This document shows, one piece after another, positions 1 to 64,000 of a DNA stretch of 64,000 bases. The notes beneath the pieces were generated by a model. It searched no databases, was not told the DNA's origin, and was given only the letters and a program-made list of their open reading frames with translations. This DNA is from Dokdonia pacifica. Lineage in GTDB: Bacteria > Bacteroidota > Bacteroidia > Flavobacteriales > Flavobacteriaceae. Each line of letters starts with the position of its first letter. Position 1 is the first letter of the stretch. A program made the position numbers and the translations under genes. Location: contig NZ_FZNY01000009.1 of the NCBI RefSeq assembly GCF_900188275.1, positions 1-64,000 on the forward strand, read 5' to 3'.

Positions 1-2636
1 AAGTCAATACTGTTGGTAGCAACTACGTTTAAGATTAAGCCTGTTGCAGCATCTGTAATTACATATCTGTATGATAAGTTTGGTGCATCATTCTCGTGTA
101 CCACAACTATTGGATCAGCTTGTGAATCTAAACAGATCACAGCTTCTGTATCTCCATTGAAACTTGTCGTTCCATTTGGATTTCCTGTTGCGTCTAAATC
201 TATTGATACTGTTCCTCCGTCTGCAGCTTCTCTGATAATTGTTACTGCATTGTCTGAAATATCTGAACAATCTAAATCGTCTAATGCCGAAAGTGGCTCT
301 CCGATTTGATCTAATCCATTTCCAGGAACACCTCTGTAAGACCATCCCCAAATTTCGCATACACCAGCAGCTACTCCGTTTAAGTCAATACTGTTGGTAG
401 CAACTACGTTTAAGATTAAGCCTGTCGCTGCATCTGTAATTACATATCTGTATGATAAGTTTGGTGCATCATTCTCATGTACGACAACTATTGGATCAGC
501 TTGTGAATCTAAACAGATCACAGCTTCTGTATCTCCATTGAAACTTGTCGTTCCATTTGGATTTCCTGTTGCGTCTAAATCTATTGATACTGTTCCTCCG
601 TCTGCAGCTTCTCTGATAATTGTTACTGCATTGTCTGAAATATCTGAACAATCTAAATCATCTAATGCCGAAAGTGGCTCTCCGATTTGATCTAATCCGT
701 TTCCTGGAACACCTCTGTAAGACCATCCCCAGATTTCGCATACACCTGCAGCTACTCCGTTTAAGTCAATACTGTTGGTAGCAACTACGTTTAAGATTAA
801 GCCTGTTGCAGCATCTGTAATTACATATCTGTATGATAAGTTTGGTGCATCATTCTCATGTACGACAACTATTGGATCAGCTTGTGAATCTAAACAGATC
901 ACAGCTTCTGTATCTCCATTGAAACTTGTCGTTCCATTTGGATTTCCTGTTGCGTCTAAATCTATTGATACTGTTCCTCCGTCTGCAGCTTCTCTGATAA
1001 TTGTTACTGCATTGTCTGAAATATCTGAACAATCTAAATCGTCTAGTGCCGAAAGTGGCTCTCCGATTTGATCTAATCCGTTTCCTGGAACACCTCTGTA
1101 AGACCATCCCCAGATTTCGCATACACCAGCAGCTACTCCATTCAGATCAATACTATTGGTAGCAACTACGTTTAAGATTAAGCCTGTTGCTGCATCTGTA
1201 ATTACATATCTGTATGATAAGTTTGGTGCATCATTCTCGTGTACCACAACTATTGGATCAGCTTGTGAATCTAAACAGATCACAGCTTCTGTATCTCCAT
1301 TGAAACTTGTTGTTCCATTTGGATTTCCTGTTGCGTCTAAATCTATTGATACTGTTCCGCCATCTGCAGCTTCTCTGATAATCGTTACTGCATTGTCTGA
1401 AATATCTGAACAATCTAAATCGTCTAGTGCCGAAAGTGGCTCTCCGATTTGATCTAATCCGTTTCCTGGAACACCTCTGTAAGACCATCCCCAGATTTCG
1501 CATACACCAGCTGCTACTCCGTTTAAGTCAATACTGTTGGTAGCAACTACGTTTAAGATTAAGCCTGTTGCTGCATCTGTAATTACATATCTGTATGATA
1601 AGTTCTCTGCACCTGGATTTTCATGTGCTACTACGATAGGGTCTGCTTGTGAATCTAAACAGATCACAGCTTCTGTATCTCCATTGAAACTTGTTGTTCC
1701 ATTTGGATTTCCTGTCGCGTCTAAATCTATTGATACTGTTCCTCCGTCTGCTTCTTCTCTTACAACAGTAATAAATTCTTGAGATATATCAGAACAATCA
1801 GCATCTCTTAAGGCTTGTAATGGACCTCCTCCAAATGTAGCAAGAGCTCCAGCTTGACCTCCAAGGCCAGAATAACTCCATCCCCAAATAAGACAAGTAC
1901 CAGGACCTGCTCCATCAAGGCTAATTTCATTTGTAGCTACGATATTAAGAATCGTTTCTTCAGGACTGTTATCCGTGATTACATATAGATATGAACGTGT
2001 TGCATCTGTTACGTGATTTACAACTACAGGATCAGGATTTCCATCTACACAGATACTTACTTCAAACTCTCCGTCAATACTAGTTGTATTTCCTCCTGCA
2101 GCATTCGTAGCATTTACATCAAGACTTACAACACCTGCATCGGCATCTCCCCAAGCTCCTGGGTTACCACCTCTAGTTCCATCAGTATTAATAATTCCTG
2201 ATACATCAGATGGAGGGCATGTAAATGAAACTGATGCAGTCGAACGACTCCATCTTCCTGAATTTACTCCTTGAGCAAGTCTAAATCCAGCACCTGTTCC
2301 CCAACGTACATAATCTCTTAGAATGTCAGGGTTACTAGATCCAAAACTAGAATTTGTAAATAGCATTAAAGTACCACTTCCGGTTGTTGGAATATCATTC
2401 CACGTTACCGTAATAGAGGCTCCTGCAGCTAGCATCGTACTCTCTGTAGTTAATGATCCTACAGAATCATATCTAAATCCATTAGTACATAATTGATAAC
2501 TTCCTATATCAACCATTGTATCACCAGAATTGGTGATGGTTACCATTTGTGAGTTTGGATTCAGGCTGGTAAAAACCGGATCTGCTTGAGCAAAAGCATT
2601 TATGGAGAATAACACCATAATAAGCCAGAGACTCAT
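1..2636 (-). CDS. Giant secreted tandem-repeat protein (5' part, runs off window)
   Basis: An open frame of 878 codons enters from the left edge without a stop. The ATG at 2636 begins MSLWLIMVLFSINAFAQ, a hydrophobic signal peptide. The next ~110 residues resemble a lamin-tail-like beta domain (ITNSGD, LAAGASITV, DYVRWG). Then come tandem units of about 127 residues: one divergent copy (roughly 1783-2200), one mildly divergent (1537-1782 and flank, with one extra codon), and four nearly identical copies on a 381-bp period down to base 1. Each unit carries conserved Cys in VCEIWGW, LDCSDIS and VICLDSQ, plus Asp-rich strands. Inference: a cell-surface adhesin or fibre, probably exported and possibly a type IX substrate, though the C-terminus is outside the window. 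The start region may contain a 1-base frameshift (see findings). No enzyme motif was seen. Confidence 0.82.
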   Translation of the reverse strand, partial: MSLWLIMVLFSINAFAQADPVFTSLNPNSQMVTITNSGDTMVDIGSYQLCTNGFRYDSVGSLTTESTMLAAGASITVTWNDIPTTGSGTLMLFTNSSFGSSNPDILRDYVRWGTGAGFRLAQGVNSGRWSRSTASVSFTCPPSDVSGIINTDGTRGGNPGAWGDADAGVVSLDVNATNAAGGNTTSIDGEFEVSICVDGNPDPVVVNHVTDATRSYLYVITDNSPEETILNIVATNEISLDGAGPGTCLIWGWSYSGLGGQAGALATFGGGPLQALRDADCSDISQEFITVVREEADGGTVSIDLDATGNPNGTTSFNGDTEAVICLDSQADPIVVAHENPGAENLSYRYVITDAATGLILNVVATNSIDLNGVAAGVCEIWGWSYRGVPGNGLDQIGEPLSALDDLDCSDISDNAVTIIREAADGGTVSIDLDATGNPNGTTSFNGDTEAVICLDSQADPIVVVHENDAPNLSYRYVITDAATGLILNVVATNSIDLNGVAAGVCEIWGWSYRGVPGNGLDQIGEPLSALDDLDCSDISDNAVTIIREAADGGTVSIDLDATGNPNGTTSFNGDTEAVICLDSQADPIVVVHENDAPNLSYRYVITDAATGLILNVVATNSIDLNGVAAGVCEIWGWSYRGVPGNGLDQIGEPLSALDDLDCSDISDNAVTIIREAADGGTVSIDLDATGNPNGTTSFNGDTEAVICLDSQADPIVVVHENDAPNLSYRYVITDAATGLILNVVATNSIDLNGVAAGVCEIWGWSYRGVPGNGLDQIGEPLSALDDLDCSDISDNAVTIIREAADGGTVSIDLDATGNPNGTTSFNGDTEAVICLDSQADPIVVVHENDAPNLSYRYVITDAATGLILNVVATNSID
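13..1782 (-). repeat. 381-bp tandem coding repeats (127 aa units)
   Basis: The same sequence recurs with its phase at 13, 394, 775, 1156 and 1537, an exact 381-bp period (127 codons). The copy at 1537 has a 3-bp insertion near 1605-1625. The differences I compared between the four leftmost copies are synonymous third-base changes, for example AAC/AAT and GAC/GAT in the N-S-I-D-L-N stretch. The array continues past base 1. Confidence 0.95.
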
Positions 2637-3282
2637 GTTAAATAGTTTTCTTTTCATGACAAGTAATTTTTTTAATAGTAGTTTTTAAAAATTTATTTGA
2701 TTAAACATTGGTAATTGTATGGCGTTTACATTAGTAGTCTAATTTTTTTGATGAATGACTACCTAATGATCATAGCATATCATTAGGCAGTCAATTTCAA
2801 ATCAACAAATCAACTTAGCTAACGCAAACACTAACTATCTTTAAAGCGTAATTTGATTTAAAGGAATTATAGGTTTCTTATTTTCCTTACGATCAATATG
2901 GCGGCTTTTAATTTTCATTTTGAATTTCTTTTCGTTTCTTTTTCTGATGCAAATAAACTATGAGAAAGCACCTTATTACAAGTAAAGATGTGTGATGTGG
3001 AAAAAATAGCTTTAAAAAGGAATTCTTTTAAGCCTTGATATACCTAGGCTTACAAAGGATTAGTGTAAAACCTTATGGAAAAAGTCAGGTTATACGAGCA
3101 GATACGCTTATTCTTCAATAATGTTATAATGAAACTGTATTATGATAGTATACGCTTTCGCGAAAGCGTATATATGCTATTTACTATTTAAAAGTGAGTG
3201 ATTAACTATAAACTACTTTTTAGAATATTTTAAAATAGGAATAGAGCAAAGAAAAAATAGGTATTACAAACTATGTACAAAC
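2637..3282. other. Long intergenic region, no gene seen
   Basis: About 650 bases of AT-rich DNA between the repeat-protein start and the terminator of the next minus-strand gene. It should hold the promoter of the repeat protein, but I could not find a convincing TTG/TAnnTTTG pair. The only clear structure is the palindrome at 3149-3172. I see no supported small ORF. Confidence 0.6.
3149..3172. repeat. GCTTTCGCGAAAGC palindrome (perfect, 24 bp)
   Basis: The 20-mer TACGCTTTCGCGAAAGCGTA is flanked by TA on each side, giving a perfect 24-bp palindrome in a non-coding region. It is not followed by a T-run, so it does not look like a terminator. This is the longest perfect copy of the family in the window. 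Confidence 0.95.
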
Positions 3283-3312
3283 AAAAAAGGGATACAAAAT
3301 AAATTGTATCCC
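3283..3312 (-). terminator. Rho-independent terminator
   Basis: A 9-bp inverted repeat GGGATACAA / TTGTATCCC with a 6-base loop. On the minus strand it is followed by TTTTTT. It lies just after the stop of the beta-barrel gene ending at 3340. Confidence 0.85.
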
Positions 3313-3339
3313 ATCTAAAGAATGTAGTTTTATGTATGT

Positions 3340-4263
3340 CTATAATTGAATAAAATAGGTGGCATGAAATCCAAAGTGAAGATTACCATCTCTAAAGTTG
3401 AAATTGTTTTCTGTTTTGATGATGAATTTATCTTCTACAAGATTTCTTGCATTTGTCAGTTTGAATTGTAATAATAAATCTGAGACTTCCCAATTTGCTC
3501 CTAAACTAAATGGGCCGTATGTATCTACAAAGTCTACGGGATTTGCTACATAATAATACTCTGACACAATAGAAACATGATTACTTACTTTATATCTTGC
3601 TCCAAAACCTAATGCAAAATGATTAGGATTTGCACCATCTACAAGCTCATCTTCTGCTCTGTAAACATATGTAGGTGCGATTTGAAATGAGAAATTTCTA
3701 GTAAATTTTCTTGCAATTAATAATTGTGTAGTGGCTGCAAATTTATTTTTTGATGGTACTTCCCTCATCATAGTAGGATCATCTATATCATATAATACTC
3801 CTTTAAAAGAAGATTTATTTCTATAAACACCACCTTGGAAAAGAGTGATACTAAATGGAAATTTAGACCCTGAGTCTCTTTGATAAAACAAGCGATATTT
3901 TGCATATGCATCTATAGATCTGTATCCTGTACCATAACCTACTCCAGTAGTTAAGCGATCTGAAATTCCGTAATCTACTCCTATTCTACTATTCCATTTA
4001 TCGGCTGCAAATGTTTGTACACGTTCTGAATCTGGGATAGGTCTATTCCAAAAACGATTCATCGAAGATATTTCTAAAACTCCTTTTTTACGGGTTTCTA
4101 CTGAGTGTCCTATAGAGATATGTGTTCCTTTAAAAGTAGCAATTGTAGGTTGAGATTCTTCTACAGATGCAGCTTCTAAATCCTTTAAAATATCTTGTGC
4201 ATGTATCATATTGACCATGCTCAAAAACAACAGTGTATACAGAAATTTACTTTTGATTTTCAT
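3340..4263 (-). CDS. DUF5777-like outer-membrane beta-barrel protein
   Basis: The frame is open from 4362, but the ATG at 4263 gives a clean signal peptide (MKIKSKFLYTLLFLSM...HAQ), so I prefer that start, giving 307 residues. It overlaps the end of the YceI gene by 17 bases, which suggests translational coupling. The mature protein is rich in alternating aromatic/polar strands (GFGARYKV, SIVSEYYYVANP, FGFHATYF) and ends in an aromatic-rich strand, as expected of an outer-membrane barrel. It resembles the Bacteroidetes DUF5777 barrel family. It is the last gene of a three-gene operon with an OB-fold protein and a YceI protein. Function is unknown; a lipid, haem or redox link is only suggested by the YceI neighbour. 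ATG 4272 is an alternative start. Confidence 0.72.
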   Translation of the reverse strand: MKIKSKFLYTLLFLSMVNMIHAQDILKDLEAASVEESQPTIATFKGTHISIGHSVETRKKGVLEISSMNRFWNRPIPDSERVQTFAADKWNSRIGVDYGISDRLTTGVGYGTGYRSIDAYAKYRLFYQRDSGSKFPFSITLFQGGVYRNKSSFKGVLYDIDDPTMMREVPSKNKFAATTQLLIARKFTRNFSFQIAPTYVYRAEDELVDGANPNHFALGFGARYKVSNHVSIVSEYYYVANPVDFVDTYGPFSLGANWEVSDLLLQFKLTNARNLVEDKFIIKTENNFNFRDGNLHFGFHATYFIQL

Positions 4264-4798
4264 TAGGTGCATATTGAAATTTAAAAGATACTTGAATATT
4301 TTTTGCAATATTAGGAGATAGTATTGGAGGTACTTTGATTTCATAATCTTTAATAGGTACATCTATTGTCCCAGTAATACTATAGATTCCATCTGTATTA
4401 ACTATGGTAGCTTTAACTTCTACAGGTTTTGTAATACCTCTTAAGGTAAACTCTCCTTTTATAATCCTAGTTTGTGATCCTTCCTGGTTTGGGTCAAAAT
4501 CAATAATATCTCCTTCAAAAGTAGCTTTAGGATATAAATCTGATTCTATATAACTTTCATTAAAGTGCTCATACATTAGTGATTTTTCAAATGCAAAAGC
4601 ACGCATCAAAATTTGCACACCCACTTTCTTATTGGTCGTATATAAAATACTCAACACCTGATTATTGGTGGCTTGTATATTTTCTACAGACGTATATGAA
4701 AAGAATGTAATTTCTCCCTGTCTTGTAATGTGCTGGTCTTGGGCATTTACAAAACCTATCCCATAAATTGCAAAAAATAATAGTAGTAATTTATTCAT
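4247..4798 (-). CDS. YceI family periplasmic protein
   Basis: 183 residues with a signal peptide (MNKLLLLFFAIYGIGFVNAQ). The body fits the YceI lipocalin-like barrel: 'ITFFSYTSVENI', 'MYEHFNESYIESDLYPKATF' (the YceI pattern of a residue exported with matched subtle strands), 'GEFTLRGITKPVEV' and the final strand 'IQVSFKFQY'. YceI proteins bind polyisoprenoid or other long lipids in the periplasm. Its start overlaps the stop of the OB-fold gene by 8 bases and its end overlaps the barrel gene, so the three are very likely one transcript. Confidence 0.85.
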   Translation of the reverse strand: MNKLLLLFFAIYGIGFVNAQDQHITRQGEITFFSYTSVENIQATNNQVLSILYTTNKKVGVQILMRAFAFEKSLMYEHFNESYIESDLYPKATFEGDIIDFDPNQEGSQTRIIKGEFTLRGITKPVEVKATIVNTDGIYSITGTIDVPIKDYEIKVPPILSPNIAKNIQVSFKFQYAPNENQK

Positions 4799-5225
4799 TG
4801 ACTTCTTCTATGACGATACAATTTAATAAAATTGCATCCATTAAAAAACCTTTAAGTATTCCTTTTACCATTACCTCATCTCCTATTTTGAGTGATTCGA
4901 CTATTGGGGCTTGATCTACTTGCATTTCACATAATACAAGTTGGTCTATTTGATTCCCTCTTAAGAGTAGTGAGTATTTATTATTCTTATAGGTAATTTG
5001 ATATAATGTTCCTTTTATTTCAAGTGCTTTCTCTATGTATTGTTCAAAAGAAGCTTCTTTTTCGTTATTAAAGTTTTTAAATAACTCATTTGTTGTGATA
5101 CTCATTTCAGTTTTTGCTTCTCTAGTATCGATACCTTCATAATTAAAAACAGCATATAATCCTATCACTGCTGCAATGCAGACAATAATGAATAGACTTA
5201 TTTTAATATATGAATTACTTTTCAA
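4791..5225 (-). CDS. Membrane-anchored OB-fold (tRNA_anti-like) protein
   Basis: 144 residues: a short N-terminal membrane segment (residues ~9-28, ISLFIIVCIAAVIGLYAVF), then a domain from ~45 with the OB-fold layout 'EIKGTLYQITYKNNKYSLLL' ... 'LKIGDEVMVKGILKGFLMDAILLNCIVIE'. This matches the tRNA_anti-like periplasmic OB-fold proteins of Bacteroidetes. First gene of the operon with YceI and the beta-barrel. The minus strand has TACATTTG at 5305-5298, an exact -7 box match, but no good -33 TTG at the usual spacing, so the promoter is uncertain. The biochemical role is unknown; an anchored periplasmic or cytoplasmic-face OB domain is what can be seen. Confidence 0.75.
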   Translation of the reverse strand: MKSNSYIKISLFIIVCIAAVIGLYAVFNYEGIDTREAKTEMSITTNELFKNFNNEKEASFEQYIEKALEIKGTLYQITYKNNKYSLLLRGNQIDQLVLCEMQVDQAPIVESLKIGDEVMVKGILKGFLMDAILLNCIVIEEVNE

Positions 5226-5456
5226 GCTTTTGTTTTTTTTAAAAAGTTGTTTTCTTTAATAAGAAACCAACAGAAACTAAAATCATTATTTCCACCACAA
5301 ATGTAACGCACCTTAACTAGTATTGCCCTATTTAAAAGGTGCAAAATAGCTCAAACGGAATTTTTATCATTAAAAAGGAATCTCAAAACTTTAAAAAACA
5401 GCTTCATCTACAGCAATGTATTATTTTAGCTATATGTTAATTAATACTCTTTTTGA

Positions 5457-6605
5457 ATGAAGTATCATCCATATTATTTATACACAGCATTAAGCCTTTC
5501 TGTATTGTATATTATTATAATACTTATAGCCACACCATTTTTTATGCGTTTAAGTATGAATAATGCCTTATCGAATGATATAGAAGCCGCACAACAAGAA
5601 GCACGCATTATTGCAACTATGAGTGAAGGCATTACTGTAAAATCAGATAAAGTAAAACTAGAAGAATTAAAAGACCGTATTCAAAAAAGTATCCAAGGAA
5701 CTAATTCTAATAATGTATTTAACTCCGTATTAGATTGGTCTGGTAAATACATTTGTTATCCAGACAAAAAAAGCATAGGTAGTGCTCCACCTGAGAGTGA
5801 TGGGCTAACCCCAGGTGTACAGAATGAGCTTACAGGTGAAAATTTATATGATATGGTTTTTAAAAAAACTGATTCTATCATTCCTTCAGAAATTATTAAG
5901 CTAACGTATGTTACAGATTCTGATTGGATAATCGCTAGTCATATCAATAAAGAGAAGGTAATTAATCAAGCAAGTGTTATACGCAGTCAGATATACATTG
6001 CATTTATAATTATTGGTCTTATCACTCTAGTGTTCTTTTTAGGAACGATACGTATTATAAGTAGTTATTATGAAAAACAACTAGCGCTTAAAAACACAAA
6101 GCTTGAAGATGGTGTTCTTAATTTATCTAAACTTAATGCTTCTTTAGAAAATTATCAGAAAAACTTATCTGATTTTAATCGTGAACGTGAAGAAGATCAA
6201 AAACTAGCCGAAGAACAAACAGAAACAATCGTTACTACTGAAGAAACCAAAATATCAAAAACAACTACAAAGCAACGTATTCTTACTTATGTTCGTAATG
6301 AATTACTCCCTATAGCTACAGAAGACATCTCGTATATATATGTAGAAAACACGATTACATATATTGTACGTAAAGATGGAAAGCGCTCTACCTCTAGTGA
6401 AAGCATGGATTTAATTTATTCCTACTTAGATGAGAAATCCTTCTTTAGGGCTAATAGGCAAATTATTGTAGCAATCTCTGCTATAGAAACCATCACAAAA
6501 TTTGGGAATAGTAAACTTAAAATACAAGTAAACCCTACATCAGAAATAGATATTATTATTGGAAAAAACAAAGCCGCGTCCTTTAAGCAATGGTTGGATC
6601 TATAA
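5457..6605 (+). CDS. Membrane-anchored sensor with LytTR DNA-binding domain
   Basis: 382 residues: TM helix ~9-30, an extracytoplasmic domain ~31-178 with a Cache/PAS-like look ('VLDWSGKYICYPDKKSIG', 'YVTDSDWIIASHI'), TM helix ~179-200, a coiled-coil linker ~205-260, and a LytTR DNA-binding domain ~273-382 ('ISYIYVENTITYIVRKDGK', 'FFRANRQIIVAISAIETI'). Inference: a one-component transmembrane regulator that senses a periplasmic ligand and binds DNA directly. It is divergent from the OB-fold/YceI/barrel operon across a 230-bp gap, which makes that operon a plausible target. It has no receiver domain, unlike classical LytR regulators. Confidence 0.85.
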   Translation: MKYHPYYLYTALSLSVLYIIIILIATPFFMRLSMNNALSNDIEAAQQEARIIATMSEGITVKSDKVKLEELKDRIQKSIQGTNSNNVFNSVLDWSGKYICYPDKKSIGSAPPESDGLTPGVQNELTGENLYDMVFKKTDSIIPSEIIKLTYVTDSDWIIASHINKEKVINQASVIRSQIYIAFIIIGLITLVFFLGTIRIISSYYEKQLALKNTKLEDGVLNLSKLNASLENYQKNLSDFNREREEDQKLAEEQTETIVTTEETKISKTTTKQRILTYVRNELLPIATEDISYIYVENTITYIVRKDGKRSTSSESMDLIYSYLDEKSFFRANRQIIVAISAIETITKFGNSKLKIQVNPTSEIDIIIGKNKAASFKQWLDL

Positions 6606-6650
6606 ATATCTAATGCTTCGGCATTCATTTTATTTGATGATGTACATACA

Positions 6651-6670
6651 TACGCTTTCGCGAAAGCGTA
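6651..6670. repeat. GCTTTCGCGAAAGC palindrome (perfect, intergenic)
   Basis: Perfect 20-mer TACGCTTTCGCGAAAGCGTA, extended by one matching A/T pair to 6650-6671, between the LytTR gene and ppgK. No T-run follows. Confidence 0.95.
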
Positions 6671-6812
6671 TACTTTACACTTCCAAAAAAGCACACATAA
6701 TCAACTAGCAATAAACAAATTAATAAATATATTTATTGAAAACCTCTCGATCTTTTATTCATATTATTGAAATTAGTTATCTTCGGCAGGTTGACAAAAA
6801 GTTACGAACTCT

Positions 6813-7556
6813 ATGCAAATTTTAGGCATTGACATAGGAGGGACTGGAATTAAAGGTGCTCCTGTAGATTTAGAAAAAGAAGATTATCTAGGAGAACGCT
6901 TTAGAATACCTACTCCAAAACCCGCTACGCCTGAAGCCGTTGCTGAATGTGTTCAGGAAATTATTAATCATTTTAATTGGAAAGGACCTGTAGGTGTAGG
7001 CTTCCCAACGGTTATTGTAAATGGACAAGCCAAGGCTTATGGTAACATGGACAAAAGCTGGCTTAATGTGCAAATAGACAAGCTATTTGAAGATAAAACA
7101 GGGCTTCCTTTTACAGTTATTAATGATGCCGATGCGGCAGGACTTGCAGAAATGCGTTTTGGTAATGGAAAAGAAAAAAAAGGACTTGTCGCTGTAATCA
7201 CAGTGGGTACAGGTATAGGTAGTGGCCTTTTTTATAACGGACAGTTAATTCCAAATTTTGAATTAGGACGTATCCAATACAAGAAAAAGCCTATTGAATT
7301 TTATGCTGCAAACTCTGCACGAAAAAGAGAAGAACTTTCTTATGAAGAATGGGCTGAACGTTTTGACTTTTTCTTAAAACAAGTAGAACTAGTTTGCACA
7401 CCTGATTACTATATCATAGGCGGAGGTATTAGTAAACATATTGATACATTTAAACACGTATTAACCACTAAGGTTCCTCTTGATGCTGCAAAAACCAGAA
7501 ACCATGCAGGATTAATTGGTGCAGCCTTTGCTGCTATGGAGGCTTCTGAAAAATAA
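6813..7556 (+). CDS. ppgK: Polyphosphate glucokinase (ROK family)
   Basis: 247 residues. It phosphorylates glucose to glucose 6-phosphate in the cytoplasm using polyphosphate (and often ATP). Visible motifs: N-terminal phosphate loop DIGGTGIKG (residues 7-15), catalytic NDADAAG (104-110), second phosphate loop GTGIGSG (132-138) and the C-terminal '[10 protein letters not shown]'. Length and order fit the short single-domain polyphosphate glucokinases rather than longer ROK repressors, which carry an N-terminal HTH. The long ROK zinc-binding motif is absent, as expected for this subgroup. It is monocistronic here, convergent with folD, and shares a bidirectional terminator. Confidence 0.9.
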
Positions 7557-7581
7557 AAAACTGATCAATTTCTTGATCAGT
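7553..7581 (-). terminator. Bidirectional terminator between ppgK and folD
   Basis: ACTGATCAA / TTGATCAGT with a 4-base loop (7560-7581). On the minus strand it is followed by a run of T interrupted once, which serves folD. On the plus strand the downstream T content is weaker, so ppgK termination is less certain. Confidence 0.8.
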
Positions 7582-7626
7582 CTTATACTATTTCTTATAA
7601 CTCTTATAGAGTAGTAATATAATTCG

Positions 7627-8514
7627 TTATGATTTCATAGCTCTATGACGCTCTCTTGCTAAAAGCGTATTTTTAAGTAACATCGCAATAGTCATCGGTC
7701 CTACACCTCCAGGTACTGGAGTGATATAAGATGCTTTTTTACTTACTGCTTCATAATCTACATCTCCTGTAATGTAATATCCTCGCTCTCTTGTTTCGTC
7801 AGGAACACGTGTGATACCTACATCTATAATCACCGCATCATCTTTTACCATTTCTGCTTTTAAAAACCCTGGAACCCCTAATGCTGTAATAATGATGTCA
7901 GCCTGCGATGTAATTTGTGTTATATTTTTAGTATGACTATGGGTAAGGGTTACTGTAGAGTTTCCTGGAAAACCTTTACGTCCCATTAAGATACTCATGG
8001 GACGACCTACAATATGACTACGCCCTATCACAACTGTATGCTTTCCTTTGGTTGATACATCATAACGTTCTAGTAATTCTAGAATTCCGAAAGGAGTTGC
8101 AGGAATAAATGTACTCATATCTAATGCCATCTTTCCAAAGTTAGTTGGGTGAAACCCATCTACATCTTTATCTGGATCTACAGCAAGAAGTACTTTTTGC
8201 GTATCTATTTGTGGTGGTAATGGTAATTGTACAATAAAGCCATCAATATTAGCATCATTGTTAAGTTCTTCGATCTTATCTAATAACTCTATTTCACTTG
8301 TGGTACTTGACATTTTCACCAATGTAGATTCAAAACCTACACGTTCACACGCACGTACTTTACTTCCTACATAGGTAAGGCTTGCACCATCATTACCAAC
8401 TATAACAGCAGCTAGATGTGGGACTTTTTCTCCATTAGCCTTCATTTTATCAACTTCTACTTTGATTTCGTTTTTTATATCATTTGAAGTTTTCTTACCA
8501 TCTAGGATTGTCAT
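7627..8514 (-). CDS. folD: Bifunctional methylenetetrahydrofolate dehydrogenase / methenyltetrahydrofolate cyclohydrolase
   Basis: 295 residues, normal length for FolD. It interconverts 5,10-methylene-THF, 5,10-methenyl-THF and 10-formyl-THF in the cytoplasm. Signatures: 'YVGSKVRACERVGF' with the catalytic Lys, 'DGFIVQLPLP', the NAD(P)-binding 'VVIGRSHIVGRPMSILM' and the C-terminal 'PVPGGVGPMTIAMLL'. It lies 59 bases downstream of ffh on the same strand and is probably co-transcribed; ffh-folD adjacency is common in Bacteroidetes. A terminator follows the gene. Confidence 0.97.
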   Translation of the reverse strand: MTILDGKKTSNDIKNEIKVEVDKMKANGEKVPHLAAVIVGNDGASLTYVGSKVRACERVGFESTLVKMSSTTSEIELLDKIEELNNDANIDGFIVQLPLPPQIDTQKVLLAVDPDKDVDGFHPTNFGKMALDMSTFIPATPFGILELLERYDVSTKGKHTVVIGRSHIVGRPMSILMGRKGFPGNSTVTLTHSHTKNITQITSQADIIITALGVPGFLKAEMVKDDAVIIDVGITRVPDETRERGYYITGDVDYEAVSKKASYITPVPGGVGPMTIAMLLKNTLLARERHRAMKS

Positions 8515-8573
8515 ATTTAAGGTATTTAGTTAAGAGGTTACTATTAAAAACTGCTTACTGGAAGTGTATAAAT

Positions 8574-9905
8574 TTACTTCTGCATTCTACTCATAGCCTG
8601 CATCATCTTACGGCCTCCACCACCTTGCATCATCTTCATCATCTTACTCATTTGATTGAATTGCTTCAGTAATTGATTTACCTGTTGTACAGAAGTACCA
8701 GATCCTTTTCCTATTCGTTTTTTACGACTAGAATTAATTACAGAAGGATTTGTACGTTCTGCAGGAGTCATAGAATGAATAATTGCTTCTATGTGTTTAA
8801 AGGCATCATCATCAATATCTACTCCTTTAAGCATTTTTCCAGCACCAGGTATCATCCCCATTAGGTCTTTCATATTACCCATTTTCTTCACCTGCTGAAT
8901 TTGCTTTAAGAAATCATCAAACCCAAATTGGTTTTTAGCAATTTTCTTTTGAAGTTTACGTGCTTCTTCTTCATCAAACTGCTCTTGTGCTCTCTCTACA
9001 AGAGAAACAACATCTCCCATCCCTAAGATACGATCTGCCATACGAGAAGGATAGAATACATCTATCGCTTCCATTTTTTCTCCAGTACCTATAAACTTGA
9101 TAGGCTTATCTACTACAGATTTAATAGAGATAGCAGCTCCACCACGTGTATCACCATCTAATTTTGTTAAGATAACACCATCAAAATTCAGAATATCATT
9201 AAAGGCTTTTGCAGTATTTACTGCATCTTGCCCTGTCATAGAATCTACAACAAATAATGTTTCTTGAGGTTGGATTGCTTTATGGATATTTGCAATCTCG
9301 TCCATCATTTCAGTATCTACTGCAAGACGACCCGCCGTATCGACAATTACTACATTATGTCCGTTTGCTTTCGCGAAAGCAATACCTGCTTCTGCAATAG
9401 CCACAGGATCTTGGTTACCTCTATCGGAAAACACATCTACTTTGATTGCGTCTCCAACTACGTGTAACTGATCTATCGCCGCTGGACGATACACATCACA
9501 AGCAACCAATAATGGTTTTTTTGTTTTCTTAGTTTTAAGGAAGTTTGCTAGTTTACCTGAAAATGTTGTTTTACCAGAACCCTGAAGTCCAGACATTAAA
9601 ATAACACTAGGATTTCCAGAAAGATTTACTCCAGAAGCATCACCTCCCATTAACTCAGTAAGCTCATCTTTTACAATCTTAACCATAAGCTGGCCAGGTT
9701 GTAATGTTGTAAGTACATTTTGACCTAGTGCCTTTTCTTTTACTCTATTGGTAAAATCTTTAGCAATTTTAAAGTTTACATCGGCATCTATAAGTGCGCG
9801 ACGCACTTCCTTAAGTGTCTCTGCAACATTTACTTCTGTAATACTCCCGTGTCCTTTAAGTACGTGGAGCGCTTTATCTAACTTATCACTTAAATTATCA
9901 AACAT
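8574..9905 (-). CDS. ffh: Signal recognition particle protein Ffh (SRP54)
   Basis: 443 residues with the NG GTPase domain (P-loop GLQGSGKTT, VDTAGRL, TKLDGD) and a Met-rich M domain from ~300 that ends 'MQGGGGRKMMQAMSRMQK'. It binds 4.5S RNA and signal peptides to target nascent membrane proteins to FtsY. The palindrome GCTTTCGCGAAAGC sits inside the gene (9367-9380) and encodes AFAK in 'GIAFAKANGHNV', just before the DTAGR motif. Other Ffh proteins have a similar helix there, so the palindrome fits the protein without an obvious insertion. Confidence 0.97.
   Translation of the reverse strand: MFDNLSDKLDKALHVLKGHGSITEVNVAETLKEVRRALIDADVNFKIAKDFTNRVKEKALGQNVLTTLQPGQLMVKIVKDELTELMGGDASGVNLSGNPSVILMSGLQGSGKTTFSGKLANFLKTKKTKKPLLVACDVYRPAAIDQLHVVGDAIKVDVFSDRGNQDPVAIAEAGIAFAKANGHNVVIVDTAGRLAVDTEMMDEIANIHKAIQPQETLFVVDSMTGQDAVNTAKAFNDILNFDGVILTKLDGDTRGGAAISIKSVVDKPIKFIGTGEKMEAIDVFYPSRMADRILGMGDVVSLVERAQEQFDEEEARKLQKKIAKNQFGFDDFLKQIQQVKKMGNMKDLMGMIPGAGKMLKGVDIDDDAFKHIEAIIHSMTPAERTNPSVINSSRKKRIGKGSGTSVQQVNQLLKQFNQMSKMMKMMQGGGGRKMMQAMSRMQK
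9367..9380. repeat. GCTTTCGCGAAAGC palindrome inside ffh
   Basis: Perfect 14-mer core, read as Ala-Phe-Ala-Lys in the ffh frame. The outer CG/TA extension is missing here. Confidence 0.95.
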
Positions 9906-10039
9906 ATCTTACTACTGAAAAATTGAATTTCGATATTTAATTATCGAGGTTGCAAATTTAATGATTTGAAGCATATATACATAGTGGTACCCCAAGGTAT
10001 TCTACTATTATAGCCATAAAATCTTATACACAAGCAAAT

Positions 10040-10075
10040 AAAAAAATGGCTAGATTATAAAAATAATCTAGCCAT
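10040..10075 (-). terminator. Rho-independent terminator of lipoprotein gene
   Basis: A 13-bp inverted repeat (ATGGCTAGATTAT / ATAATCTAGCCAT) with an AAAA loop. On the minus strand it is followed by TTTTTT. It lies 30 bases after the stop of the lipoprotein gene. Confidence 0.9.
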
Positions 10076-10105
10076 TGCATATATAAATACATAAACTTGA
10101 AGAAA

Positions 10106-11215
10106 CTACTCTTCACACTCCATAGATTGGAGTGTTATCATTGTTGTTGTAAATTCTAATGTTTCAGGGTTTTCTATGCGTACGTAAATCTCTCTTACAT
10201 CTGTTATAATAGCAACATCTGCTGGAATTGGATTTGTAGCAGCATCTGCATCTATTTGTGTATCATAAAAAGTAATTTGCCACTCAATAGGGTCTGGTAA
10301 TTCGCCCATATCATCTACTACTGGCTGTGGAGCAGCGATCACAATAATACATTCTATATAATCTTCTAGTACAAAAGATGCAACTCCGGGCATATCTTCT
10401 TCTTCACACGCTTCAAAAAGTAATGTGGTACAATAGGCTCCAGCTTCACATTCTTTTTGTAATATAAATTGAGTTTCTGTATCATTCTCAATACCTATCA
10501 TAACGTTAGATAAAGAGCGTACTTTCCAATCAAAGTTCCAATCTTCCCCTACTACTTCATCAGTATCAAGATTGATATTTAAATGTAATTCGTCTTCTAT
10601 AAAGTAAAAAATCCAAGTACCATCATACCTATCTCCTCTATAGAAAAATTCAACTACACCAGCTCCAGAGAGTTTAAAAACGGCATCTACATAGGTATTA
10701 AACACAACATCATCTGGAATTTGAACTTCCCATACACACTCTACTGCAGAAGATGTTGCATTCCCAATAATCACTTGTTGCTCTACTTCTATACAGGCAT
10801 CTATCGCAGCTCTTAATTCGTCTTTATCATTTATGGTTAATGTCGTTCCATCATCCAGTTGACTGGTAATAGGGAAACTCACATTAATAAATTGTCCGTC
10901 TTCTACAGTTCCTAATACATCACTAAATTCTTGATCATTATTTACAATAACAGAAGATTGAAGTTCTATATTTTCATCATAAATAACGACCGTAAATGAA
11001 TAAATAAAATCTATACAGGTTACATCTGTTGCATTAGGATCATCTGTTGTGATTCGATCCATAAGAGAAAATAAATCAGAATCTTCTGCAATCAATTCGG
11101 CTTCGGTGATTTGAAAAAGATCATCTAAATCTTCATTGTCACAACTTACCAAACAAAAAAGAATACTTATGCTTAAAAGGAAATTTCTAAATGTCATAAA
11201 AAAAGGATTATTCAT
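10106..11215 (-). CDS. Acidic lipoprotein of unknown function
   Basis: 369 residues with a lipoprotein signal ending 'CLVSC' and an Asp/Asn-rich start of the mature part (DNEDLDD), as in Bacteroidetes surface-exposed lipoproteins. The body is beta-rich and strongly acidic, with repeated patterns such as 'SAVECVWEVQIPDDV' and 'EWQITFYDTQIDADAATNP', and several Cys. A second in-frame ATG at 11197 (MTFRNFLLS) is an equally good start. I do not recognise a named family. It stands alone, with its own terminator, downstream of a palindrome element and opposite in direction to fumC. Confidence 0.75.
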   Translation of the reverse strand: MNNPFFMTFRNFLLSISILFCLVSCDNEDLDDLFQITEAELIAEDSDLFSLMDRITTDDPNATDVTCIDFIYSFTVVIYDENIELQSSVIVNNDQEFSDVLGTVEDGQFINVSFPITSQLDDGTTLTINDKDELRAAIDACIEVEQQVIIGNATSSAVECVWEVQIPDDVVFNTYVDAVFKLSGAGVVEFFYRGDRYDGTWIFYFIEDELHLNINLDTDEVVGEDWNFDWKVRSLSNVMIGIENDTETQFILQKECEAGAYCTTLLFEACEEEDMPGVASFVLEDYIECIIVIAAPQPVVDDMGELPDPIEWQITFYDTQIDADAATNPIPADVAIITDVREIYVRIENPETLEFTTTMITLQSMECEE

Positions 11216-11270
11216 AATTAGGATATTACTTTAGGATCAAAACCATTCGTTTTACTATTCTTAGATATAT

Positions 11271-11288
11271 GCTTTCGCGAAAGCGTAC
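11271..11288. repeat. GCTTTCGCGAAAGC palindrome (intergenic)
   Basis: Perfect 14-mer core at 11271-11284, followed by GTAC, with a near-match ATAT on the left side. It lies 56 bases upstream of the lipoprotein start. Confidence 0.93.
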
Positions 11289-11375
11289 ACAGAAAATAAA
11301 CGATCTTTATTTGATCTTATATGTATATATCGTCACATCTAGAAAAAGGTTGCGCCTTATTATGAAATAAAGGCA

Positions 11376-11406
11376 TAAAAAAAGACTAACATTGCTGTTA
11401 GTCTTT
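11376..11406 (-). terminator. Rho-independent terminator of small membrane gene
   Basis: An 11-bp inverted repeat AAAGACTAACA / TGTTAGTCTTT with a 4-base loop. On the minus strand it is followed by a T-run. It sits 25 bases after the stop of the 57-residue gene, which supports that gene being real. Confidence 0.9.
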
Positions 11407-11431
11407 CAAGTATATTATATATCTCAAAGGA

Positions 11432-11605
11432 TTATGCCTCTCTTCTAGCCTTACGAGCTTCCATTTTTTCTTTAACCATTTCTATAATAGATCCTCCTAC
11501 CCAGTAAGGGATCACAAAGGTTAATAAGAATATCATTAACCAAAAACCAATAGTTAATATCGTTAAGAATGCAAGAAATCCTAAATATTGATCAAAATCA
11601 AACAT
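11432..11605 (-). CDS. Small single-pass membrane protein, 57 aa
   Basis: Reads MFDFDQYLGFLAFLTILTIG at its start, then 'FWLMIFLLTFVIPYWVGGSI', then a basic, helical tail rich in K/E/R ending 'EARKARREA'. The long hydrophobic stretch (residues ~8-38) suggests one or two membrane spans with a charged cytoplasmic tail. ATG 11605 and TAA 11432-11434 are flanked by a good terminator, so it is a likely real short gene. Function is unknown. It is divergent from fumC across 145 bases. Confidence 0.75.
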   Translation of the reverse strand: MFDFDQYLGFLAFLTILTIGFWLMIFLLTFVIPYWVGGSIIEMVKEKMEARKARREA

Positions 11606-11680
11606 GAGTAATGTGTTTTCTAAATTTTGGTCAAAGATACCGTATTAAATTCTATTTTCACAACAGAAATTTCAGATTTA

Positions 11681-11727
11681 TTGACAGGTTATTGACAGTA
11701 GATTTGAAACCGAAATTTGTAAATTTG
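11681..11727 (+). promoter_or_regulatory. Putative fumC promoter region
   Basis: Two exact -7 type boxes are visible, TAGATTTG (11699-11706) and TAAATTTG (11720-11727), with TTGACA-like hexamers at 11681 and 11692. The spacings (15 and 25 bases) are not the ideal 19, so which pair is used is open. Confidence 0.4.
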
Positions 11728-11750
11728 TCATATAAAAAAACAAACTCACA

Positions 11751-13145
11751 ATGGAATATAGAATTGAGAAAGATACAATGGGGGAAGTAAAAGTTCCCGC
11801 AGATAAATTATGGGGCGCTCAAACGGAAAGATCTCGTAATAATTTTAAAATAGGAGCGCCAGCTTCTATGCCTTTAGAGATTGTATATGGATTTGCTATT
11901 CTTAAAAAAGCAGCAGCCTATACCAATTGTGAACTAGGCGGTCTCCCTATAGAAAAAAGAGATCTTATTGCTCAAGCATGTGATGAAATACTGGATGGAA
12001 AACACGATGATCAATTTCCGTTAGTAATATGGCAAACGGGTTCAGGTACACAAAGTAATATGAACGTAAATGAAGTTATTGCAAATCGTGCACACCAACT
12101 TGCTGGAAAAGTAATAGGAGAAGGAGAAAAAACATTACAGCCTAATGATGATGTAAATAAATCTCAATCTTCTAATGATACCTTCCCAACAGGAATGCAT
12201 ATTGCAGGGTACAAGAAAATTGTAGAAATCACATTACCGGGTGTAAAAAAACTGAGAGATACTTTAGAAGCAAAGGCCATAGAATTTAAAAAAGTAGTTA
12301 AAATAGGACGTACGCATCTTATGGATGCGACACCTTTAACACTAGGTCAAGAATTTTCGGGATATGTATCACAATTAAATCATGGTATTAAGGCTTTAGA
12401 AAATACATTAGATCACCTTGCCGAATTAGCACTAGGAGGAACAGCTGTTGGCACGGGTTTAAATACTCCAAAAGGGTATGCAAAACGTGTCTCTGAATAT
12501 ATGGCTCAATTCTCTGGATTTCCATTTCGTACTGCCGATAATAAGTTTGAAGCATTAGCTGCACATGATGCTATTGTTGAAACGCATGGAGCGCTTAAAC
12601 AATTAGCCGTTTCGCTTAATAAAATTGCAAATGATATACGACTTATGGCATCAGGACCACGTAGCGGAATTGGAGAAATTTCCATTCCTGCTAATGAACC
12701 TGGATCATCTATCATGCCTGGTAAAGTGAATCCTACACAATGTGAAGCATTAACCATGGTATGTGCACAAGTTATCGGAAATGATGTTGCTATTAGCGTA
12801 GGTGGATTACAAGGGCATTATGAATTAAATGTATTTAAACCTGTAATGGCTTCAAATTTATTGCAATCTGCTCAACTTATTGGAGATGCCTGTGTGTCAT
12901 TTTCAGAGCATTGTGCTTCAGGAATACAGCCTAATGAAAAACGAATTAAAGAATTACTTGATAATTCTTTAATGCTCGTTACCGCTCTTAATACAAAAAT
13001 AGGGTATTATAAAGCTGCAGAAATTGCAAATACTGCGCATGTAAATGGCACAACATTAAAAGAAGAAGCTGTTAATTTAGGCTATGTAACTCCAGAAGAA
13101 TTTGATGAATGGGTGAAACCTGAAGACATGGTAGGAGAATTATAA
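11751..13145 (+). CDS. fumC: Class II fumarate hydratase
   Basis: 464 residues, standard length. It interconverts fumarate and L-malate in the TCA cycle without an iron-sulphur cluster. Family signatures: '[15 protein letters not shown]', '[16 protein letters not shown]', 'AVGTGLNTP' and the fumarase/aspartase signature '[15 protein letters not shown]'. It starts at ATG 11751, shortly after two -7-like boxes. It is a single gene; the downstream 7TM-LuxR gene has its own promoter. Confidence 0.97.
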
Positions 13146-13202
13146 AATTCCTACAAAATTTACAAATAAATAGATAAAATACACAAAAACATCGATCAAG
13201 TG

Positions 13203-13232
13203 TTGATTTGTTAATATATATCACTATATTAG
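13203..13232 (+). promoter_or_regulatory. Promoter of the 7TM-LuxR gene
   Basis: TTG at 13203-13205, exactly 19 bases, then TATATTAG at 13225-13232. The -7 box is one base off TAnnTTTG. The start codon follows 16 bases later. Confidence 0.55.
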
Positions 13233-13247
13233 CACCCATATAATTAT

Positions 13248-14597
13248 GTGCTAATGCGATTGATATTTTTTATCGTTAGTATATTCTTTGTGATTGGAGG
13301 GGTATCACAGGAATCAATTTCCTATTATAAAGCTACTACCGATCACCAGAATACGATATCAGAACTTAAAGAAATAGAATTCTCTCCTATAGAGGATATA
13401 AATCTTGGAACAGACAATGGCATCTATTGGTTTAAAATAGATGCTATTGATCTGCCTAGGTCTATTATAGAATTACATACATCTCATGTTAAAGAAGCAT
13501 CATTACAGGATGCCAATGGAAACAAAATCGGATTAATGAATGCAACTCGATATCCATCCTTTTTTGTTATAAATAAAACAGTACAATACCCATTATTTCT
13601 TAAAGTAGATTTTCCATTAGAAGCTCATTTTCCAATTGAAGTCTTAGATGAAGAAGCTTTTGCAAAACATGAAAAAAATAGTTTTTTAGGAATTGGCTTT
13701 TTCTATGGTACTGCCCTTGCACTCTTATTAGCTACACTTATATTTCTGATTACTACAAAAAACAAGCAATTCCTTTTTTATGGGATTCTCATTGCTGCTG
13801 TATGCATCTCTATTATGACAAGAGATAATATTTTATATTTCTTTAATGCAAAACCAAGCATCATAAGTAGTGTGGAGTTATTTGGACATTTCCTAGTGGG
13901 CCTTAGTGCTACAGGTTATGTATTTAGATATTTAAAAATAAAAAAGAATAAAAAGTCAATAGAAACCATATTTGTGATATTAAGTAGCATTTCATTTGTT
14001 TCCTTATGCATTTATTGGATTTCAAACACACATTGGAGCTTTTTATTAACTGATTTTACAACCGTATTAAGTGTTTTACTATTATGGACACTTACTTTAT
14101 ATAATGCGAAAAACACAAAATATCTACCTATAATGATTGCCATTTATACGTTAGATATTGTTGTACTGACTGATGCTTTTTTATTGCACGGTCTTGGGAT
14201 GAGTATCTTTAATCTCTCCTCGCTTCAACTTAGCATTATATCATTAATTAATTTTACATTAATAGCACTTGCATTAATATTTAGTTTCAGAAAGTTACAA
14301 GGCAAAACTGTGATCATGAAGCATCAAATAAAGATGCATTTAGAACGCCTCTCACAACTGAATAGTTATAAAAATGTGCAAGACTCTAATGATCAATATT
14401 TAGAATCACTCATCCATCAATTTGAGCTTGAGAATATTGAAATTAAAGTACTGGATGGTATTTCTAAAGGGATGACAAACGAGCGTATTGCTACAAAGCA
14501 CAACCTATCTGTAGAAAAATTAAAAACAGTAACCTCAAATTTATACCAAAAATTAGGTATTGAATCTGATCAAGAAGCAACCACTCTTTTTAGTTAA
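13248..14597 (+). CDS. 7TM transmembrane regulator with C-terminal LuxR-type HTH
   Basis: 449 residues: signal/anchor, an extracytoplasmic 7TMR-DISM-type beta domain (~22-140, 'IYWFKIDAIDL'), then seven hydrophobic spans (~145-350; e.g. 'GIGFFYGTALALLLATLIFL', 'LLTDFTTVLSVLLLWTLTLY'), a coiled linker, and a LuxR/GerE helix-turn-helix (~390-445, 'IEIKVLDGISKGMTNERIA', 'LSVEKLKTVTSNLYQKLGI'). Inference: a membrane-bound one-component transcription factor of the kind common in Flavobacteria. Its stop codon overlaps the stop of the convergent cytochrome c assembly gene by four bases. Ligand and targets cannot be told from sequence. Confidence 0.85.
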   Translation: MLMRLIFFIVSIFFVIGGVSQESISYYKATTDHQNTISELKEIEFSPIEDINLGTDNGIYWFKIDAIDLPRSIIELHTSHVKEASLQDANGNKIGLMNATRYPSFFVINKTVQYPLFLKVDFPLEAHFPIEVLDEEAFAKHEKNSFLGIGFFYGTALALLLATLIFLITTKNKQFLFYGILIAAVCISIMTRDNILYFFNAKPSIISSVELFGHFLVGLSATGYVFRYLKIKKNKKSIETIFVILSSISFVSLCIYWISNTHWSFLLTDFTTVLSVLLLWTLTLYNAKNTKYLPIMIAIYTLDIVVLTDAFLLHGLGMSIFNLSSLQLSIISLINFTLIALALIFSFRKLQGKTVIMKHQIKMHLERLSQLNSYKNVQDSNDQYLESLIHQFELENIEIKVLDGISKGMTNERIATKHNLSVEKLKTVTSNLYQKLGIESDQEATTLFS

Positions 14598-17500
14598 GAC
14601 TTTTTGTAATACTTAGCATATTTTCGGTAGGATAAAAATCCTAGAATTGCAATAACACCTACAGATATGATAATTTTCTGATTAGCAATATCACCTCCAC
14701 TTTGGTATGCATGCAAACCAGACAAGTAGAAATTAACTCCAAAGTACGTAAAGAGTACACTTCCTAGAGATATAATCGCTAATAAGTTAAATAACCATCT
14801 TCCTCGTAATCCAGGAATGAGTCGCATATGAATCACAAAAGCATATACAATTAGAGAGATTAACGCCCACGTTTCTTTAGGATCCCAACCCCAATAACGT
14901 CCCCAACTTTCATTGGCCCATTGTCCTCCTAAGAAAGTACCAATAGCAAGTAGTACCATTCCAACAGTAAGCGCCATTTCATTAATTACGGTAAGCTCTT
15001 TAATATTAAGATCCATTTTTTCTTTATTCTCTTTAGTTGTAAAGATCATTAGTAGTAAGGAAACAATTCCTAAAATAGCTCCAATAGTAAAAGGCCCATA
15101 ACTAGCTACGATTACTGCTGTGTGTATCATTAGCCAGTAACTATTCAAAACGGCTTGTAAGTTTGCAATCTCAGGATTCATCCAATTCATACTCGCTGCC
15201 CATAAAATAAATCCTGTCACAAAGGCAATACTTGAAACTGCCAGTGCTGAACTTTTCTTATCTACCAAAATATCTGCAAAAGCCCCCAAACCAGCTCCAA
15301 CTATAGCAAATGGAGTCATTAACTTATTTACCTTATGAATAGAATACACTTTTCTTGTTGCCGTCCAGTCCTGAATAGAAATAGCCAATCCAAAGAACAT
15401 GGTTGCCCATGCCACATATAGTACAGATTCATAGGCATCACTCCAAGGAGCATGGCCAGAAATATACCAACGCCATATAAGAGATCCTGTATGTAATAAA
15501 AATAAAAGTGTAATCATGACGAGTCCTGCATTCACCATAAATGACACAAACTTACTAGGACTAAAAATTTCAACAATGACAAAGCATATCATAAAAAAGG
15601 AAGCAAGCATATACATCCAGTATAGCTTTGTAAAAGGATCATTGTTATTATACAAGATTTCGGCATCAATCTTTTCTGCCGTAGGCATGATATCGCCTCC
15701 TAATCTTCTTTGAAACTTTTCTATTCCTTCCAAAATCTTATTCGCATCAGAATAATCTCCATCTACTTTTGCTTTTCGAAGACTCAATAAATACGCCGGG
15801 AAAATCTGATGTGCAATCACAGAATCTGTAGCCCTATAACCACCATCTCCTGCAGCTATTGGAGAAATCCATTCATTATTTGAATCATTAGGTTTAGGAA
15901 GTATTTTTAAAATTTTCTTAGATAATGTTCTATCTAATAACCCTAATCGTAAGGCTACATCTCTAAATTCTTTATCAATTACAGTAGGCGTTGCTTCACT
16001 AAACGCTTGTGCTAAATAAGGTTCTAATTTATACTTAAAGTCATCAGTAAAGAAATCCATTACTTTAAAATTCTTTACATCACTAGGAACTCCTATCACA
16101 TTACGAATACTATCATTCCCCTTTTTAAGATACAAGACATCTACATAATTCCAGATAATAGGATTTTCCATCATAGAGAGCAATACCTGATCTGCATTCA
16201 GTCCTGCATATTGATCGCTACGGCTTATTTTACGTAGCAACATACTCGCATACGTGTTGATAGGCATCATACGCCCACTATCATCTTGTATAATCATACG
16301 TCCAAACTTGGCGGCATGTTCTGCAGGAACTGCATTAGCTACAATAGCCGAGTCTATCTGTGTTTTTGTAGGTTGCGTATTTTGATGATCTACATGATCA
16401 TCTCCAGAAGATAAAATTGGGAGAATAGGTTCTTGCTTTTCTTCCAAGCTCGCAATTGTATCCTGAATCACTACGGCCGATGTATTGATGTCTTGTGAAA
16501 AAGCTGTTTCCGCTTTCGCGAAAGCGAATACCAAAAGAAGTATCGTAAGTTTCTCTTTTTTGGCCTTAATCTTTTTTAGTGATTTCTTTAAATCCCCAAA
16601 TCGAGAACCTTTATCCAATAAGATAAGCATCATTCCAATATATAATAAGAAATACCCTATATAGGTAACCCATGTTCCCCAGAAATCATGGCTCACTGAG
16701 AGTATGGTGGTACGCTCTTCATCTTTAAAACTCGCCTGAAAGAAACGATACCCTTTATGATCTAGGACATGATTCATATAAATGTCATAATCGAATGTTT
16801 CATCACTTTCTACCGTAATCTTACTTGTAAAAGATTCGTAACTACTTTGAGTGCCTGGATATTTTTTTGCAATAAAGTCTTTTAGTTTGATTGAAAAAGG
16901 AAGCTCTAAAGACTTACTTCCATAAGACAAATACATCTTATAACCACCTACTTCGATTTCCTTTTTATTATTACTATATCCCTTCCCTCCAAGGAGTCCA
17001 ACAGTTTTTGTTTCGCCATTTGCCGTAACATCTACAAACAAGGCATCTTGTTGATTTTTTTCTTTAAACTCTTTTTCTACAATACCAGATCTACCTCTTA
17101 CAGCAGGTTCTGGAAGAACAAAAAGAATTCCTTGTAAATTATAAAGTGATCGTAATTTTAAAGGCTGCACACTATCTTTTACAAACGTATAATCTGTTTG
17201 TGTAGCCATCACCTTATATTCTCCTTCAAAAGGAGATCGTATGGTATAATTTTCACCATCAAAACCTATGTTGATAGCGCCATCTGTAGGTTTGTTAAAA
17301 GCATAAAGCACATTATGCATATTGACAAGTTCCCCTTCTTTAAGGAAATGTTCATGTCTTCCACCTCCATCGCCTGTCTCTACTATCTTGAGATGGAGAT
17401 CTCCTGCTTCATCTTCTATAAATCCTTCTTCTGCACCACCTATAAATTTATTGTGGGTTATTTTGATAGGGTCATTATTAAAGTCTGTATTCCAAGTGAA

Positions 17501-17968
17501 GTTGTTACTAAGCCTTGGCGAAAGCATTAACTCCTTATCCAATGTTCTTTGCATAGGTTGTCCATCAATCTCTCCCTGCACAAGAACTTCTAAATATGTT
17601 TTTTCACTTAAAAACGTACTTTCTGTTTCTCCTTCAGAGATAGGCATCACTCCTTCAAAGCTTATATATCGTGTAATACCAGCACCTATAAGAATAAAAA
17701 TAAAAGAAATATGAAAAATTAAGGTGGTGATTTTTTCTTTTCGGAAGAGTTTAAACCTTGCTATGTTCCCTAAGAAGTTAATAACAAATAAAATATGTAT
17801 TAATGTAAACCACCAAGAATTATAAACCCAAACACGGGAGTACGGTGTAGGAGACGTGTCTTGTCCGCGGTCTAAAAAAGTACCTACTGCCATCGCGACA
17901 AAATAGGTTATAAAAAGCATTCCCATCAATCGAGTGGAGAATAAAAAATTTACAATTTTCTTTTGCAT
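14594..17968 (-). CDS. ccsBA: Fused ResB-CcsA cytochrome c biogenesis protein
   Basis: 1124 residues. The N-terminal half is ResB-like, with hydrophobic spans near 12-30, 48-65, 78-98 and ~440, and a long periplasmic domain between. After a second signal-like stretch ('ILLLVFAFAKAETAFSQ') comes a periplasmic linker, then a CcsA half with many spans and the haem-handling motif 'WANESWGRYWGWDPKETWA' near residue 1030. System II cytochrome c synthases attach haem to CXXCH apocytochromes on the periplasmic face. The palindrome core (16511-16526) encodes AFAKA at the junction of the two halves. The start is ATG 17968. The 3' end overlaps the 7TM-LuxR stop. Confidence 0.92.
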   Translation of the reverse strand: MQKKIVNFLFSTRLMGMLFITYFVAMAVGTFLDRGQDTSPTPYSRVWVYNSWWFTLIHILFVINFLGNIARFKLFRKEKITTLIFHISFIFILIGAGITRYISFEGVMPISEGETESTFLSEKTYLEVLVQGEIDGQPMQRTLDKELMLSPRLSNNFTWNTDFNNDPIKITHNKFIGGAEEGFIEDEAGDLHLKIVETGDGGGRHEHFLKEGELVNMHNVLYAFNKPTDGAINIGFDGENYTIRSPFEGEYKVMATQTDYTFVKDSVQPLKLRSLYNLQGILFVLPEPAVRGRSGIVEKEFKEKNQQDALFVDVTANGETKTVGLLGGKGYSNNKKEIEVGGYKMYLSYGSKSLELPFSIKLKDFIAKKYPGTQSSYESFTSKITVESDETFDYDIYMNHVLDHKGYRFFQASFKDEERTTILSVSHDFWGTWVTYIGYFLLYIGMMLILLDKGSRFGDLKKSLKKIKAKKEKLTILLLVFAFAKAETAFSQDINTSAVVIQDTIASLEEKQEPILPILSSGDDHVDHQNTQPTKTQIDSAIVANAVPAEHAAKFGRMIIQDDSGRMMPINTYASMLLRKISRSDQYAGLNADQVLLSMMENPIIWNYVDVLYLKKGNDSIRNVIGVPSDVKNFKVMDFFTDDFKYKLEPYLAQAFSEATPTVIDKEFRDVALRLGLLDRTLSKKILKILPKPNDSNNEWISPIAAGDGGYRATDSVIAHQIFPAYLLSLRKAKVDGDYSDANKILEGIEKFQRRLGGDIMPTAEKIDAEILYNNNDPFTKLYWMYMLASFFMICFVIVEIFSPSKFVSFMVNAGLVMITLLFLLHTGSLIWRWYISGHAPWSDAYESVLYVAWATMFFGLAISIQDWTATRKVYSIHKVNKLMTPFAIVGAGLGAFADILVDKKSSALAVSSIAFVTGFILWAASMNWMNPEIANLQAVLNSYWLMIHTAVIVASYGPFTIGAILGIVSLLLMIFTTKENKEKMDLNIKELTVINEMALTVGMVLLAIGTFLGGQWANESWGRYWGWDPKETWALISLIVYAFVIHMRLIPGLRGRWLFNLLAIISLGSVLFTYFGVNFYLSGLHAYQSGGDIANQKIIISVGVIAILGFLSYRKYAKYYKKS
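16511..16526. repeat. CGCTTTCGCGAAAGCG palindrome inside ccsBA
   Basis: Perfect 16-mer, read as Ala-Phe-Ala-Lys-Ala on the minus strand. It lies at the end of an internal hydrophobic, signal-like segment. Confidence 0.95.
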
Positions 17969-18140
17969 AGCGTTTGGCTAATTTTCCGAGTGCAAAGATA
18001 ACCCACAGAAGGCAAATAATCGTATAACTCACCCTGTTAATATTCGTTAAGAAATAGATGGCTTTATTGTCATGATTGACTTCCCAAATACCCATTCTCA
18101 CAAATAGCATAATACCAACAAAAGCCCTATTTTTACCGCG

Positions 18141-18902
18141 ATGATGACGATCAACCTTATCGGAACTGGAAACGTAGCATGGCATTTGGCAAATCATTTG
18201 GCTAAAATACCTGAGTGTACACTACAACAAATAGCAGGACGTTCTCCAGAAAAAAGAGAAAAGTTTAAGCATTTAGCAGAAAACGTTGTTACGATAGATG
18301 CGCTACAACCAGCTACGGTTACAATCATTGCTGTATCAGATAATGAGATAGAAAAGGTAGCAACTTTAGTTCCCTACCAAGACACCTTAGTAGTTCATAC
18401 ATCAGGAAGCATTACCATCGAAGCGATTTCTCAAAACCGTAAAGGTGTTTTTTATCCGTTACAGAGTTTTTCTAAAAACGATACCGTAGACTTTACAAAC
18501 ATTCCTATTTGTATAGAAGCAACAACCAAAGACGATCTGGATATACTTCAAAAACTAGCGCTATTTTTAAGCACAAAAGTGTATCACATAGATAGTCATC
18601 AGAGAAAACAAGCACACTTGGCAGCTGTATTTGTAAATAATTTTACCAATCATTGTTATACTATTGCACAAGAGCTGTGTGATACCCATCAAATTCCATT
18701 TGAGTTATTACATGCGTTGGTAGGCAAAACAGCCCAAAAAGCCATAGACCACTCCCCTAGCGATGTACAAACTGGTCCTGCAAAACGGAATGACACACAA
18801 GTGATCAATGAGCACTTAGATATGCTCCAACAAGAAGACCATAAATCAATATACCAAACCCTTACAGCATCTATTATAGCACATTATGGAAAAGAGTTAT
18901 AA
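18141..18902 (+). CDS. Rossmann-fold / DUF2520 oxidoreductase-like protein
   Basis: 253 residues. N-terminal Rossmann domain with a GxGxxA nucleotide loop (LIGTGNVAWHLA) and 'GRSPEK', then 'VSDNEI', 'HTSGS', 'GVFYPLQSFSK', and a C-terminal helical DUF2520 domain ('HLAAVFVNNFTNHCY', 'VQTGPAKRNDTQVI'). These proteins resemble F420/NADP-dependent or ketopantoate-type reductases; the substrate is not known. The start ATG ATG at 18141 fits well. It overlaps the KdsC-like gene by 17 bases, so they form an operon. Confidence 0.85.
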   Translation: MMTINLIGTGNVAWHLANHLAKIPECTLQQIAGRSPEKREKFKHLAENVVTIDALQPATVTIIAVSDNEIEKVATLVPYQDTLVVHTSGSITIEAISQNRKGVFYPLQSFSKNDTVDFTNIPICIEATTKDDLDILQKLALFLSTKVYHIDSHQRKQAHLAAVFVNNFTNHCYTIAQELCDTHQIPFELLHALVGKTAQKAIDHSPSDVQTGPAKRNDTQVINEHLDMLQQEDHKSIYQTLTASIIAHYGKEL

Positions 18903-19413
18903 AGAATACCTTCACCAAATCACCACTTTTATTTTTGACGTAGATGGCGTCCTTACTGACGGAACTTTAAAAATCACCACCGACGGACAAATGCATCGTG
19001 AGATGAATGTAAAAGATGGATACGCCTTAAAAACAGCTCTTAATGAAGGCTATAACGTATGCATTATTTCTGGAGGAACAGATGAAGGTGTACGTCATCG
19101 TTTACAAGGATTAGGGATCAAAAATGTCTATCTAGGAGCACATCAAAAGGTACACCAACTCACAGAATACATCAACGAACATAATATCCAAACAGAAAAC
19201 ATCTTATATATGGGAGATGACATTCCAGATTATCCTGTGATGAAAATGGTGGGATTACCCGCTTGCCCTCAAGATGCTGTCAAAGAGATCAAAGAAGTCT
19301 CCAAATATATATCACACAAAAATGGCGGAAAAGGCTGTGTACGTGATGTCATTGAGCAAGTACTAAAAGTACAAGGCAAATGGATGCGTGAGTTTGACGC
19401 AGGGAGTCATTAA
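18886..19413 (+). CDS. kdsC: KdsC-like HAD phosphatase (KDO-8-phosphate phosphatase)
   Basis: 175 residues, standard for the C0-capped HAD family. It removes phosphate from KDO 8-phosphate on the way to lipopolysaccharide core. HAD motif I is FDVDGVLTDG (residues ~18-27), motif II 'IISGGTDEG' and motif III/IV 'MGDDIPDYPVM'. It starts inside the end of the DUF2520 gene. In related genomes, as I recall, this pair is directly followed by UbiA and Maf genes; here those genes lie 11.6 kb further on (31005), after an accessory block. Confidence 0.88.
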   Translation: MEKSYKEYLHQITTFIFDVDGVLTDGTLKITTDGQMHREMNVKDGYALKTALNEGYNVCIISGGTDEGVRHRLQGLGIKNVYLGAHQKVHQLTEYINEHNIQTENILYMGDDIPDYPVMKMVGLPACPQDAVKEIKEVSKYISHKNGGKGCVRDVIEQVLKVQGKWMREFDAGSH

Positions 19414-19753
19414 TTTTTTAATCTATAGTTGTTAGTCTTTAGTCATAGTTGACAACTAATAAAGAACTTCATAATGTCTTTCTCTCCCTCTGGGAGAGAT
19501 GCCCAAAGGGCAGTGAGGGATCTCGCGAAAGCGTATAAAAACACAACTTTCTCCATATCAAGCTTAAATATCACTTCACTTTAACACTAAAAAAACGTTG
19601 TTATTGACTACTATCACTAGTATAGTGTAACATTTTCCATTTTTTGCTACTAATCAAGAAAGCTTTTGAAAAAAGGAATTCCGTAAATCAATTTTTTTAC
19701 CGAAATTGAACCTTCAATTTAAGTACGTTCAACAATTAAAACTATCCATACCT
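19414..19753. other. Intergenic repeat-bearing region
   Basis: About 340 bases with no supported gene. It holds dispersed-repeat debris: a hairpin with CTCTCCC / GGGAGAG arms near 19482-19500, a GCCC/GGGC hairpin right after it, and a half palindrome TCGCGAAAGCGTATA at 19523-19537. This is the left border of the accessory block. The frame of the next gene is open from 19706. Confidence 0.65.
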
Positions 19754-21100
19754 ATGTCTGATGATTTTGACTTATTAGAAACCAATGACGCGTCTCAAGA
19801 AAAAACTGAAAAAGTAGATGTAAACTGGGGGAAAGCTGTAGATACTATGAAATCTAAGCTTGCTCAGGAAGACGATCCTGAAATGCGCCAGAAAATCCTA
19901 AACGCAACACTAGATGATGTGGTGGGAATGGCTGAAAAAGACAGAACATCACTGCTGGACGCAATTAAAGACCTTACCGATTATCAAGATGAGGTAGGTA
20001 TTATTTTTGAAAAATTCTCTACCCTAAATGCCAATGAGCAAAAAGTAATAGACGATGCACAAAAAGCTTTAGAGCGTGCAAAGATGGAACTGGAAGATGC
20101 TCAAAATGTAAAAGACAATTGGTGGAATAACCTTTGGGGACGTAAAGCAAAAATCCAAAAGAAAATAGAAGAACTCGCGGCTAAGCAAAAAATACGTGAC
20201 GGAGCAGATTTAAAAGCGAAGCAAATGTTTCAAGAGCGTATTGAGTCGGCAGATATTCAAACACTTTTAAATGAGCTTTCTTACAAATCTCAAGCTGCAG
20301 TAACACGTCTTAAAAATCGTGAGGTAGAAATCAAAGAAGTAGAAGACAAACTGCAAGTAGCAATTGTTGAAGCGAGTAAAAATCACAACAAAGCCCTTGA
20401 AAAGAAAAAGGAAACAGAAGATAAACTCGAAGAACAATATGCCCTTTTAAAGCAGGCACGTCAAGCTCTTGAAGAAGTAACAGATAAACAATCTACAGAG
20501 TACTCTGAAGCGATTGCAAAAATCACAGAATTAGAGCAAAAAGTAGAAGAACTGGAAGGGCTGAAAAATGCCTACACCACCCTTGCTGCGAGTAAAGATA
20601 GTTTTGTACACAAACATAACTTGACAATTAAAGTATTGACTTCATTACGTAGTAACTTACAAACACATAGAGCAAAGCTAAAAAGTGATACCGATGAGCG
20701 TTTAAAGTATTATGATGGTTATGTGGTGGCTTTAAAAGCACGTACCGATCAGGAATTTGCTGCGATCTTAGAACACTTAGGTGTGAAGACTGATGAGCAT
20801 ATTGGACAAACATTGGCTGCTATGCATACCGCTAGTTCTAAAGCACGTCAGGATATGATGGACAACATCCCAGTACACGAAAAAGTAATGCAAGGAGTAT
20901 ACAGCAGTTATGCTGAGTCATTGCAAGAAATTCGTGAGAAAGATGCTAATATTCAGAAAGATTTTGCCAACCGTTATGGAATTGATATGAAAGAAATCTT
21001 TGAAGAGTATTATGCAACCGATGGCGATGCACCTGCTGGTGATGGCGAGCCAACTCCAGAAAAGAACGACGATGCTGGAGATGATGATCTTTTAGGGTAA
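19754..21100 (+). CDS. Large coiled-coil protein of the accessory block
   Basis: Starts at ATG 19754 (MSDDFDLLETNDAS), giving 448 residues; an upstream in-frame start at 19706 adds a poor leader. There is no signal peptide or membrane span. The middle (~90-320) is long heptad-rich coiled coil dense in E/K/A, followed by a helical C-terminal region (~330-430) and an acidic, Gly/Pro-rich tail ending 'DDAGDDDLLG'. A Trp-rich spot ('NWWNNLWGR') breaks the coil. It resembles coiled-coil proteins sometimes labelled 'microtubule-binding' by automatic pipelines; that label has no functional meaning here. Inference: a cytoplasmic scaffold or PspA/TelA-like partner of the AAA+ ATPase encoded two genes on. 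Confidence 0.75.
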   Translation: MSDDFDLLETNDASQEKTEKVDVNWGKAVDTMKSKLAQEDDPEMRQKILNATLDDVVGMAEKDRTSLLDAIKDLTDYQDEVGIIFEKFSTLNANEQKVIDDAQKALERAKMELEDAQNVKDNWWNNLWGRKAKIQKKIEELAAKQKIRDGADLKAKQMFQERIESADIQTLLNELSYKSQAAVTRLKNREVEIKEVEDKLQVAIVEASKNHNKALEKKKETEDKLEEQYALLKQARQALEEVTDKQSTEYSEAIAKITELEQKVEELEGLKNAYTTLAASKDSFVHKHNLTIKVLTSLRSNLQTHRAKLKSDTDERLKYYDGYVVALKARTDQEFAAILEHLGVKTDEHIGQTLAAMHTASSKARQDMMDNIPVHEKVMQGVYSSYAESLQEIREKDANIQKDFANRYGIDMKEIFEEYYATDGDAPAGDGEPTPEKNDDAGDDDLLG

Positions 21101-21109
21101 TCTTATAAA

Positions 21110-21196
21110 TACGCTTTCGCGAAATCGAACTTCTGAGACCTGCCTGCCGGCAGGTAGGTTCACAACTAATAGGAAGAGCAAAGCGGCAAAGCGTAT
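21110..21196. repeat. Composite repeat bounded by palindrome halves (87 bp)
   Basis: Begins TACGCTTTCGCGAAATCGA and ends with AAGCGGCAAAGCGTATA, so its tips are inverted. The middle has an inner palindrome of CCTGCC/GGCAGG type. It is a diverged relative of the elements at 47840 and 63287. Confidence 0.8.
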
Positions 21197-21226
21197 ACAA
21201 CTACCATAACACCTCATTATAAACCT

Positions 21227-21244
21227 CCCCTCTAGAAAGAGGGG
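21227..21244 (+). terminator. Hairpin (possible terminator or repeat)
   Basis: CCCCTCT / AGAGGGG with a 4-base loop, followed by 'atcgaggggtgtgttgtc'. The following T-run is weak. It may be a dispersed repeat rather than a true terminator. Confidence 0.4.
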
Positions 21245-21296
21245 ATCGAGGGGTGTGTTGTCATAGTTCTTAAGTAACAAAATAGCTCATACTAAT

Positions 21297-22154
21297 TTGA
21301 AAAAACCGGTTTACATACTACTCTTTTTGATGGTCATTTCACTACTTTCTTGTGGTCAAAATTTATCTGAAAGACAATTAAACGGGAGATGGTATGAAAT
21401 TCAAAACTCTGGGAATACCAAATGGGAGTTTTATCCAGATAGTCTTAATATAACAATAGAAGATAAAGAAAAAGTTGAATGGAATGCAACGAAATCAAAA
21501 ATTGAATTTGGGTATCCTACTCTTCATTGGGATTCTTTAGGAATACCTAGAAATATTATTAATAAAATTACCATCGATTACAAACTCACTGATAATAAGG
21601 ATAGTCTGTATGGAATATATCATAGTATGTATGGAGAATTTAATTTCAGCTTACTAAAAGCAAAAGATTATATAGATTTTCTTACTAAAAGATATAATAT
21701 TGATTTTTCATTACCAGATGACGATGCTGTAGAAGAAATGACACTTAGTAAATTTCACGGGCTTAATGTATTTATGGGATATTCTGGTAATAACATTATT
21801 GGAAAAACAGAGCTTTCTGATAATTTAAATCATTTTAAGTCTGATATCTTGACGTTTAAAGATAGTATTCATCCTGATGAACGGCAAGAACTAATGCATG
21901 ATAAATATCATGATTATAGGTTTCATATAAGAGTCTTTGCAGACAAAAAGATTCCAGATTCTATAATCACTCAATATTTATCTGTAACAATTGAAACTGA
22001 TGCTGCTAAAAGAAATAAATTAGTTCCTATGCCACCACCAAGAGATTCTTTACCTATTAGGATTTATAGAATGTATAAAGCTAAAGAAGAACCAGATTTT
22101 GGTTTTCTTAGAGGAAGAAAAATAAATACAAATGCTAAATATTTATATAATTAA
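21297..22154 (+). CDS. Lipoprotein of unknown function
   Basis: 285 residues from a TTG start at 21297 (MKKPVYILLFLMVISLLSCG), a clear lipoprotein signal with the lipidated Cys at ~19. The body has a lipocalin-like beginning ('LNGRWYEIQNSGNTKWEFYPD') and a long polar C-terminal part. No named family was recognised. It is more AT-rich than the ATPase and coiled-coil genes around it, lies just after a composite repeat, and starts with TTG. All this suggests a later insertion into the block. Confidence 0.72.
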   Translation: MKKPVYILLFLMVISLLSCGQNLSERQLNGRWYEIQNSGNTKWEFYPDSLNITIEDKEKVEWNATKSKIEFGYPTLHWDSLGIPRNIINKITIDYKLTDNKDSLYGIYHSMYGEFNFSLLKAKDYIDFLTKRYNIDFSLPDDDAVEEMTLSKFHGLNVFMGYSGNNIIGKTELSDNLNHFKSDILTFKDSIHPDERQELMHDKYHDYRFHIRVFADKKIPDSIITQYLSVTIETDAAKRNKLVPMPPPRDSLPIRIYRMYKAKEEPDFGFLRGRKINTNAKYLYN

Positions 22155-22171
22155 GAAAGGCACAAAGAACT

Positions 22172-22333
22172 ATGAATAAAACACAATGTATAGGAATCGG
22201 AATTATACTTATTGGAATAGCAATGTCTTTTTTCGCTAACCATACTGCCCTCACCACACTTGCGGGTGTTTTATGCGCAATTGGTTTAGGACTCGCATTA
22301 AAATTCATCCCATTTAAAAAAATGAAATCTTAA
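22172..22333 (+). CDS. Small two-span membrane protein, 53 aa
   Basis: Reads MNKTQCIGIGIILIGIAMSF, then 'FANHTALTTLAGVLCAIGLGLALKF' and a basic end 'PFKKMKS'. Two hydrophobic helices joined by a short polar turn. ATG at 22172 and TAA at 22331-22333, 18 bases before the next gene, so it is probably co-translated with it. Function is unknown. Confidence 0.65.
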   Translation: MNKTQCIGIGIILIGIAMSFFANHTALTTLAGVLCAIGLGLALKFIPFKKMKS

Positions 22334-22351
22334 TTAATAGTACCCTTCTAA

Positions 22352-23404
22352 ATGCCCATAAACGAAATCATAACGCCATTAGATAGTGCTACTTTAGAAA
22401 ACAAGGAGCAATACAAGGTGTATTTTAAAATTGTAAAACACGCATTTGATGAGCTTGTCAAGGCGCTCAAAGAAGAGCAGTTATGTACACCTTCTGAGAC
22501 TACCTATATCAAGCAGTATTGTGATTTACTTACCTATACCTTAGAAGCATTTAGAGTAAAGTACCTCTTTGATGATGAAGAAAAAATGAAGGTAGATCTT
22601 ACCGAGTCTGGACTTCCTAACTATTCTGAGTTTCGATATCTCGTAAATGATATGGAGCTTAAAAATGAATACATTCAAAAACTTCCTGCAGTAGAAACCT
22701 TAAAAGAGGAATTTCTAGAAACACTCTTAAAATACAAGGAACCTATTTCTGATAAGAAATTACATCAAGCATCTTCTATAGTCTATTATACTTCGGTAGA
22801 AAGTAAATACTTATTCAAACGTTTTGTACAAGGGAAGGTGATTAAAACAGCACCTTCGGCAGATACAGAATTTATGGTAAGCTGGGCATTTTATGATGTA
22901 GGCGTCAACAGACCTTTTATTTGCTTTATGTATTTCGATTTACATAAAGTAGACATGGAAGAGTATATCGAAGATATCTATAAAGTACTCGAAGCTACGG
23001 CAGATCGTAGCATCACCTTAGACAGTATGGCGTATGCCATCGATAAAAAATTACCAAATCTATTACCTAAAAGAATAAAGAAAATAGATTTGGGTCCGGT
23101 ACATAATGTATTTGCTAAAGACGAGCTGCAAGTCACACATGCAATCTTACAGTCTATCGTTGAAAAAAGCTTAGATCTTTCTGCATATGCAATATCTATT
23201 ACGGTGAATGAAACATTTTCTAAAGACAGTATCTTAGAAGGAAGCATCTTTAATAAACAACACCTTCAAGTCTGGGAAAATAAAAGACCCGAAAATTATT
23301 TATTTACATCACATCGAGTGATGCAATTACTCTACGATAAAATTCCGGATAAAGTCTACGGACTCACCAGAGACCCTATCGAAATTGCAACACTTAAATT
23401 ATAA
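22352..23404 (+). CDS. Unknown 350-residue protein paired with the AAA+ ATPase
   Basis: 350 residues, cytoplasmic, mostly alpha-helical in the N-terminal half ('YKVYFKIVKHAFDELVKALKE') and mixed in the C-terminal half ('VSWAFYDVGVNRPFICFMYFD', 'IDLGPVHNVFAKDELQVTHA'). I do not recognise a family or catalytic motif. The stop is three bases before the ATPase start, so the two are almost certainly co-translated. Inference: a substrate adaptor or structural partner of the ATPase. Confidence 0.75.
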   Translation: MPINEIITPLDSATLENKEQYKVYFKIVKHAFDELVKALKEEQLCTPSETTYIKQYCDLLTYTLEAFRVKYLFDDEEKMKVDLTESGLPNYSEFRYLVNDMELKNEYIQKLPAVETLKEEFLETLLKYKEPISDKKLHQASSIVYYTSVESKYLFKRFVQGKVIKTAPSADTEFMVSWAFYDVGVNRPFICFMYFDLHKVDMEEYIEDIYKVLEATADRSITLDSMAYAIDKKLPNLLPKRIKKIDLGPVHNVFAKDELQVTHAILQSIVEKSLDLSAYAISITVNETFSKDSILEGSIFNKQHLQVWENKRPENYLFTSHRVMQLLYDKIPDKVYGLTRDPIEIATLKL

Positions 23405-23407
23405 CCT

Positions 23408-25369
23408 ATGGAACACAACACAACTTTCCCTATAAAATTAAGCGAACTTGCCACCCTACGTGATGAAGCTACATCGTATTTAAAAGGTGTACAATGGGAA
23501 CAAGGTAGTAAAGCGCAACGCCGTGATAAAAATCAAAAAGATGAGTCAATCTTATTGTATCTCTCTAAAGCTACAAACGGTGGAGGAAGTGATGTCACGT
23601 CAGTTTCTAAAACCATATTAGCACTCAAAAAGAGACTCCTACCCGACTCTGTAGCTATTCCGTTGCATTTAAATCAAGCATTATATGCACTACAAGAAGG
23701 AATCACCACAGGAATCTGGTTAAAGGATAGCTATTTTGATGCCTCTGGATTATCAATTCTAAACGAACGTAAATCTACATTAGATAACAGTGGAAGACGT
23801 GAGTATGAGTCAAAAATGCATACGGCTACCGCTTTTATGCTATATGGTACAGCCTACCGCATTTTATTTGATATTAAAGAAGCAGCTTCAGACGATTTGA
23901 GCGTTATGAAAAACAAATTTGCAGGCATTCCTGAACTCTCGTTTATGAGTCCGTTGAAAGGGATTTCCTGTATGCTTTTTTATTATGACAAATACCTGAG
24001 TCATCCAGATATCATAAAATCTGATGCCGATGTTTTAGATTTTACGGTTGTCTTTTTTGAAGCCATTATTAGTGAGATCCAACAACGTATCGGTTCGTTA
24101 GAATATACAGACACTATTACTGATAGAACCTATAAACTAGAAAAAAGTGAATTTGCTGTCTCTGGATGGGAAAATGTATTTGAAGGCACGGCGGTAAGTG
24201 TTGAATTTAATAAAATACAATTTGAAGAAATTGTAGGAAACCGCGATGCTAAGCATTTCGCTCGCCGATTGACGGAGCGTATGTTGAGCTATGATTTTGA
24301 AGCAAAGAAAAATCCATTTCAAGAATTAGGTGGTTTTATGCCTGTTTTTATGGGATATGGAATTCCAGGAACTGGAAAATCGATGCTCATTGCTGCGATT
24401 GCCACACGATTAAAAGAACATTGTGATCATCTGGATATTCCATTTTTATTTCACCCTATGCCAGATACATTAATCTCTACCTTCCAAGGAGGATCGGCAG
24501 AAAAAATGGTACAATGGATGAAACCTATGCAAGACCCTTCACGACTCATTTTTGCTCCTATTGATGATGCAGAAAACAATTTACAAGAGCGTACTGCACA
24601 AGGCGTTTCGGCAGGAGTTAAAGAAGTGATTGGCGTTTTCTTGCGGTATACAGAAGGTGCGTATGCCATTAATTATGGAAACAGCTCCATTGGATTGTTT
24701 ACCAATCTTCCAGAGATGTTGGATAAAGCCGTGATCTCACGTGTACAAGGACGTTTTAAAATAGATGGCGCTCGTACCATTCCTGATTTTATAGATCAAG
24801 ATTATATCTGGTGGAATAAGCTAGAAAAGTCGATGCCCGACTTTATCAATATGACCAACCCAGAGAAATATGAGTTCTTAAGCGAACAAGGGCTTGCTAA
24901 AAACTTAGGAGAAATCTTAAACCAAAGCGAGAAACCAACAGAGGCTAAAGTTTTAGAGATATATGAGCAAGTCGCTTCTAAACACAAACAAACAGAGCAC
25001 TTATTTTTTGCCGAGTTATATAAAGAAATTCAAAAAGCATTTCCGTTTTTCTCTTCGAGAGATATTCGTAATATTCAAAGTGCTATCTCATTACGTCTCA
25101 CCGATTTTGATTTACCTGAACAGTGGTTTGAAGACCCATCGGCGTATTTCAAAAAAGACTATGACAGCAAACTCGTGCTATTACAAGACTTGATGAAGCA
25201 AAACATGAAAGGCTTGAACTTCTCAGATATTCGTCGTCAGGAAGTAGTGCGTTATCTAGATAATGTCGCTACCATTGCCGATACTGATTTTAAACGTAAA
25301 GTAGATGGGCGCGTGCATGATATGAATGTACAACTAGAAGCAAGACGTATTTTTGAAAGTGGAGAATAA
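23408..25369 (+). CDS. AAA+ ATPase of the accessory block
   Basis: 653 residues. Residues 1-290 are an unfamiliar helical domain. The AAA+ core follows: Walker A GYGIPGTGKS (316-325), Walker B 'RLIFAPIDDAEN' (379-390; Asp-Asp rather than Asp-Glu), a sensor-like 'GLFTNLPEMLDKAVISR' (429-445) and 'VQGRF' (446-450), as in classical AAA proteins. A helical C-terminal region (~470-653) ends the protein. No membrane span or protease domain. Fusion, transport or disassembly work on a partner is plausible, with the 350-residue protein and the coiled-coil protein as candidates. The Walker B second acidic residue being Asp is worth noting, since Glu normally activates water. Confidence 0.85.
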   Translation: MEHNTTFPIKLSELATLRDEATSYLKGVQWEQGSKAQRRDKNQKDESILLYLSKATNGGGSDVTSVSKTILALKKRLLPDSVAIPLHLNQALYALQEGITTGIWLKDSYFDASGLSILNERKSTLDNSGRREYESKMHTATAFMLYGTAYRILFDIKEAASDDLSVMKNKFAGIPELSFMSPLKGISCMLFYYDKYLSHPDIIKSDADVLDFTVVFFEAIISEIQQRIGSLEYTDTITDRTYKLEKSEFAVSGWENVFEGTAVSVEFNKIQFEEIVGNRDAKHFARRLTERMLSYDFEAKKNPFQELGGFMPVFMGYGIPGTGKSMLIAAIATRLKEHCDHLDIPFLFHPMPDTLISTFQGGSAEKMVQWMKPMQDPSRLIFAPIDDAENNLQERTAQGVSAGVKEVIGVFLRYTEGAYAINYGNSSIGLFTNLPEMLDKAVISRVQGRFKIDGARTIPDFIDQDYIWWNKLEKSMPDFINMTNPEKYEFLSEQGLAKNLGEILNQSEKPTEAKVLEIYEQVASKHKQTEHLFFAELYKEIQKAFPFFSSRDIRNIQSAISLRLTDFDLPEQWFEDPSAYFKKDYDSKLVLLQDLMKQNMKGLNFSDIRRQEVVRYLDNVATIADTDFKRKVDGRVHDMNVQLEARRIFESGE

Positions 25370-25486
25370 CCTAGCAAGGTAATTGAGTGATTTTCGCTTT
25401 CGCGAAAATAGTATCGAAATGACTGACTGGATTTAAAAAGAAGAAAGAATATAGAAAAGAGGACATAGACTTAAATATGAAGTTCC

Positions 25487-25525
25487 GTCATCTCGACTAT
25501 AGGAGAGATCACATAAAGTAGCTTC
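25487..25525 (+). repeat. 39-bp dispersed repeat, copy A
   Basis: Begins GTCATCTCGACTATAGGAGA and ends AAAGTAGCTTC. It matches copy B at 28447-28485 with one mismatch; the sequences upstream of both copies are also related (AGAATATAGA..ACATAGAC). Both copies are followed by a GCTTTCGCGAAAGC palindrome. Confidence 0.93.
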
Positions 25526-25592
25526 ATTGTTTTAATGAGAATTTGCTTAAAAGAACAAAACATAGAGTGTTACTCTATTTTGAAATCAAAAG

Positions 25593-25612
25593 TACGCTTT
25601 CGCGAAAGCGTA
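25593..25612. repeat. GCTTTCGCGAAAGC palindrome (perfect, intergenic)
   Basis: Perfect 20-mer TACGCTTTCGCGAAAGCGTA, 68 bases after the 39-bp repeat and about 80 bases before the DUF6638-like gene. Confidence 0.95.
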
Positions 25613-25641
25613 TTAAGAGAGATTAGAATTAAAACCATGAG

Positions 25642-25661
25642 ATGCCCACCTTCGTGGGCAT
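25642..25661. repeat. REP-like hairpin, copy 1
   Basis: ATGCCCAC, CTTC loop, GTGGGCAT: a perfect 8-bp stem. The surrounding pattern (atgaga..CCAC.TTCGTGGG.ATGAAA) recurs at 47928-47947, again just upstream of a gene. Confidence 0.8.
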
Positions 25662-25690
25662 GAAAAGAATCCGCTTACGCGGGCATACGC

Positions 25691-26929
25691 ATGAAAAAAC
25701 TAAAAGAAGCAGGATTATATGGAGGCGCATTAGTGCCCGTATCAGGATCGTTAGCACAACGCTATAACGAGTGTCTTGCCATGTTAGGAGTTGCACCTAC
25801 AGCATTAACCAATTTTGCTATAGATGCCATGGGATGGAGCCCAGAAATTGCTACAGAAAAAGGAGAAAATTATTACCTCAATATTGGAGAAGCCAATACC
25901 AATGCAATTATTATCTCTCCAGAACAGCGCTACAAACCTGTGCATATGCCAAGTCATAGTTTTGATCGAGACTTGATGGAAGCTGTATTTGCGGCAAATA
26001 ATAGAATTATAAGAGATATTACAAAAGATGCAGCCATTTGTGTACATATAGATCAAAAGATAGATGCATTTTATGAGCCTTTTGATTTATTAAGGTATGA
26101 CACGATTACAGTAACATTTGATATCTTAAACCAATTAGACGTAAAACAGGCCGAACAAAACGAACTCATTGCAACATTTCAGGAAGGGAATAATTTTATA
26201 AACCGTGAACTTCATAAAAAGCTAATTGAAAATGCTAAAAAATATGGAGATTTACGGCATCGTAAACTAACCATCGATCCGTTACCACTCAAAGTAAGCT
26301 CTTTTTATACCAGAGCTTTTGGTGGTGTGTTTGTCTTAAAAGATTTTATTACAGATATTATGATCTTTGAAGACAAAGCGGTATTTGACAAAGCTATTAC
26401 AGATACTGGACATGATGTGGCTTTATTTCATAAAGATCATGATGAGCTTATTGATAAACTAGTAAAAGACTTTATTATAGATAATGACCTTAAAAAGGCT
26501 TCAAAATCAAAGCGTTTTGACCGTATCAAAAAGCATCGATTTATGGAACACTCAAAAGAAGCAACACACTCTTTTGTTGAAATTCTAGATAGCCATTTCT
26601 TATTTAAGAAATACATTACAAGCCTTGATATTGAAGTGCAAAAACAACTGAATGGTGTAGAGCTTTTCTTCCAAAAAAGTATTATTAATAAAGAAATAAA
26701 GCAGGAAGATTATATTGATACTGTATATTATAAAGCATTACACCAGCCACATTCTTCTTTGGAAGAAGAGCAAGCAGAATTAATATGGAAACTTTTAATT
26801 AAGATGCAACCTATTGACCCGTTGCATTTATATTGGTATGATAAAGCACAGTTTTATGAAGCTTATCAAACATGGCCAGATACCTATCAAGATTGGGTAA
26901 TTCAAGGTATCTTAGAGGAGAATTCGTGA
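25691..26929 (+). CDS. DUF6638-like protein
   Basis: 412 residues, soluble. It has an N-terminal 'GLYGGALVPVSGSLAQRYNECL', an alpha/beta middle ('INDYYLN'-like acidic segments, 'KYGDLRHRKLTIDPLPLKVSSFYTR' split over two strands) and a helical C-terminus with many aromatic residues ('LHLYWYDKAQFYEAYQTWPD'). It matches my memory of the DUF6638 family of Bacteroidetes, but this cannot be confirmed here. It is flanked on both sides by the 39-bp dispersed repeat, and comes after the AAA+ gene. Function unknown; context suggests the same complex. Confidence 0.65.
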   Translation: MKKLKEAGLYGGALVPVSGSLAQRYNECLAMLGVAPTALTNFAIDAMGWSPEIATEKGENYYLNIGEANTNAIIISPEQRYKPVHMPSHSFDRDLMEAVFAANNRIIRDITKDAAICVHIDQKIDAFYEPFDLLRYDTITVTFDILNQLDVKQAEQNELIATFQEGNNFINRELHKKLIENAKKYGDLRHRKLTIDPLPLKVSSFYTRAFGGVFVLKDFITDIMIFEDKAVFDKAITDTGHDVALFHKDHDELIDKLVKDFIIDNDLKKASKSKRFDRIKKHRFMEHSKEATHSFVEILDSHFLFKKYITSLDIEVQKQLNGVELFFQKSIINKEIKQEDYIDTVYYKALHQPHSSLEEEQAELIWKLLIKMQPIDPLHLYWYDKAQFYEAYQTWPDTYQDWVIQGILEENS

Positions 26930-26954
26930 TAATTCTTAAAATAAAACATGAATA

Positions 26955-27251
26955 ATGAATAAAATTAATTTTAAAAGTTGGGCATTTCGTTTCATGGTTT
27001 GGGTGATTATCATAAATATAATAATTGCATATTTGACGGCCACTTATGTTGGTTTTTTTTATACTGAAGACAACACTGGTCAAGTCATTTTTAGACTTGG
27101 ATTGGTTGCCACGCTTTTATTGGTTTTAAGTATATTATTTATCATTTTAAGTATCATTAAAAAAGAAAATAGAAATTACCAATTTTGGGTTGCTACTGTT
27201 GGAATATTTGTATTTGGAGGTTTTCCGTTAGTAATGGCTGTATTTGGGTAG
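26955..27251 (+). CDS. Small three-span membrane protein, 98 aa
   Basis: 98 residues with three hydrophobic stretches (~10-32 'FRFMVWVIIINIIIAYLTA', ~42-67 'VIFRLGLVATLLLVLSILFI' and ~76-97 'FWVATVGIFVFGGFPLVMAV'), joined by short polar turns, one acidic (TEDNTG). No recognised family. It starts 25 bases after the DUF6638-like gene. Its stop is immediately followed by the purine-rich repeat that opens the four-helix-bundle cassette. Confidence 0.65.
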   Translation: MNKINFKSWAFRFMVWVIIINIIIAYLTATYVGFFYTEDNTGQVIFRLGLVATLLLVLSILFIILSIIKKENRNYQFWVATVGIFVFGGFPLVMAVFG

Positions 27252-27255
27252 TGAT

Positions 27256-27308
27256 AAGAAGAGAAGAGAAGAGAAGAGAACAGAGAACAGAGAACAGAGA
27301 GCAAAGAG
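27256..27308 (+). repeat. Purine-only simple repeat (left flank of four-helix cassette)
   Basis: A run built from AGAAG/AGAAC pentamers: about four GAAGA-type units, then three AGAGAAC-type units. It is nearly pure A/G and is complementary in character to the C/T tract at 27790-27822 on the other side of the cassette. Confidence 0.85.
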
Positions 27309-27310
27309 AA

Positions 27311-27673
27311 ATGACAGGAAAAAGGCATAATTATAAGAATCTGAAAATTTGGAAGGTTGGATTAGAAATTGCCAAAGAAGTTTCAGATCTTTTAGAAGCA
27401 TTTCCAAAACATGAAAGATATGACTTGACTTCTCAGATAAGTAGGTGTTCTATTTCAATACCGAGTAATATTTCAGAAGGATCGTCTAGAACGAATACAT
27501 CATTTAGTCATTTTATAGATATTGCTTTAGGATCTTCGTTTGAATTAGGAACTCAATTATTAATAGCAAAACATAAGAAGTATATTGACAAAAATATTTT
27601 AGAAGATTTAGAAGAAAAAATAGCCGAATGGCAACGTATGACTATGAGTTTTCAAAATGGACTTAAAAAATAA
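27311..27673 (+). CDS. Four-helix-bundle protein (S23/IVP family)
   Basis: 120 residues from ATG 27311 (MTGKRHNYKNLKIWKVG). Upstream in-frame codons to 27185 run through the purine repeat and the previous gene, so they are not used. Family signature: 'YKNLKIWKVGLEIAKEV', 'YDLTSQISRCSISIPSNISEGS' and 'IALGSSFELGTQLLIA'. Homologues are encoded inside 23S rRNA intervening sequences and as free-standing genes; the Avd accessory protein of diversity-generating retroelements has the same fold. Here it is free-standing, with no reverse transcriptase nearby. It is framed by a purine tract and a pyrimidine tract, as if it were a mobile cassette. Biochemical function unknown, possibly RNA or nucleic-acid binding. 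Confidence 0.85.
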   Translation: MTGKRHNYKNLKIWKVGLEIAKEVSDLLEAFPKHERYDLTSQISRCSISIPSNISEGSSRTNTSFSHFIDIALGSSFELGTQLLIAKHKKYIDKNILEDLEEKIAEWQRMTMSFQNGLKK

Positions 27674-27789
27674 TTTAATTCATTTAGAAGTCTCTTTTCT
27701 TTACTCTTTTTTATAGTCTTATATACAAAAACAGTAACAAAAGATTTAAAAACTATACATATAATAAAGGCTCGAGAAGGTTTTCTGAT

Positions 27790-27822
27790 TTAAAATCTCT
27801 TTTCTCTTCTCTTTTCTCTTTA
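27790..27822 (+). repeat. Pyrimidine-rich tract (right flank of four-helix cassette)
   Basis: TCTTTTCTCTTCTC followed by TTTTCTCTTTATTC. On the opposite strand it reads like the left purine repeat, so the two flanks could pair as an imperfect long stem around the gene. Confidence 0.75.
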
Positions 27823-27839
27823 TTCTAAATAACAAAACC

Positions 27840-28364
27840 ATGGGCTTAGAAATCATCATATTTATTGTTTCCATTCTTTTAGGGATTGTTCTGTACTGGA
27901 GGGAATCTAAAAGCAATGCCGTATATCGTTTTATAAACAAACTCACACACAATAAAGAGTTGCAAATGAAACCTGATAATCGTAAAGGTTTTATACACAA
28001 ACAACCCTTTTTAATGCGTTTGGTGTATGTAAGTTTATTGTATCTCGCTGGTGCTATTGTATTACAATTTGTGACACCTATTCAAGCGTTTGTTCAATAT
28101 TTTGTTTCGGCAATTGTAGGGACATTAGTAGGTACCTATATTGCTTCGGCATTTTTGTTTGCACGTGATAGTACCAAAAAGGAAAACCTAGAAAAGGTAT
28201 TTGACAAAGGAAAAGAAATGGTGCAAGATTTTACCGAAGATGTAAAAGAACATTTTGAATCTGATACTGCTCCTGAAAAGGAGACATCAGCGACTCCTGA
28301 ACAAGAAACTCCTAAAAAGAAAAGTGCCCGAGATCGCTTTAAAGATAAAGGGATGATTAAGTGA
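27840..28364 (+). CDS. Membrane protein of the accessory block, 174 aa
   Basis: 174 residues: spans at ~3-19 ('LEIIIFIVSILLGIVLYW'), ~62-79 and ~88-108 ('FVQYFVSAIVGTLVGTYIAS'), then a charged cytoplasmic tail that looks amphipathic (~112-140) and ends Lys/Glu-rich ('PKKKSARDRFKDKG'). No named family was recognised. It follows the four-helix cassette by 166 bases and is followed by the second 39-bp repeat. Inference: membrane component of the block's complex. Confidence 0.7.
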   Translation: MGLEIIIFIVSILLGIVLYWRESKSNAVYRFINKLTHNKELQMKPDNRKGFIHKQPFLMRLVYVSLLYLAGAIVLQFVTPIQAFVQYFVSAIVGTLVGTYIASAFLFARDSTKKENLEKVFDKGKEMVQDFTEDVKEHFESDTAPEKETSATPEQETPKKKSARDRFKDKGMIK

Positions 28365-28446
28365 TTAACGATTGGAGATTTTTGATTGTTCGAATTAAGA
28401 AAAAAGAATATAGAGAATAGAACATAGACCTAAAATACAAAACTCA

Positions 28447-28485
28447 GTCATCTCGACGATAGGAGAGATCACATAAAGTAGCTTC
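28447..28485 (+). repeat. 39-bp dispersed repeat, copy B
   Basis: Same 39-bp core as at 25487-25525 with one mismatch (GACGATAGG for GACTATAGG). The palindrome at 28504 follows 18 bases later. Confidence 0.93.
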
Positions 28486-28503
28486 TGTTTTTATTAAAAG
28501 TCC

Positions 28504-28517
28504 GCTTTCGCGAAAGC
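28504..28517. repeat. GCTTTCGCGAAAGC palindrome (intergenic)
   Basis: Perfect 14-mer, 12 bases before the TTG start of the next lipoprotein gene, so it may be in its 5' leader. Confidence 0.93.
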
Positions 28518-28529
28518 ATAAAAAATAAT

Positions 28530-29156
28530 TTGAATTCTAAAAAACAACATATCATCTTTACATGTATTACCTGTTTTGTAGTACTATTGAGTTGTACTCA
28601 AAAAATTACTGATCCAAATATTATTTTATTTCAACAAGAACTTGGAGAGGAGAATATTGCGATGATTGACCTTTTAGTAGAGGAATTTGAAGATCATTTA
28701 GAGTCACATTATCCAAAACTTAATACTAAAGAAGCGTATACACAATTCTTAAAAGACATAAGTGATCAAGATACCAGTAATGACTCACTTTTAATTACAT
28801 ACCAATCTAAAGCATCACGAGAAAACTATAGAAAAAGCGCATTGTACAAAGACATTTATATTAAAGAACCATATCATCAAAAAATAGAAGGGCTTGTTGA
28901 ATTAAATCAACCGCCTCCAGATAAGAATAATCCAATCAATGAACCTGATAGTATATGGCGCGTAAATAATATTGGTAAGTATATGCGAGCGTTATTTGCT
29001 ATTGAAGGAGATAGCTTAGTACAAACGTATTTCCGAAGCAGAGAAAGTAGTGGACTTATGTCTACTAATCGATTTGCAAAAGGCATTCAATATTACAAAC
29101 CAGACTTTGATAATTATATTCACAAGAGAATTGTCGTAATAGAAAATAGTTTATAA
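28530..29156 (+). CDS. Lipoprotein of unknown function
   Basis: 208 residues from a TTG start at 28530 (MNSKKQHIIFTCITCFVVLL, then SC as the lipidation site). The mature part is helical and acidic ('NIAMIDLLVEEFEDHLESHY', 'LRTYFRSRESSG'-like polar end). No recognised family. Like the lipoprotein at 21297, it starts with TTG, is AT-rich, and follows a palindrome. The start choice rests on the lipoprotein signal; no ATG gives a signal peptide. Confidence 0.7.
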   Translation: MNSKKQHIIFTCITCFVVLLSCTQKITDPNIILFQQELGEENIAMIDLLVEEFEDHLESHYPKLNTKEAYTQFLKDISDQDTSNDSLLITYQSKASRENYRKSALYKDIYIKEPYHQKIEGLVELNQPPPDKNNPINEPDSIWRVNNIGKYMRALFAIEGDSLVQTYFRSRESSGLMSTNRFAKGIQYYKPDFDNYIHKRIVVIENSL

Positions 29157-29186
29157 ACTGATCACCAAAATAAAACAAACACAACC

Positions 29187-30905
29187 ATGATAAAATCATA
29201 TTGGCAAAAAGGAGGAAAACAAAAACGTATTGTGATTATCAGTGCGATTGTACTGGTCTTGCTGTTATTTTTCTTACGAGATGATTATCAGCCTGCGTTA
29301 TTATTTTTACGCAAGTATGTGTTTATTATCTTGATCAGCACACTGTTTTTGTGGTTTATGCTTAGAAGATTTCGCGCAAGCGCACACATAGGAAAACGTA
29401 TTTTATATCTGGTTGGAATTGCTGCTTTCTTTGGAGTCTTATGGTTTGCAGGATGGAAGACAGGATTGTATCAATACATGCAAACGTATAATGTATACAA
29501 CAATCTAGATCTTGTTGAAATACACGAACTCCCATTAACGCAAAATGAGCGTATCCAGCCATATAATAACATTGTAACGATGGCCTATGAGTCTATTGGA
29601 GAAACACAAGAAGTATCGCCTCCTCAATTGGTGCGTATTGATACGATAAATCAATGGACCATGGCAGTACAACCTGCTAAGGAATATTCGTTTCAACGTA
29701 TGAGTGATAATACTGAAGAGCTTTTTACAGTAGAAAGCACCTCTCCTTTTCCACGTTTTACGGATAAAAGTAGAGTGCCTGTTACCTTTTCTATAGGAGA
29801 ATCCCTTGCCTTTAGTAGAAATACATACAATGCCGTAGTGCAACGTTTTAATTTCTTCCAATTATTTACACTAGAGCCTAGTCAGGTATATTACATGAAA
29901 AATGATGATGGAAAATGGGTTCAGGTAGTAAATCTAATCAAATGGAAAGGTTTTTTCTTTCCATATCCATCGTATGGAGGAGTAATGATTATAGAATCTG
30001 GAGAGCATACAGCTGCCGATTATCTAGAGCGTATCACTATAGGGAAAGGCACCTATGTACCACCATCAAAAACACAGGACTATCCATTTTTAACAAAACA
30101 GAATACATTAAGTGAAGAGGTGTCTAGGCTGCAAGCTAAGTCACTTCAGTTTTTAGGCGGATTTACCGATCCATTGCCATGGAATATGGAAACCGCTGTA
30201 AAAATTCCAGATCTAAAAGATGATGAAAACCAACAACCTTTTGTCACTGATTTTAATTGGAGTGGTATGGAAACTCAAGCATATAGTGGTTTATACCATT
30301 GGTTTGGATTAGAGCCTATTGGAGAAGAGCGTACTAGTTTATCGTTTAGTGTTTTGATTCCTGGAGATGGAACAGACAAGGTATATTATTACAATCATGC
30401 TGCTAAAAAAGAAGGACTCGCTGGGGTTTCTGCAATGCCTTTAAAAGTAGTAGAATCTCGTAAGGAATATGATTGGTCTGTTAATAAACCGGTAGAGTTT
30501 AGACCTTTTATTAAAGAAATAGCAGGCCGTAAACGAATGTTTGTGATCAGTACCATTGCTGCAAAACGAGATGATAGTAAAAAATTTGATGGTGCTGCTA
30601 CTCCCGATCTTGCTTTAATTGATACAGAATATCGAGATGTGATATGGGTAGATGCAAAGCATCCTTCGCAATGGGAAAGTACCATTATTGAACAATTAGG
30701 AGAAACCTGGAAAAGTGATGAAGGCCTCACTGATGAAGACCTCTACCCAAATAGAAATGATATAGATGTTGAAGGGTCTAGAGATCTTAATGCGATCATA
30801 GAAGCTACGCAAAACACCATAAAAGAAGATGTTGAAACAAAAACAGATTCGATAGTTACTGAGATTAAAGAAGTTGTAAAAGATTCTTTACTAAATGACA
30901 ATTAG
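29187..30905 (+). CDS. Large membrane protein with long extracytoplasmic domain
   Basis: 572 residues. Three N-terminal spans (~14-30 'IVIISAIVLVLLLFFL', ~40-58, ~70-90), then ~480 residues without a span and with beta character ('VQVVNLIKWKGFFFPYPSYGG', 'FNWSGMETQAYSGLYHWFG'), ending in a coiled, acidic stretch. There is a second degenerate palindrome at 29371. No named family was recognised. As the last gene of the block, before the UbiA gene, it is a candidate envelope anchor for the ATPase/coiled-coil complex. Confidence 0.72.
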   Translation: MIKSYWQKGGKQKRIVIISAIVLVLLLFFLRDDYQPALLFLRKYVFIILISTLFLWFMLRRFRASAHIGKRILYLVGIAAFFGVLWFAGWKTGLYQYMQTYNVYNNLDLVEIHELPLTQNERIQPYNNIVTMAYESIGETQEVSPPQLVRIDTINQWTMAVQPAKEYSFQRMSDNTEELFTVESTSPFPRFTDKSRVPVTFSIGESLAFSRNTYNAVVQRFNFFQLFTLEPSQVYYMKNDDGKWVQVVNLIKWKGFFFPYPSYGGVMIIESGEHTAADYLERITIGKGTYVPPSKTQDYPFLTKQNTLSEEVSRLQAKSLQFLGGFTDPLPWNMETAVKIPDLKDDENQQPFVTDFNWSGMETQAYSGLYHWFGLEPIGEERTSLSFSVLIPGDGTDKVYYYNHAAKKEGLAGVSAMPLKVVESRKEYDWSVNKPVEFRPFIKEIAGRKRMFVISTIAAKRDDSKKFDGAATPDLALIDTEYRDVIWVDAKHPSQWESTIIEQLGETWKSDEGLTDEDLYPNRNDIDVEGSRDLNAIIEATQNTIKEDVETKTDSIVTEIKEVVKDSLLNDN

Positions 30906-31004
30906 TTACATGTATAAATCGTAGTTAAAAATTAAATGTTTCTTTTATACTCTAATTAATTTACAGTACTTTGCTCTAAGATACACCACACAGAACAAAC
31001 TAGA

Positions 31005-31925
31005 GTGAATTATTTACGCCTTATTCGATTTCCTAATTTGATAATGATTATTGTCATGCAATGTATTATCATGTTTGGGTTCTTTAAGCCTTTTGAAATT
31101 GAACTTACCTTAAGTAAATTAGGTTTTACATTTCTTGTAATAGCAACAGTACTTATAGCAGCTGGAGGTTATATTATTAATGATATTATAGATGTTACAG
31201 CTGACAAGATTAACAAACCCAAAAAAAGAATTGTAGGAGTTTCCATAGATCCTAGACGCGCAAAATTCTTTTATTATCTATTTACTTTTGTAGGAGTTGG
31301 TTTTGGATTTGTGATTACTGCAGGATTAAAAGAACCCTTATATTTTTTGATTTTTGCAGGAACTGCTTTTTTACTTTACCTGTATTCTAGGTTTTTAAGA
31401 AAAATGGCGTTAGTAGGTAATCTTTTGGTGAGTCTTACAGTGGCATTATCCATCATAATTGTAGCTATATTTGAATTATTCCCTATAAGTACTGGAATAG
31501 ATCCTGAACTTAAAATATTCCTTTTTGATATTATTATAGACATTTCAATAGCTGCTTTTCTAATTAATCTCATTAGAGAAATTGTAAAAGATATTGAAGA
31601 TATTCAAGGAGATCATGTAGCTAGATATCGTACATTACCTATTATTCTTGGTGCGCAAAGAACTGCTCGCATCGCCTCGATAATATGCCTGCTGACACTT
31701 ACTCTCATTTCATGGTACACGTTTACTTTTTTATATGAACATAAAAAAACGGTTGCCATATTGTTTTTTGGGGTTATTGCACCTCTTGGATATGTGGCGA
31801 CACGACTATGGGAAGATGATAAAAAAAGTCATTTCACCAGACTTTCACTTATTTTAAAAATAATCATGTTTATAGGCATTATTACCATTCCACTAATATC
31901 TCAGACTATCGCAGATGCTATCTAA
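31005..31925 (+). CDS. UbiA family prenyltransferase (geranylgeranylglycerol-phosphate type)
   Basis: 306 residues from a GTG start at 31005 (MNYLRLIRFPNLIMI). Eight to nine membrane spans; first Asp-rich motif NDIIDVTADKIN (residues ~59-70) and second 'DIEDIQGDHVARYRTLP' (~195-211) bind Mg-diphosphate. UbiA proteins move a prenyl chain onto an aromatic or glycerol-phosphate acceptor in the membrane. In Flavobacteria the gene usually sits next to maf and is often annotated as a digeranylgeranylglyceryl phosphate synthase-like enzyme; the substrate is not certain. It overlaps maf by 11 bases. Confidence 0.85.
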   Translation: MNYLRLIRFPNLIMIIVMQCIIMFGFFKPFEIELTLSKLGFTFLVIATVLIAAGGYIINDIIDVTADKINKPKKRIVGVSIDPRRAKFFYYLFTFVGVGFGFVITAGLKEPLYFLIFAGTAFLLYLYSRFLRKMALVGNLLVSLTVALSIIIVAIFELFPISTGIDPELKIFLFDIIIDISIAAFLINLIREIVKDIEDIQGDHVARYRTLPIILGAQRTARIASIICLLTLTLISWYTFTFLYEHKKTVAILFFGVIAPLGYVATRLWEDDKKSHFTRLSLILKIIMFIGIITIPLISQTIADAI

Positions 31926-32502
31926 ACGATTACAGCACAAAAACATTATTCTTGCTTCTGGTTCTCCTCGCAGACAACTTTTTTTTAAAGAACTTGACTT
32001 AGATTTTACCATCCAACTTAAGCCTATTGATGAAGTTTTTCCAGAACATTATAAAGGCGCCGAAATCACAGATTATTTAGCACAATTAAAAGCTGCAGCT
32101 TTTACTAATTTACAAGAGCATGATATCCTTATAACTAGTGACACGATTGTATGGCATCAAGACAAAGCGCTTAACAAACCTGAAGATAAAACACAGGCCT
32201 TTGAAATGATTTCTAGCCTTTCTGGTAATACTCACGAAGTAATTACGAGTGTTTGCTTTACAACTTCTACACAACAAATCACCATACACGATATCACAAA
32301 AGTAACATTCAAAACACTTACAGAAGAAGAGATCCATCATTATATAGATCATTATCAGCCTTATGATAAAGCGGGTGGTTATGGAGTACAAGAATGGTTT
32401 GGGTATATTGCTGTAACACGACTAGAAGGTTCCTATTTTAATGTCATGGGATTACCTACTCATAAAGTTTATGAAACGTTAATACAGCTTGCCGACTCTT
32501 AA
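31915..32502 (+). CDS. maf: Maf family nucleotide pyrophosphatase
   Basis: 195 residues. Maf proteins hydrolyse dTTP/UTP or other (modified) nucleotides to the monophosphate and pyrophosphate, and are a house-cleaning activity. Signatures: 'ILASGSPRRQLFFKEL' near the N-terminus, 'SDTIVWHQDKALNKP' and 'DKAGGYGVQEW'. Its start overlaps the UbiA gene, so they form an operon; it is followed after 33 bases by the lipoprotein-like gene. Confidence 0.93.
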   Translation: MLSKRLQHKNIILASGSPRRQLFFKELDLDFTIQLKPIDEVFPEHYKGAEITDYLAQLKAAAFTNLQEHDILITSDTIVWHQDKALNKPEDKTQAFEMISSLSGNTHEVITSVCFTTSTQQITIHDITKVTFKTLTEEEIHHYIDHYQPYDKAGGYGVQEWFGYIAVTRLEGSYFNVMGLPTHKVYETLIQLADS

Positions 32503-32535
32503 GTTTTTAGTAATTTTAACTTAAAATTCAACGCT

Positions 32536-33495
32536 ATGTCTTTTCCTAAGAAACTATTTAAACAAGAACGTACTCTATTTTTTTTAATGGTAGCTGTTGC
32601 GCTCATCGCACTACTTGCAAATTGTAAAGGAGATACAGAAACCACAACTCCAACAGAAATGCCCGTTGCAAATAGCACACTAGATGCTACAAAAAACAGA
32701 ACAGTTACTCAAGAATTTAAGGATTATTGGTATGCTGGAAAAGCAGAAATTTCTTCTTATAAGCTTGAACAAGCTCGTTATGGAGAATTACGCGATGGTA
32801 CTGCGGCACTTATTTTTGTGACCGAAGATTTCCTTCCTGAAATACAAGTAAAAGCAGATAGGCAAAACGATAAAAACATTCCTGTACTTAAAGTGAATGC
32901 TACCAAAAATTTCAATACGGGTATCTACCCATACTCCGTAATGTCAAGTACTTTCTATCCTGTTTTTGAAGAAAAACATGCCATTAAAGTATCGCAAAGC
33001 ATGCAAGAATGGTGTGGTCATCAATATGCTCAAATCAATAATAGAGATCAGTTTGAGGTAAATTCACATTCTTACTTTGAAGGAGAGGCAGATAAAAGCT
33101 TTACGTTGGCAAAAAATGTATTAGAAAATGAATTATGGGCACAATTACGTATCGATCCAAAAGCATTACCCACGGGTAATTTTAAAGCGATTCCCGATTT
33201 TTCATTTACACGTATGAAACATGTTCCCCTTAAAGCATATGATGCCAAAGGAACACTTACTGACACCTCATACACTATAGAATATCCTACATTGAATCGT
33301 TCTTTAACCATCAACTTTTCTGGTGCTTTTCCTTATACGATAGAAGGATGGGAAGAAACCTTTGTTGATGGATACGGTGCTCGTGCTAAAGAACTCACCA
33401 CCAAAGCTACTCGTATAAAAACTATCAAAAGTGCCTATTGGGGTAAGAATAGTAATGCAGATAGTGTCTTAAGAACAGAACTTGGATTAGAATAA
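32536..33495 (+). CDS. Conserved lipoprotein downstream of maf
   Basis: 319 residues with an N-terminal hydrophobic segment (~15-27) ending 'LIALLANC', a lipoprotein cleavage site. The mature part has recurring motifs 'YWYAGKAEISSYKLEQARYG', 'VMSSTFYPVFEEKHAIKVSQSMQEWCGHQY' (split here by a turn) and 'LTINFSGAFPYTIEGWEE'. I recognise it as a family often found after maf in Flavobacteria, but I know no function for it. Its last ~45 bp of coding sequence appear three more times in the tandem repeat just downstream. Confidence 0.75.
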   Translation: MSFPKKLFKQERTLFFLMVAVALIALLANCKGDTETTTPTEMPVANSTLDATKNRTVTQEFKDYWYAGKAEISSYKLEQARYGELRDGTAALIFVTEDFLPEIQVKADRQNDKNIPVLKVNATKNFNTGIYPYSVMSSTFYPVFEEKHAIKVSQSMQEWCGHQYAQINNRDQFEVNSHSYFEGEADKSFTLAKNVLENELWAQLRIDPKALPTGNFKAIPDFSFTRMKHVPLKAYDAKGTLTDTSYTIEYPTLNRSLTINFSGAFPYTIEGWEETFVDGYGARAKELTTKATRIKTIKSAYWGKNSNADSVLRTELGLE

Positions 33496-33530
33496 TCATT
33501 AAGTCAAGGGGTGGTTGTTTTGAGCTTTTT

Positions 33531-34046
33531 GTAATTTTTTCCTTTACAAAAAATCAAAACTTTCCGTTTACTCTCTTCTACAATGCAGATAATGTTTCCA
33601 TACTGAACTTGGATTAGAATAATATAGATTGTTGATTACTGACTATTTATCCAATTACGGGGTGGTTGTTTTTGGTTTTTTGTTTCTTTTTCCAAAACAA
33701 AAAAACTAAAAACTTTCCGTAATACACATCCATGATTTTTGTAATTTTTTCCTTTACAAAAAATCAAAACTTTCCGTTTACTCTCTTCTACAATGCAGAT
33801 AATGTTTCCATACTGAACTTGGATTAGAATAATATAGATTGTTGATTACTGACTATTTATCCAATTACGGGGTGGTTGTTTTTGGTTTTTTGTTTCTTTT
33901 TCCAAAACAAAAAAACTAAAAACTTTCCGTAATACACATCCATGATTTTTGTAATTTTTTTCCTTTACAAAAAATCAAAACTTTCCGTTTACACACTCTA
34001 TAATGCAGATGCATGTTTACATACAGAACTTGGATTAGAATAATCA
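33531..34046 (+). repeat. 210-bp tandem repeat with copied gene tail and hairpins
   Basis: The motif GTAATTTTTTCCTTTAC recurs at 33531, 33741 and 33951, an exact 210-bp period (the last copy has one extra T). The first two units look identical. Each unit holds a diverged copy of the upstream gene's last ~35-45 bp (AATGCAGAT..TTGGATTAGAATAAT at 33590, 33800 and 34011), and terminator-like hairpins: GATTTTTGTAA against TTACAAAAAATC, and GTTTTTTGTTT against AAACAAAAAAC. There is no ORF in it. Together with the flanking bases this fills the 629-bp gap 33496-34124. Confidence 0.93.
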
Positions 34047-34124
34047 TTAAGTGAAGGGGTGGTTGTTGATTTTATATACTAGATTTAAAGTAGTAATTTC
34101 AATAACTGTTAATAGTTAACCATT

Positions 34125-34577
34125 ATGAAAAAAGTACTAATCGTTATAACCCTTTTGTTTTGTATTGTTTCTTGTCAGAAAAATAAAACAGAAGATGTCA
34201 TTTTTACAAAAGGAACTAAGGCTCCAAACATTCATCATACTGGAGATGTCTGGCTTAATAGGATTAGTGAAGCAGATAGCACATTTAACTATAATATCGT
34301 AGTTGCATCTTTTGAGCCTAATGCAAAATTGGATTGGCATGTACATCCTGATGGACAACAATTACTTATTATTGAAGGAACAGGATATTATCAAGAAAGA
34401 GGTAAACCAGTGCAGATATTACAAAAAGGAGATGTAGTAAAAAGCCTTCCTGGCGTTGAACATTGGCATTCTTCTACACCTAATACGAAATGTACATATC
34501 TTGCCATATATGGCGGAGCACCTACAAAATGGTTAGAAAAACTTACGGATCAAGAATATAAAGATATAGAGCCATAA
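34125..34577 (+). CDS. Cupin-domain lipoprotein
   Basis: 150 residues: lipoprotein signal (MKKVLIVITLLFCIVSC), then a single cupin barrel with metal-ligand motifs 'DWHVHPDGQQ' and 'LPGVEHWH', and 'IIEGTGYYQERGKPVQILQKGD' between them. Such periplasmic cupins resemble carboxymuconolactone-decarboxylase-linked cupin proteins of unknown substrate. It is separated from the lipoprotein gene upstream by the 210-bp tandem repeat. Confidence 0.85.
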   Translation: MKKVLIVITLLFCIVSCQKNKTEDVIFTKGTKAPNIHHTGDVWLNRISEADSTFNYNIVVASFEPNAKLDWHVHPDGQQLLIIEGTGYYQERGKPVQILQKGDVVKSLPGVEHWHSSTPNTKCTYLAIYGGAPTKWLEKLTDQEYKDIEP

Positions 34578-34675
34578 AGGTGTATATTTTTATTAAATAA
34601 TCAACTCATAATCTATCCAAATCCTCCTTTTTGTTAAAGAAAATGTAAAGGATTTCTGCACGCATCCATTTTGGT

Positions 34676-34683
34676 TATATTTG
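34676..34683 (+). promoter_or_regulatory. -7 promoter box of the PIG-L gene
   Basis: TATATTTG, an exact TAnnTTTG match. A TTG at 34681 that could be read as a start lies inside the box, which argues that translation begins at the ATG at 34708 instead. No good -33 element was seen. Confidence 0.5.
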
Positions 34684-34707
34684 AAAAGACTCAATACACC
34701 ACATATA

Positions 34708-37239
34708 ATGCGTACTATCACTTTTGTATTTGCACTTCTTTTTTGTTCGCTTTGCGCGAAAATAAACGCCCAAGGAATCACAATCAAGCCCAAAAAACCA
34801 GATGCTTCTGCCATTTTTGAAGATATCAAAAAGCTAAATTTTTTAGGCTCTGTTTTATATGTAGCGGCACATCCTGATGATGAAAACACAACTGCAATTT
34901 CTTATTTTGCAAATACTGTAAAAGCACGCACAGCCTATCTATCACTTACAAGAGGTGATGGAGGACAAAATATTATAGGTCCAGAACTACGCGAACTATT
35001 AGGTGTGATTCGTACACAAGAGCTCCTTGCCGCTCGCGCAACCGATGGTGGAGAGCAACGATTTACAAGAGCTAATGATTTTGGCTATTCAAAACATCCC
35101 GATGAGACACTTGCCATCTGGAATAAAGATGAAGTACTAAGTGATGTTGTTTGGGCGATGCGTACCTTCAAACCAGACGTAATTATCAATCGTTTTGATC
35201 ACAGGTCACCGGGATCTACTCATGGTCATCATACATCAAGTGCAATGTTGAGTGTAGAAGCTTTTGATTTAGTGAATGATCCAACAAAATATGCAGATCA
35301 ATTACAATACACAGAAGTATGGCAGCCAAAACGCCAGTTCTTCAATACAAGTTGGTGGTTTTATGGAAGTAGGGACGCTTTCGCGAAAGCGGATAAATCC
35401 AACCTCGTAAAAGTAGATGTAGGTACGTATTACCCAGGATACGGACTTTCTAATACAGAGATTTCTTCCTTAAGTCGTAGTCAACATAAATCTCAAGGAT
35501 TTGGAAATACGGGTAGCCGCGGAAGCAGTGACACTTATTTTGAATTGTTACGTGGAGAAATGCCTACAAATAATGATGTATTTCAAGGCATAGATACTTC
35601 ATGGGGACGTGTAGAAGGAAGTAGTAAAGTTGCTTCTTTACTCGCCCAAGTCGAGTCTAACTTTGATCACGCCCATCCAGAAAAAAGTATTCCTCAACTA
35701 GCACAAGCTTATGCAGAACTCCAGAAATTAGAAGACCAACACTGGAAAACTATTAAAAGCAAGGAGATACAAGATTTAATCGCCGCATGTTCTGGATTGT
35801 ATTTAGAAGCTGTTGCCAATACACAAACTGCAACAACAGGAGAAGAAGTTTCCTTAAGACTCGAAGCTATTAATAGAAGTGATGTAGCTATGAAAATACA
35901 AAGCATTGGGGTACCTTCTAAAAAAAGTAATCTTATTGGAGAAGATCTTACAAATAATAAACGTTACATAGGTGAGGAAAAAATAACCATCTCTAATGAG
36001 TTTGCATCTACCAATGCCTATTGGTTAGAAAACTCTGGTACATTAGGAATGTATCGCGTAGATGATCGTAGACTTATAGGAAAACCTGAAACCCCTAGAA
36101 CAAACGTAGTTACTTTTGAAATAAATATTGATGGTGTCATTTTTAAATTTGACAAACCAATTGTTTATAAATACAATGATCGTGTAAAAGGAGAAGTATA
36201 TGAGCCCTTTGAGATTGTTCCTGAAGCTTCAGCAGGTATAAAAGATAAAGTGCTTATTTTTGCTAATGCTGATGCAAAACAAATTCCAGTAACAGTAACT
36301 GCTCACAAAGATGCATTATCTGGAACCGTGCGACTTGATATTCCGAAAGGATGGAATGTGTCTCCCAAAAGTGCACCGATAAATATCTCTAAAAAAGGAG
36401 AACAACAAATCATTGACTTTACAGTAACACCTCCTTCAAATCAAAATGAGGGCATCATCGTGCCAAAAGTAACTGTTGGAAATACAACCTATGATAAAGA
36501 ATTAGTAAAAATAGATTATAGTCATATCCCTTTACAATCGTTATTCCTTCCCGCACAGGCAAAAGTAGTACGATTAGATATAGAACGTAGAGGAGATTAC
36601 ATAGGATACATACAAGGAGCTGGAGATGCTGTTCCGCAAAATTTAGAGCAAATAGGGTATCAAGTGGCTGTTATTACACCTGAAGAAATCACAAAAGAAA
36701 GACTTGCTCAATTCGACGCAGTTGTGGTAGGAATACGTGCTTATAATGTTGTAGAAGCATTACAGAGTAAACAACCTACCCTTCTAGAATATGTAAAAGA
36801 AGGAGGAACATTGATTGCGCAATATAATACAAGCGGTCGATGGGGAAATACAAAAATAGGAGCCCCCTACCCTATGAAGCTTTCTCGTGATCGCGTAACA
36901 GACGAATATAGTGAGGTGAAAATAGTAGCAAAAGATCATCCGCTCATGAACTTCCCTAATAAAATTACTCAAAAGGATTTTGAAGGTTGGACACAAGAAC
37001 GAGGACTTTATTTCCCTAATGAATGGTCTGATGAATATACACCTATATTATCTATGCAAGACAAAGGTGAAGATCCAAAAAAAGGAAGCTTACTTGTTGC
37101 TCCATATGGAGAAGGTCATTACATCTACACTGGACTCAGTTTCTTTAGAGAACTACCTGCTGGGGTTTCTGGAGCATATCGCCTTTTTTCAAACATGCTC
37201 TCCATAGGAAAAGAAAAACCTAAAAAAGTAAAAGGATAA
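34708..37239 (+). CDS. Secreted PIG-L family deacetylase with C-terminal ThuA/GATase-like domain
   Basis: 843 residues from ATG 34708 (signal peptide MRTITFVFALLFCSLCAKIN, then AQ). The PIG-L domain comes first: zinc motif 'AAHPDDE' (residues ~52-58) and 'DHRSPGSTHGHHTSS' (~163-177), as in N-acetylglucosamine deacetylases. A middle beta domain follows, and a C-terminal glutamine-amidotransferase/ThuA-like domain ('DAVVVGIRAYN', 'EGGTLIAQYNTSGRW'). It is likely periplasmic and acts on an amino sugar. The palindrome core at 35376-35391 encodes AFAKA in 'SRDAFAKADK'. The small membrane gene and the SSS symporter follow closely, so it may be part of an uptake unit. Confidence 0.88.
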   Translation: MRTITFVFALLFCSLCAKINAQGITIKPKKPDASAIFEDIKKLNFLGSVLYVAAHPDDENTTAISYFANTVKARTAYLSLTRGDGGQNIIGPELRELLGVIRTQELLAARATDGGEQRFTRANDFGYSKHPDETLAIWNKDEVLSDVVWAMRTFKPDVIINRFDHRSPGSTHGHHTSSAMLSVEAFDLVNDPTKYADQLQYTEVWQPKRQFFNTSWWFYGSRDAFAKADKSNLVKVDVGTYYPGYGLSNTEISSLSRSQHKSQGFGNTGSRGSSDTYFELLRGEMPTNNDVFQGIDTSWGRVEGSSKVASLLAQVESNFDHAHPEKSIPQLAQAYAELQKLEDQHWKTIKSKEIQDLIAACSGLYLEAVANTQTATTGEEVSLRLEAINRSDVAMKIQSIGVPSKKSNLIGEDLTNNKRYIGEEKITISNEFASTNAYWLENSGTLGMYRVDDRRLIGKPETPRTNVVTFEINIDGVIFKFDKPIVYKYNDRVKGEVYEPFEIVPEASAGIKDKVLIFANADAKQIPVTVTAHKDALSGTVRLDIPKGWNVSPKSAPINISKKGEQQIIDFTVTPPSNQNEGIIVPKVTVGNTTYDKELVKIDYSHIPLQSLFLPAQAKVVRLDIERRGDYIGYIQGAGDAVPQNLEQIGYQVAVITPEEITKERLAQFDAVVVGIRAYNVVEALQSKQPTLLEYVKEGGTLIAQYNTSGRWGNTKIGAPYPMKLSRDRVTDEYSEVKIVAKDHPLMNFPNKITQKDFEGWTQERGLYFPNEWSDEYTPILSMQDKGEDPKKGSLLVAPYGEGHYIYTGLSFFRELPAGVSGAYRLFSNMLSIGKEKPKKVKG
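35376..35391. repeat. CGCTTTCGCGAAAGCG palindrome inside the PIG-L gene
   Basis: Perfect 16-mer read as Ala-Phe-Ala-Lys-Ala on the plus strand, in a loop-like part of the deacetylase domain. Confidence 0.95.
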
Positions 37240-37243
37240 AACC

Positions 37244-37351
37244 ATGAATAAAGAACCTAAATACGTTTGGAAAAAATCCTACACCCTAGTTCTTATAGCT
37301 AACTTGGTGTATTTTATTTTGTTTTTCCTTTTAATGAAACAATACGCTTAA
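37244..37351 (+). CDS. Small single-pass membrane protein, 35 aa, before the SSS symporter
   Basis: Reads MNKEPKYVWKKSYTLVLIAN, then LVYFILFFLLMKQYA. A basic/Trp N-terminus and one hydrophobic span. ATG 37244, stop 37349-37351, one base before the symporter start, so translation is coupled. Short proteins of this type preceding SSS transporters are known in several bacteria and I take it as a symporter subunit or assembly aid; that is inference. Confidence 0.65.
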   Translation: MNKEPKYVWKKSYTLVLIANLVYFILFFLLMKQYA

Positions 37352-37352
37352 T

Positions 37353-39077
37353 ATGGAAATTATTGATTGGATTGTTCTTGGAGCAACACTTGTATTTATT
37401 GTTCTGTATGGTGTATATAAAACGCAAGGAAGTAAAAATGTAGAAGATTATATACGAGGCGGAAACACTTCAAAATGGTGGACTGTAGGTTTATCTGTTA
37501 TGGCGACACAAGCCAGTGCAATTACATTTCTATCTACAACAGGCCAAGGGTTTTATAGTGGAATGGGCTTTGTTCAGTTTTATTTTGGACTTCCTATTGC
37601 CATGGTGATTATATGCTTGGTATTTATTCCTTTATATCATAAACTCAAGGTATACACAGCCTATGAATATTTAGAGAGTAGGTTTGACTTAAAAACTCGA
37701 TCACTTGCTGCTATTCTATTCTTAATACAACGTAGTCTTGCCGCTGGAATTACCATTTATGCGCCCGCTATTATCCTATCTGCTGTATTAGGTTGGGATC
37801 TAACCACATTAAATATCGTTATTGGACTCATCGTAATTGCTTATACGGTTTCTGGAGGAACAAAGGCAGTGAGTGTGACGCAAAAACAACAAATGGCAGT
37901 CATCTTTATTGGGATGTTTATTGCCTTCTTTTTAATTCTAGACTACTTACCTGAAGAGGTCTCTTTTTCTGATGCATTAAGCATTGCTGGTGCTGGAGAA
38001 CGAATGGAATTGCTTGATTTTTCTTTTGAACTTGATAATCGATACACCGTTTGGACTGGTATTTTAGGGGGTACTTTTCTTATGCTTTCTTATTTTGGAA
38101 CAGATCAAAGCCAAGTGCAACGGTATCTGTCTGGAAAAAATATTAGAGAAATGCGTATGGGGCTAATTTTTAATGGCCTTCTTAAAATCCCTATGCAATT
38201 CTTTATTCTTCTTGTTGGAGTGATGGTATTTGTTTTCTATCAATTTAATGCAACGCCCCTCAATTTTAATCCTATGGCTACAGAAGCCGTATACGCATCT
38301 GAATGTGTCGAAGAATATAGAGCCATAGAAAAACGATTAGAAGATAACCATAAATACCAAAAGGAAGCTGCTTATAATTTTGCAAATGATCCCGCTAGTG
38401 ACATTTATGAAGAGGATGGAAAACAACTATCTTATATCGCTAAGTTTGAAGACGTAGACAAAAAATTACGCGAAGAAGCAAAAGAACTCATAGATAAAGC
38501 AAACGATCGTGTAGAAAGTAATGACAAAGATTATGTGTTTATTCATTTTATTTTAAACAATCTTCCCAAAGGGCTTATAGGCTTATTATTAGCAGTAATT
38601 TTATCAGCTGCGATGTCTTCAACAGCATCAGAACTGAATGCACTTGGAGCGACCACCTCTATAGATTTATATAAACGTAATCTACGGGAAGAAAAGGAAG
38701 AAGAACATTATGTCAATGCGACAAAACTATTTACACTTGGTTGGGGAATACTTGCTATTATTGTTGCATGTACAGCTAGCTTATTTGAAAACTTAATTCA
38801 ATTAGTAAATATTATAGGTTCTATTTTTTATGGGAATATTTTAGGGATTTTCCTTCTTGCGTTTTTTATAAAATATGTGAGTAGTAATGCTGTATTTATA
38901 GCAGCATTAATTACGCAAGTAGTTGTAGCTGTAGTATATGGGTTAATACACTTTGAAGTAATAGAATTTCCTTACTTATGGCTTAATGTATTAGGCTGCG
39001 GGTTTGTAATGTTATTAGCCTGTCTGATAGAAGCTATACTTCGTTCTAATGGAAAACTACCTATTGAAAACTCTTAG
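37353..39077 (+). CDS. Sodium:solute symporter (SSS family)
   Basis: 574 residues with about 14 hydrophobic spans and the SSS layout ('DWIVLGATLVFIVLYG', 'WWTVGLSVMATQASAITFLS', 'GFYSGMGFVQFYFGLPIAM', 'DQSQVQRYLSGKN'). An inserted charged segment of ~85 residues lies at ~305-390, rich in Glu/Lys, between two spans; this is seen in some Bacteroidetes members. It imports a solute with Na+; the substrate is not clear, but the upstream PIG-L deacetylase suggests a sugar or amino sugar. Confidence 0.9.
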   Translation: MEIIDWIVLGATLVFIVLYGVYKTQGSKNVEDYIRGGNTSKWWTVGLSVMATQASAITFLSTTGQGFYSGMGFVQFYFGLPIAMVIICLVFIPLYHKLKVYTAYEYLESRFDLKTRSLAAILFLIQRSLAAGITIYAPAIILSAVLGWDLTTLNIVIGLIVIAYTVSGGTKAVSVTQKQQMAVIFIGMFIAFFLILDYLPEEVSFSDALSIAGAGERMELLDFSFELDNRYTVWTGILGGTFLMLSYFGTDQSQVQRYLSGKNIREMRMGLIFNGLLKIPMQFFILLVGVMVFVFYQFNATPLNFNPMATEAVYASECVEEYRAIEKRLEDNHKYQKEAAYNFANDPASDIYEEDGKQLSYIAKFEDVDKKLREEAKELIDKANDRVESNDKDYVFIHFILNNLPKGLIGLLLAVILSAAMSSTASELNALGATTSIDLYKRNLREEKEEEHYVNATKLFTLGWGILAIIVACTASLFENLIQLVNIIGSIFYGNILGIFLLAFFIKYVSSNAVFIAALITQVVVAVVYGLIHFEVIEFPYLWLNVLGCGFVMLLACLIEAILRSNGKLPIENS

Positions 39078-39083
39078 ATAGTT

Positions 39084-39122
39084 TTACGACAAAATAGTAT
39101 CTTGCATTCTATTTTGTCGTAA
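39084..39122. promoter_or_regulatory. 14-bp perfect inverted repeat (operator or terminator)
   Basis: TTACGACAAAATAG, 11-base loop, CTATTTTGTCGTAA. It lies right after the symporter stop and ends 11 bases before the TTG start of the AraC-type gene. No T-run follows, so an operator for the regulator or an RNA structure in its leader is as likely as a terminator. Confidence 0.6.
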
Positions 39123-39133
39123 TCAACAAACCA

Positions 39134-40189
39134 TTGAACGTAGAAAAATTTTCTCCAGAGATTAACAAAGTATACTTTATTGAAAAGCATACACTTATTC
39201 ATGTGCTTTCAGGAAAAGGAAGTATTCAGGTTGATTTTGAAAATTATTTTGATTGGCAAGAAAAGGCTATTTTCTTAGAAAAAGGCCAGTATATTAAGTT
39301 TTTATCTGATGACTTTACAGTTCGAAGAATAGAATTTACCGACGAGTCAAAGTTTTATAATAATGATGTGCGAGTGCTTTTTAAGCATCTCATATCGCTT
39401 GGATATATTGACTTAATGGAATGTGAAGAATGCCAAGCATTTCTTTCAAAATCTGCGATAACCGAAAACTCTGCAACTATCATTGATGTCTCTTCAAAAC
39501 AATGGTTCTGGCAAAATCCATTTAAAGCAAATAAAGAAGAGTATCAAATTATTTTTGATACTAAAGAAATTATAGATCAAGAATATGCACATCACCTATC
39601 AAGTGCTGATTTAGTAAATTTAATTAATGATAGAGGGTATAATGCACAAACGCTCATAAAAGATAAAGTAGGCTTATCTGTAAAACATCTATTAGGCGCA
39701 AAAAGACTTAAAGAAAGTAAAAAAGAAATCGTATTTACAGATAAAAACATTCAAGAGATCTCTTATGATCTTGGTTTTAAAGATGATGCTTATTTTAATC
39801 GTGTATTTAAAAATGCAACTGGTACTACTCCACGACAATTCAGAGAAAGTTTTGACTTTAAGCATAGAGACCAATTCACACAAGATATTTTAGAGCTTCT
39901 TCGAGAATACCATACACAGGAAAGAAACTTAAATTTCTATGCCGACAAAATGAACCTTTCCATTAAAACATTGTCAAAGAAAGTTCAATTAAAAATGAAT
40001 ACTTCTCTAGGACAATTAATACGATTAGAACTCATTAACACTGCCAAGTTAATGTTATTGGAAGGGCAAACTATTACTTCTATTTCAAGGCAATTAGGCT
40101 TTGAAGAGCCTAACCATTTCTCTAGTTTCTTTAAGCACTACTCAGGAAACACTCCTTCAGAATTCATCACTACAAAGTACAATTCTTAG
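39134..40189 (+). CDS. AraC-type regulator with two tandem HTH domains
   Basis: 351 residues from a TTG start at 39134 (MNVEKFSPEINKVYFIEKHT); the next Met is at residue 95, so TTG is likely. Residues ~1-110 are a cupin-like sensor ('LIHVLSGKGSIQVDFEN', 'FLEKGQYIKFL'). Two AraC helix-turn-helix domains follow: ~150-240 ('NIQEISYDLGFKDDAYFNRVFK') and ~255-348 ('ITSISRQLGFEEPNHFSSFFK'). Most AraC proteins have one. It probably controls neighbours: the NTF2-like/YHS pair downstream or the symporter upstream. The inverted repeat in front could be its own operator. Confidence 0.85.
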   Translation: MNVEKFSPEINKVYFIEKHTLIHVLSGKGSIQVDFENYFDWQEKAIFLEKGQYIKFLSDDFTVRRIEFTDESKFYNNDVRVLFKHLISLGYIDLMECEECQAFLSKSAITENSATIIDVSSKQWFWQNPFKANKEEYQIIFDTKEIIDQEYAHHLSSADLVNLINDRGYNAQTLIKDKVGLSVKHLLGAKRLKESKKEIVFTDKNIQEISYDLGFKDDAYFNRVFKNATGTTPRQFRESFDFKHRDQFTQDILELLREYHTQERNLNFYADKMNLSIKTLSKKVQLKMNTSLGQLIRLELINTAKLMLLEGQTITSISRQLGFEEPNHFSSFFKHYSGNTPSEFITTKYNS

Positions 40190-40220
40190 TCCTTTTTTTG
40201 TAGCATTCTAGTTTTGTTTT

Positions 40221-40238
40221 CACTGCATCTTTGCAGTG
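40221..40238 (+). promoter_or_regulatory. 7-bp inverted repeat overlapping a -7-like box
   Basis: CACTGCA, TCTT, TGCAGTG, with CATCTTTG (one base off TAnnTTTG) inside it. It lies 31 bases before the NTF2-like gene and could be the promoter plus an operator. Confidence 0.45.
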
Positions 40239-40269
40239 TAATAATTAGTAATTCTCAAAACAAAAAAAG

Positions 40270-40623
40270 ATGAATATTAAAGAACAAGTAAACAAAATGG
40301 ATGCTATAGTAGGTCAAGGAGCTATAGTAGACGCAGTAAAAGAGTTTTTCGCAGAAAATGCAACCACTTCTGATTATGGAAATGGAGGTACTAACGGAAA
40401 AGCAGAAATGATTGCTAAAATGGAAGGATTTGCAGGAGCTATCGCTGCTGTAAATGGAATCACACACCACCACTCTATTGTAGATGGAAATGTATCTGCA
40501 TCAGAATTTACATTTGATTTTGATATGAAAGATGGTAGTAAAATATACTGGCATGAAATCATTCGTAGAGTATGGAACGAAGAAGGTAAAGTAATTCAAG
40601 AAGAATACTTTAACGCAGCTTAA
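40270..40623 (+). CDS. NTF2/SnoaL-like protein
   Basis: 117 residues with the alpha+beta cone fold pattern of NTF2-like proteins: an N-terminal helix 'IVDAVKEFFAENATTSDYGNG' (split by a turn), 'GKAEMIAKMEGFAGAI', 'VSASEFTFDFDMKDGSKIYWHEI' and 'WNEEGKVIQEEYF'. No catalytic residue can be named. It is 57 bases before the YHS-domain gene, probably same operon, downstream of the AraC-type regulator. Confidence 0.75.
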   Translation: MNIKEQVNKMDAIVGQGAIVDAVKEFFAENATTSDYGNGGTNGKAEMIAKMEGFAGAIAAVNGITHHHSIVDGNVSASEFTFDFDMKDGSKIYWHEIIRRVWNEEGKVIQEEYFNAA

Positions 40624-40680
40624 AAATTAGAATACATCAAAAACAAACAATAACACACAATTAAAAAAACAAAAAAGAAA

Positions 40681-41151
40681 ATGAAAACAGTTAAGTCAAC
40701 CCTAACATTAGTAGCACTCTTTATAGCTACATCCCTATTTGCACAAGACAAAATGGCAAATAACGTAGATAATAGTAATATCGCACTTCAAGGATACAGC
40801 CCAGTTTCTTACCTAGATTTAGGTCTAGCTCAAAAAGGAAATAAGGCTTATAAATCTGAACACAAAAAAGTAGTATACTACTTTACATCTGCCGAGCAAA
40901 AAGCAACATTTGATAAAAATCCAAGTAAATATCTACCACAATATGGAGGATTCTGTGCTTTTGGAACGTATGCAGGTGCAAAGTTTAGAGTAGACCCAAA
41001 TAAATTTATCGTAAAAGATGGTAAATACTACTTATACTTAAATAATGTAGAGTTAGATGCAAAACAATTATGGCTTGCTGAAAACAACCATGGTAAATTA
41101 AAAAGTGTAGCAGATAAAAACTGGAGTAAACTAAGCAAAACGCACAACTAA
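40681..41151 (+). CDS. Secreted YHS-domain protein
   Basis: 156 residues with signal peptide (MKTVKSTLTLVALFIATSLF, then AQ). The YHS domain covers ~30-110: 'IALQGYSPVSYLDLGLAQKG', 'YYFTSAEQKATFDKNPSKYLPQYGGFCAFG' (split: FTSAEQ..KNPSKYL, YGGFCAFG). The Cys in FCAFG suggests metal binding. Such proteins handle metals in the periplasm, but the metal is unknown. A strong terminator follows. Confidence 0.88.
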   Translation: MKTVKSTLTLVALFIATSLFAQDKMANNVDNSNIALQGYSPVSYLDLGLAQKGNKAYKSEHKKVVYYFTSAEQKATFDKNPSKYLPQYGGFCAFGTYAGAKFRVDPNKFIVKDGKYYLYLNNVELDAKQLWLAENNHGKLKSVADKNWSKLSKTHN

Positions 41152-41180
41152 TAGTTATCATACACCACATAATCATATTA

Positions 41181-41210
41181 AAAAGCAAGCTGTAATAGCT
41201 TGCTTTTTTT
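41181..41210 (+). terminator. Rho-independent terminator after the YHS gene
   Basis: AAAAGCAAGCT, GTAAT loop, AGCTTGCTTTT, followed by more T. Eleven-base stem; strong on the plus strand. Confidence 0.95.
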
Positions 41211-41265
41211 CTATACATTTATGTCGTATTATTTGTGGTACAAATAACTAGTATATAGAAGAAAA

Positions 41266-42243
41266 ATGCATAACACTCATTGGGCTATTTTAGGATGTGG
41301 CCATATCGCTCATAAATTTGCAGAAGACCTTATAGCAACGCAAGGAGCTACACTCTATGCCGTAGGAAGTCGCAGTTTAGAAAAAGCAGAAAATTTCAAA
41401 CAGCAACACCAAGCACATAAAGCCTATGCATCCTACGAAGCGCTTGTTAAAGATCCAAAAGTAGCCATCGTATATATTGCCACACCTCATGTATTTCATA
41501 AAGAGGTGACGCTACTTTGCCTAGCACATGGCAAAGCCGTTTTGTGTGAAAAACCTTTTGCTATGAATCACAAGGAGGTTAAGTATATGATCGCTTTCGC
41601 GAAAGCGAAACAAACCTTCTTAATGGAAGCCTTATGGACTTATTTCCTACCGCATTATCAATATGTATTACAAATGGTGCACTCTAAAGAATTAGGAGCT
41701 ATTAAAAGTTTAAAAGCAGATTTTGGTATTAATGTACCTAAAGATCCATCTCATCGATTATACAACAAAAATTTAGGAGGTGGTAGTTTATTAGATGTAG
41801 GTATCTATCCTGTATTTGCGGCTATGACCCTATTAGGAAATCCAGATAAAATTGAAGCCAAAGCTACGTTAGACACCAACGGAATAGACCTCAACTGCGA
41901 TATGGAACTCACCTATCCTAATCAAGTAAAAGCGCACTTATTCTCTGCTATCGATACAAAAACAGATACCACGTGTCTTATCGAATTAGAAAAGGGCACC
42001 ATATGCATTAACAGTCGTTTCCACGATCCAGCTGGCATATCTATTACGATTAGCAAAAATGGCGATACAAAAACCATTAATTTCCCAGGAAGTGTTCATG
42101 GGTATCATTATGAAATTTTACACTGTCAAGAAATGCTTGCACAAGGTAAGATAGAAAGCGATATCATGACTTTTGAAAAAAGCATACAATTAATCACACT
42201 ATTAGATACTATACGTAAAGAAATTGGTTTGGTATATGAATAA
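41266..42243 (+). CDS. Gfo/Idh/MocA oxidoreductase
   Basis: 325 residues. N-terminal NAD(P) Rossmann domain ('AILGCGHIAHKFAEDL') with the family motif 'CEKPFAMN' (~95-102), then the C-terminal alpha/beta domain ('GGGSLLDVGIYP', 'SAIDTKTDTTC'). These enzymes oxidise sugars, inositols or dihydrodiols. The palindrome core at 41592-41607 encodes AFAKA in 'MIAFAKAKQTF'. It is single, with its own upstream gap; a second member of the family lies at 45331. Confidence 0.92.
   Translation: MHNTHWAILGCGHIAHKFAEDLIATQGATLYAVGSRSLEKAENFKQQHQAHKAYASYEALVKDPKVAIVYIATPHVFHKEVTLLCLAHGKAVLCEKPFAMNHKEVKYMIAFAKAKQTFLMEALWTYFLPHYQYVLQMVHSKELGAIKSLKADFGINVPKDPSHRLYNKNLGGGSLLDVGIYPVFAAMTLLGNPDKIEAKATLDTNGIDLNCDMELTYPNQVKAHLFSAIDTKTDTTCLIELEKGTICINSRFHDPAGISITISKNGDTKTINFPGSVHGYHYEILHCQEMLAQGKIESDIMTFEKSIQLITLLDTIRKEIGLVYE
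41592..41607. repeat. CGCTTTCGCGAAAGCG palindrome inside an oxidoreductase gene
   Basis: Perfect 16-mer, read as Ala-Phe-Ala-Lys-Ala, at the end of a helix before the substrate-binding domain. Confidence 0.95.
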
Positions 42244-42313
42244 GTAATACGTATTGCTGTTCTCAAATTCTCAAGACAATTATCTTCATTTAATAATTCT
42301 ATATATTTAAGGC

Positions 42314-42781
42314 ATGAAACACCTAAAATATGAAGAAACACAATCTATGTATTGGTTTACTTTGTTATTTGGAACAGTAACTATCTTTATCATAGCTGCC
42401 ACCTATTTTCAATGGGGTAGTAATCCTATTTCCTCTTGGCTCTTTGCTCTTCCATTAATTGTCATCAATATACTTCCGATACTTGCCTTTTATAACATGA
42501 AGATTGTAATAGACTCCGAAGTAGCTAGTGTCAAATTTGGAATAGGGTGGTTACACAGAAAAATACCCATACAAGATCTTGACCTCACTACGGCAGAGGT
42601 TGTACGTCTTCCTTGGTATGCTGGTATAGGGTATCGTATCAATAGTAAGGGTACCTTTTTTAATACAAAACCAGGCACTGCAGTATTCATAAAGACAAAG
42701 AATAGAAATACCGAATTTTTTGTAGGCACTAAAAATGGAAAGCAAATTATAGCTCTTTTAGAAGAAATTCAAAACGCATAA
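42314..42781 (+). CDS. Two-span membrane protein with PH-like tail
   Basis: 155 residues: hydrophobic spans ~12-31 ('YWFTLLFGTVTIFIIAATYF') and ~41-62, then a ~90-residue soluble tail with beta pattern ('IPIQDLDLTTAEVVRLP', 'AVFIKTKNRNTEFFVGTKN') resembling bacterial PH-like domains that follow two membrane helices. Function unknown. It lies between an oxidoreductase and an OsmC gene with its own gaps on both sides. Confidence 0.7.
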   Translation: MKHLKYEETQSMYWFTLLFGTVTIFIIAATYFQWGSNPISSWLFALPLIVINILPILAFYNMKIVIDSEVASVKFGIGWLHRKIPIQDLDLTTAEVVRLPWYAGIGYRINSKGTFFNTKPGTAVFIKTKNRNTEFFVGTKNGKQIIALLEEIQNA

Positions 42782-42800
42782 AAATCATTTTATAGTAAAC

Positions 42801-42935
42801 TATCTTTGAGACAAGCCTTGGAGTAGTAAACCCTTTGACGGTGCCAATAAAGCAATTGTGTAAAAAGTTACCTTACACGACATACCATTGAAAAGAATAA
42901 CTAGTATCGCCATACTTAACTACATAAGTAGCGAT
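42801..42935 (+). ncRNA. Possible structured leader or small RNA upstream of osmC
   Basis: A -7-like box TATCTTTG at 42801-42808 is followed by ~130 bases with no ORF and at least two hairpins: GTGTAA/TTACAC (42858-42878) and ATCGC..ACTTA/TAAGT..GCGAT (42906-42935). The OsmC ATG follows at 42974. No known riboswitch was recognised. Confidence 0.35.
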
Positions 42936-42973
42936 ATTTGGAAAACAGCAATAAACCAATAACTTACAAAACA

Positions 42974-43432
42974 ATGTCGCAAGAAAATCAGCATATAGAA
43001 ACCTTTAAAGCTACAGCAAAAGGAAATGGATGGACTACCATCACACAGATCACACATACAGAATGGGTATTACAAACTGATGAACCTATAGAAGATGGAG
43101 GTTCAAATACGGGAGCAAATCCTATGCAGTTCTTCACAGCATCATTAACAGGTTGTCAGAATGAACAAGCACAAGTCGTAGCAGAAGAACTAGGAATAAC
43201 CATTAATAAGATTGATATTAAAATAGAAATTGATATGGATCTTTCAAGCTTTATGGGAATTACACAAACCTCTGAAAATAGTTATAAAGAAGTTCGTTTG
43301 AAGGCTAAGGTACATGGAAAATTAACGCAAGAACAAGTAATAACACTTGGTAACAAAGTAGATCATCGTTGCCCTATTTTAGGGTTGCTTAGATCAAGCG
43401 GTTGTACCATTAAAAGTAATTGGAGTATTTAA
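42974..43432 (+). CDS. OsmC/Ohr family protein
   Basis: 152 residues from ATG 42974 (MSQENQHIETFKATAKGNGW); an upstream TTG at 42938 would add 12 unlikely residues. Conserved family features: 'PMQFFTASLTGCQNEQ' with the first Cys (~63) and 'VDHRCPILGLL' with the second (~134). OsmC/Ohr proteins reduce organic peroxides with a Cys pair. There is no signal peptide, so it acts in the cytoplasm. A structured leader may control it. Confidence 0.88.
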   Translation: MSQENQHIETFKATAKGNGWTTITQITHTEWVLQTDEPIEDGGSNTGANPMQFFTASLTGCQNEQAQVVAEELGITINKIDIKIEIDMDLSSFMGITQTSENSYKEVRLKAKVHGKLTQEQVITLGNKVDHRCPILGLLRSSGCTIKSNWSI

Positions 43433-43454
43433 TAACCAAACACAATTTAAACTT

Positions 43455-43487
43455 AAAAACGCCTTCAATGGTATTGAAGACGTTTTT
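43455..43487. terminator. Bidirectional terminator between osmC-like and DUF2911 genes
   Basis: Arms AAAAACG..TTCAAT and ATTGAA..CGTTTTT around a GGT loop, with A and T runs on both sides. It fits both convergent genes. Confidence 0.88.
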
Positions 43488-43512
43488 AGTTATGCTATAA
43501 AAAAGTAAGAGT

Positions 43513-44358
43513 TTATAGTCCTCCCCACTCTTTTAGTGAATCCATATTTAATTTTATATAATCTGCATTTTTAGCCTCTTTAGCTCCTGCAAGAGATGCT
43601 TTAGCTGTTGCAATAGCACCTTTCTTATCTCCTGATTTTGCTTGGATAAGTGATTGCTGACGTAACTGCCAAAAAGCAGGCTTCTCTATCATTGACATTG
43701 CTTTATCCATATATTCTTTTGCTGTATTAATGTCTTTTCCATTGTTAGCCATATACACAGCAGCCGTATAATAATCTCCAGCACCAGGACCTTTCATCAC
43801 TTTCTCTATTTGAGCAGAAACTGCATCATCCGTAGGAACTCCAAAAGGAACGCCTACATATGCATTCTCCCATAGTATTCCTAGGTTTGCTCCATCATTT
43901 TTAAGATCATCAAAAGTCATTGTAAATGACTCAATATCCATAGGCATTCGCTGTACAGGTACATTTACCATTGCTGCTACTTTTGAATCATCCCATTCTC
44001 TTGGTGCTCCACCTCCTTGGTACTCTGTATAAAAATATACCGTCCATGAAGAAGCTTCTGGTTTTGTGAAAATTGCATACGTTCCAGCTTTCAATTCTTT
44101 ACCTCCTACTGTAAAATCAGTTGAAAATGTAATCTTAGTACGCTGGTTTGCTCCCGTTCTCCAGATTTTACCATAAGGCACTAAATCTCCAAAAATAGTT
44201 CTTCCACGCATTGCGGGTCTTGAATATTCTAAACTAACTTCTGTTAATCCAACTACTTGTTCCACTTTTGCAAACGGACTAGGTGCTGGTGTATTAATTT
44301 GAGCAGATGCACCTACTGTAAATAAGGCCATTGCTGCCACAAGGAGTAATTTTTTCAT
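43513..44358 (-). CDS. Secreted DUF2911 family protein with TPR-like tail
   Basis: 281 residues with signal peptide MKKLLLVAAMALFTVGASAQ. The DUF2911 region follows: 'VEVSLEYSRPAMRGRTIFGD' type segment ('SLEYSRPAMRGRTIFGDLVP'), 'IWRTGANQRTKITFSTDFTV', 'AGTYAIFTKPEASSWTVYF'. The C-terminal ~90 residues are helical repeats ('AMSMIEKPAFWQLRQQSLIQ', 'AKSGDKKGAIATAKASLAGA'), TPR-like. Function unknown; many Bacteroidetes have several copies. It is divergent from the aquaporin gene across 168 bases. Confidence 0.88.
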   Translation of the reverse strand: MKKLLLVAAMALFTVGASAQINTPAPSPFAKVEQVVGLTEVSLEYSRPAMRGRTIFGDLVPYGKIWRTGANQRTKITFSTDFTVGGKELKAGTYAIFTKPEASSWTVYFYTEYQGGGAPREWDDSKVAAMVNVPVQRMPMDIESFTMTFDDLKNDGANLGILWENAYVGVPFGVPTDDAVSAQIEKVMKGPGAGDYYTAAVYMANNGKDINTAKEYMDKAMSMIEKPAFWQLRQQSLIQAKSGDKKGAIATAKASLAGAKEAKNADYIKLNMDSLKEWGGL

Positions 44359-44502
44359 AATAATTTAGTTTTAAAAAGAGTTATATCGTTTGTACGTTTT
44401 ATATACTACACTGGTTAGTGTATATGAATTACGTTAATCGTTTCACAAAAATACCATTCCCACATCTATCAAACGTTAACAAAATCTTAATATCGCAACA
44501 CG

Positions 44503-44510
44503 TATCTTTG
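44503..44510 (+). promoter_or_regulatory. -7 promoter box of the aquaporin gene
   Basis: TATCTTTG, an exact TAnnTTTG match, 16 bases before the ATG at 44527. No TTG lies at the ideal -33 spacing. Confidence 0.5.
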
Positions 44511-44526
44511 CATAAATCAAAAAAAT

Positions 44527-45189
44527 ATGAAGCGATATATCGCCGAACTTATTGGTACATTTTCGATGGTTTTTTGTGGTTGTGGAGCTATGACCATTAA
44601 TGAAATTACAAACGGTGCAGTGACACATCCAGGTATTGCGATTACTTGGGGACTCATTGTAATGGGAATGATCTATGCCTTTGGAGATATTTCTGGAGCA
44701 CACTTTAACCCAGCAGTTACTGTAGCTTTTGCTTACGCGAAAAAATTCTCTTGGCGTGAAGTACCTAAATATATCGTTGCACAAATCATAGGAGCAACAC
44801 TTGCTGGAGCTATACTTTGGTTTTTATTTCCTGAAAGTGAGTTTTTAGGAAGCACCGTCCCTTCTTTTGAACATTACAAAGCCTTTATCTTAGAAATTTT
44901 ACTCACCTTTTTCTTAATGCTGGTGATCATAAATGTATCTACAGGATCTAAAGAAATAGGCGTTATTGCTGGAATAGCCATTGGTGGTATTGTACTACTC
45001 GAAGCTATGTTTGCAGGCCCTATGACCAATGCCTCTATGAATCCTGCTCGTTCTATAGGACCTGCTATATTTTCTGGAAAATGGGAACCTATGTGGTTAT
45101 ACGTAACCGCACCTTTTATTGGTGCTTTCCTTGCTGTTGTAAGTTGTAAACTTGTAAAAGATGATCAATGTTGTGATGATGATTGTTAA
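44527..45189 (+). CDS. MIP family aquaporin / glycerol channel
   Basis: 220 residues with six membrane spans and two NPA boxes: 'GAHFNPAVTVAFAYA' (residues ~59-73) and 'NASMNPARSIGPAIF' (~163-177). It conducts water or small neutral solutes. The tail is short and Cys/Asp-rich ('CCDDDC'), which could bind a metal and is unusual for the family. A degenerate palindrome (tttgcttacgcgaaaaaa) encodes 'FAYAKK' in the first pore loop. Confidence 0.9.
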   Translation: MKRYIAELIGTFSMVFCGCGAMTINEITNGAVTHPGIAITWGLIVMGMIYAFGDISGAHFNPAVTVAFAYAKKFSWREVPKYIVAQIIGATLAGAILWFLFPESEFLGSTVPSFEHYKAFILEILLTFFLMLVIINVSTGSKEIGVIAGIAIGGIVLLEAMFAGPMTNASMNPARSIGPAIFSGKWEPMWLYVTAPFIGAFLAVVSCKLVKDDQCCDDDC

Positions 45190-45330
45190 TCATTATATAA
45201 GAATACGGTAATAGTTTTGTAAGTCAAACTCATTATTAATAAATACTAACGTTATGTATCTCTATTCATAGCGACCTATCTTTTAGAAAAGAATTGCCTA
45301 ACTTTCTGATGGCTTTTTAAAAGATACATT

Positions 45331-46443
45331 ATGGATAGAAGAACCTTTAATACCAAACTATCAAAAGCAGTAGGAGGTGTTGCTTTACTAAGTAACATTC
45401 CACTAGCATGTGCTTTCGAGTCCTCAGAAAACAAAAAAAGCTTAGGCGTTGCTTTAGTGGGCTTAGGTATCTATAGTACCTATGAACTAGCGCCTTCCCT
45501 ATTAGAAACCAAACATTGCCATCTCGCGGGTATCGTTACAGGTACTCCCGAAAAAGAAAATATTTGGGCAGAAAAATATAAGATTCCAAAAGAAAACATA
45601 TACAATTATGACAACTTTGATACGATCATAAACAATGATAGTATTGACATTGTATATGTAGTATTACCCAATGCCATGCATGCCGATTTTTGTATCAGAG
45701 CAGCAAAAGCAGGAAAACATGTAATCTGTGAAAAACCAATGGCAGTAAGCGTTGCCGAATGTCAAGCTATTATTGACGCTTGCGCGAAAGCTAACGTTAA
45801 ACTAAGTGTTGGGTATAGATTGCATTCCGAACCACATACGCAAGAAATACAACGTATTGTTAAAGAAAAGGAATTTGGTAAGATTAATTTTATCACTACA
45901 GAAGCTGGATATCCATCGTATGGAAATCCAGATCCTGACCAATGGCGCTTGAATAAAGCATTGTCTGGCGGTGGTGCACTAATGAATATGGGTGTATATG
46001 CTATTCAAGGAGCCATTTATGGTACAGGCGAAAATCCCATATCAGTCACGGCACAAGAATTTAGCACAAAACCTAGCTATTTTAAAGATACAGACGAGAC
46101 TATTACGGCACAGTTTGAGTTTCCAAGTGGCGCTGTAGGTTCTATATTCACTTCTCATAATGCCAAAGCAGATCGTTTATATGCTTCTTGTGATAAAGGA
46201 TGGTTTGAATTGGATATTGCCTATACCTATGGTCCGCTACATGGCCGTACATCTAAAGGAAATGAAATCACATTTCCGCACAAAAGACAACAAGCCCTGC
46301 AAATGGATGACTTTGCATTACATATTACACAAGGACTTCCAAACAAAGTCCCTGGTAGTATGGGATTAAGAGATCTTAAAATTGTAGAAGCTATTTACCA
46401 ATCTATCAAAGAAGGAGGTAAAAAAATAGCATTGAATTTATAA
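45331..46443 (+). CDS. Exported Gfo/Idh/MocA oxidoreductase
   Basis: 370 residues. The N-terminus 'DRRTFNTKLSKAVGG' followed by hydrophobic residues is Tat-like, so it is probably exported folded with its bound NADP, as in glucose-fructose oxidoreductase. The Rossmann motif is 'LGVALVGLGIYSTYE' and the family motif 'CEKPMAVS'. The C-terminal domain has 'GGGALMNMGVYAIQGA'. A near-perfect palindrome copy (GACGCTTGCGCGAAAGC, 45777-45791) encodes 'DACAKA' here. Sugar oxidation is likely; the substrate is not known. Confidence 0.88.
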   Translation: MDRRTFNTKLSKAVGGVALLSNIPLACAFESSENKKSLGVALVGLGIYSTYELAPSLLETKHCHLAGIVTGTPEKENIWAEKYKIPKENIYNYDNFDTIINNDSIDIVYVVLPNAMHADFCIRAAKAGKHVICEKPMAVSVAECQAIIDACAKANVKLSVGYRLHSEPHTQEIQRIVKEKEFGKINFITTEAGYPSYGNPDPDQWRLNKALSGGGALMNMGVYAIQGAIYGTGENPISVTAQEFSTKPSYFKDTDETITAQFEFPSGAVGSIFTSHNAKADRLYASCDKGWFELDIAYTYGPLHGRTSKGNEITFPHKRQQALQMDDFALHITQGLPNKVPGSMGLRDLKIVEAIYQSIKEGGKKIALNL

Positions 46444-46533
46444 TTTTATCGAAATTTAAATTTTGTTTAACCAAATATGTTTTATTCTTAAACAAAATAA
46501 TAATACTTTTATAGTCTATTAGTAAAATAGTCT

Positions 46534-47010
46534 ATGAAAATATACACATTACACGCAAAACAAAACTTACCTATTACGCTTGAAGAAGCGTGGAGTTTAC
46601 TATCTGATCCTAAAAACCTAAAGACCATTACCCCAGATTATATGGGATTTGAAATCTTATCTGGAGCAGATAGACCTATGTATCCTGGGCAGATTATCCA
46701 GTACATTGTCACCCCAGTATTAGGTATAAAAACCAAATGGGTCACAGAAATCACGCATGTACAAGATCATGCTTATTTTGTAGATGAGCAGCGTTTTGGT
46801 CCGTATGCATTATGGCATCACAAACATTTTATTAAAGAGATTCCTGGCGGTGTAGAGATGGAAGATATTGTAGATTATAAAGTTCCTATGGGAATTCTAG
46901 GACAACTTGTACACCCTATCTTAGTAAAACCAAAACTCAATGAGATTTTTGAATATAGAAAAAAGAAATTAATCGAACTTTACGGAGAATTTAAAGCTCC
47001 TACTTCATAA
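46534..47010 (+). CDS. SRPBCC (START-like) protein
   Basis: 158 residues with the SRPBCC helix-grip pattern: 'LPITLEEAWSLLSDPKNLKTITP', 'PGQIIQYIVTPVLGIKTKW', 'AYFVDEQRFGPYALWHHKHFI' and 'LVHPILVKPKLNEIFEYRKK' (each split by turns). Such small proteins bind hydrophobic ligands. It is followed after 17 bases by an SDR and then the photolyase. This trio is found in several marine Bacteroidetes and I take it as one unit. Confidence 0.85.
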   Translation: MKIYTLHAKQNLPITLEEAWSLLSDPKNLKTITPDYMGFEILSGADRPMYPGQIIQYIVTPVLGIKTKWVTEITHVQDHAYFVDEQRFGPYALWHHKHFIKEIPGGVEMEDIVDYKVPMGILGQLVHPILVKPKLNEIFEYRKKKLIELYGEFKAPTS

Positions 47011-47027
47011 TTTATAATACCATACAC

Positions 47028-47726
47028 ATGTCAAAAAACATACTTCTTATAGGCGGTAGCCACGGAATTGGTTTTGAAATTGCTCAAAAGTTACACTCAC
47101 AACATACGGTATATGTAGCTTCTAGAACCAATGAAAACCTAGGAAATTTAGATGTAAATCATATTGCATATGATGCCGAGACTGATCAATTAGATCTTAC
47201 CGCATTACCCGATCATATAGACGGTTTTGTATATTGTCCAGGTACGATCAATCTGAAACCTTTTAAAATGCTTTCTACAGATGTGTTTAGAAGTGATATG
47301 GAACTTAACTTCTTAAGCATGGTTAAAACCGTACATCAAGTAATGGCGCACCTTCAAAAGTCAGAACAAGCTAGCCTCGTATTTTTTAGTACGGTGGCTG
47401 TAAAAGTAGGAATGCCATACCACACGAGTGTTGCGGCTGCAAAAGGTGCTATAGAAGGCTTTGCAAAAGCACTGGCTGCTGAGTATGCTCCAAAAGTACG
47501 TGTTAATGTGATTGCACCTTCTCTCACAGATACACCCCTTGCAAAACGCCTTTTAAGTAATGACAAGAAAAAGGAAATGATGGATGCCAGACACCCAATG
47601 AAACGTGTAGGTAATCCGCAAGATATTGCTAATGTAGCTTCGTTTTTATTGAGTGATGAAAGTAGCTGGATTACTGGGCAAATACTAGGCGTTGATGGGG
47701 GAATGAGTACCTTAAACGTCAACTAA
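47028..47726 (+). CDS. SDR family protein lacking the usual catalytic Tyr
   Basis: 232 residues. The Rossmann motif 'LIGGSHGIGFEIA' (GGxxGIG type) and the C-terminal 'PSLTDTPLAKRLL', 'ITGQILGVDGGMS' match short-chain dehydrogenases. The active-site stretch 'FFSTVAVKVGMPYHTSVAAAKGA' has the Ser and Lys, but the residue four before Lys is Val instead of Tyr (VAAAK). It may be non-catalytic or use another residue. It sits between the SRPBCC gene and the photolyase, as in other marine Bacteroidetes. Confidence 0.9.
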   Translation: MSKNILLIGGSHGIGFEIAQKLHSQHTVYVASRTNENLGNLDVNHIAYDAETDQLDLTALPDHIDGFVYCPGTINLKPFKMLSTDVFRSDMELNFLSMVKTVHQVMAHLQKSEQASLVFFSTVAVKVGMPYHTSVAAAKGAIEGFAKALAAEYAPKVRVNVIAPSLTDTPLAKRLLSNDKKKEMMDARHPMKRVGNPQDIANVASFLLSDESSWITGQILGVDGGMSTLNVN

Positions 47727-47736
47727 TCATACTTGG

Positions 47737-47756
47737 TACGCTTTCGCGAAAGCGTA
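47737..47756. repeat. GCTTTCGCGAAAGC palindrome (perfect, intergenic)
   Basis: Perfect 20-mer TACGCTTTCGCGAAAGCGTA, 10 bases after the SDR stop, before the composite element at 47840. Confidence 0.95.
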
Positions 47757-47839
47757 TACTGAAACTATTTAGGCAGGTAAGTGTAAGCAAAAGTATATTT
47801 TGAATGTCACACTGAGCTTGTCGAAGTGTAAAGCCGAAG

Positions 47840-47897
47840 TACGAAATCGAGCTTGCGAGATTCACGACCAAAGGGAGAGCGAAGCGATAAAGCATAC
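47840..47897. repeat. Composite dispersed repeat (inverse of 63287-63351)
   Basis: Carries AAATCGAGCTTGCGAGATTC and the following ACGACCAAAGGGAGAGCGAA, GCGATAAAGCATA. Its reverse complement is nearly the element at 63287-63351. Just upstream (47808-47828) lies CACTGAGCTTGTCGAAGTG, a common imperfect-palindrome repeat. Confidence 0.9.
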
Positions 47898-47927
47898 GCT
47901 GAATGCATAGAAAAACACTAAAATGAG

Positions 47928-47947
47928 ATTTCCACTTTCGTGGGAAT
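47928..47947. repeat. REP-like hairpin, copy 2
   Basis: ATTTCCAC, TTTC loop, GTGGGAAT; seven of eight stem pairs match and one is G-T. It is related to 25642-25661 and lies 16 bases before the photolyase start. Confidence 0.75.
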
Positions 47948-47962
47948 GAAACAAGAATATAC

Positions 47963-49270
47963 ATGAAAAAAGTAACCATCTTCTGGTTTAGACGTGATTT
48001 ACGATTGAATGATAATATAGGGCTATTCAATGCCTTACAATCCGAATTTCCAGTACTTCCTATCTTTATTTTTGATAAGAATATTCTTGACAAATTACCA
48101 AAAGATGATCCTCGAGTGACATTCATTTTTGAGACACTCCAACAGTTACGTAAACAACTTCAAGAACAACATCAAAGCGCGATAGCATTCTATTATGACT
48201 CACCTGAAGCTGTGTTTGAAAAACTATCTACAACCTATGAGGTACAAGGGGTTTATACAAATCATGATTACGAGCCTTATGCACGAGAAAGAGATGAGGC
48301 CATAAAGGGTTTGCTTTCGCGAAAGCGTATACCGTTTCACACCTATAAAGATCAAGTCATTTTTGAAAAAGATGAAATCGTAAAAAATGATGGTCTCCCC
48401 TATGTCGTATACACACCCTATAAGAATAAATGGAAAGAACGTTTTAACCCCGAAATTGATTTAAAAGAATACAATACTACTGCATATCTAGGAAACCTTA
48501 TACAGAATCAAGATCTTCCTGATCTTACCCTAGAAACTATGGGTTTTAAAGAAGCAACTATAAAAGTACCATCATACACAGTGACGGATACGCTCATCGA
48601 AAATTATGAAGCTACTCGTAATTTTCCAGCAAAGGAAAATGGAACTTCCCGATTAGGACCACATCTTCGTTTTGGTACGGTGAGTACACGCCAAATGGTC
48701 AAAAAAGCCATTGCACAAGAGAATGAGGTTTTCTGGAGCGAACTCATATGGCGAGAGTTTTTTATGCAGATTCTGTGGCATTTTCCGCATACCAAAGACA
48801 AGGCTTTTAAACCCAAATACGATCGTATCGAATGGCGGAATAATGAAGCAGAGTTTAAAAAATGGTGTGATGGACAGACGGGATATGCCTTTGTAGATGC
48901 CGGAATGCGAGAACTGAACACCACAGGTTTTATGCATAATCGTGTTCGTATGCTAGTGGCAAGTTTTTTATGTAAACACCTGCTTATCGACTGGCGATGG
49001 GGAGAAACCTACTTTGCAGAGAAGTTATTAGATTATGATATGAGTGCCAATGTTGGAAACTGGCAATGGGCAGCGGGTTCTGGGGTAGATGCAGCACCCT
49101 ATTTTAGAATCTTTAATCCTATCACGCAAATTGATAAGTTTGACAAACAAAAGGAATATATCAATACCTGGGTTCCAGAATTACAAGAACTTACCTACCC
49201 TCCTATGATAGTAGATCATAAAATGGCACGCGAGCGTTGCTTGAAAGTATATAAAGAGGCTGTGGGGTAA
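47963..49270 (+). CDS. phrB: Deoxyribodipyrimidine photolyase / cryptochrome
   Basis: 435 residues, class I photolyase length. N-terminal antenna domain 'VTIFWFRRDLRLNDNIGLFNAL' (split by a strand) and C-terminal FAD domain with 'TSRLGPHLRFGTVSTR', 'WREFFMQILWHFP', 'DWRWGETYFAEKLLDYDMSA', 'NWQWAAGSGVDAAPYFRIFNP'. It repairs UV cyclobutane dimers with blue light, or is a signalling cryptochrome; both share this layout. The palindrome core at 48313-48326 is read here in a different frame (LSRKR in 'GLLSRKRIPF'). Confidence 0.95.
   Translation: MKKVTIFWFRRDLRLNDNIGLFNALQSEFPVLPIFIFDKNILDKLPKDDPRVTFIFETLQQLRKQLQEQHQSAIAFYYDSPEAVFEKLSTTYEVQGVYTNHDYEPYARERDEAIKGLLSRKRIPFHTYKDQVIFEKDEIVKNDGLPYVVYTPYKNKWKERFNPEIDLKEYNTTAYLGNLIQNQDLPDLTLETMGFKEATIKVPSYTVTDTLIENYEATRNFPAKENGTSRLGPHLRFGTVSTRQMVKKAIAQENEVFWSELIWREFFMQILWHFPHTKDKAFKPKYDRIEWRNNEAEFKKWCDGQTGYAFVDAGMRELNTTGFMHNRVRMLVASFLCKHLLIDWRWGETYFAEKLLDYDMSANVGNWQWAAGSGVDAAPYFRIFNPITQIDKFDKQKEYINTWVPELQELTYPPMIVDHKMARERCLKVYKEAVG
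48313..48326. repeat. GCTTTCGCGAAAGC palindrome inside the photolyase gene
   Basis: Perfect 14-mer. It is the only in-gene copy read as Leu-Ser-Arg-Lys-Arg instead of Ala-Phe-Ala-Lys-Ala. Confidence 0.95.
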
Positions 49271-49400
49271 TACAAATAGTATGAGCCATATTACTCTTCT
49301 TTTAAATTTTTTAAAAGTCTTAATTTAGAAGTAACTTTATATATGTGTTTTATATGGTAGTTATAATCAATAGCAACGCTACCTAAACGAATATTAATAT

Positions 49401-50183
49401 ATGAAAACAATTATCTTTCTAATTTTTCTTCTAATGGTGTCATGCAAAAACAACAAGACGAATAAAACTGAGACCGAATTTAACATTATTCCAATTACAA
49501 CATCTTCAAAAGAAGCAAAAAAATACTTTGAAGAAGCTAGATATTTAGTTCAAAACGGAATAAACGGGAATCCAATTGAACAATATGAGAAGGCTATTAA
49601 ATTAGATAGTACTTTTGTAAGAATGTATAATTTTATATCTATCTATTCACCAAATGATTCAATAAAAAAACTGAATCATGAACTTGCAAAAAAATATACA
49701 CATTTAGTATCTAAAGAAGAACAAATATTAGTTGATGCTACTGAATTTAGACTTAACAATCCAGAAGATATTTATGAAGAAAAGTTGTTTGAGCTAGCTA
49801 AATTATGTCCATCAGATAAATACCTACATCACACTATTAGTTTTTTACTTTTCAGAAAAAATCCTAATCTAGCCATAAAAGCTGGAGAAAAATCTGTAGC
49901 GTTAGATAAAAACTATGGCTCAGGTTATAACATTCTTGGATATGCCTATATAAATAATGTTGAATTAGATAAAGCTGAGGAAGCTTTTGATAACTTTATT
50001 AAAAGTGAGCCCGAAAATGGGAACCCCTACGATTCAAAAGCAGATTTAATGTTGCAACTAGGAAAATATAATGAAGCCTTGAAACTAAAACAAAAAGCTT
50101 TTGAATTAGATTCTTCTTTTGATTGGATTCCAGAAGAGATTATCGAAATTAAAGAAAAGATAGACTCACTAGACAATAGATAA
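49401..50183 (+). CDS. TPR-repeat lipoprotein
   Basis: 260 residues with lipoprotein signal (MKTIIFLIFLLMVSC). At least three TPR-like units are seen, the clearest being 'NYGSGYNILGYAYINNVELDKAEEAFDNFI' region (residues ~175-205) and 'GNPYDSKADLMLQLGKYNEA' (~208-228), with a 'KKYFEEARYLVQNGINGNPI' unit near 40-60. It is a protein-interaction lipoprotein of unknown partner. It is AT-rich and is followed after 136 bases by the TfoX-like gene. Confidence 0.85.
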   Translation: MKTIIFLIFLLMVSCKNNKTNKTETEFNIIPITTSSKEAKKYFEEARYLVQNGINGNPIEQYEKAIKLDSTFVRMYNFISIYSPNDSIKKLNHELAKKYTHLVSKEEQILVDATEFRLNNPEDIYEEKLFELAKLCPSDKYLHHTISFLLFRKNPNLAIKAGEKSVALDKNYGSGYNILGYAYINNVELDKAEEAFDNFIKSEPENGNPYDSKADLMLQLGKYNEALKLKQKAFELDSSFDWIPEEIIEIKEKIDSLDNR

Positions 50184-50318
50184 ATTACTAGTTATAACAA
50201 CGTATTCTATGAAAAGCGTGATAGAAGTTAATAATTTGAGAATTCTTACTTCTAAAAAAATAATTAAGGCTAAAAACATATACAAAGACCGATTATAGCA
50301 TATTAGAAAAGTAAATCC

Positions 50319-50675
50319 ATGAGCAAATCAAAAATTGAAATCCCAATAGAAAGACTGGAACTCTATGATAACCTCATTGGAGATCATCCTACTATAGAAA
50401 GAAAAGGAAAAACAACACCTTATACTTCTATAAATGGCCATATGTTTTCTTTTTTATCTAAAGGAGGCACGATGGGATTACGGCTTTCTGCAGAAGATAG
50501 AGATGAATTCCTACAAAACTTCAATAGTCAATTAATGGAACAACATGGCCGGGTGATGAAAGAATATGTTGAGATCCCTAATGACTTATTAGAAAAAACT
50601 GAGCAATTAGCTGAGTACTTACAAAGGAGTCTAGATTATGTTTCTGGCTTAAAGCCAAAAACCACTAAAAAATAA
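50319..50675 (+). CDS. TfoX N-terminal-domain-like protein
   Basis: 118 residues. 'YTSINGHMFSFLSKGGTMGLRLSAEDRDEFLQ' region (residues ~33-64) matches the core of the TfoX/YjhX-type N-terminal fold (FxxxNGxMFxxL, RLxxxDRxEF), which occurs alone in many bacteria. Full-length TfoX controls competence; this is only the N-terminal part, so that role cannot be assumed. It is the first of a four-gene row with the two 2OG oxygenases (gaps of 18, 14 and 11 bases). Confidence 0.75.
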   Translation: MSKSKIEIPIERLELYDNLIGDHPTIERKGKTTPYTSINGHMFSFLSKGGTMGLRLSAEDRDEFLQNFNSQLMEQHGRVMKEYVEIPNDLLEKTEQLAEYLQRSLDYVSGLKPKTTKK

Positions 50676-50693
50676 AAAAGGAGTTTATAAATC

Positions 50694-51011
50694 ATGGAAT
50701 ATACCATTCAAACATTAATAAGTCAAAAGGAAGTTTCTATTGAAGAGTTAAAAAAGAATGAAAATATAGAAGTAAATCATAAAAGACTAGCTGAACTTAA
50801 AAATGCAATATGTTGGCTTCAAAAATTATCTGAGTTAGACATAAAGAGTTTAAACAGATATGACATCATCGAACTTCCAAATTTGGAAACCGGATATTCT
50901 GATTATAGGATTATGAATGATTGCGAGTCTGATGATCGTAAAAACTGGATCGAATGGAAAGATCATCCAACTATAACTGCTGGCGATTTTATAATTAGCA
51001 AGAAACCATAA
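50694..51011 (+). CDS. Small unknown protein of the oxygenase cluster
   Basis: 105 residues, soluble, no recognised family. An N-terminal helical half ('LAELKNAICWLQKLSELDIKS') and a C-terminal half with acidic/aromatic residues ('YRIMNDCESDDRKNWIEWKD'). Spacing and strand place it in the same transcript as the TfoX-like and oxygenase genes. Confidence 0.65.
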   Translation: MEYTIQTLISQKEVSIEELKKNENIEVNHKRLAELKNAICWLQKLSELDIKSLNRYDIIELPNLETGYSDYRIMNDCESDDRKNWIEWKDHPTITAGDFIISKKP

Positions 51012-51025
51012 AAGGATTATAAAAT

Positions 51026-52237
51026 ATGAATACTGAAAATAACATTTCAAAAGACAAAAATATTCTTTTGATCTTATCGGATACTAAAGATCAAACTGGC
51101 AATCTTCAGTACTTAACCGAAAACTTTTGTGGAATTATTGTGCAAAGTTTCTCAGAAATTCAAACTTCCTTAGACCATGCAAGACTTTATGTATGTGGAG
51201 ACATCAACAAGTATACTAATGAAGGAAACCATATACATATCATTCAAGAACTCTCTTATAATTATGAAAATTTCGATACAGAAAGTTATCAATTAATCAC
51301 TTTAGGTCAAGTTCCAATTATTATTCATAATGCAGGTGTGTATTATAGGCACTTATTTGGTGATAGTGATTACTTCAATGCCATAAAATCTGAACACGAT
51401 TTTCAAGAACTTACAGAGTCTAACAAGCAATCAACAGCTTTACGAAAAGGGATCTATCTAGCTGAGGTATCAAAAGATAAAGAGGAGTCGTTACATTTTC
51501 ACTTATTGAGATGCTCTAGTAATTTGACAGGGCCTACCGATAATTTCAGAGATACAGATCATCACATAGTAGGATTATTAAACAATGCTGTCACGCATGA
51601 CTTTGAACAAGAAACAAAATTAAATCACGTACTTGCTCAAATATACCTAAACAAGAAAAAAACGGACGGTAAAAAGAAAGAAGTTAAAGCAAAAATCAAA
51701 GCGCATTCTGATAAAACAAAAGATATGCCTAAAGAAGGACTTATTGCGTTTTGTACTTTTTATGACACTGCTAATTTTGAGCATTTACAACCTTCCAAAA
51801 CAGATCCGTATGATTGGTGTTATAAACAAACAAGTGGATTAACACGATTACTATTTAAATTAAAAAATACCGTTGATGATGATTCTCTGGAAAAAGAATT
51901 CAGTGTTACTCTATATCCTAATTCTGCATTTTTAATTCCACTTTCTACAAATAGATTGTATACTCATGAAATTAGACCGTCAGTTCTAAATATAGATAAA
52001 ATACCTGTCAGGATGGGATATGTAGTACGTTGCTCAAATCTAGAAGCTGTTTATGAAAATGATCAAACCTATATCAAAGAACAAGGGGAATTAATAAAAC
52101 TAGAGGAAATGACTCAGGAAACTATGGATACTTTACGAGAATCCTATTATGAGGAAAATAAAACAGAGAAAAGAGTCAAGTATGGCAACGTTCATTTTAG
52201 TATGAATTCAGGAGATTATAAGAAACCTATCTATTAA
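51026..52237 (+). CDS. 2-oxoglutarate/Fe(II) oxygenase-like protein (403 aa)
   Basis: 403 residues. Residues 1-200 are an unfamiliar domain with 'LLRCSSNLTGPTDNFRDTDHH'-like conserved patches (split: LLRCSSNL, GPTDNFRDTDHHIVG, LNHVLAQIYLN). The oxygenase core follows: 'IKAHSDKTKDMP' gives the His-x-Asp iron pair (H227, D229), 'STNRLYTHEIRPS' gives the distal His (H314) and 'VVRCS' the 2OG-binding Arg (R335). The tail 'VHFSMNSGDYKKPIY' is conserved-looking. It aligns in layout with the next gene. This looks like a distinct AlkB-like family also known from eukaryotic microbes; the substrate is unknown. Confidence 0.72.
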   Translation: MNTENNISKDKNILLILSDTKDQTGNLQYLTENFCGIIVQSFSEIQTSLDHARLYVCGDINKYTNEGNHIHIIQELSYNYENFDTESYQLITLGQVPIIIHNAGVYYRHLFGDSDYFNAIKSEHDFQELTESNKQSTALRKGIYLAEVSKDKEESLHFHLLRCSSNLTGPTDNFRDTDHHIVGLLNNAVTHDFEQETKLNHVLAQIYLNKKKTDGKKKEVKAKIKAHSDKTKDMPKEGLIAFCTFYDTANFEHLQPSKTDPYDWCYKQTSGLTRLLFKLKNTVDDDSLEKEFSVTLYPNSAFLIPLSTNRLYTHEIRPSVLNIDKIPVRMGYVVRCSNLEAVYENDQTYIKEQGELIKLEEMTQETMDTLRESYYEENKTEKRVKYGNVHFSMNSGDYKKPIY

Positions 52238-52248
52238 TATAGAAAATA

Positions 52249-53040
52249 ATGAATGACATTGGCTTTTATAAAATTACGCTTCCCCTGGAAACCAATATTT
52301 TTCAAAAATTAAAAGATACCACTCATTTTGAAAACGTAGGTAAAGGGAGAATAGGGAATCATTTGGTTCAGGTAAGTGACCAAGGAGTTCCAATAGTAAG
52401 AACAACTACCAAATATACTGTTCCAGCACACAACTTCTCTCCTATTCATCATAATGTAATAACACATATAAATACAGTAATTCAAAATGAGGCATTAAAC
52501 CATATTCCCTCATTAGACTTCAATAATGCATTGATTGAAGTGTATGATCATCAGTATACTAAAATGGGATATCATTCAGATCAATCACTAGATCTGAATC
52601 CTAACTCATATATCGGGCTTTTTTCTTGTTATGAGCATCCAGAGGAACTATCTGAACAAAACATTAGGAAACTTAAAATTATCAATAAAGAAACTAAAGC
52701 AGTATCTGAATTCTTATTGACTCATAATTCGGTGATATTATTTTCAGTAGCTACTAATACCAAGTTCCAACATAAGATTATACTAGAGCAAGTCAAAGGC
52801 AAAAAACCATTAGAAAAAGATAACAAATGGTTAGGAACTACTTTTAGAACTTCGAAAACATATGTTCAATTTAAAGATGATGTTCCATACTTTTCAAATG
52901 GAACCCCATTAACACTAGCAGATGAGGATCAACGACACGAGTTTTTTATCTTAAGAGGGCAAGAAAATAGAAATAACGATTTTATATATCCTGAATTAAC
53001 ATATACATTAAGTGAAGCCGATTTGATGATTCCTAAATAA
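52249..53040 (+). CDS. 2-oxoglutarate/Fe(II) oxygenase (263 aa)
   Basis: 263 residues, AlkB-like double-stranded beta-helix. Iron ligands are visible: 'MGYHSDQSLDLNPNS' gives H109-S-D111, 'TKFQHKIILE' gives H175, and 'TTFRTSKTY' gives the 2OG Arg (R200). The stretch 'LTHNSVILFSVATNTKFQHKI' corresponds to 'LYPNSAFLIPLSTNRLYTHEI' in the gene before it, so the pair are paralogues. It is shorter because the N-terminal domain is missing. Possible substrates are nucleic acid, protein or small molecule; none is shown. Confidence 0.8.
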   Translation: MNDIGFYKITLPLETNIFQKLKDTTHFENVGKGRIGNHLVQVSDQGVPIVRTTTKYTVPAHNFSPIHHNVITHINTVIQNEALNHIPSLDFNNALIEVYDHQYTKMGYHSDQSLDLNPNSYIGLFSCYEHPEELSEQNIRKLKIINKETKAVSEFLLTHNSVILFSVATNTKFQHKIILEQVKGKKPLEKDNKWLGTTFRTSKTYVQFKDDVPYFSNGTPLTLADEDQRHEFFILRGQENRNNDFIYPELTYTLSEADLMIPK

Positions 53041-53142
53041 TAGAAACAGTTATTCTTTATGCCTTTGTAACATTTTATCTGTAACACTCACTAATTATAT
53101 ACAACTGTTATGATTGCAATTATAATCGCGTAGCATATTTAT

Positions 53143-53634
53143 ATGACATTTGATATTATACAACCGGCTTATTTTGAAAATCTTAAACCTTTTGCTCCAT
53201 ATTATAAGTGGATTACTGGAATAGGTTTTTCTATACTATATATCGATTTATATGGCGCTTCAATACTACCTAAAAATAAAACAACAACTATTATTTTGAT
53301 TAGTGTTGTTCTTTTGTCTTTTATACTTTATATGTTAAACAATGCCCTTTTCACAAGGATAGGAAACATCTCTTTTGAAAATGAAAAGGTCATAATCATT
53401 AAAAATGATATTCGTTCTGAATTTTTAGTATCAGATATTAATGTTATAAAAATCTCAGGAAGAGATAGAAAACAGTATACGATAAAAGCGACACCACTGT
53501 TTGAAGAAATTATTGAATTACAACAAGATGATTTAACCCAACTCAAAAACTTTCTAACTGACCATCACATTGACTATAAACATCATTCAATCATGAACTG
53601 GTTAAAGAACTTAAGCTTTATAAAAAATAGATAG
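53143..53634 (+). CDS. Two-span membrane protein with PH-like domain
   Basis: 163 residues: spans ~22-42 and ~49-68, then a soluble tail 'ISFENEKVIIIKNDIRSEFLV', 'INVIKISGRDRKQYTIKATP' of PH-like character, similar in design to the protein at 42314 but not obviously homologous. It is preceded by 102 bases; its link to the oxygenase cluster is uncertain. Function unknown. Confidence 0.65.
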   Translation: MTFDIIQPAYFENLKPFAPYYKWITGIGFSILYIDLYGASILPKNKTTTIILISVVLLSFILYMLNNALFTRIGNISFENEKVIIIKNDIRSEFLVSDINVIKISGRDRKQYTIKATPLFEEIIELQQDDLTQLKNFLTDHHIDYKHHSIMNWLKNLSFIKNR

Positions 53635-53765
53635 TTATTTCTTTATGAACAGGTAGTTATTCAAGAGTAGTCTTTAAACAGATAAACGTATAGTGAAATT
53701 AAAGAATTGACCAATTACTCCTAGCTTTTCCTTATCTTAGAAGCCACCATTAACTCAAGCTTCTT

Positions 53766-55196
53766 ATGAAACACTTTTACCTCGCTATGTGTGCGCTCCT
53801 CATTTCTTTTGGAGTCTCTGCACAGAAACTATCAAAAAACAAAAAAGCCATCATTGCTTCTGTTGAAAAACACCAACAAGCACTTATTGAAATCTCTGAT
53901 AATATCTGGGCACTTGCCGAGACAGCTTTTGAAGAAACACAGTCTAGCAAAATCCTAGCAGATTATGCTGAGAAACAAGGATTCAAAGTAGAAAGAGGTG
54001 TCGCAGGAATGCCTACTGCTTTTGTAGCTACCTATGGTTCTGGAAGCCCTGTAATAAGTGTTTTAGGAGAATTTGATGCCTTACCTGGAATCTCGCAAAA
54101 AGCAAAACCAACCAAAGAAGCATTAAATGAAGGTGCTGCAGGACATGGCTGTGGACATAATTTATTTGGTGCGGGAAGTCTTGGTGCTGCTATTGCCATT
54201 AAAGAGCTTATTGAAGCTGGGAAAATAAAAGGAACCGTTAAATTTATGGGAACCCCATCTGAAGAAAAATTCTTCGGAAAAATATGGATGGTTCGCGAAG
54301 GGGTTTGGGACGGTGTAGATGCTAATGTTTCTTGGCACCCTTCTGCTGCTACCAAAGCCGATGTACAAAGTTCGCTAGCACTTGTTGATTTTAAAATTGA
54401 ATTTTATGGGCAAGCAGCACACGCCAGCGCCGATCCTTGGAATGGTCGCAGTGCTTCTGATGCTCTAGAAATTTATACAACAGGAATTAATTACTACAGG
54501 GAGCATGTAAAACCAACCGTACGTATGCATTATCATATCCAAGATGGTGGTCAGGTTGTAAACGTAGTTCCTGATTACGCTAGATTATGGATGCGTGTAC
54601 GCGATACCAAGAGAGAAGGAATGATGCCTGTATATGAACGTGTTCAAAAAATGGCTGAAGGAGCTGCAATTATGGCAAATGTAGATTATAAAGTTTCGCT
54701 CATTTCTGGAATTTATGAAGTGCTTGTCAATAGAACTGGTGGTGAGGCTATGCAGAGAAACCTAGAATTACTAGGCCCTATTACATATACTCCAGAAGAA
54801 GAAGCTTTTGGAAAAAAGATACAGGAAGTCACTGGAAAACCGCAAGTTGGTATGGATAGTAATATCAATCCTCTTGAAGCTACAAAAGAACATCCAGGCG
54901 GCGGAAGTACAGATGTAGGAGATGTAAGCTGGAATGTACCTAATATCAATTTAGGAGTTACTACAGCCCCTAAAGATACCCCTTGGCACTCATGGGCCGT
55001 GGTAGCCTGTGGCGGAATGTCTATAGGTCATAAAGGAATGGTATACGCAAGTAAAGCTATGGGAATGACCATGCTGGATCTTTTTGAAAACCCTGAACTT
55101 TTACAAAACGTAAAAGACGAATATAAAGAGCGCAAAGGCGATGCTGTTTATGAAGCTATTGTACCTCCAGGACCTCCACCAATCAACGGAAACTAA
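53766..55196 (+). CDS. Secreted M20-family amidohydrolase (AbgB-like)
   Basis: 476 residues with signal peptide MKHFYLAMCALLISFGVSAQ. Metal and substrate motifs of the M20 amidohydrolases: 'LGEFDALPGI', 'GHGCGHNLFGAG', 'MGTPSEEKFFGKIWM' and the lid-domain 'FYGQAAHASADPWNGRSA', with 'HPGGGSTDVGDVSW' near the end. It resembles p-aminobenzoyl-glutamate hydrolase subunit B. It cleaves N-acyl amino acids or folate breakdown products; here it is exported to the periplasm, which is less usual. Confidence 0.9.
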   Translation: MKHFYLAMCALLISFGVSAQKLSKNKKAIIASVEKHQQALIEISDNIWALAETAFEETQSSKILADYAEKQGFKVERGVAGMPTAFVATYGSGSPVISVLGEFDALPGISQKAKPTKEALNEGAAGHGCGHNLFGAGSLGAAIAIKELIEAGKIKGTVKFMGTPSEEKFFGKIWMVREGVWDGVDANVSWHPSAATKADVQSSLALVDFKIEFYGQAAHASADPWNGRSASDALEIYTTGINYYREHVKPTVRMHYHIQDGGQVVNVVPDYARLWMRVRDTKREGMMPVYERVQKMAEGAAIMANVDYKVSLISGIYEVLVNRTGGEAMQRNLELLGPITYTPEEEAFGKKIQEVTGKPQVGMDSNINPLEATKEHPGGGSTDVGDVSWNVPNINLGVTTAPKDTPWHSWAVVACGGMSIGHKGMVYASKAMGMTMLDLFENPELLQNVKDEYKERKGDAVYEAIVPPGPPPINGN

Positions 55197-55230
55197 AAAT
55201 TAAATAAACTATACTTAAATCCTATACGCA

Positions 55231-56955
55231 ATGAAAAGAAAATTATATTCTCTGGCGGCAATTATTTTGGTGTCCGCTTTCGCGAAAGCGCAAGTAACCT
55301 TTACGGATGCTACCAATCTTCTTGAAAACCAAACGCTTTCTAGTGGCGTTGCCATGGCTGTGGTTGATATGAATAATGATAGACTTGATGATATTATTAG
55401 ATTAGACAACGGTATCAATCTTCAAATAGAATACCAACAACCTGATGGAAGTTTTAATCGATTACAGATTGGAAATGTGGCAAGTCCATGGGGAATCTCT
55501 ATTGCCGATGTAGACGAAAATGGTTTTAATGATATTATTGTTGGTGGCTCCTATGATGGATTACGTCTTCTTACCGCAAATGATGATGGTACAGACTTCT
55601 CATTAACTACGCTTGGAGGTCCAGCTATTTTTGTGCAAAACACCAATTTTGCAGATATTAATAACGATGGGGCTATTGATTATTTTGCATGTCATGATGA
55701 TGGTATTTCTTCTCCCTATGAAAATGATGGAAGTGGCGATTTTACCTATAATCTTGATTTGATTAATGCAGTAACCGCAGGTGATTCTGACAATTCAGGA
55801 AATTATGGTTCTATATGGACAGATTATGATAATGATGGCGATTTAGATGTATTTATTTCTAAATGTAGATTACAAGCAGCAGGAAATCCTGATGACCCAC
55901 GTCGTTTAAATTTATTATATCAAAATGATGGATCAAACAACTTTACAGAAGTTGCTGAAGAAGCTGGTTTACGTCCTAGAAGACAAACGTGGTCTACAAA
56001 TTTTGAAGATATTGATAATGATGGTGATCTTGATGCAGTGATGGTTAATCATGGTCTGAGTAGTCAGATTTATGAAAATAATGGAGATGGTACCTTTACA
56101 GATATTACAGCAAGTTCTGGTGTATCTGCTCAGCTTAGCGCATTAGGACTTGGTATTCAAGTGATGATGGAAGACTTTAACAATGATACATTTATTGATA
56201 TATTCTTAACCTCTACAGATCAAAATCATCTCCTACTATTAAATGACGGAGACAAAACCTTTACGTCAGTTTCTAATGCATTTTCAGACAGTAATGACGA
56301 GATTCAAAGTGCCGCTGTGGGTGATCTTAATAACGATGGATTTATAGATGTAGTTACTGGGTATGCTAGTGGTTTCAATAACCCATCTAATACGGATGAT
56401 CAACTCTTTCTAAACGACGGAAATGATAATAACTGGATTAAAATAGCATTACAAGGTGATGAAAGTAATAGTAACGGAATTGGAGCCCGTATAGAAATAG
56501 AAGGAAGTTGGGGATCACAAATACGTGAAGTACGTGCTGGTGAAAGCTACGGAACTCAAAACTCATTGATTACACACTTTGGATTGGGTGCTGCTACAGA
56601 TATTGAAACAATTACGATAACATGGCCATCTGGAATAGAAGATATTATTGAAGATATAGATAGCAATATCACGATTACTATTGCAGAAGGAGAAGGTCTA
56701 TTAGGACTTGAAGATGTTGTGAATACTTCAGGTGTTTCCAGTATCTTCCCAAATCCAGCTACAACACAAATTAACTTTACAACCACTTCTGAGATACAAG
56801 AAAATACAATTTATGTATATGACTTATTAGGAAGACAAGTGATTGCACAATCCATGCAAACCGTAGGTACACAAACAATAAATGTATCTAGTCTAAATTC
56901 AGGTGTATACTTTGTTTCTATTGGGAATTCGGTTCAAAAATTTATTAAAAAATAA
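55231..56955 (+). CDS. Secreted FG-GAP/VCBS-repeat protein with UnbV domain and T9SS tail
   Basis: 574 residues. Signal peptide 'MKRKLYSLAAIILVSAFAKA' ending at the cleavage site; the palindrome core at 55275-55290 encodes AFAKA exactly here. Then repeats of FG-GAP/VCBS type with calcium-loop-like motifs ('DYDNDGDLDVFIS', 'DLNNDGFIDVV', 'DIDNDGDLDAVM'). An ASPIC/UnbV region (~400-480) and a C-terminal type IX sorting domain ('SIFPNPATTQINF', 'VYDLLGRQVIAQ', 'GVYFVSI') follow. A secreted, Ca-binding propeller protein. The gene after it starts on the next base. Confidence 0.9.
   Translation: MKRKLYSLAAIILVSAFAKAQVTFTDATNLLENQTLSSGVAMAVVDMNNDRLDDIIRLDNGINLQIEYQQPDGSFNRLQIGNVASPWGISIADVDENGFNDIIVGGSYDGLRLLTANDDGTDFSLTTLGGPAIFVQNTNFADINNDGAIDYFACHDDGISSPYENDGSGDFTYNLDLINAVTAGDSDNSGNYGSIWTDYDNDGDLDVFISKCRLQAAGNPDDPRRLNLLYQNDGSNNFTEVAEEAGLRPRRQTWSTNFEDIDNDGDLDAVMVNHGLSSQIYENNGDGTFTDITASSGVSAQLSALGLGIQVMMEDFNNDTFIDIFLTSTDQNHLLLLNDGDKTFTSVSNAFSDSNDEIQSAAVGDLNNDGFIDVVTGYASGFNNPSNTDDQLFLNDGNDNNWIKIALQGDESNSNGIGARIEIEGSWGSQIREVRAGESYGTQNSLITHFGLGAATDIETITITWPSGIEDIIEDIDSNITITIAEGEGLLGLEDVVNTSGVSSIFPNPATTQINFTTTSEIQENTIYVYDLLGRQVIAQSMQTVGTQTINVSSLNSGVYFVSIGNSVQKFIKK
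55275..55290. repeat. CGCTTTCGCGAAAGCG palindrome at a signal-peptide cleavage site
   Basis: Perfect 16-mer read as Ala-Phe-Ala-Lys-Ala, with Gln-Val following. The Ala-x-Ala pattern provides the signal peptidase site. Confidence 0.95.
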
Positions 56956-57423
56956 ATGAATAAAATATATCTTTTCATCTTGCTCATAAGCTGTACAGTT
57001 ACAACTTATGGGCAAGAAAAAAATAGTGCTATGAAATTTTCTATTGATCACTATGCCATTAACGTTACTGATTTACAACGCAGTGTAGATTATTACCAAT
57101 CTGTATTTGGAATTAAAGAGATTTATAACGGTACACAACTAGACCATATCAAATGGTTTCGATTAGGAGATCAACAAGAACTTCATATTATAAGTGTAGA
57201 AGAGCTTAACTTACAAATCCCTAAAGGTGTACATCTAGCATTAACCACAGCTAACTTATCTATTTTTATTAATCATTTAAATGCCTTAGATATTCCATAC
57301 TATGATTGGCCAGGTAAAAAAGGAGCTGTCTCTATTCGACCGGATACTATAGAGCAAATATATATTCAGGATCCAGATGGGTATTGGATTGAGATTAATG
57401 ATGGGGAAAAACGTTTTAAATAA
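56956..57423 (+). CDS. Secreted VOC (glyoxalase-like) protein
   Basis: 155 residues with signal peptide (MNKIYLFILLISCTVTTYG, Q). The VOC domain has 'DHYAINVTDLQRSVDYYQSV', 'QEIHIISV'-like strand ('QELHIISVEE'), 'GVHLALTTANLSIFI' and 'YIQDPDGYWIEIND'. The metal residues His/Glu of glyoxalase type are suggested. The start codon begins right after the stop of the FG-GAP gene, so they form one transcript. Exported VOC proteins of this type are uncharacterised. Confidence 0.88.
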   Translation: MNKIYLFILLISCTVTTYGQEKNSAMKFSIDHYAINVTDLQRSVDYYQSVFGIKEIYNGTQLDHIKWFRLGDQQELHIISVEELNLQIPKGVHLALTTANLSIFINHLNALDIPYYDWPGKKGAVSIRPDTIEQIYIQDPDGYWIEINDGEKRFK

Positions 57424-57429
57424 TATTTT

Positions 57430-57930
57430 ATGTCACAACAACAAGCTGGAGCCAATTATAATGCTTTTATAAAAACAATTACTATTATCCATATAGCCTT
57501 GATGGCTGGTCTTGCCATGACTACTATTATAATAAGCGGTATAGGTACTGAAGAGTTAGGAACATTCTCATTTACACAACAACCTAAAGAACTCCTTATC
57601 CCAGTAGGATTTATAGCAGCTATTATTTTAGGTCAATTCTTAAGTAAATCAATGCTCAACAAACTAGACAGTAAAGATACACTACAAAAAAAACTTGGCG
57701 TAAATCAAACGAGTCATCTCATAAAAGTAGCTCCTCTTGAAGCGATTGGTTTTTTATGTGTATTTACATATTCCGAGACTAACAATAGCTTCTTTTTAGC
57801 AATTTTAGCATTAGTATTTTTACTATTTATTTCTCTATTCCCTACCAAAGGAAAGATTGAGAATGCCATTCCTACAAGCACTGAGGATCAACCGTATTTA
57901 CGTAATCCTGAAAAGCCATTTAACTCTTAA
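57430..57930 (+). CDS. Multi-span membrane protein, 166 aa
   Basis: 166 residues with four hydrophobic stretches (~17-36 'IHIALMAGLAMTTIIISGI', ~54-70 'LLIPVGFIAAIILGQF', ~95-116 and ~120-137). No named family was recognised. It lies seven bases after the VOC gene on the same strand. Its stop lies in the stem of a terminator shared with the next, convergent gene. Confidence 0.7.
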   Translation: MSQQQAGANYNAFIKTITIIHIALMAGLAMTTIIISGIGTEELGTFSFTQQPKELLIPVGFIAAIILGQFLSKSMLNKLDSKDTLQKKLGVNQTSHLIKVAPLEAIGFLCVFTYSETNNSFFLAILALVFLLFISLFPTKGKIENAIPTSTEDQPYLRNPEKPFNS

Positions 57931-57948
57931 AACTGTTAAGGGTTTTCT
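57922..57948. terminator. Terminator carrying both stop codons of a convergent pair
   Basis: AACTCTTAA, AACTG loop, TTAAGGGTT, then TTTTC on the plus strand. The TAA of the 57430 gene is in the left arm and the TAA of the 57936 gene is in the right arm. Confidence 0.75.
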
Positions 57949-58337
57949 ATTTTTAAACGTATTTTTTTAAGATAAGTTAGATAGAATAGTAGCTGTAATA
58001 TGAGGTTGGGTATAATAATTAACGCTCCCATTTTAGCATCTAACTCTGGAAAATAGAGATTGAAAAAAAGATATATACTTGTAGCTATACCTGTAGGCAA
58101 GAAAAATAAAACACGCTCTGTCTGAATACTAAAATTCCATCTTTTTATGGCTACAAATAAAAATGGAATATAAGAAAGGATCCAGAACATCATATAGAAG
58201 ATACCTATCACATTGATAAGACATCCGTCGCCAGAACATTTCTTTGATGCAATAATAAAAGGAATTGCATTTAATACAAGTACTAACGTATATATTTTGA
58301 CATTATAGAATTTCAAACGACAACTAGTTTGACTCAA
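57936..58337 (-). CDS. Four-span membrane protein, 133 aa
   Basis: 133 residues, with hydrophobic spans at ~14-30, ~44-65, ~77-93 and ~102-123 and two Cys in a polar loop ('KKCSGDGCLINV'). A small integral membrane protein with no recognised family. It converges with the 57430 gene. Confidence 0.65.
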   Translation of the reverse strand: MSQTSCRLKFYNVKIYTLVLVLNAIPFIIASKKCSGDGCLINVIGIFYMMFWILSYIPFLFVAIKRWNFSIQTERVLFFLPTGIATSIYLFFNLYFPELDAKMGALIIIPNLILQLLFYLTYLKKIRLKIENP

Positions 58338-58397
58338 GATACGATGAACTCTTCATTAAATTAATTTACTTAGTACATTCAACAGATAACAACTAGT

Positions 58398-60149
58398 TTA
58401 TTTAATAATTACTTTTAAAGATTCAATGCTATTTTGAGTTTCAACTTTAAGGATATAGAATCCTGAAGATACATCGTGCACTTGAAGTTGTCCCGTATCT
58501 CCGTGTATTGAAGAGCTTACTACCTCTTTCCCTGTGGTATCGTATAAAGTAAGATCTCCTTCTATTGGATTTTTACTTTTAAAGAATAAAATACCATTAG
58601 CATCTACTGGATTAGGAAATACATTAAAATCATTAGTAATGGTAGTTTCTGCTACACTTAATAGTTCTTCACCTTCTATGATTGTCAAAGAAGCATTAGC
58701 CTCTATATTTTCATAATAATCTACTTGTCCACTTAACCAAGTAACTTCTATAAAATCTATAGTCGTTGCGTCACCAAGTCCAAAAAACTCATACGCGCTA
58801 TTCTGTCCTAAATACCCTTCCCCACAAAGTGTGTAATGATATTGTTCTTCTCCATTTACGCCTATTCGAATCCAAGAACCTATTCCCATACGATTGCTCT
58901 CTGTTCCTTCCAATTTAACTTTTATCCAGTTATTATCTTGAGGAGTTTCATTTTTCCATAGATAAATTTCTTCAAAACCATTATTCATAACAATAATTTC
59001 TGGATATCCATCATTATCTACATCTCCCAATGCGTTTGAATAACTACTTCCATCATCTCCTACAAATCCAGCCGTATCTGGGATTAAGAATGTATCATCT
59101 CCTTGATTTTCATAAAAGGCAGCTTCTAGAAATTCACTCTGGTCACTTATATTTCCACTTACATATAAATCATGATCTGTATCATTATCTGCATCTAAAA
59201 ATACAGCACCCCATCCTATACTATCAAATCGAGTCCCGTTTTCTTCGGCAACATTAGTAAAAGTACCATCGCCATTATTACGTAAAAAAGCATTTCCAAC
59301 AACCCCTGTATCATCTTCAGGAGGGTAAAAATTAGTTACATAAATATCCAACCAACCATCATTATTATAATCATCTATGGTTGTAGACATAGCACCCATA
59401 TAAAGATCTGCACCTGTAGCTTCTCCTACACTTTCAAAAGTACCATCGCCATTATTACGATATAATAAATTGGGAGTAAAAAATTTATCATTAGCTATAT
59501 ATATATCTTGATAACCATCTTTATCATAATCAAAAAAGGCACTGCAAAATGATAAGAAACCTGTAAGGTCTAACCCAGCTTCTTCAGTTACATCTGTAAA
59601 GGTACCATCACCATTATTTTTATAAAGCAAGTTATAATCTATTTGATTAGGGTCTCTTATACTTAAAAACACATCTAAGAAACTATCATTATTATAATCT
59701 CCCCAAGACGCTCCAAAAAAGTCATACACAGTTCCTGGAATACCACTTTCTTCACTTACCTCTACATATACACCATCACCATCATTACGATACAAACGGC
59801 ATTTACTTTGATCACTCGCAGAGAAAAAATCTGCATCGCCATCATTATCATAATCTACCCAAATAACTTGTTTTGCTTGTTCTCCACTATTAGAGATTCC
59901 CAAATCATCTGCTACAAAATAACCACCTTCATTTTTTAAAAAGATATGATCGCCTCCATTTGCTGCTGCTAATGTGATATCATCTAAACCATCATCGTTA
60001 TAATCATAAAAAGAAATACCTGCTCCCAGAATATATCCTTCAAATTGAATATCTGCTCCCAATGATGAGGATTGGTTTTCAAAATAAACCTGTGCGTATG
60101 AATTATAACAGCAGATTATGCCGATAAAAAAGAGTAATTGTTTCCCCAT
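58398..60149 (-). CDS. Secreted FG-GAP/VCBS-repeat protein with UnbV domain and T9SS tail (second copy)
   Basis: 583 residues with signal peptide (MGKQLLFFIGIICCYNSYAQ). Many Ca-loop repeats ('DYNDDGLDDITLA', 'DYDNDGDADFF', 'NNGDGTFTDV'), then an ASPIC/UnbV stretch ('GIGSWIRIGVNGEEQ', 'QNSAYEFFGLGDAT') and a type IX sorting tail ('DFNVFPNPVDANGIL', 'LTLYDTTGKEVVSSS', 'GFYILKVET'). It has the same architecture as the product of the gene at 55231 but diverged sequence and opposite strand. A secreted, probably cell-surface protein. Confidence 0.9.
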   Translation of the reverse strand: MGKQLLFFIGIICCYNSYAQVYFENQSSSLGADIQFEGYILGAGISFYDYNDDGLDDITLAAANGGDHIFLKNEGGYFVADDLGISNSGEQAKQVIWVDYDNDGDADFFSASDQSKCRLYRNDGDGVYVEVSEESGIPGTVYDFFGASWGDYNNDSFLDVFLSIRDPNQIDYNLLYKNNGDGTFTDVTEEAGLDLTGFLSFCSAFFDYDKDGYQDIYIANDKFFTPNLLYRNNGDGTFESVGEATGADLYMGAMSTTIDDYNNDGWLDIYVTNFYPPEDDTGVVGNAFLRNNGDGTFTNVAEENGTRFDSIGWGAVFLDADNDTDHDLYVSGNISDQSEFLEAAFYENQGDDTFLIPDTAGFVGDDGSSYSNALGDVDNDGYPEIIVMNNGFEEIYLWKNETPQDNNWIKVKLEGTESNRMGIGSWIRIGVNGEEQYHYTLCGEGYLGQNSAYEFFGLGDATTIDFIEVTWLSGQVDYYENIEANASLTIIEGEELLSVAETTITNDFNVFPNPVDANGILFFKSKNPIEGDLTLYDTTGKEVVSSSIHGDTGQLQVHDVSSGFYILKVETQNSIESLKVIIK

Positions 60150-60246
60150 ATCTCGATTTTTAGATCAGGTAATTTACTAAATTATCCTTAGATCAAGAAT
60201 ATGCATGCTTATAAAAACTTAGATTCAATGCTATCTAAGCAGTCTT

Positions 60247-61884
60247 TCAGGCCATTAGGTCAATTTGCTTAAGATTTTCTATACGATTACGTTGTAAGAA
60301 ATCATCGATGGTTTCAAAGTGTTCTATCACTCGTTTTTCTTTAAACTCAAATACTTTCTTAGAAAGCCCTTGTAAGAAGTCTCGATCATGCGACACAAGA
60401 ATTAAAGTACCATCAAAATTCTGTAATGCTTCTTTGAGGACATCTTTAGATTTGATATCTAAATGATTTGTAGGCTCATCCAGAATCAAAAGATTTACAG
60501 GTTCTAGTAATAATTTTACCATAGCAAGTCGTGTCTTTTCTCCTCCAGATAGGACACTTACTTTCTTATCTATATCATCACCTGCAAACATAAAACGCCC
60601 TAAAATATTTTTGATTTGCGTGCGTACATCTCCTTTTGCTACTTCATCTACAGTTTGAAAAACAGTAAGTTCTGAATCGAGCAAGGCTGCTTGATTCTGA
60701 GCAAAGTATCCTACTTTCACATTATGTCCTAGTTCGCAATGACCTTCATAATCTATTTCTCCCATAATGGCTTTTATCATGGTAGATTTTCCTTCTCCAT
60801 TTCGACCGACGAAGGATACTTTTTCGCCTCGAGCGATAGACATATTAGCATCTTTAAAAACTACATGATCCTCATACATTTTTGTTAGCTCCTCAACTTT
60901 TACAGGATAATCTCCCGAACGCATTGCGGGTGGAAACCTCAATTTTAAAGAAGAAGTATCGATCTCATCAATCTCAATGATTTGTAATTTTTCTAGCATA
61001 CGCTCTCTAGAGGACACTTGATTGGTTTTAGAATATGTTCCTTTAAAACGCTCTATAAATGCTCTATTATCTGCAATAAATTTTTGTTGCTCTTGATATG
61101 CTTTTATCTGATGTGCCCGACGATCTGCGCGTAATTCTAAGTAATGAGAATAATTTGCCTTGTAATCATAAATACGTCCCATCGTCACTTCTATAGTACG
61201 GTTGGTAATATTGTCTATAAATGTTTTATCATGAGAGATCACGATCACTGCTTTTGCTTTATTTAATAAGAAATCTTCCAACCAAATAACAGATTCGATA
61301 TCTACGTGGTTGGTAGGCTCATCCAGCAAAATAAGATCTGGTTTTTGAAGTAAGATTTTAGCCAGTTCTATACGCATGCGCCATCCGCCACTAAACTCAC
61401 TCGTAGGTCTCTTAAAATCGGTTCTCTTAAAACCTAAACCACGAAGCGCTTTTTCTACTTCCTCCTCATAATTGGTATCTTCTATCGCATAAAACTTCTC
61501 GCCAAGATCTGATACCTTGGTAATGATATCCATATACGCATCAGATTCATAATCGGTTCGGGTTTCCAGTTCTTTATTAAGACGATCCATCTCATCACGC
61601 ATCTCAAAAATATGCGCAAAAGCCTTAGATGCCTCTTCCATAACGGTACAATCATCTTCTGTCAATAAATGCTGAGGCAAATAAGCAATAACAGCATCTT
61701 TGGGAGTTCGTACATTTCCACGTGTTGGTTTTTGAACCCCAGCAATAATTTTCATCATGGTAGATTTCCCTGCACCATTCTTACCCATTAAGGCAATTTT
61801 ATCTTGCTCATTAATAGAAAAGGATACCTCACTAAACAAGGTATCTCCACTAAACTCTACGGCTAAATTATCTACTGCAATCAT
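60247..61884 (-). CDS. ABC-F family ATPase
   Basis: 545 residues: two ABC domains with Walker A 'GKNGAGKSTM' and 'GRNGEGKSTM', signatures 'SGGWRM' and 'SGGEKTR', Walker B/D-loops 'LLDEPTNHVDIES' and 'LILDEPTNHLDIKS', and a charged ~60-residue linker. No membrane part, so it is a ribosome-associated ABC-F (EttA/Uup/YbiT type) rather than an importer or exporter. It helps translating ribosomes; resistance is possible for some subfamilies but not indicated. Confidence 0.93.
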   Translation of the reverse strand: MIAVDNLAVEFSGDTLFSEVSFSINEQDKIALMGKNGAGKSTMMKIIAGVQKPTRGNVRTPKDAVIAYLPQHLLTEDDCTVMEEASKAFAHIFEMRDEMDRLNKELETRTDYESDAYMDIITKVSDLGEKFYAIEDTNYEEEVEKALRGLGFKRTDFKRPTSEFSGGWRMRIELAKILLQKPDLILLDEPTNHVDIESVIWLEDFLLNKAKAVIVISHDKTFIDNITNRTIEVTMGRIYDYKANYSHYLELRADRRAHQIKAYQEQQKFIADNRAFIERFKGTYSKTNQVSSRERMLEKLQIIEIDEIDTSSLKLRFPPAMRSGDYPVKVEELTKMYEDHVVFKDANMSIARGEKVSFVGRNGEGKSTMIKAIMGEIDYEGHCELGHNVKVGYFAQNQAALLDSELTVFQTVDEVAKGDVRTQIKNILGRFMFAGDDIDKKVSVLSGGEKTRLAMVKLLLEPVNLLILDEPTNHLDIKSKDVLKEALQNFDGTLILVSHDRDFLQGLSKKVFEFKEKRVIEHFETIDDFLQRNRIENLKQIDLMA

Positions 61885-62129
61885 GCGCTTATTTTTAAGG
61901 GTGCAAAAATAAGTAAAAAGTGACTCTTTTCTCTTAGAGTATACTTAGAGTATAGTATTGTATTTCTTTTATAAAATAATATGATCTCAAAAATATAAAT
62001 ACCTAAAAATCAATGAATTCATATAGAAAAAAGGGACTTTTGCCTGTATTTTACTTCTAGAACTCAATGTAATTTTGACACATTCAATAGAATGACTATT
62101 GATAAATAACCAAAATAAATTTAATTCGT

Positions 62130-62684
62130 ATGAAAACCATCACATTAACCATTGTATTATTTCTTTCTTTTACTCTTGTAGGGAACTCTCAAAAAAGTAA
62201 TTCAAAAGCAGTCAATAAAACATTAAGTTTTATTCTTACAGATTATGCAAAACTCAACAAGGCAAAGCCACTTTCTTTAAAAGATTACCAAAGGTATTTA
62301 GCTAAAGAAAAATTAAATGCTAAAGGAATGAAAATTGAGAAAGTGGTTGCTATTAACTATCTAACCAAAAAGAATCAGAAAAACACTATCTATCTTATTA
62401 AAACAATAAAAGGAATCTCTTTTAGCGGACCTTCATGTAGCTTCAACGATGATCTATTCGGAGGAAGTTATGAAAATCAATGTGACACTTCTGGAGATGA
62501 AGGAGATTGCGAAGTAATTACAGATACCTGTAATTTAGACGGTTGCACAGTATACTGTGTTGTATCAAGTACTTGTGACGGAAGTAATGAGTCCTATCCA
62601 AATTGTTGCGATGGGCAAACATGTACTGACGGAGATGGCCTTATTGATGATTTGATGACCCCACTAGAAACCCTAATGGGATAA
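62130..62684 (+). CDS. Secreted Cys-rich protein
   Basis: 184 residues with signal peptide (MKTITLTIVLFLSFTLVGNS). A helical, Lys-rich N-terminal half ('NKAKPLSLKDYQRYLAKEKL') and a C-terminal half (~108-170) with ten Cys spaced as in disulphide-rich domains ('ENQCDTSGDEGDCEV', 'DTCNLDGCTVYCVV', 'NCCDGQTCTDGDG'). No family was recognised. It could be a small secreted peptide or metal binder. A terminator follows. Confidence 0.75.
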   Translation: MKTITLTIVLFLSFTLVGNSQKSNSKAVNKTLSFILTDYAKLNKAKPLSLKDYQRYLAKEKLNAKGMKIEKVVAINYLTKKNQKNTIYLIKTIKGISFSGPSCSFNDDLFGGSYENQCDTSGDEGDCEVITDTCNLDGCTVYCVVSSTCDGSNESYPNCCDGQTCTDGDGLIDDLMTPLETLMG

Positions 62685-62704
62685 TCTATAAAACTATAAT
62701 TATT

Positions 62705-62742
62705 AATGAGAAGTATATTTATATGCTTCTCATTAGTTTTTA
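62705..62742 (+). terminator. Rho-independent terminator of the Cys-rich gene
   Basis: AATGAGAAG and CTTCTCATT, with the inner ATA/TAT also pairing, followed by AGTTTTTATT. Confidence 0.85.
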
Positions 62743-63240
62743 TTCCCTTCCTAACCGATCTACTTCTTTCAATAAAGTAGGAAATCGAAACTCCCCATGC
62801 ATGTCTTGGATATAAGAAACCGCTTGTTGTAATGAAATTCCTTTAGCAGTAATGTATAATGGTTTTTTACTATCTCCTCTTTGTATAGGTATTTTTAAGG
62901 TATCAATCTTTGCAAAGTTATTTTTAGCAACACCTATTACAGGAATTTTCTGATCTAAGGCATCGTATAAATAGCCTCCAAGACCTAGCGCACCTTCATC
63001 ATCCAGCACTACAAATCCATCTACGACAATGATATCTATAAAGGTGAGATCAACTTGCTTTAAAAGACTTACAATGCAAGGAAGTTCTCTTTTATAAAAC
63101 TCACCTGATTCATACGGTTGAATATCCGAGAGAATTTCTGAATATACTTGATGCGGCACTTCATCTGTCCAATTTTCAAACTGTACAGCGACTGTTTTTG
63201 CTTTGTCATCAAAATAATGGGTATCAAAAGCAAGGATCAT
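62740..63240 (-). CDS. nfi: Endonuclease V
   Basis: 166 residues, shorter than the ~220 of E. coli Nfi, as many Bacteroidetes members are. It nicks DNA near deoxyinosine. The three acidic metal residues are visible: D6 in 'AFDTHYF', E52 in 'SGEFYKRELP' and D74 in 'IIVVDGFV'. 'GALGLGGYLYDAL' and 'PVIGVAKNNFA' also match. It is upstream-adjacent to a composite repeat and is on the same strand as pgl. Confidence 0.9.
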   Translation of the reverse strand: MILAFDTHYFDDKAKTVAVQFENWTDEVPHQVYSEILSDIQPYESGEFYKRELPCIVSLLKQVDLTFIDIIVVDGFVVLDDEGALGLGGYLYDALDQKIPVIGVAKNNFAKIDTLKIPIQRGDSKKPLYITAKGISLQQAVSYIQDMHGEFRFPTLLKEVDRLGRE

Positions 63241-63286
63241 GAGATTGTATTCTTTTATAATTATTTAAAAAAAGAAGATACTTTTA

Positions 63287-63351
63287 TACGCTTTATCGCT
63301 TCGCTCTCCCTCTGGTCGTGAATCTCGCAAGCTCGATTTCGCGAAAGCGTA
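63287..63351. repeat. Composite dispersed repeat (65 bp, palindrome-ended)
   Basis: Begins TACGCTTTATCGCTTCGCTC and ends TCGATTTCGCGAAAGCGTA. The middle CTCTGGTCGTGAATCTCGCA is the reverse complement of the element at 47840-47897. The end sequences are the two arms of the small palindrome. Confidence 0.93.
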
Positions 63352-63395
63352 CGTATATATAAAACTATTTTTTCACCGATGAAACGAATAGCATA

Positions 63396-64000
63396 CTACT
63401 CCACTCCTGCTGCCGCACTTGCATCTAAAAACCAATGTAAATCTTTAGATGTAGGAGCTACAAGACTTGCGGGGTATTGTAAATAACTGTCTTCATGATT
63501 AAAGATTGTTTTTACTTTTTCTTTCTTAGAATCTCCAGTCACAAGGAAAGCAACCGTTTTTGCATTATTGATAATGGCACCCGTAATACTAACGCGTTTC
63601 TGTCCAGAATCTGGATGTGTCGCTACTTCACACCAATGAGTAGCATTCCATAATTCAATCTCATGGGGAAATATAGATGCCGTATGACCATCATCTCCCA
63701 TTCCCAGTATGATGAGATCAAATTGAGGCACTCCATTCTCTATTGCCAATTGAGTTTCTAGTACGTTACTATAGCGTTCTGCCTCTTCTTTGGGAGCATT
63801 TTCACCTTTAATTCTATGTATATTTTCTAAGGGTATATTGATCTTAGACAAGAGGTGATCTACCGTCATTTTATAATTACTATCTCCATCTGTAGGAGGC
63901 ACACAGCGCTCATCTCCCCAATAGAAATGAAACTTTGACCAATCTAAATCTTGATATTTTTCTGCTAATTCATCAAAAACAATTTTTGGTGTACTTCCTC
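63396..64000 (-). CDS. pgl: 6-phosphogluconolactonase (partial, runs off window)
   Basis: The frame is open to the right edge, so the true start lies outside; the GTG at 63902 is internal. Visible part ~201 residues. Motifs: 'HFYWGDERCVPPTDGDSNYK' near the window end, 'DLIILGMGDDGHTASIFPHE' and 'RVSITGAIINNAKTVAFL'. It hydrolyses 6-phosphogluconolactone in the oxidative pentose phosphate pathway. The zwf and gnd genes, if linked, would lie to the right. Confidence 0.93.
   Translation of the reverse strand, partial: GSTPKIVFDELAEKYQDLDWSKFHFYWGDERCVPPTDGDSNYKMTVDHLLSKINIPLENIHRIKGENAPKEEAERYSNVLETQLAIENGVPQFDLIILGMGDDGHTASIFPHEIELWNATHWCEVATHPDSGQKRVSITGAIINNAKTVAFLVTGDSKKEKVKTIFNHEDSYLQYPASLVAPTSKDLHWFLDASAAAGVE

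Follow-up and report, generated by a model that had tools for sequence, protein, structure and literature searches.

A dense palindrome family in Dokdonia and related Flavobacteriaceae looks like a genome-wide recognition tag

The neisserial uptake sequence DUS is described, in the portions of the account used here, as stringently conserved, with conversion-fragment-linked spacing and permissive core locations, and with many single copies diverged beyond point mutation (PMC2397512). A comparable extract on the Pasteurellaceae sequence USS attributes its relatively even distribution to drive (PMC7811141). In Riemerella, placed in the Flavobacteriaceae, parts of two reports indicate that transformation uses several genes without homologue in the known machinery, and that R. 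columbina favours its own DNA (PMC8459023, PMC7965970).

The palindrome family described here was found in a 64-kb stretch of Dokdonia pacifica DNA (the window), in which a sequence-only reading had reported a dense set of 14-24 bp palindromes. All 12 perfect GCTTTCGCGAAAGC 14-mers lie at the core positions that it gave, divided as it had claimed into six intergenic and six genic copies; the palindromes span the 14-24 bp announced, the longest, of 24 bp, at 3149-3172, and the presumed rarity by chance agrees with 0 occurrences in 100 dinucleotide shuffles. The perfect sites and one weaker site are:

3149..3172 (core 3154-3167), no strand: 24-bp perfect palindrome TATACGCTTTCGCGAAAGCGTATA, intergenic
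6650..6671 (core 6654-6667), no strand: 22-bp palindrome, intergenic, 48 bp past a gene end
9365..9382 (core 9367-9380), no strand: 18-bp palindrome within ffh (SRP GTPase), reads AFAKA
11271..11284, no strand: 14-bp core, intergenic, 55 bp upstream of a start codon
16511..16526 (core 16512-16525), no strand: 16-bp palindrome within a CcsB-like gene (assignment below the NCBIfam cut-off), reads AFAKA
25593..25612 (core 25596-25609), no strand: 20-bp palindrome, intergenic
28504..28517, no strand: 14-bp core, intergenic
35376..35391 (core 35377-35390), no strand: 16-bp palindrome, genic, reads AFAKA; the gene matches mycothiol-conjugate-amidase (Mca) weakly, at a score below cut-off
41591..41608 (core 41593-41606), no strand: 18-bp palindrome within an oxidoreductase-like gene whose match to inositol-2-dehydrogenase is below cut-off, reads AFAKA
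45778..45791, no strand: one-mismatch weaker site between the 41593 and 47740 sites
47737..47756 (core 47740-47753), no strand: 20-bp palindrome, intergenic, 13 bp past a gene end
48313..48326, no strand: 14-bp core within a photolyase-like gene, reads LSRK
55275..55290 (core 55276-55289), no strand: 16-bp palindrome at codon 15 of a gene whose protein has a T9SS sorting domain, reads AFAKA

When up to two mismatches are allowed, the window contains 19 sites versus 0.14 expected. Of the eight weaker relatives proposed earlier, three have one mismatch (21113, 45778 and 63335) and three have two (19519, 25396 and 29368), whereas 34750 and 44733 are poorer matches that fall outside the two-mismatch list. 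The genome-wide count suggested by the same reading gave 903 copies of GCTTTCGCGAAAGC in the 5.52-Mb Dokdonia genome and 0 of the reversed-pattern control, so that the word is neither at chance level nor confined to the window. Dense genomes, with 408-903 copies each and an average density of one site per 4.2-7.8 kb, number five among 299 sampled family genomes and span three genera. The motif was not found in 70 comparable loci of other genera; in these 70 non-Dokdonia loci a 12-14 bp palindrome is repeated only in L039 (AT-rich, twice), a 10-bp palindrome occurs at least three times in eight, and a palindrome signal in L105 proved to be an artefact from a run of N. AFAKA is the commonest reading of copies inside genes (21 of 41 such copies in Dokdonia, 36 of 56 in the other-genus genome G190). 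Literature searches returned string matches only in relation to C. elegans promoters and Salmonella fimbriae, and nothing by topic in titles and the starts of abstracts, in a corpus that mostly leaves out subscription journals.

A symmetric, C-poor and G/T-rich flank reaches about 20 bp on either side of the 14-bp core, the 5' flank of each strand being G/T-rich and the flank motifs varying by genus ('dialects'). Mirrored flank positions display no covariation beyond composition, and an extended symmetric flank devoid of pair covariation is more in keeping with a protein that sits on double-stranded DNA than with an RNA hairpin. An RNA hairpin or terminator was rejected on this ground and because the listed contexts lack a consistent T-run; in an Rfam scan of the window, no family reached its gathering score. 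The inner words bear on a further reading, in which the palindrome arises through a DNA methyltransferase combined with a methylation-directed repair bias. The family does resemble HIP1 of cyanobacteria, as characterised in part of the source, in being short, perfectly palindromic, highly iterated and strictly confined to its lineages (PMC4390886), and the 8-bp TTCGCGAA occurs outside the 14-bp sites at 5.5 times expectation in Dokdonia and 5.2 times in G190. These outside occurrences carry the 10-bp core in 18 of 23 cases in Dokdonia and in 29 of 56 in G190; since this is only about half in G190, some excess is left there. Nevertheless, CGCG and TCGCGA are barely enriched outside sites (1.1- and 1.4-fold relative to expectation in Dokdonia, 0.8- and 1.2-fold in G190, 0.9- and 0.8-fold in g11), which led us to reject a HIP driven by a methylase whose target is 4-6 bp long and lends no support to that form of the restriction/modification role raised by the sequence-only reading; a target of 8 bp is conceivable. 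Recognition also spans 14 bp and flanks of about 20 bp, and a HIP1-type origin appears very unlikely.

Where sampled, the arrangement of the sites along the genome is even. In five data sets, which are samples of genomes, with one G206 region common to two of them, the gap CV is 0.43-0.67 versus 0.87-0.97 under the null, lying below it in all five (P from <0.0002 to 0.013). Long gaps are filled by weaker sites, which keep away from the strong ones (median 2982 versus 1144 bp for 18 such sites in Dokdonia, P 1e-4), and in five genomes no site has a neighbour within 30 bp. Such regularity, together with perfect dyad symmetry and extended symmetric flanks, would suit a nucleoid- or chromosome-organising anchor, in which a dimeric DNA-binding protein sits on evenly spaced sites; Noc, SlmA and MatP occupy such sites on a smaller scale. 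However, all of 21 sampled 20-kb stretches of G190 hold 1-6 sites (total 57, none empty). In addition, 56 of 64 G190 sites are genic, some phages and islands also carry sites, and ParB_N counts do not follow density (a single match in G206, G010, G242 and G190; two in G000 and in six non-dense genomes), so that no Noc-like paralogue tracks the motif. An architectural role is considered unlikely.

Comparison of Dokdonia sequences about 70-85% identical discloses many sites at orthologous positions, as sharp 14-bp footprints: 50 of 72 aligned site comparisons, with directions and pairs non-independent, are perfect versus 1.7-19% of background 14-mers. The 6654 site is kept in two further Dokdonia loci (L029 and L030), where the 11271 core is also retained despite diverging flanks; the ffh site (core 9367) is kept in L029, L030, G206 and G190 and degraded in L031. 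The CcsB-like gene has one such site in nine of ten other Dokdonia loci and none in L051, and the AFAKA of the 16512 site falls, in our reading, in a signal-peptide-like stretch. The 35377 site is missing, with ungapped alignment, in L033, L051, G206, G190 and G242, and the 48313 site is missing without alignment gap in G206, G190 and G242.

These alignments bear on a REP/MITE-like mobile palindrome tolerated within genes, an alternative that the earlier reading had entertained. Many copies lie shortly downstream of stop codons of tandem genes, a minority head a 60-80 bp repeat, and an alignment gap accompanies 7 of the 22 missing orthologues, as a mobile element would have it; the other 15 of these site-lacking Dokdonia partners align ungapped, positions are kept across species, and the copies are evenly spaced with none within 30 bp of another. 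The orthologue alignments thus reject a mobile repeat for most sites, and as an account of the family it is scarcely credible. The weak sites 21113 and 63335 are the heads of the longer repeat:

21113..21196, plus strand: one-mismatch site (21113-21126) opening the longer repeat, nhmmer match 21115-21196
47842..47897, plus strand: tail-repeat copy lacking a palindromic head; the 47740 site is about 90 bp away
63286..63348, minus strand: one-mismatch site (63335-63348) opening a tail repeat of about 60 bp, nhmmer match 63346-63286

The place orthologous to 21113 in G206 (L269:5817) has a plain palindrome, in L029 a palindrome adjoins a flank that matches the 21113 locus, and a few sites have acquired an internal insert.

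The sites also occur on viruses: 17 of 25 records, picked among pattern hits, hold 2-7 sites with a host-like flank, and one of these sites, where a portal-like gene begins, is conserved in three phages that are 66-68% identical in nucleotide sequence. Horizontally shared islands in other genera carry sites, many of them kept at 65-80% identity; a search for islands in the sampled dense-genome stretches gave no match of at least 300 bases. The rarity in recently acquired or mobile DNA expected of DUS/USS is thus not observed, and, as recently acquired genes are reported in the relevant passage to be without neisserial DUS (PMC2397512), the conserved sites on some phages argue against an uptake function. 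They fit a Chi-like mark by which the recombination or degradation machinery of the host would recognise DNA as 'self', so that every replicon, phages included, would gain from one site every few kb. A palindrome would serve such a machine in both directions, and the island sites, the even spacing at one per 4.2-7.8 kb and the G/T-rich 5' flank on each strand would agree with it. Known Chi motifs are, however, short, asymmetric and strand-biased; of the 299 genomes of the family, a single one has RecC (PF04257), and it is not among the dense genomes; and the length of the site, a 14-bp core plus flanks of 20 bp, suggests that it is bound as double-stranded DNA. Even granting that Chi is over-represented in E. 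coli phages without recombinases, as stated in the portion of that work used here (PMC3784561), a Chi-like mark seems doubtful.

About 900 copies, evenly spaced where sampled, positions kept in relatives and occurrence on viruses make the palindrome look like a genome-wide recognition tag, very probably one that acts at the DNA level and is bound double-stranded by a symmetric host protein. The protein-binding site suggested by the sequence-only reading is supported to this extent by the symmetric flanks without covariation, the sharp conserved footprints and the even spacing. More tentatively, the likeliest role of the tag, though at less than even confidence, is that of an uptake-sequence-like self mark accumulated through biased DNA uptake and recombination. 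Competent cells would favour the uptake of site-bearing fragments, possibly with a surface or periplasmic receptor as site reader; recombination would then copy the site into the recipient, and perfect copies would build up where genes tolerate sites, roughly one to each stretch of a few kb that recombines, being maintained by drive and not by selection. The ratio of perfect to one-mismatch copies in Dokdonia stretches (96 versus 12) speaks for uptake, as do the conserved positions, the even spacing, the flanks that differ by genus and the likeness to the pattern described for DUS and USS. On the other hand, the uptake sequences known to us are non-palindromic, and the motif here is a palindrome. 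The type IV pilus/T2SS ATPase PF00437 is above cut-off in only two of five dense genomes (G000 and G242) and in 4 of 21 others, so that the dense genomes do not have in common an uptake machine of the pilus type known from Neisseria and Haemophilus; ComEC, found in 5/5 of them and in 25/26 overall, is near-universal and does not track site density. No reader or receptor tracking the motif was found among the candidates checked (pilus ATPase, RecC, extra ParB). The comEC neighbours were considered as Riemerella surface uptake genes and rejected, Pfam assigning them to POT transporters, a DPP IV-type peptidase, a thioredoxin-like protein and HMG-CoA reductase.

A wider formulation, plausible at somewhat less than even confidence, is that of a dyad-symmetric double-strand genome-identity tag (a core of 14 bp, or about 54 bp when the flanks are counted), read by a putative clade-specific host protein and kept every ~4-8 kb on the chromosome, more sparsely on phages and islands. 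If so, the tag would link self-recognition to DNA uptake, recombination or degradation with no type IV pilus involved, and it would be, to our knowledge, the first such system in Bacteroidota. As an uptake tag, it would give marine flavobacteria their own gene-exchange self-recognition, built unlike that of Neisseria and Haemophilus, and would make the way Bacteroidota choose DNA testable with one 54-bp sequence; as a Chi-like or architectural mark, it would be a genome-wide signal that some phages also keep. Either way, the motif is a ready bait for its reader protein.

Compared with known systems, the motif shares with Noc/parS, SlmA and MatP sites the character of short, dimer-bound palindromes across the chromosome, but it has far more copies, shows no ori/ter pattern in a 13% sample of one genome (G190, terminus placed from GC skew only), occurs on phages and is tracked by no extra ParB. 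Its density is similar to that of Chi in E. coli. With Chi of RecBCD/AddAB it shares presence on phages, going by part of the source (PMC3784561); it differs in being dyad-symmetric, far longer and strongly position-conserved, in dense genomes without RecC. Like HIP1 (GCGATCGC) of cyanobacteria, as partly described, it is a highly iterated, lineage-limited perfect palindrome (PMC4390886), but with longer recognition including 20-bp flanks, unenriched 4-6 bp inner words and one copy per 4-8 kb. From neisserial DUS and Pasteurellaceae USS it departs in (i) being palindromic, (ii) belonging to Bacteroidota, (iii) occurring on some phages, and (iv) a pilus ATPase below cut-off or absent in 3/5 dense genomes. 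With both, as far as the extracts describe them, it has in common near-perfect copies that number in the hundreds, are conserved in position, lie in permissive locations and are evenly spaced, as well as a motif exceeding the core and genus dialects (PMC2397512, PMC7811141, PMC3630211).

The perfect 14-bp palindrome lies at all 12 window positions claimed by the sequence-only reading, shuffled sequences yielding none, and reaches 903 copies in the whole genome (G000; 5,520,745 bases, 31 contigs), in which the reversed word is found 0 times. At least one 14-mer occurs in 61 of 299 family genomes sampled, hundreds in only five, at a density of one site per 4.2-7.8 kb.

Copies of the 14-mer in the dense genomes
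G000 (g1, Dokdonia): 903
G206 (g1, Dokdonia): 857
G010 (g11): 578
G242 (g11): 664
G190 (g191): 408
Next-highest genomes: G287, 19; G051, 17; G076, 16; G144, 9

A phylum-wide sample contains the 14-mer in 22 of 395 genomes, with more than six copies only in the window's own genome. The best nine rows among relatives fetched with a window protein are Dokdonia, from 90% identity downward, followed by Leeuwenhoekiella; among 80 loci fetched via a CcsB-like protein, sites are present in 10/10 Dokdonia loci and in 0/70 others.

The 14-bp core is nearly invariant, with perfect and one-mismatch copies numbering 96 and 12 in Dokdonia, 64 and 19 in G190, and 25 and 3 in g11, respectively; the most frequent two-mismatch variant has lost the outer GC on one side. 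Outside the sites, CGCG and TCGCGA show hardly any enrichment, and the 8-bp TTCGCGAA is enriched 5.5-fold in Dokdonia and 5.2-fold in G190, 18/23 and 29/56 of these copies, respectively, being weak sites with the 10-bp inner core. A symmetric flank extends about 20 bp each way, C-poor and T/G-rich on the 5' side and weaker in G190, with preferences for T-3, A-2, and C-1 in Dokdonia and for T-10, T-4, T-3, and C-1 in g11. Mirrored flank positions agree about as frequently as composition predicts, which counts against a selected hairpin and supports a symmetric protein on double-stranded DNA. The evidence lends good support to the earlier suggestion of a protein-binding site, here taken as a tag on double-stranded DNA that a protein recognises. 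The dyad symmetry also fits the site of an architectural protein.

The four candidate readers searched for do not explain the motif pattern: (i) ComEC is present in 25/26 genomes, including all dense ones; (ii) ParB_N is present in 26/26, its extra copies not tracking the motif; (iii) the type IV pilus/T2SS ATPase is above cut-off in 6/26 genomes and 2/5 dense ones; and (iv) RecC is found in 1/299 genomes. At one comEC locus (L352:12509-15669), the adjoining POT-family transporters are 84-87% identical to those of G009, from another genus, whereas comEC itself is only 41% identical, likely reflecting horizontal replacement.

According to our own simple gene calls, intergenic sites account for 29/52 in G000, 26/44 in G206, and 14/25 in G242, against 11-16% of bases; more than half of the Dokdonia and g11 sites are intergenic, frequently 4-30 bp 3' of a stop codon. 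In G190 only 8/64 sites are intergenic, the same as the intergenic share of bases, and therefore this position is tolerated, not needed. The 41 genic Dokdonia sites encode the peptides AFAKA (21), LSRK (12), and FRES (8).

Gaps between sites are far more even than chance, with a CV in sampled stretches of 0.46 (G000), 0.67 (G190), 0.43 (G206), 0.51 (G242), and 0.50 (other Dokdonia loci) against null means of 0.87-0.97 (P <0.0002 to 0.013), and with two gaps below 1 kb observed versus about 36 expected; these five sets are partly dependent: L036, in the other-Dokdonia set, overlaps with one of the stretches from G206, and sites are shared among orthologous loci. None of the five dense genomes has a pair of sites 30 bp or less apart. 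Judged from their positions, the weak 10-bp-core sites behave like working sites, their distance to strong sites being large, 2982 versus 1144 bp in Dokdonia (median, n=18, P 1e-4) and 3530 versus 2282 bp in G190 (n=30, P 0.012).

The window sites at 6654, 9367, 11271, and 16512 are present at matching places in two related loci (L029 and L030), the 14 bp unchanged while the intergenic flanks diverged with indels, and the site in the CcsB-like gene is present in 9/10 other Dokdonia loci. Across eleven Dokdonia pairs the partner is perfect at 50/72 aligned sites, a tally of both directions with repeated, non-independent comparisons, versus 1.7-19% of all aligned 14-mers; the 22 misses comprise 15 ungapped and 7 gapped alignments. 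Shared orthologous positions and mostly ungapped misses argue, for most sites, against a mobile repeat, the other option initially proposed.

Cross-genus comparisons at aligned sites
G000 (window plus further stretches) to G190: 2/5 perfect, background 1.0%
G190 to G000 stretches: 2/3 perfect
G000 to G242: 0/4 perfect, background 1.4%
G242 to G010: 9/11 perfect, background 34.5%
G000 to G076: 0/1 perfect
G000 to G051: 0/1 perfect

The ffh site is common to the window and G190 at 71% identity; it may be convergent, because the local protein sequence favours AFAKA.

A dispersed repeat of 60-80 bp begins with half of the palindrome and regains the missing half at its end; it is sometimes tandem (e.g., L281:1781-1887). 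The window contains this repeat and one further repetitive element.

Repeats in the window
21113-21196, 47842-47897, and 63286-63348: dispersed repeat
1-1700: tandem array with TTGGTAGCAACTACG every 381 bp (13, 394, 775, 1156, 1537), probably a repetitive surface protein

Counting tandem units apart, dispersed-repeat matches number seven in G000 (324 kb scanned), two in G206 (193 kb), and four in G190 (500 kb), with none in other Dokdonia loci (125 kb) or in the sequence examined from g11, g77, sparse genomes, phages, and islands. The place orthologous to the window 21113 repeat is a plain palindrome in G206.

Sites in sparse genomes are frequently clustered, and ten such stretches from eight genomes were sampled (L016-L025): conserved palindrome clusters, largely in efflux-pump genes and including a 933-bp pair, within genera otherwise near motif-free. 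The ten site-bearing proteins comprise seven efflux types (RND pumps, outer-membrane efflux, HlyD, and P-type ATPases) and three others. L017, L019, and L020, from different genera, share 94-95% identity across some 8 kb, a sign of horizontal sharing; the clusters are a marker of gene flow, whose source may be the dense clade.

Island comparisons by identity, both directions counted (perfect sites; background 14-mers)
65-70%: 4/6; 0.7%
70-75%: 4/11; 2.6%
75-80%: 12/19; 5.2%
80-85%: 0/2; 14.7%
85-90%: 10/14; 22.3%
>90%: 12/12

In one island (L018), at the place matching L024:2894, the palindrome is split by an insert with GAGCGCAGTCGAAGGG, which we take to resemble a common flavobacterial dispersed repeat.

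A pattern scan of a viral collection matched at least 120 stretches, many being single matches in high-G+C contigs that may be due to chance. Twenty-five records, partly overlapping or near-identical, were examined whole, picked mainly for several matches or low G+C, with three higher-G+C single-match records (L109, L125, L134) as intended controls; 17 have 2-7 sites and eight have one, the L134 control having five. Over the 418,340 bases of the 17 multi-site records there are 56 sites, a density of one per 7.5 kb that falls to one per 10.7 kb after discounting one discovery site per record. Twelve phage proteins were scanned against PHROGs: matches include portal, major head, terminase, primase, and transposase, while several other proteins hit nothing but unknown-function families and one has no match. 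The site is kept in 12/13 phage alignments at 85-97% identity (background 53.5%) and in 10/21 below 85% (background 4.7%), the latter reducing to few places, chiefly one in a portal-like gene (codon 16), at which three phages of 66-68% identity retain the site. Site pairs spaced 4480 bp are common to phage records G685, G687, G688, G692, and G694, and pairs spaced about 8 kb to G680, G692, and G694.

This phage evidence is a better fit to a Chi-like mark of self (PMC3784561); because of this, and of the fit of dyad symmetry to an architectural protein, an uptake purpose for the tag is put forward tentatively, at somewhat under even chances, and the palindrome is not classed as an uptake-sequence member. 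In behaviour, uptake sequences are the closest precedent. For Riemerella, PMC8459023 and PMC7965970 report that R. anatipestifer transformation uses several genes without homologue in known machinery and that R. columbina favours its own DNA, AT-rich words being top among those listed in a search up to 10 bp. Published work describes (i) neisserial DUS as stringently conserved, in permissive sites, with a spacing that matches conversion fragments and with many single copies whose divergence is too great to result from point mutation (PMC2397512); (ii) dialects among Neisseriaceae uptake sequences (PMC3630211); and (iii) a relatively even spread in Haemophilus credited to drive (PMC7811141). 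To that extent, the palindrome resembles the neisserial and Haemophilus uptake sequences in conservation, spacing, and use of permissive sites.
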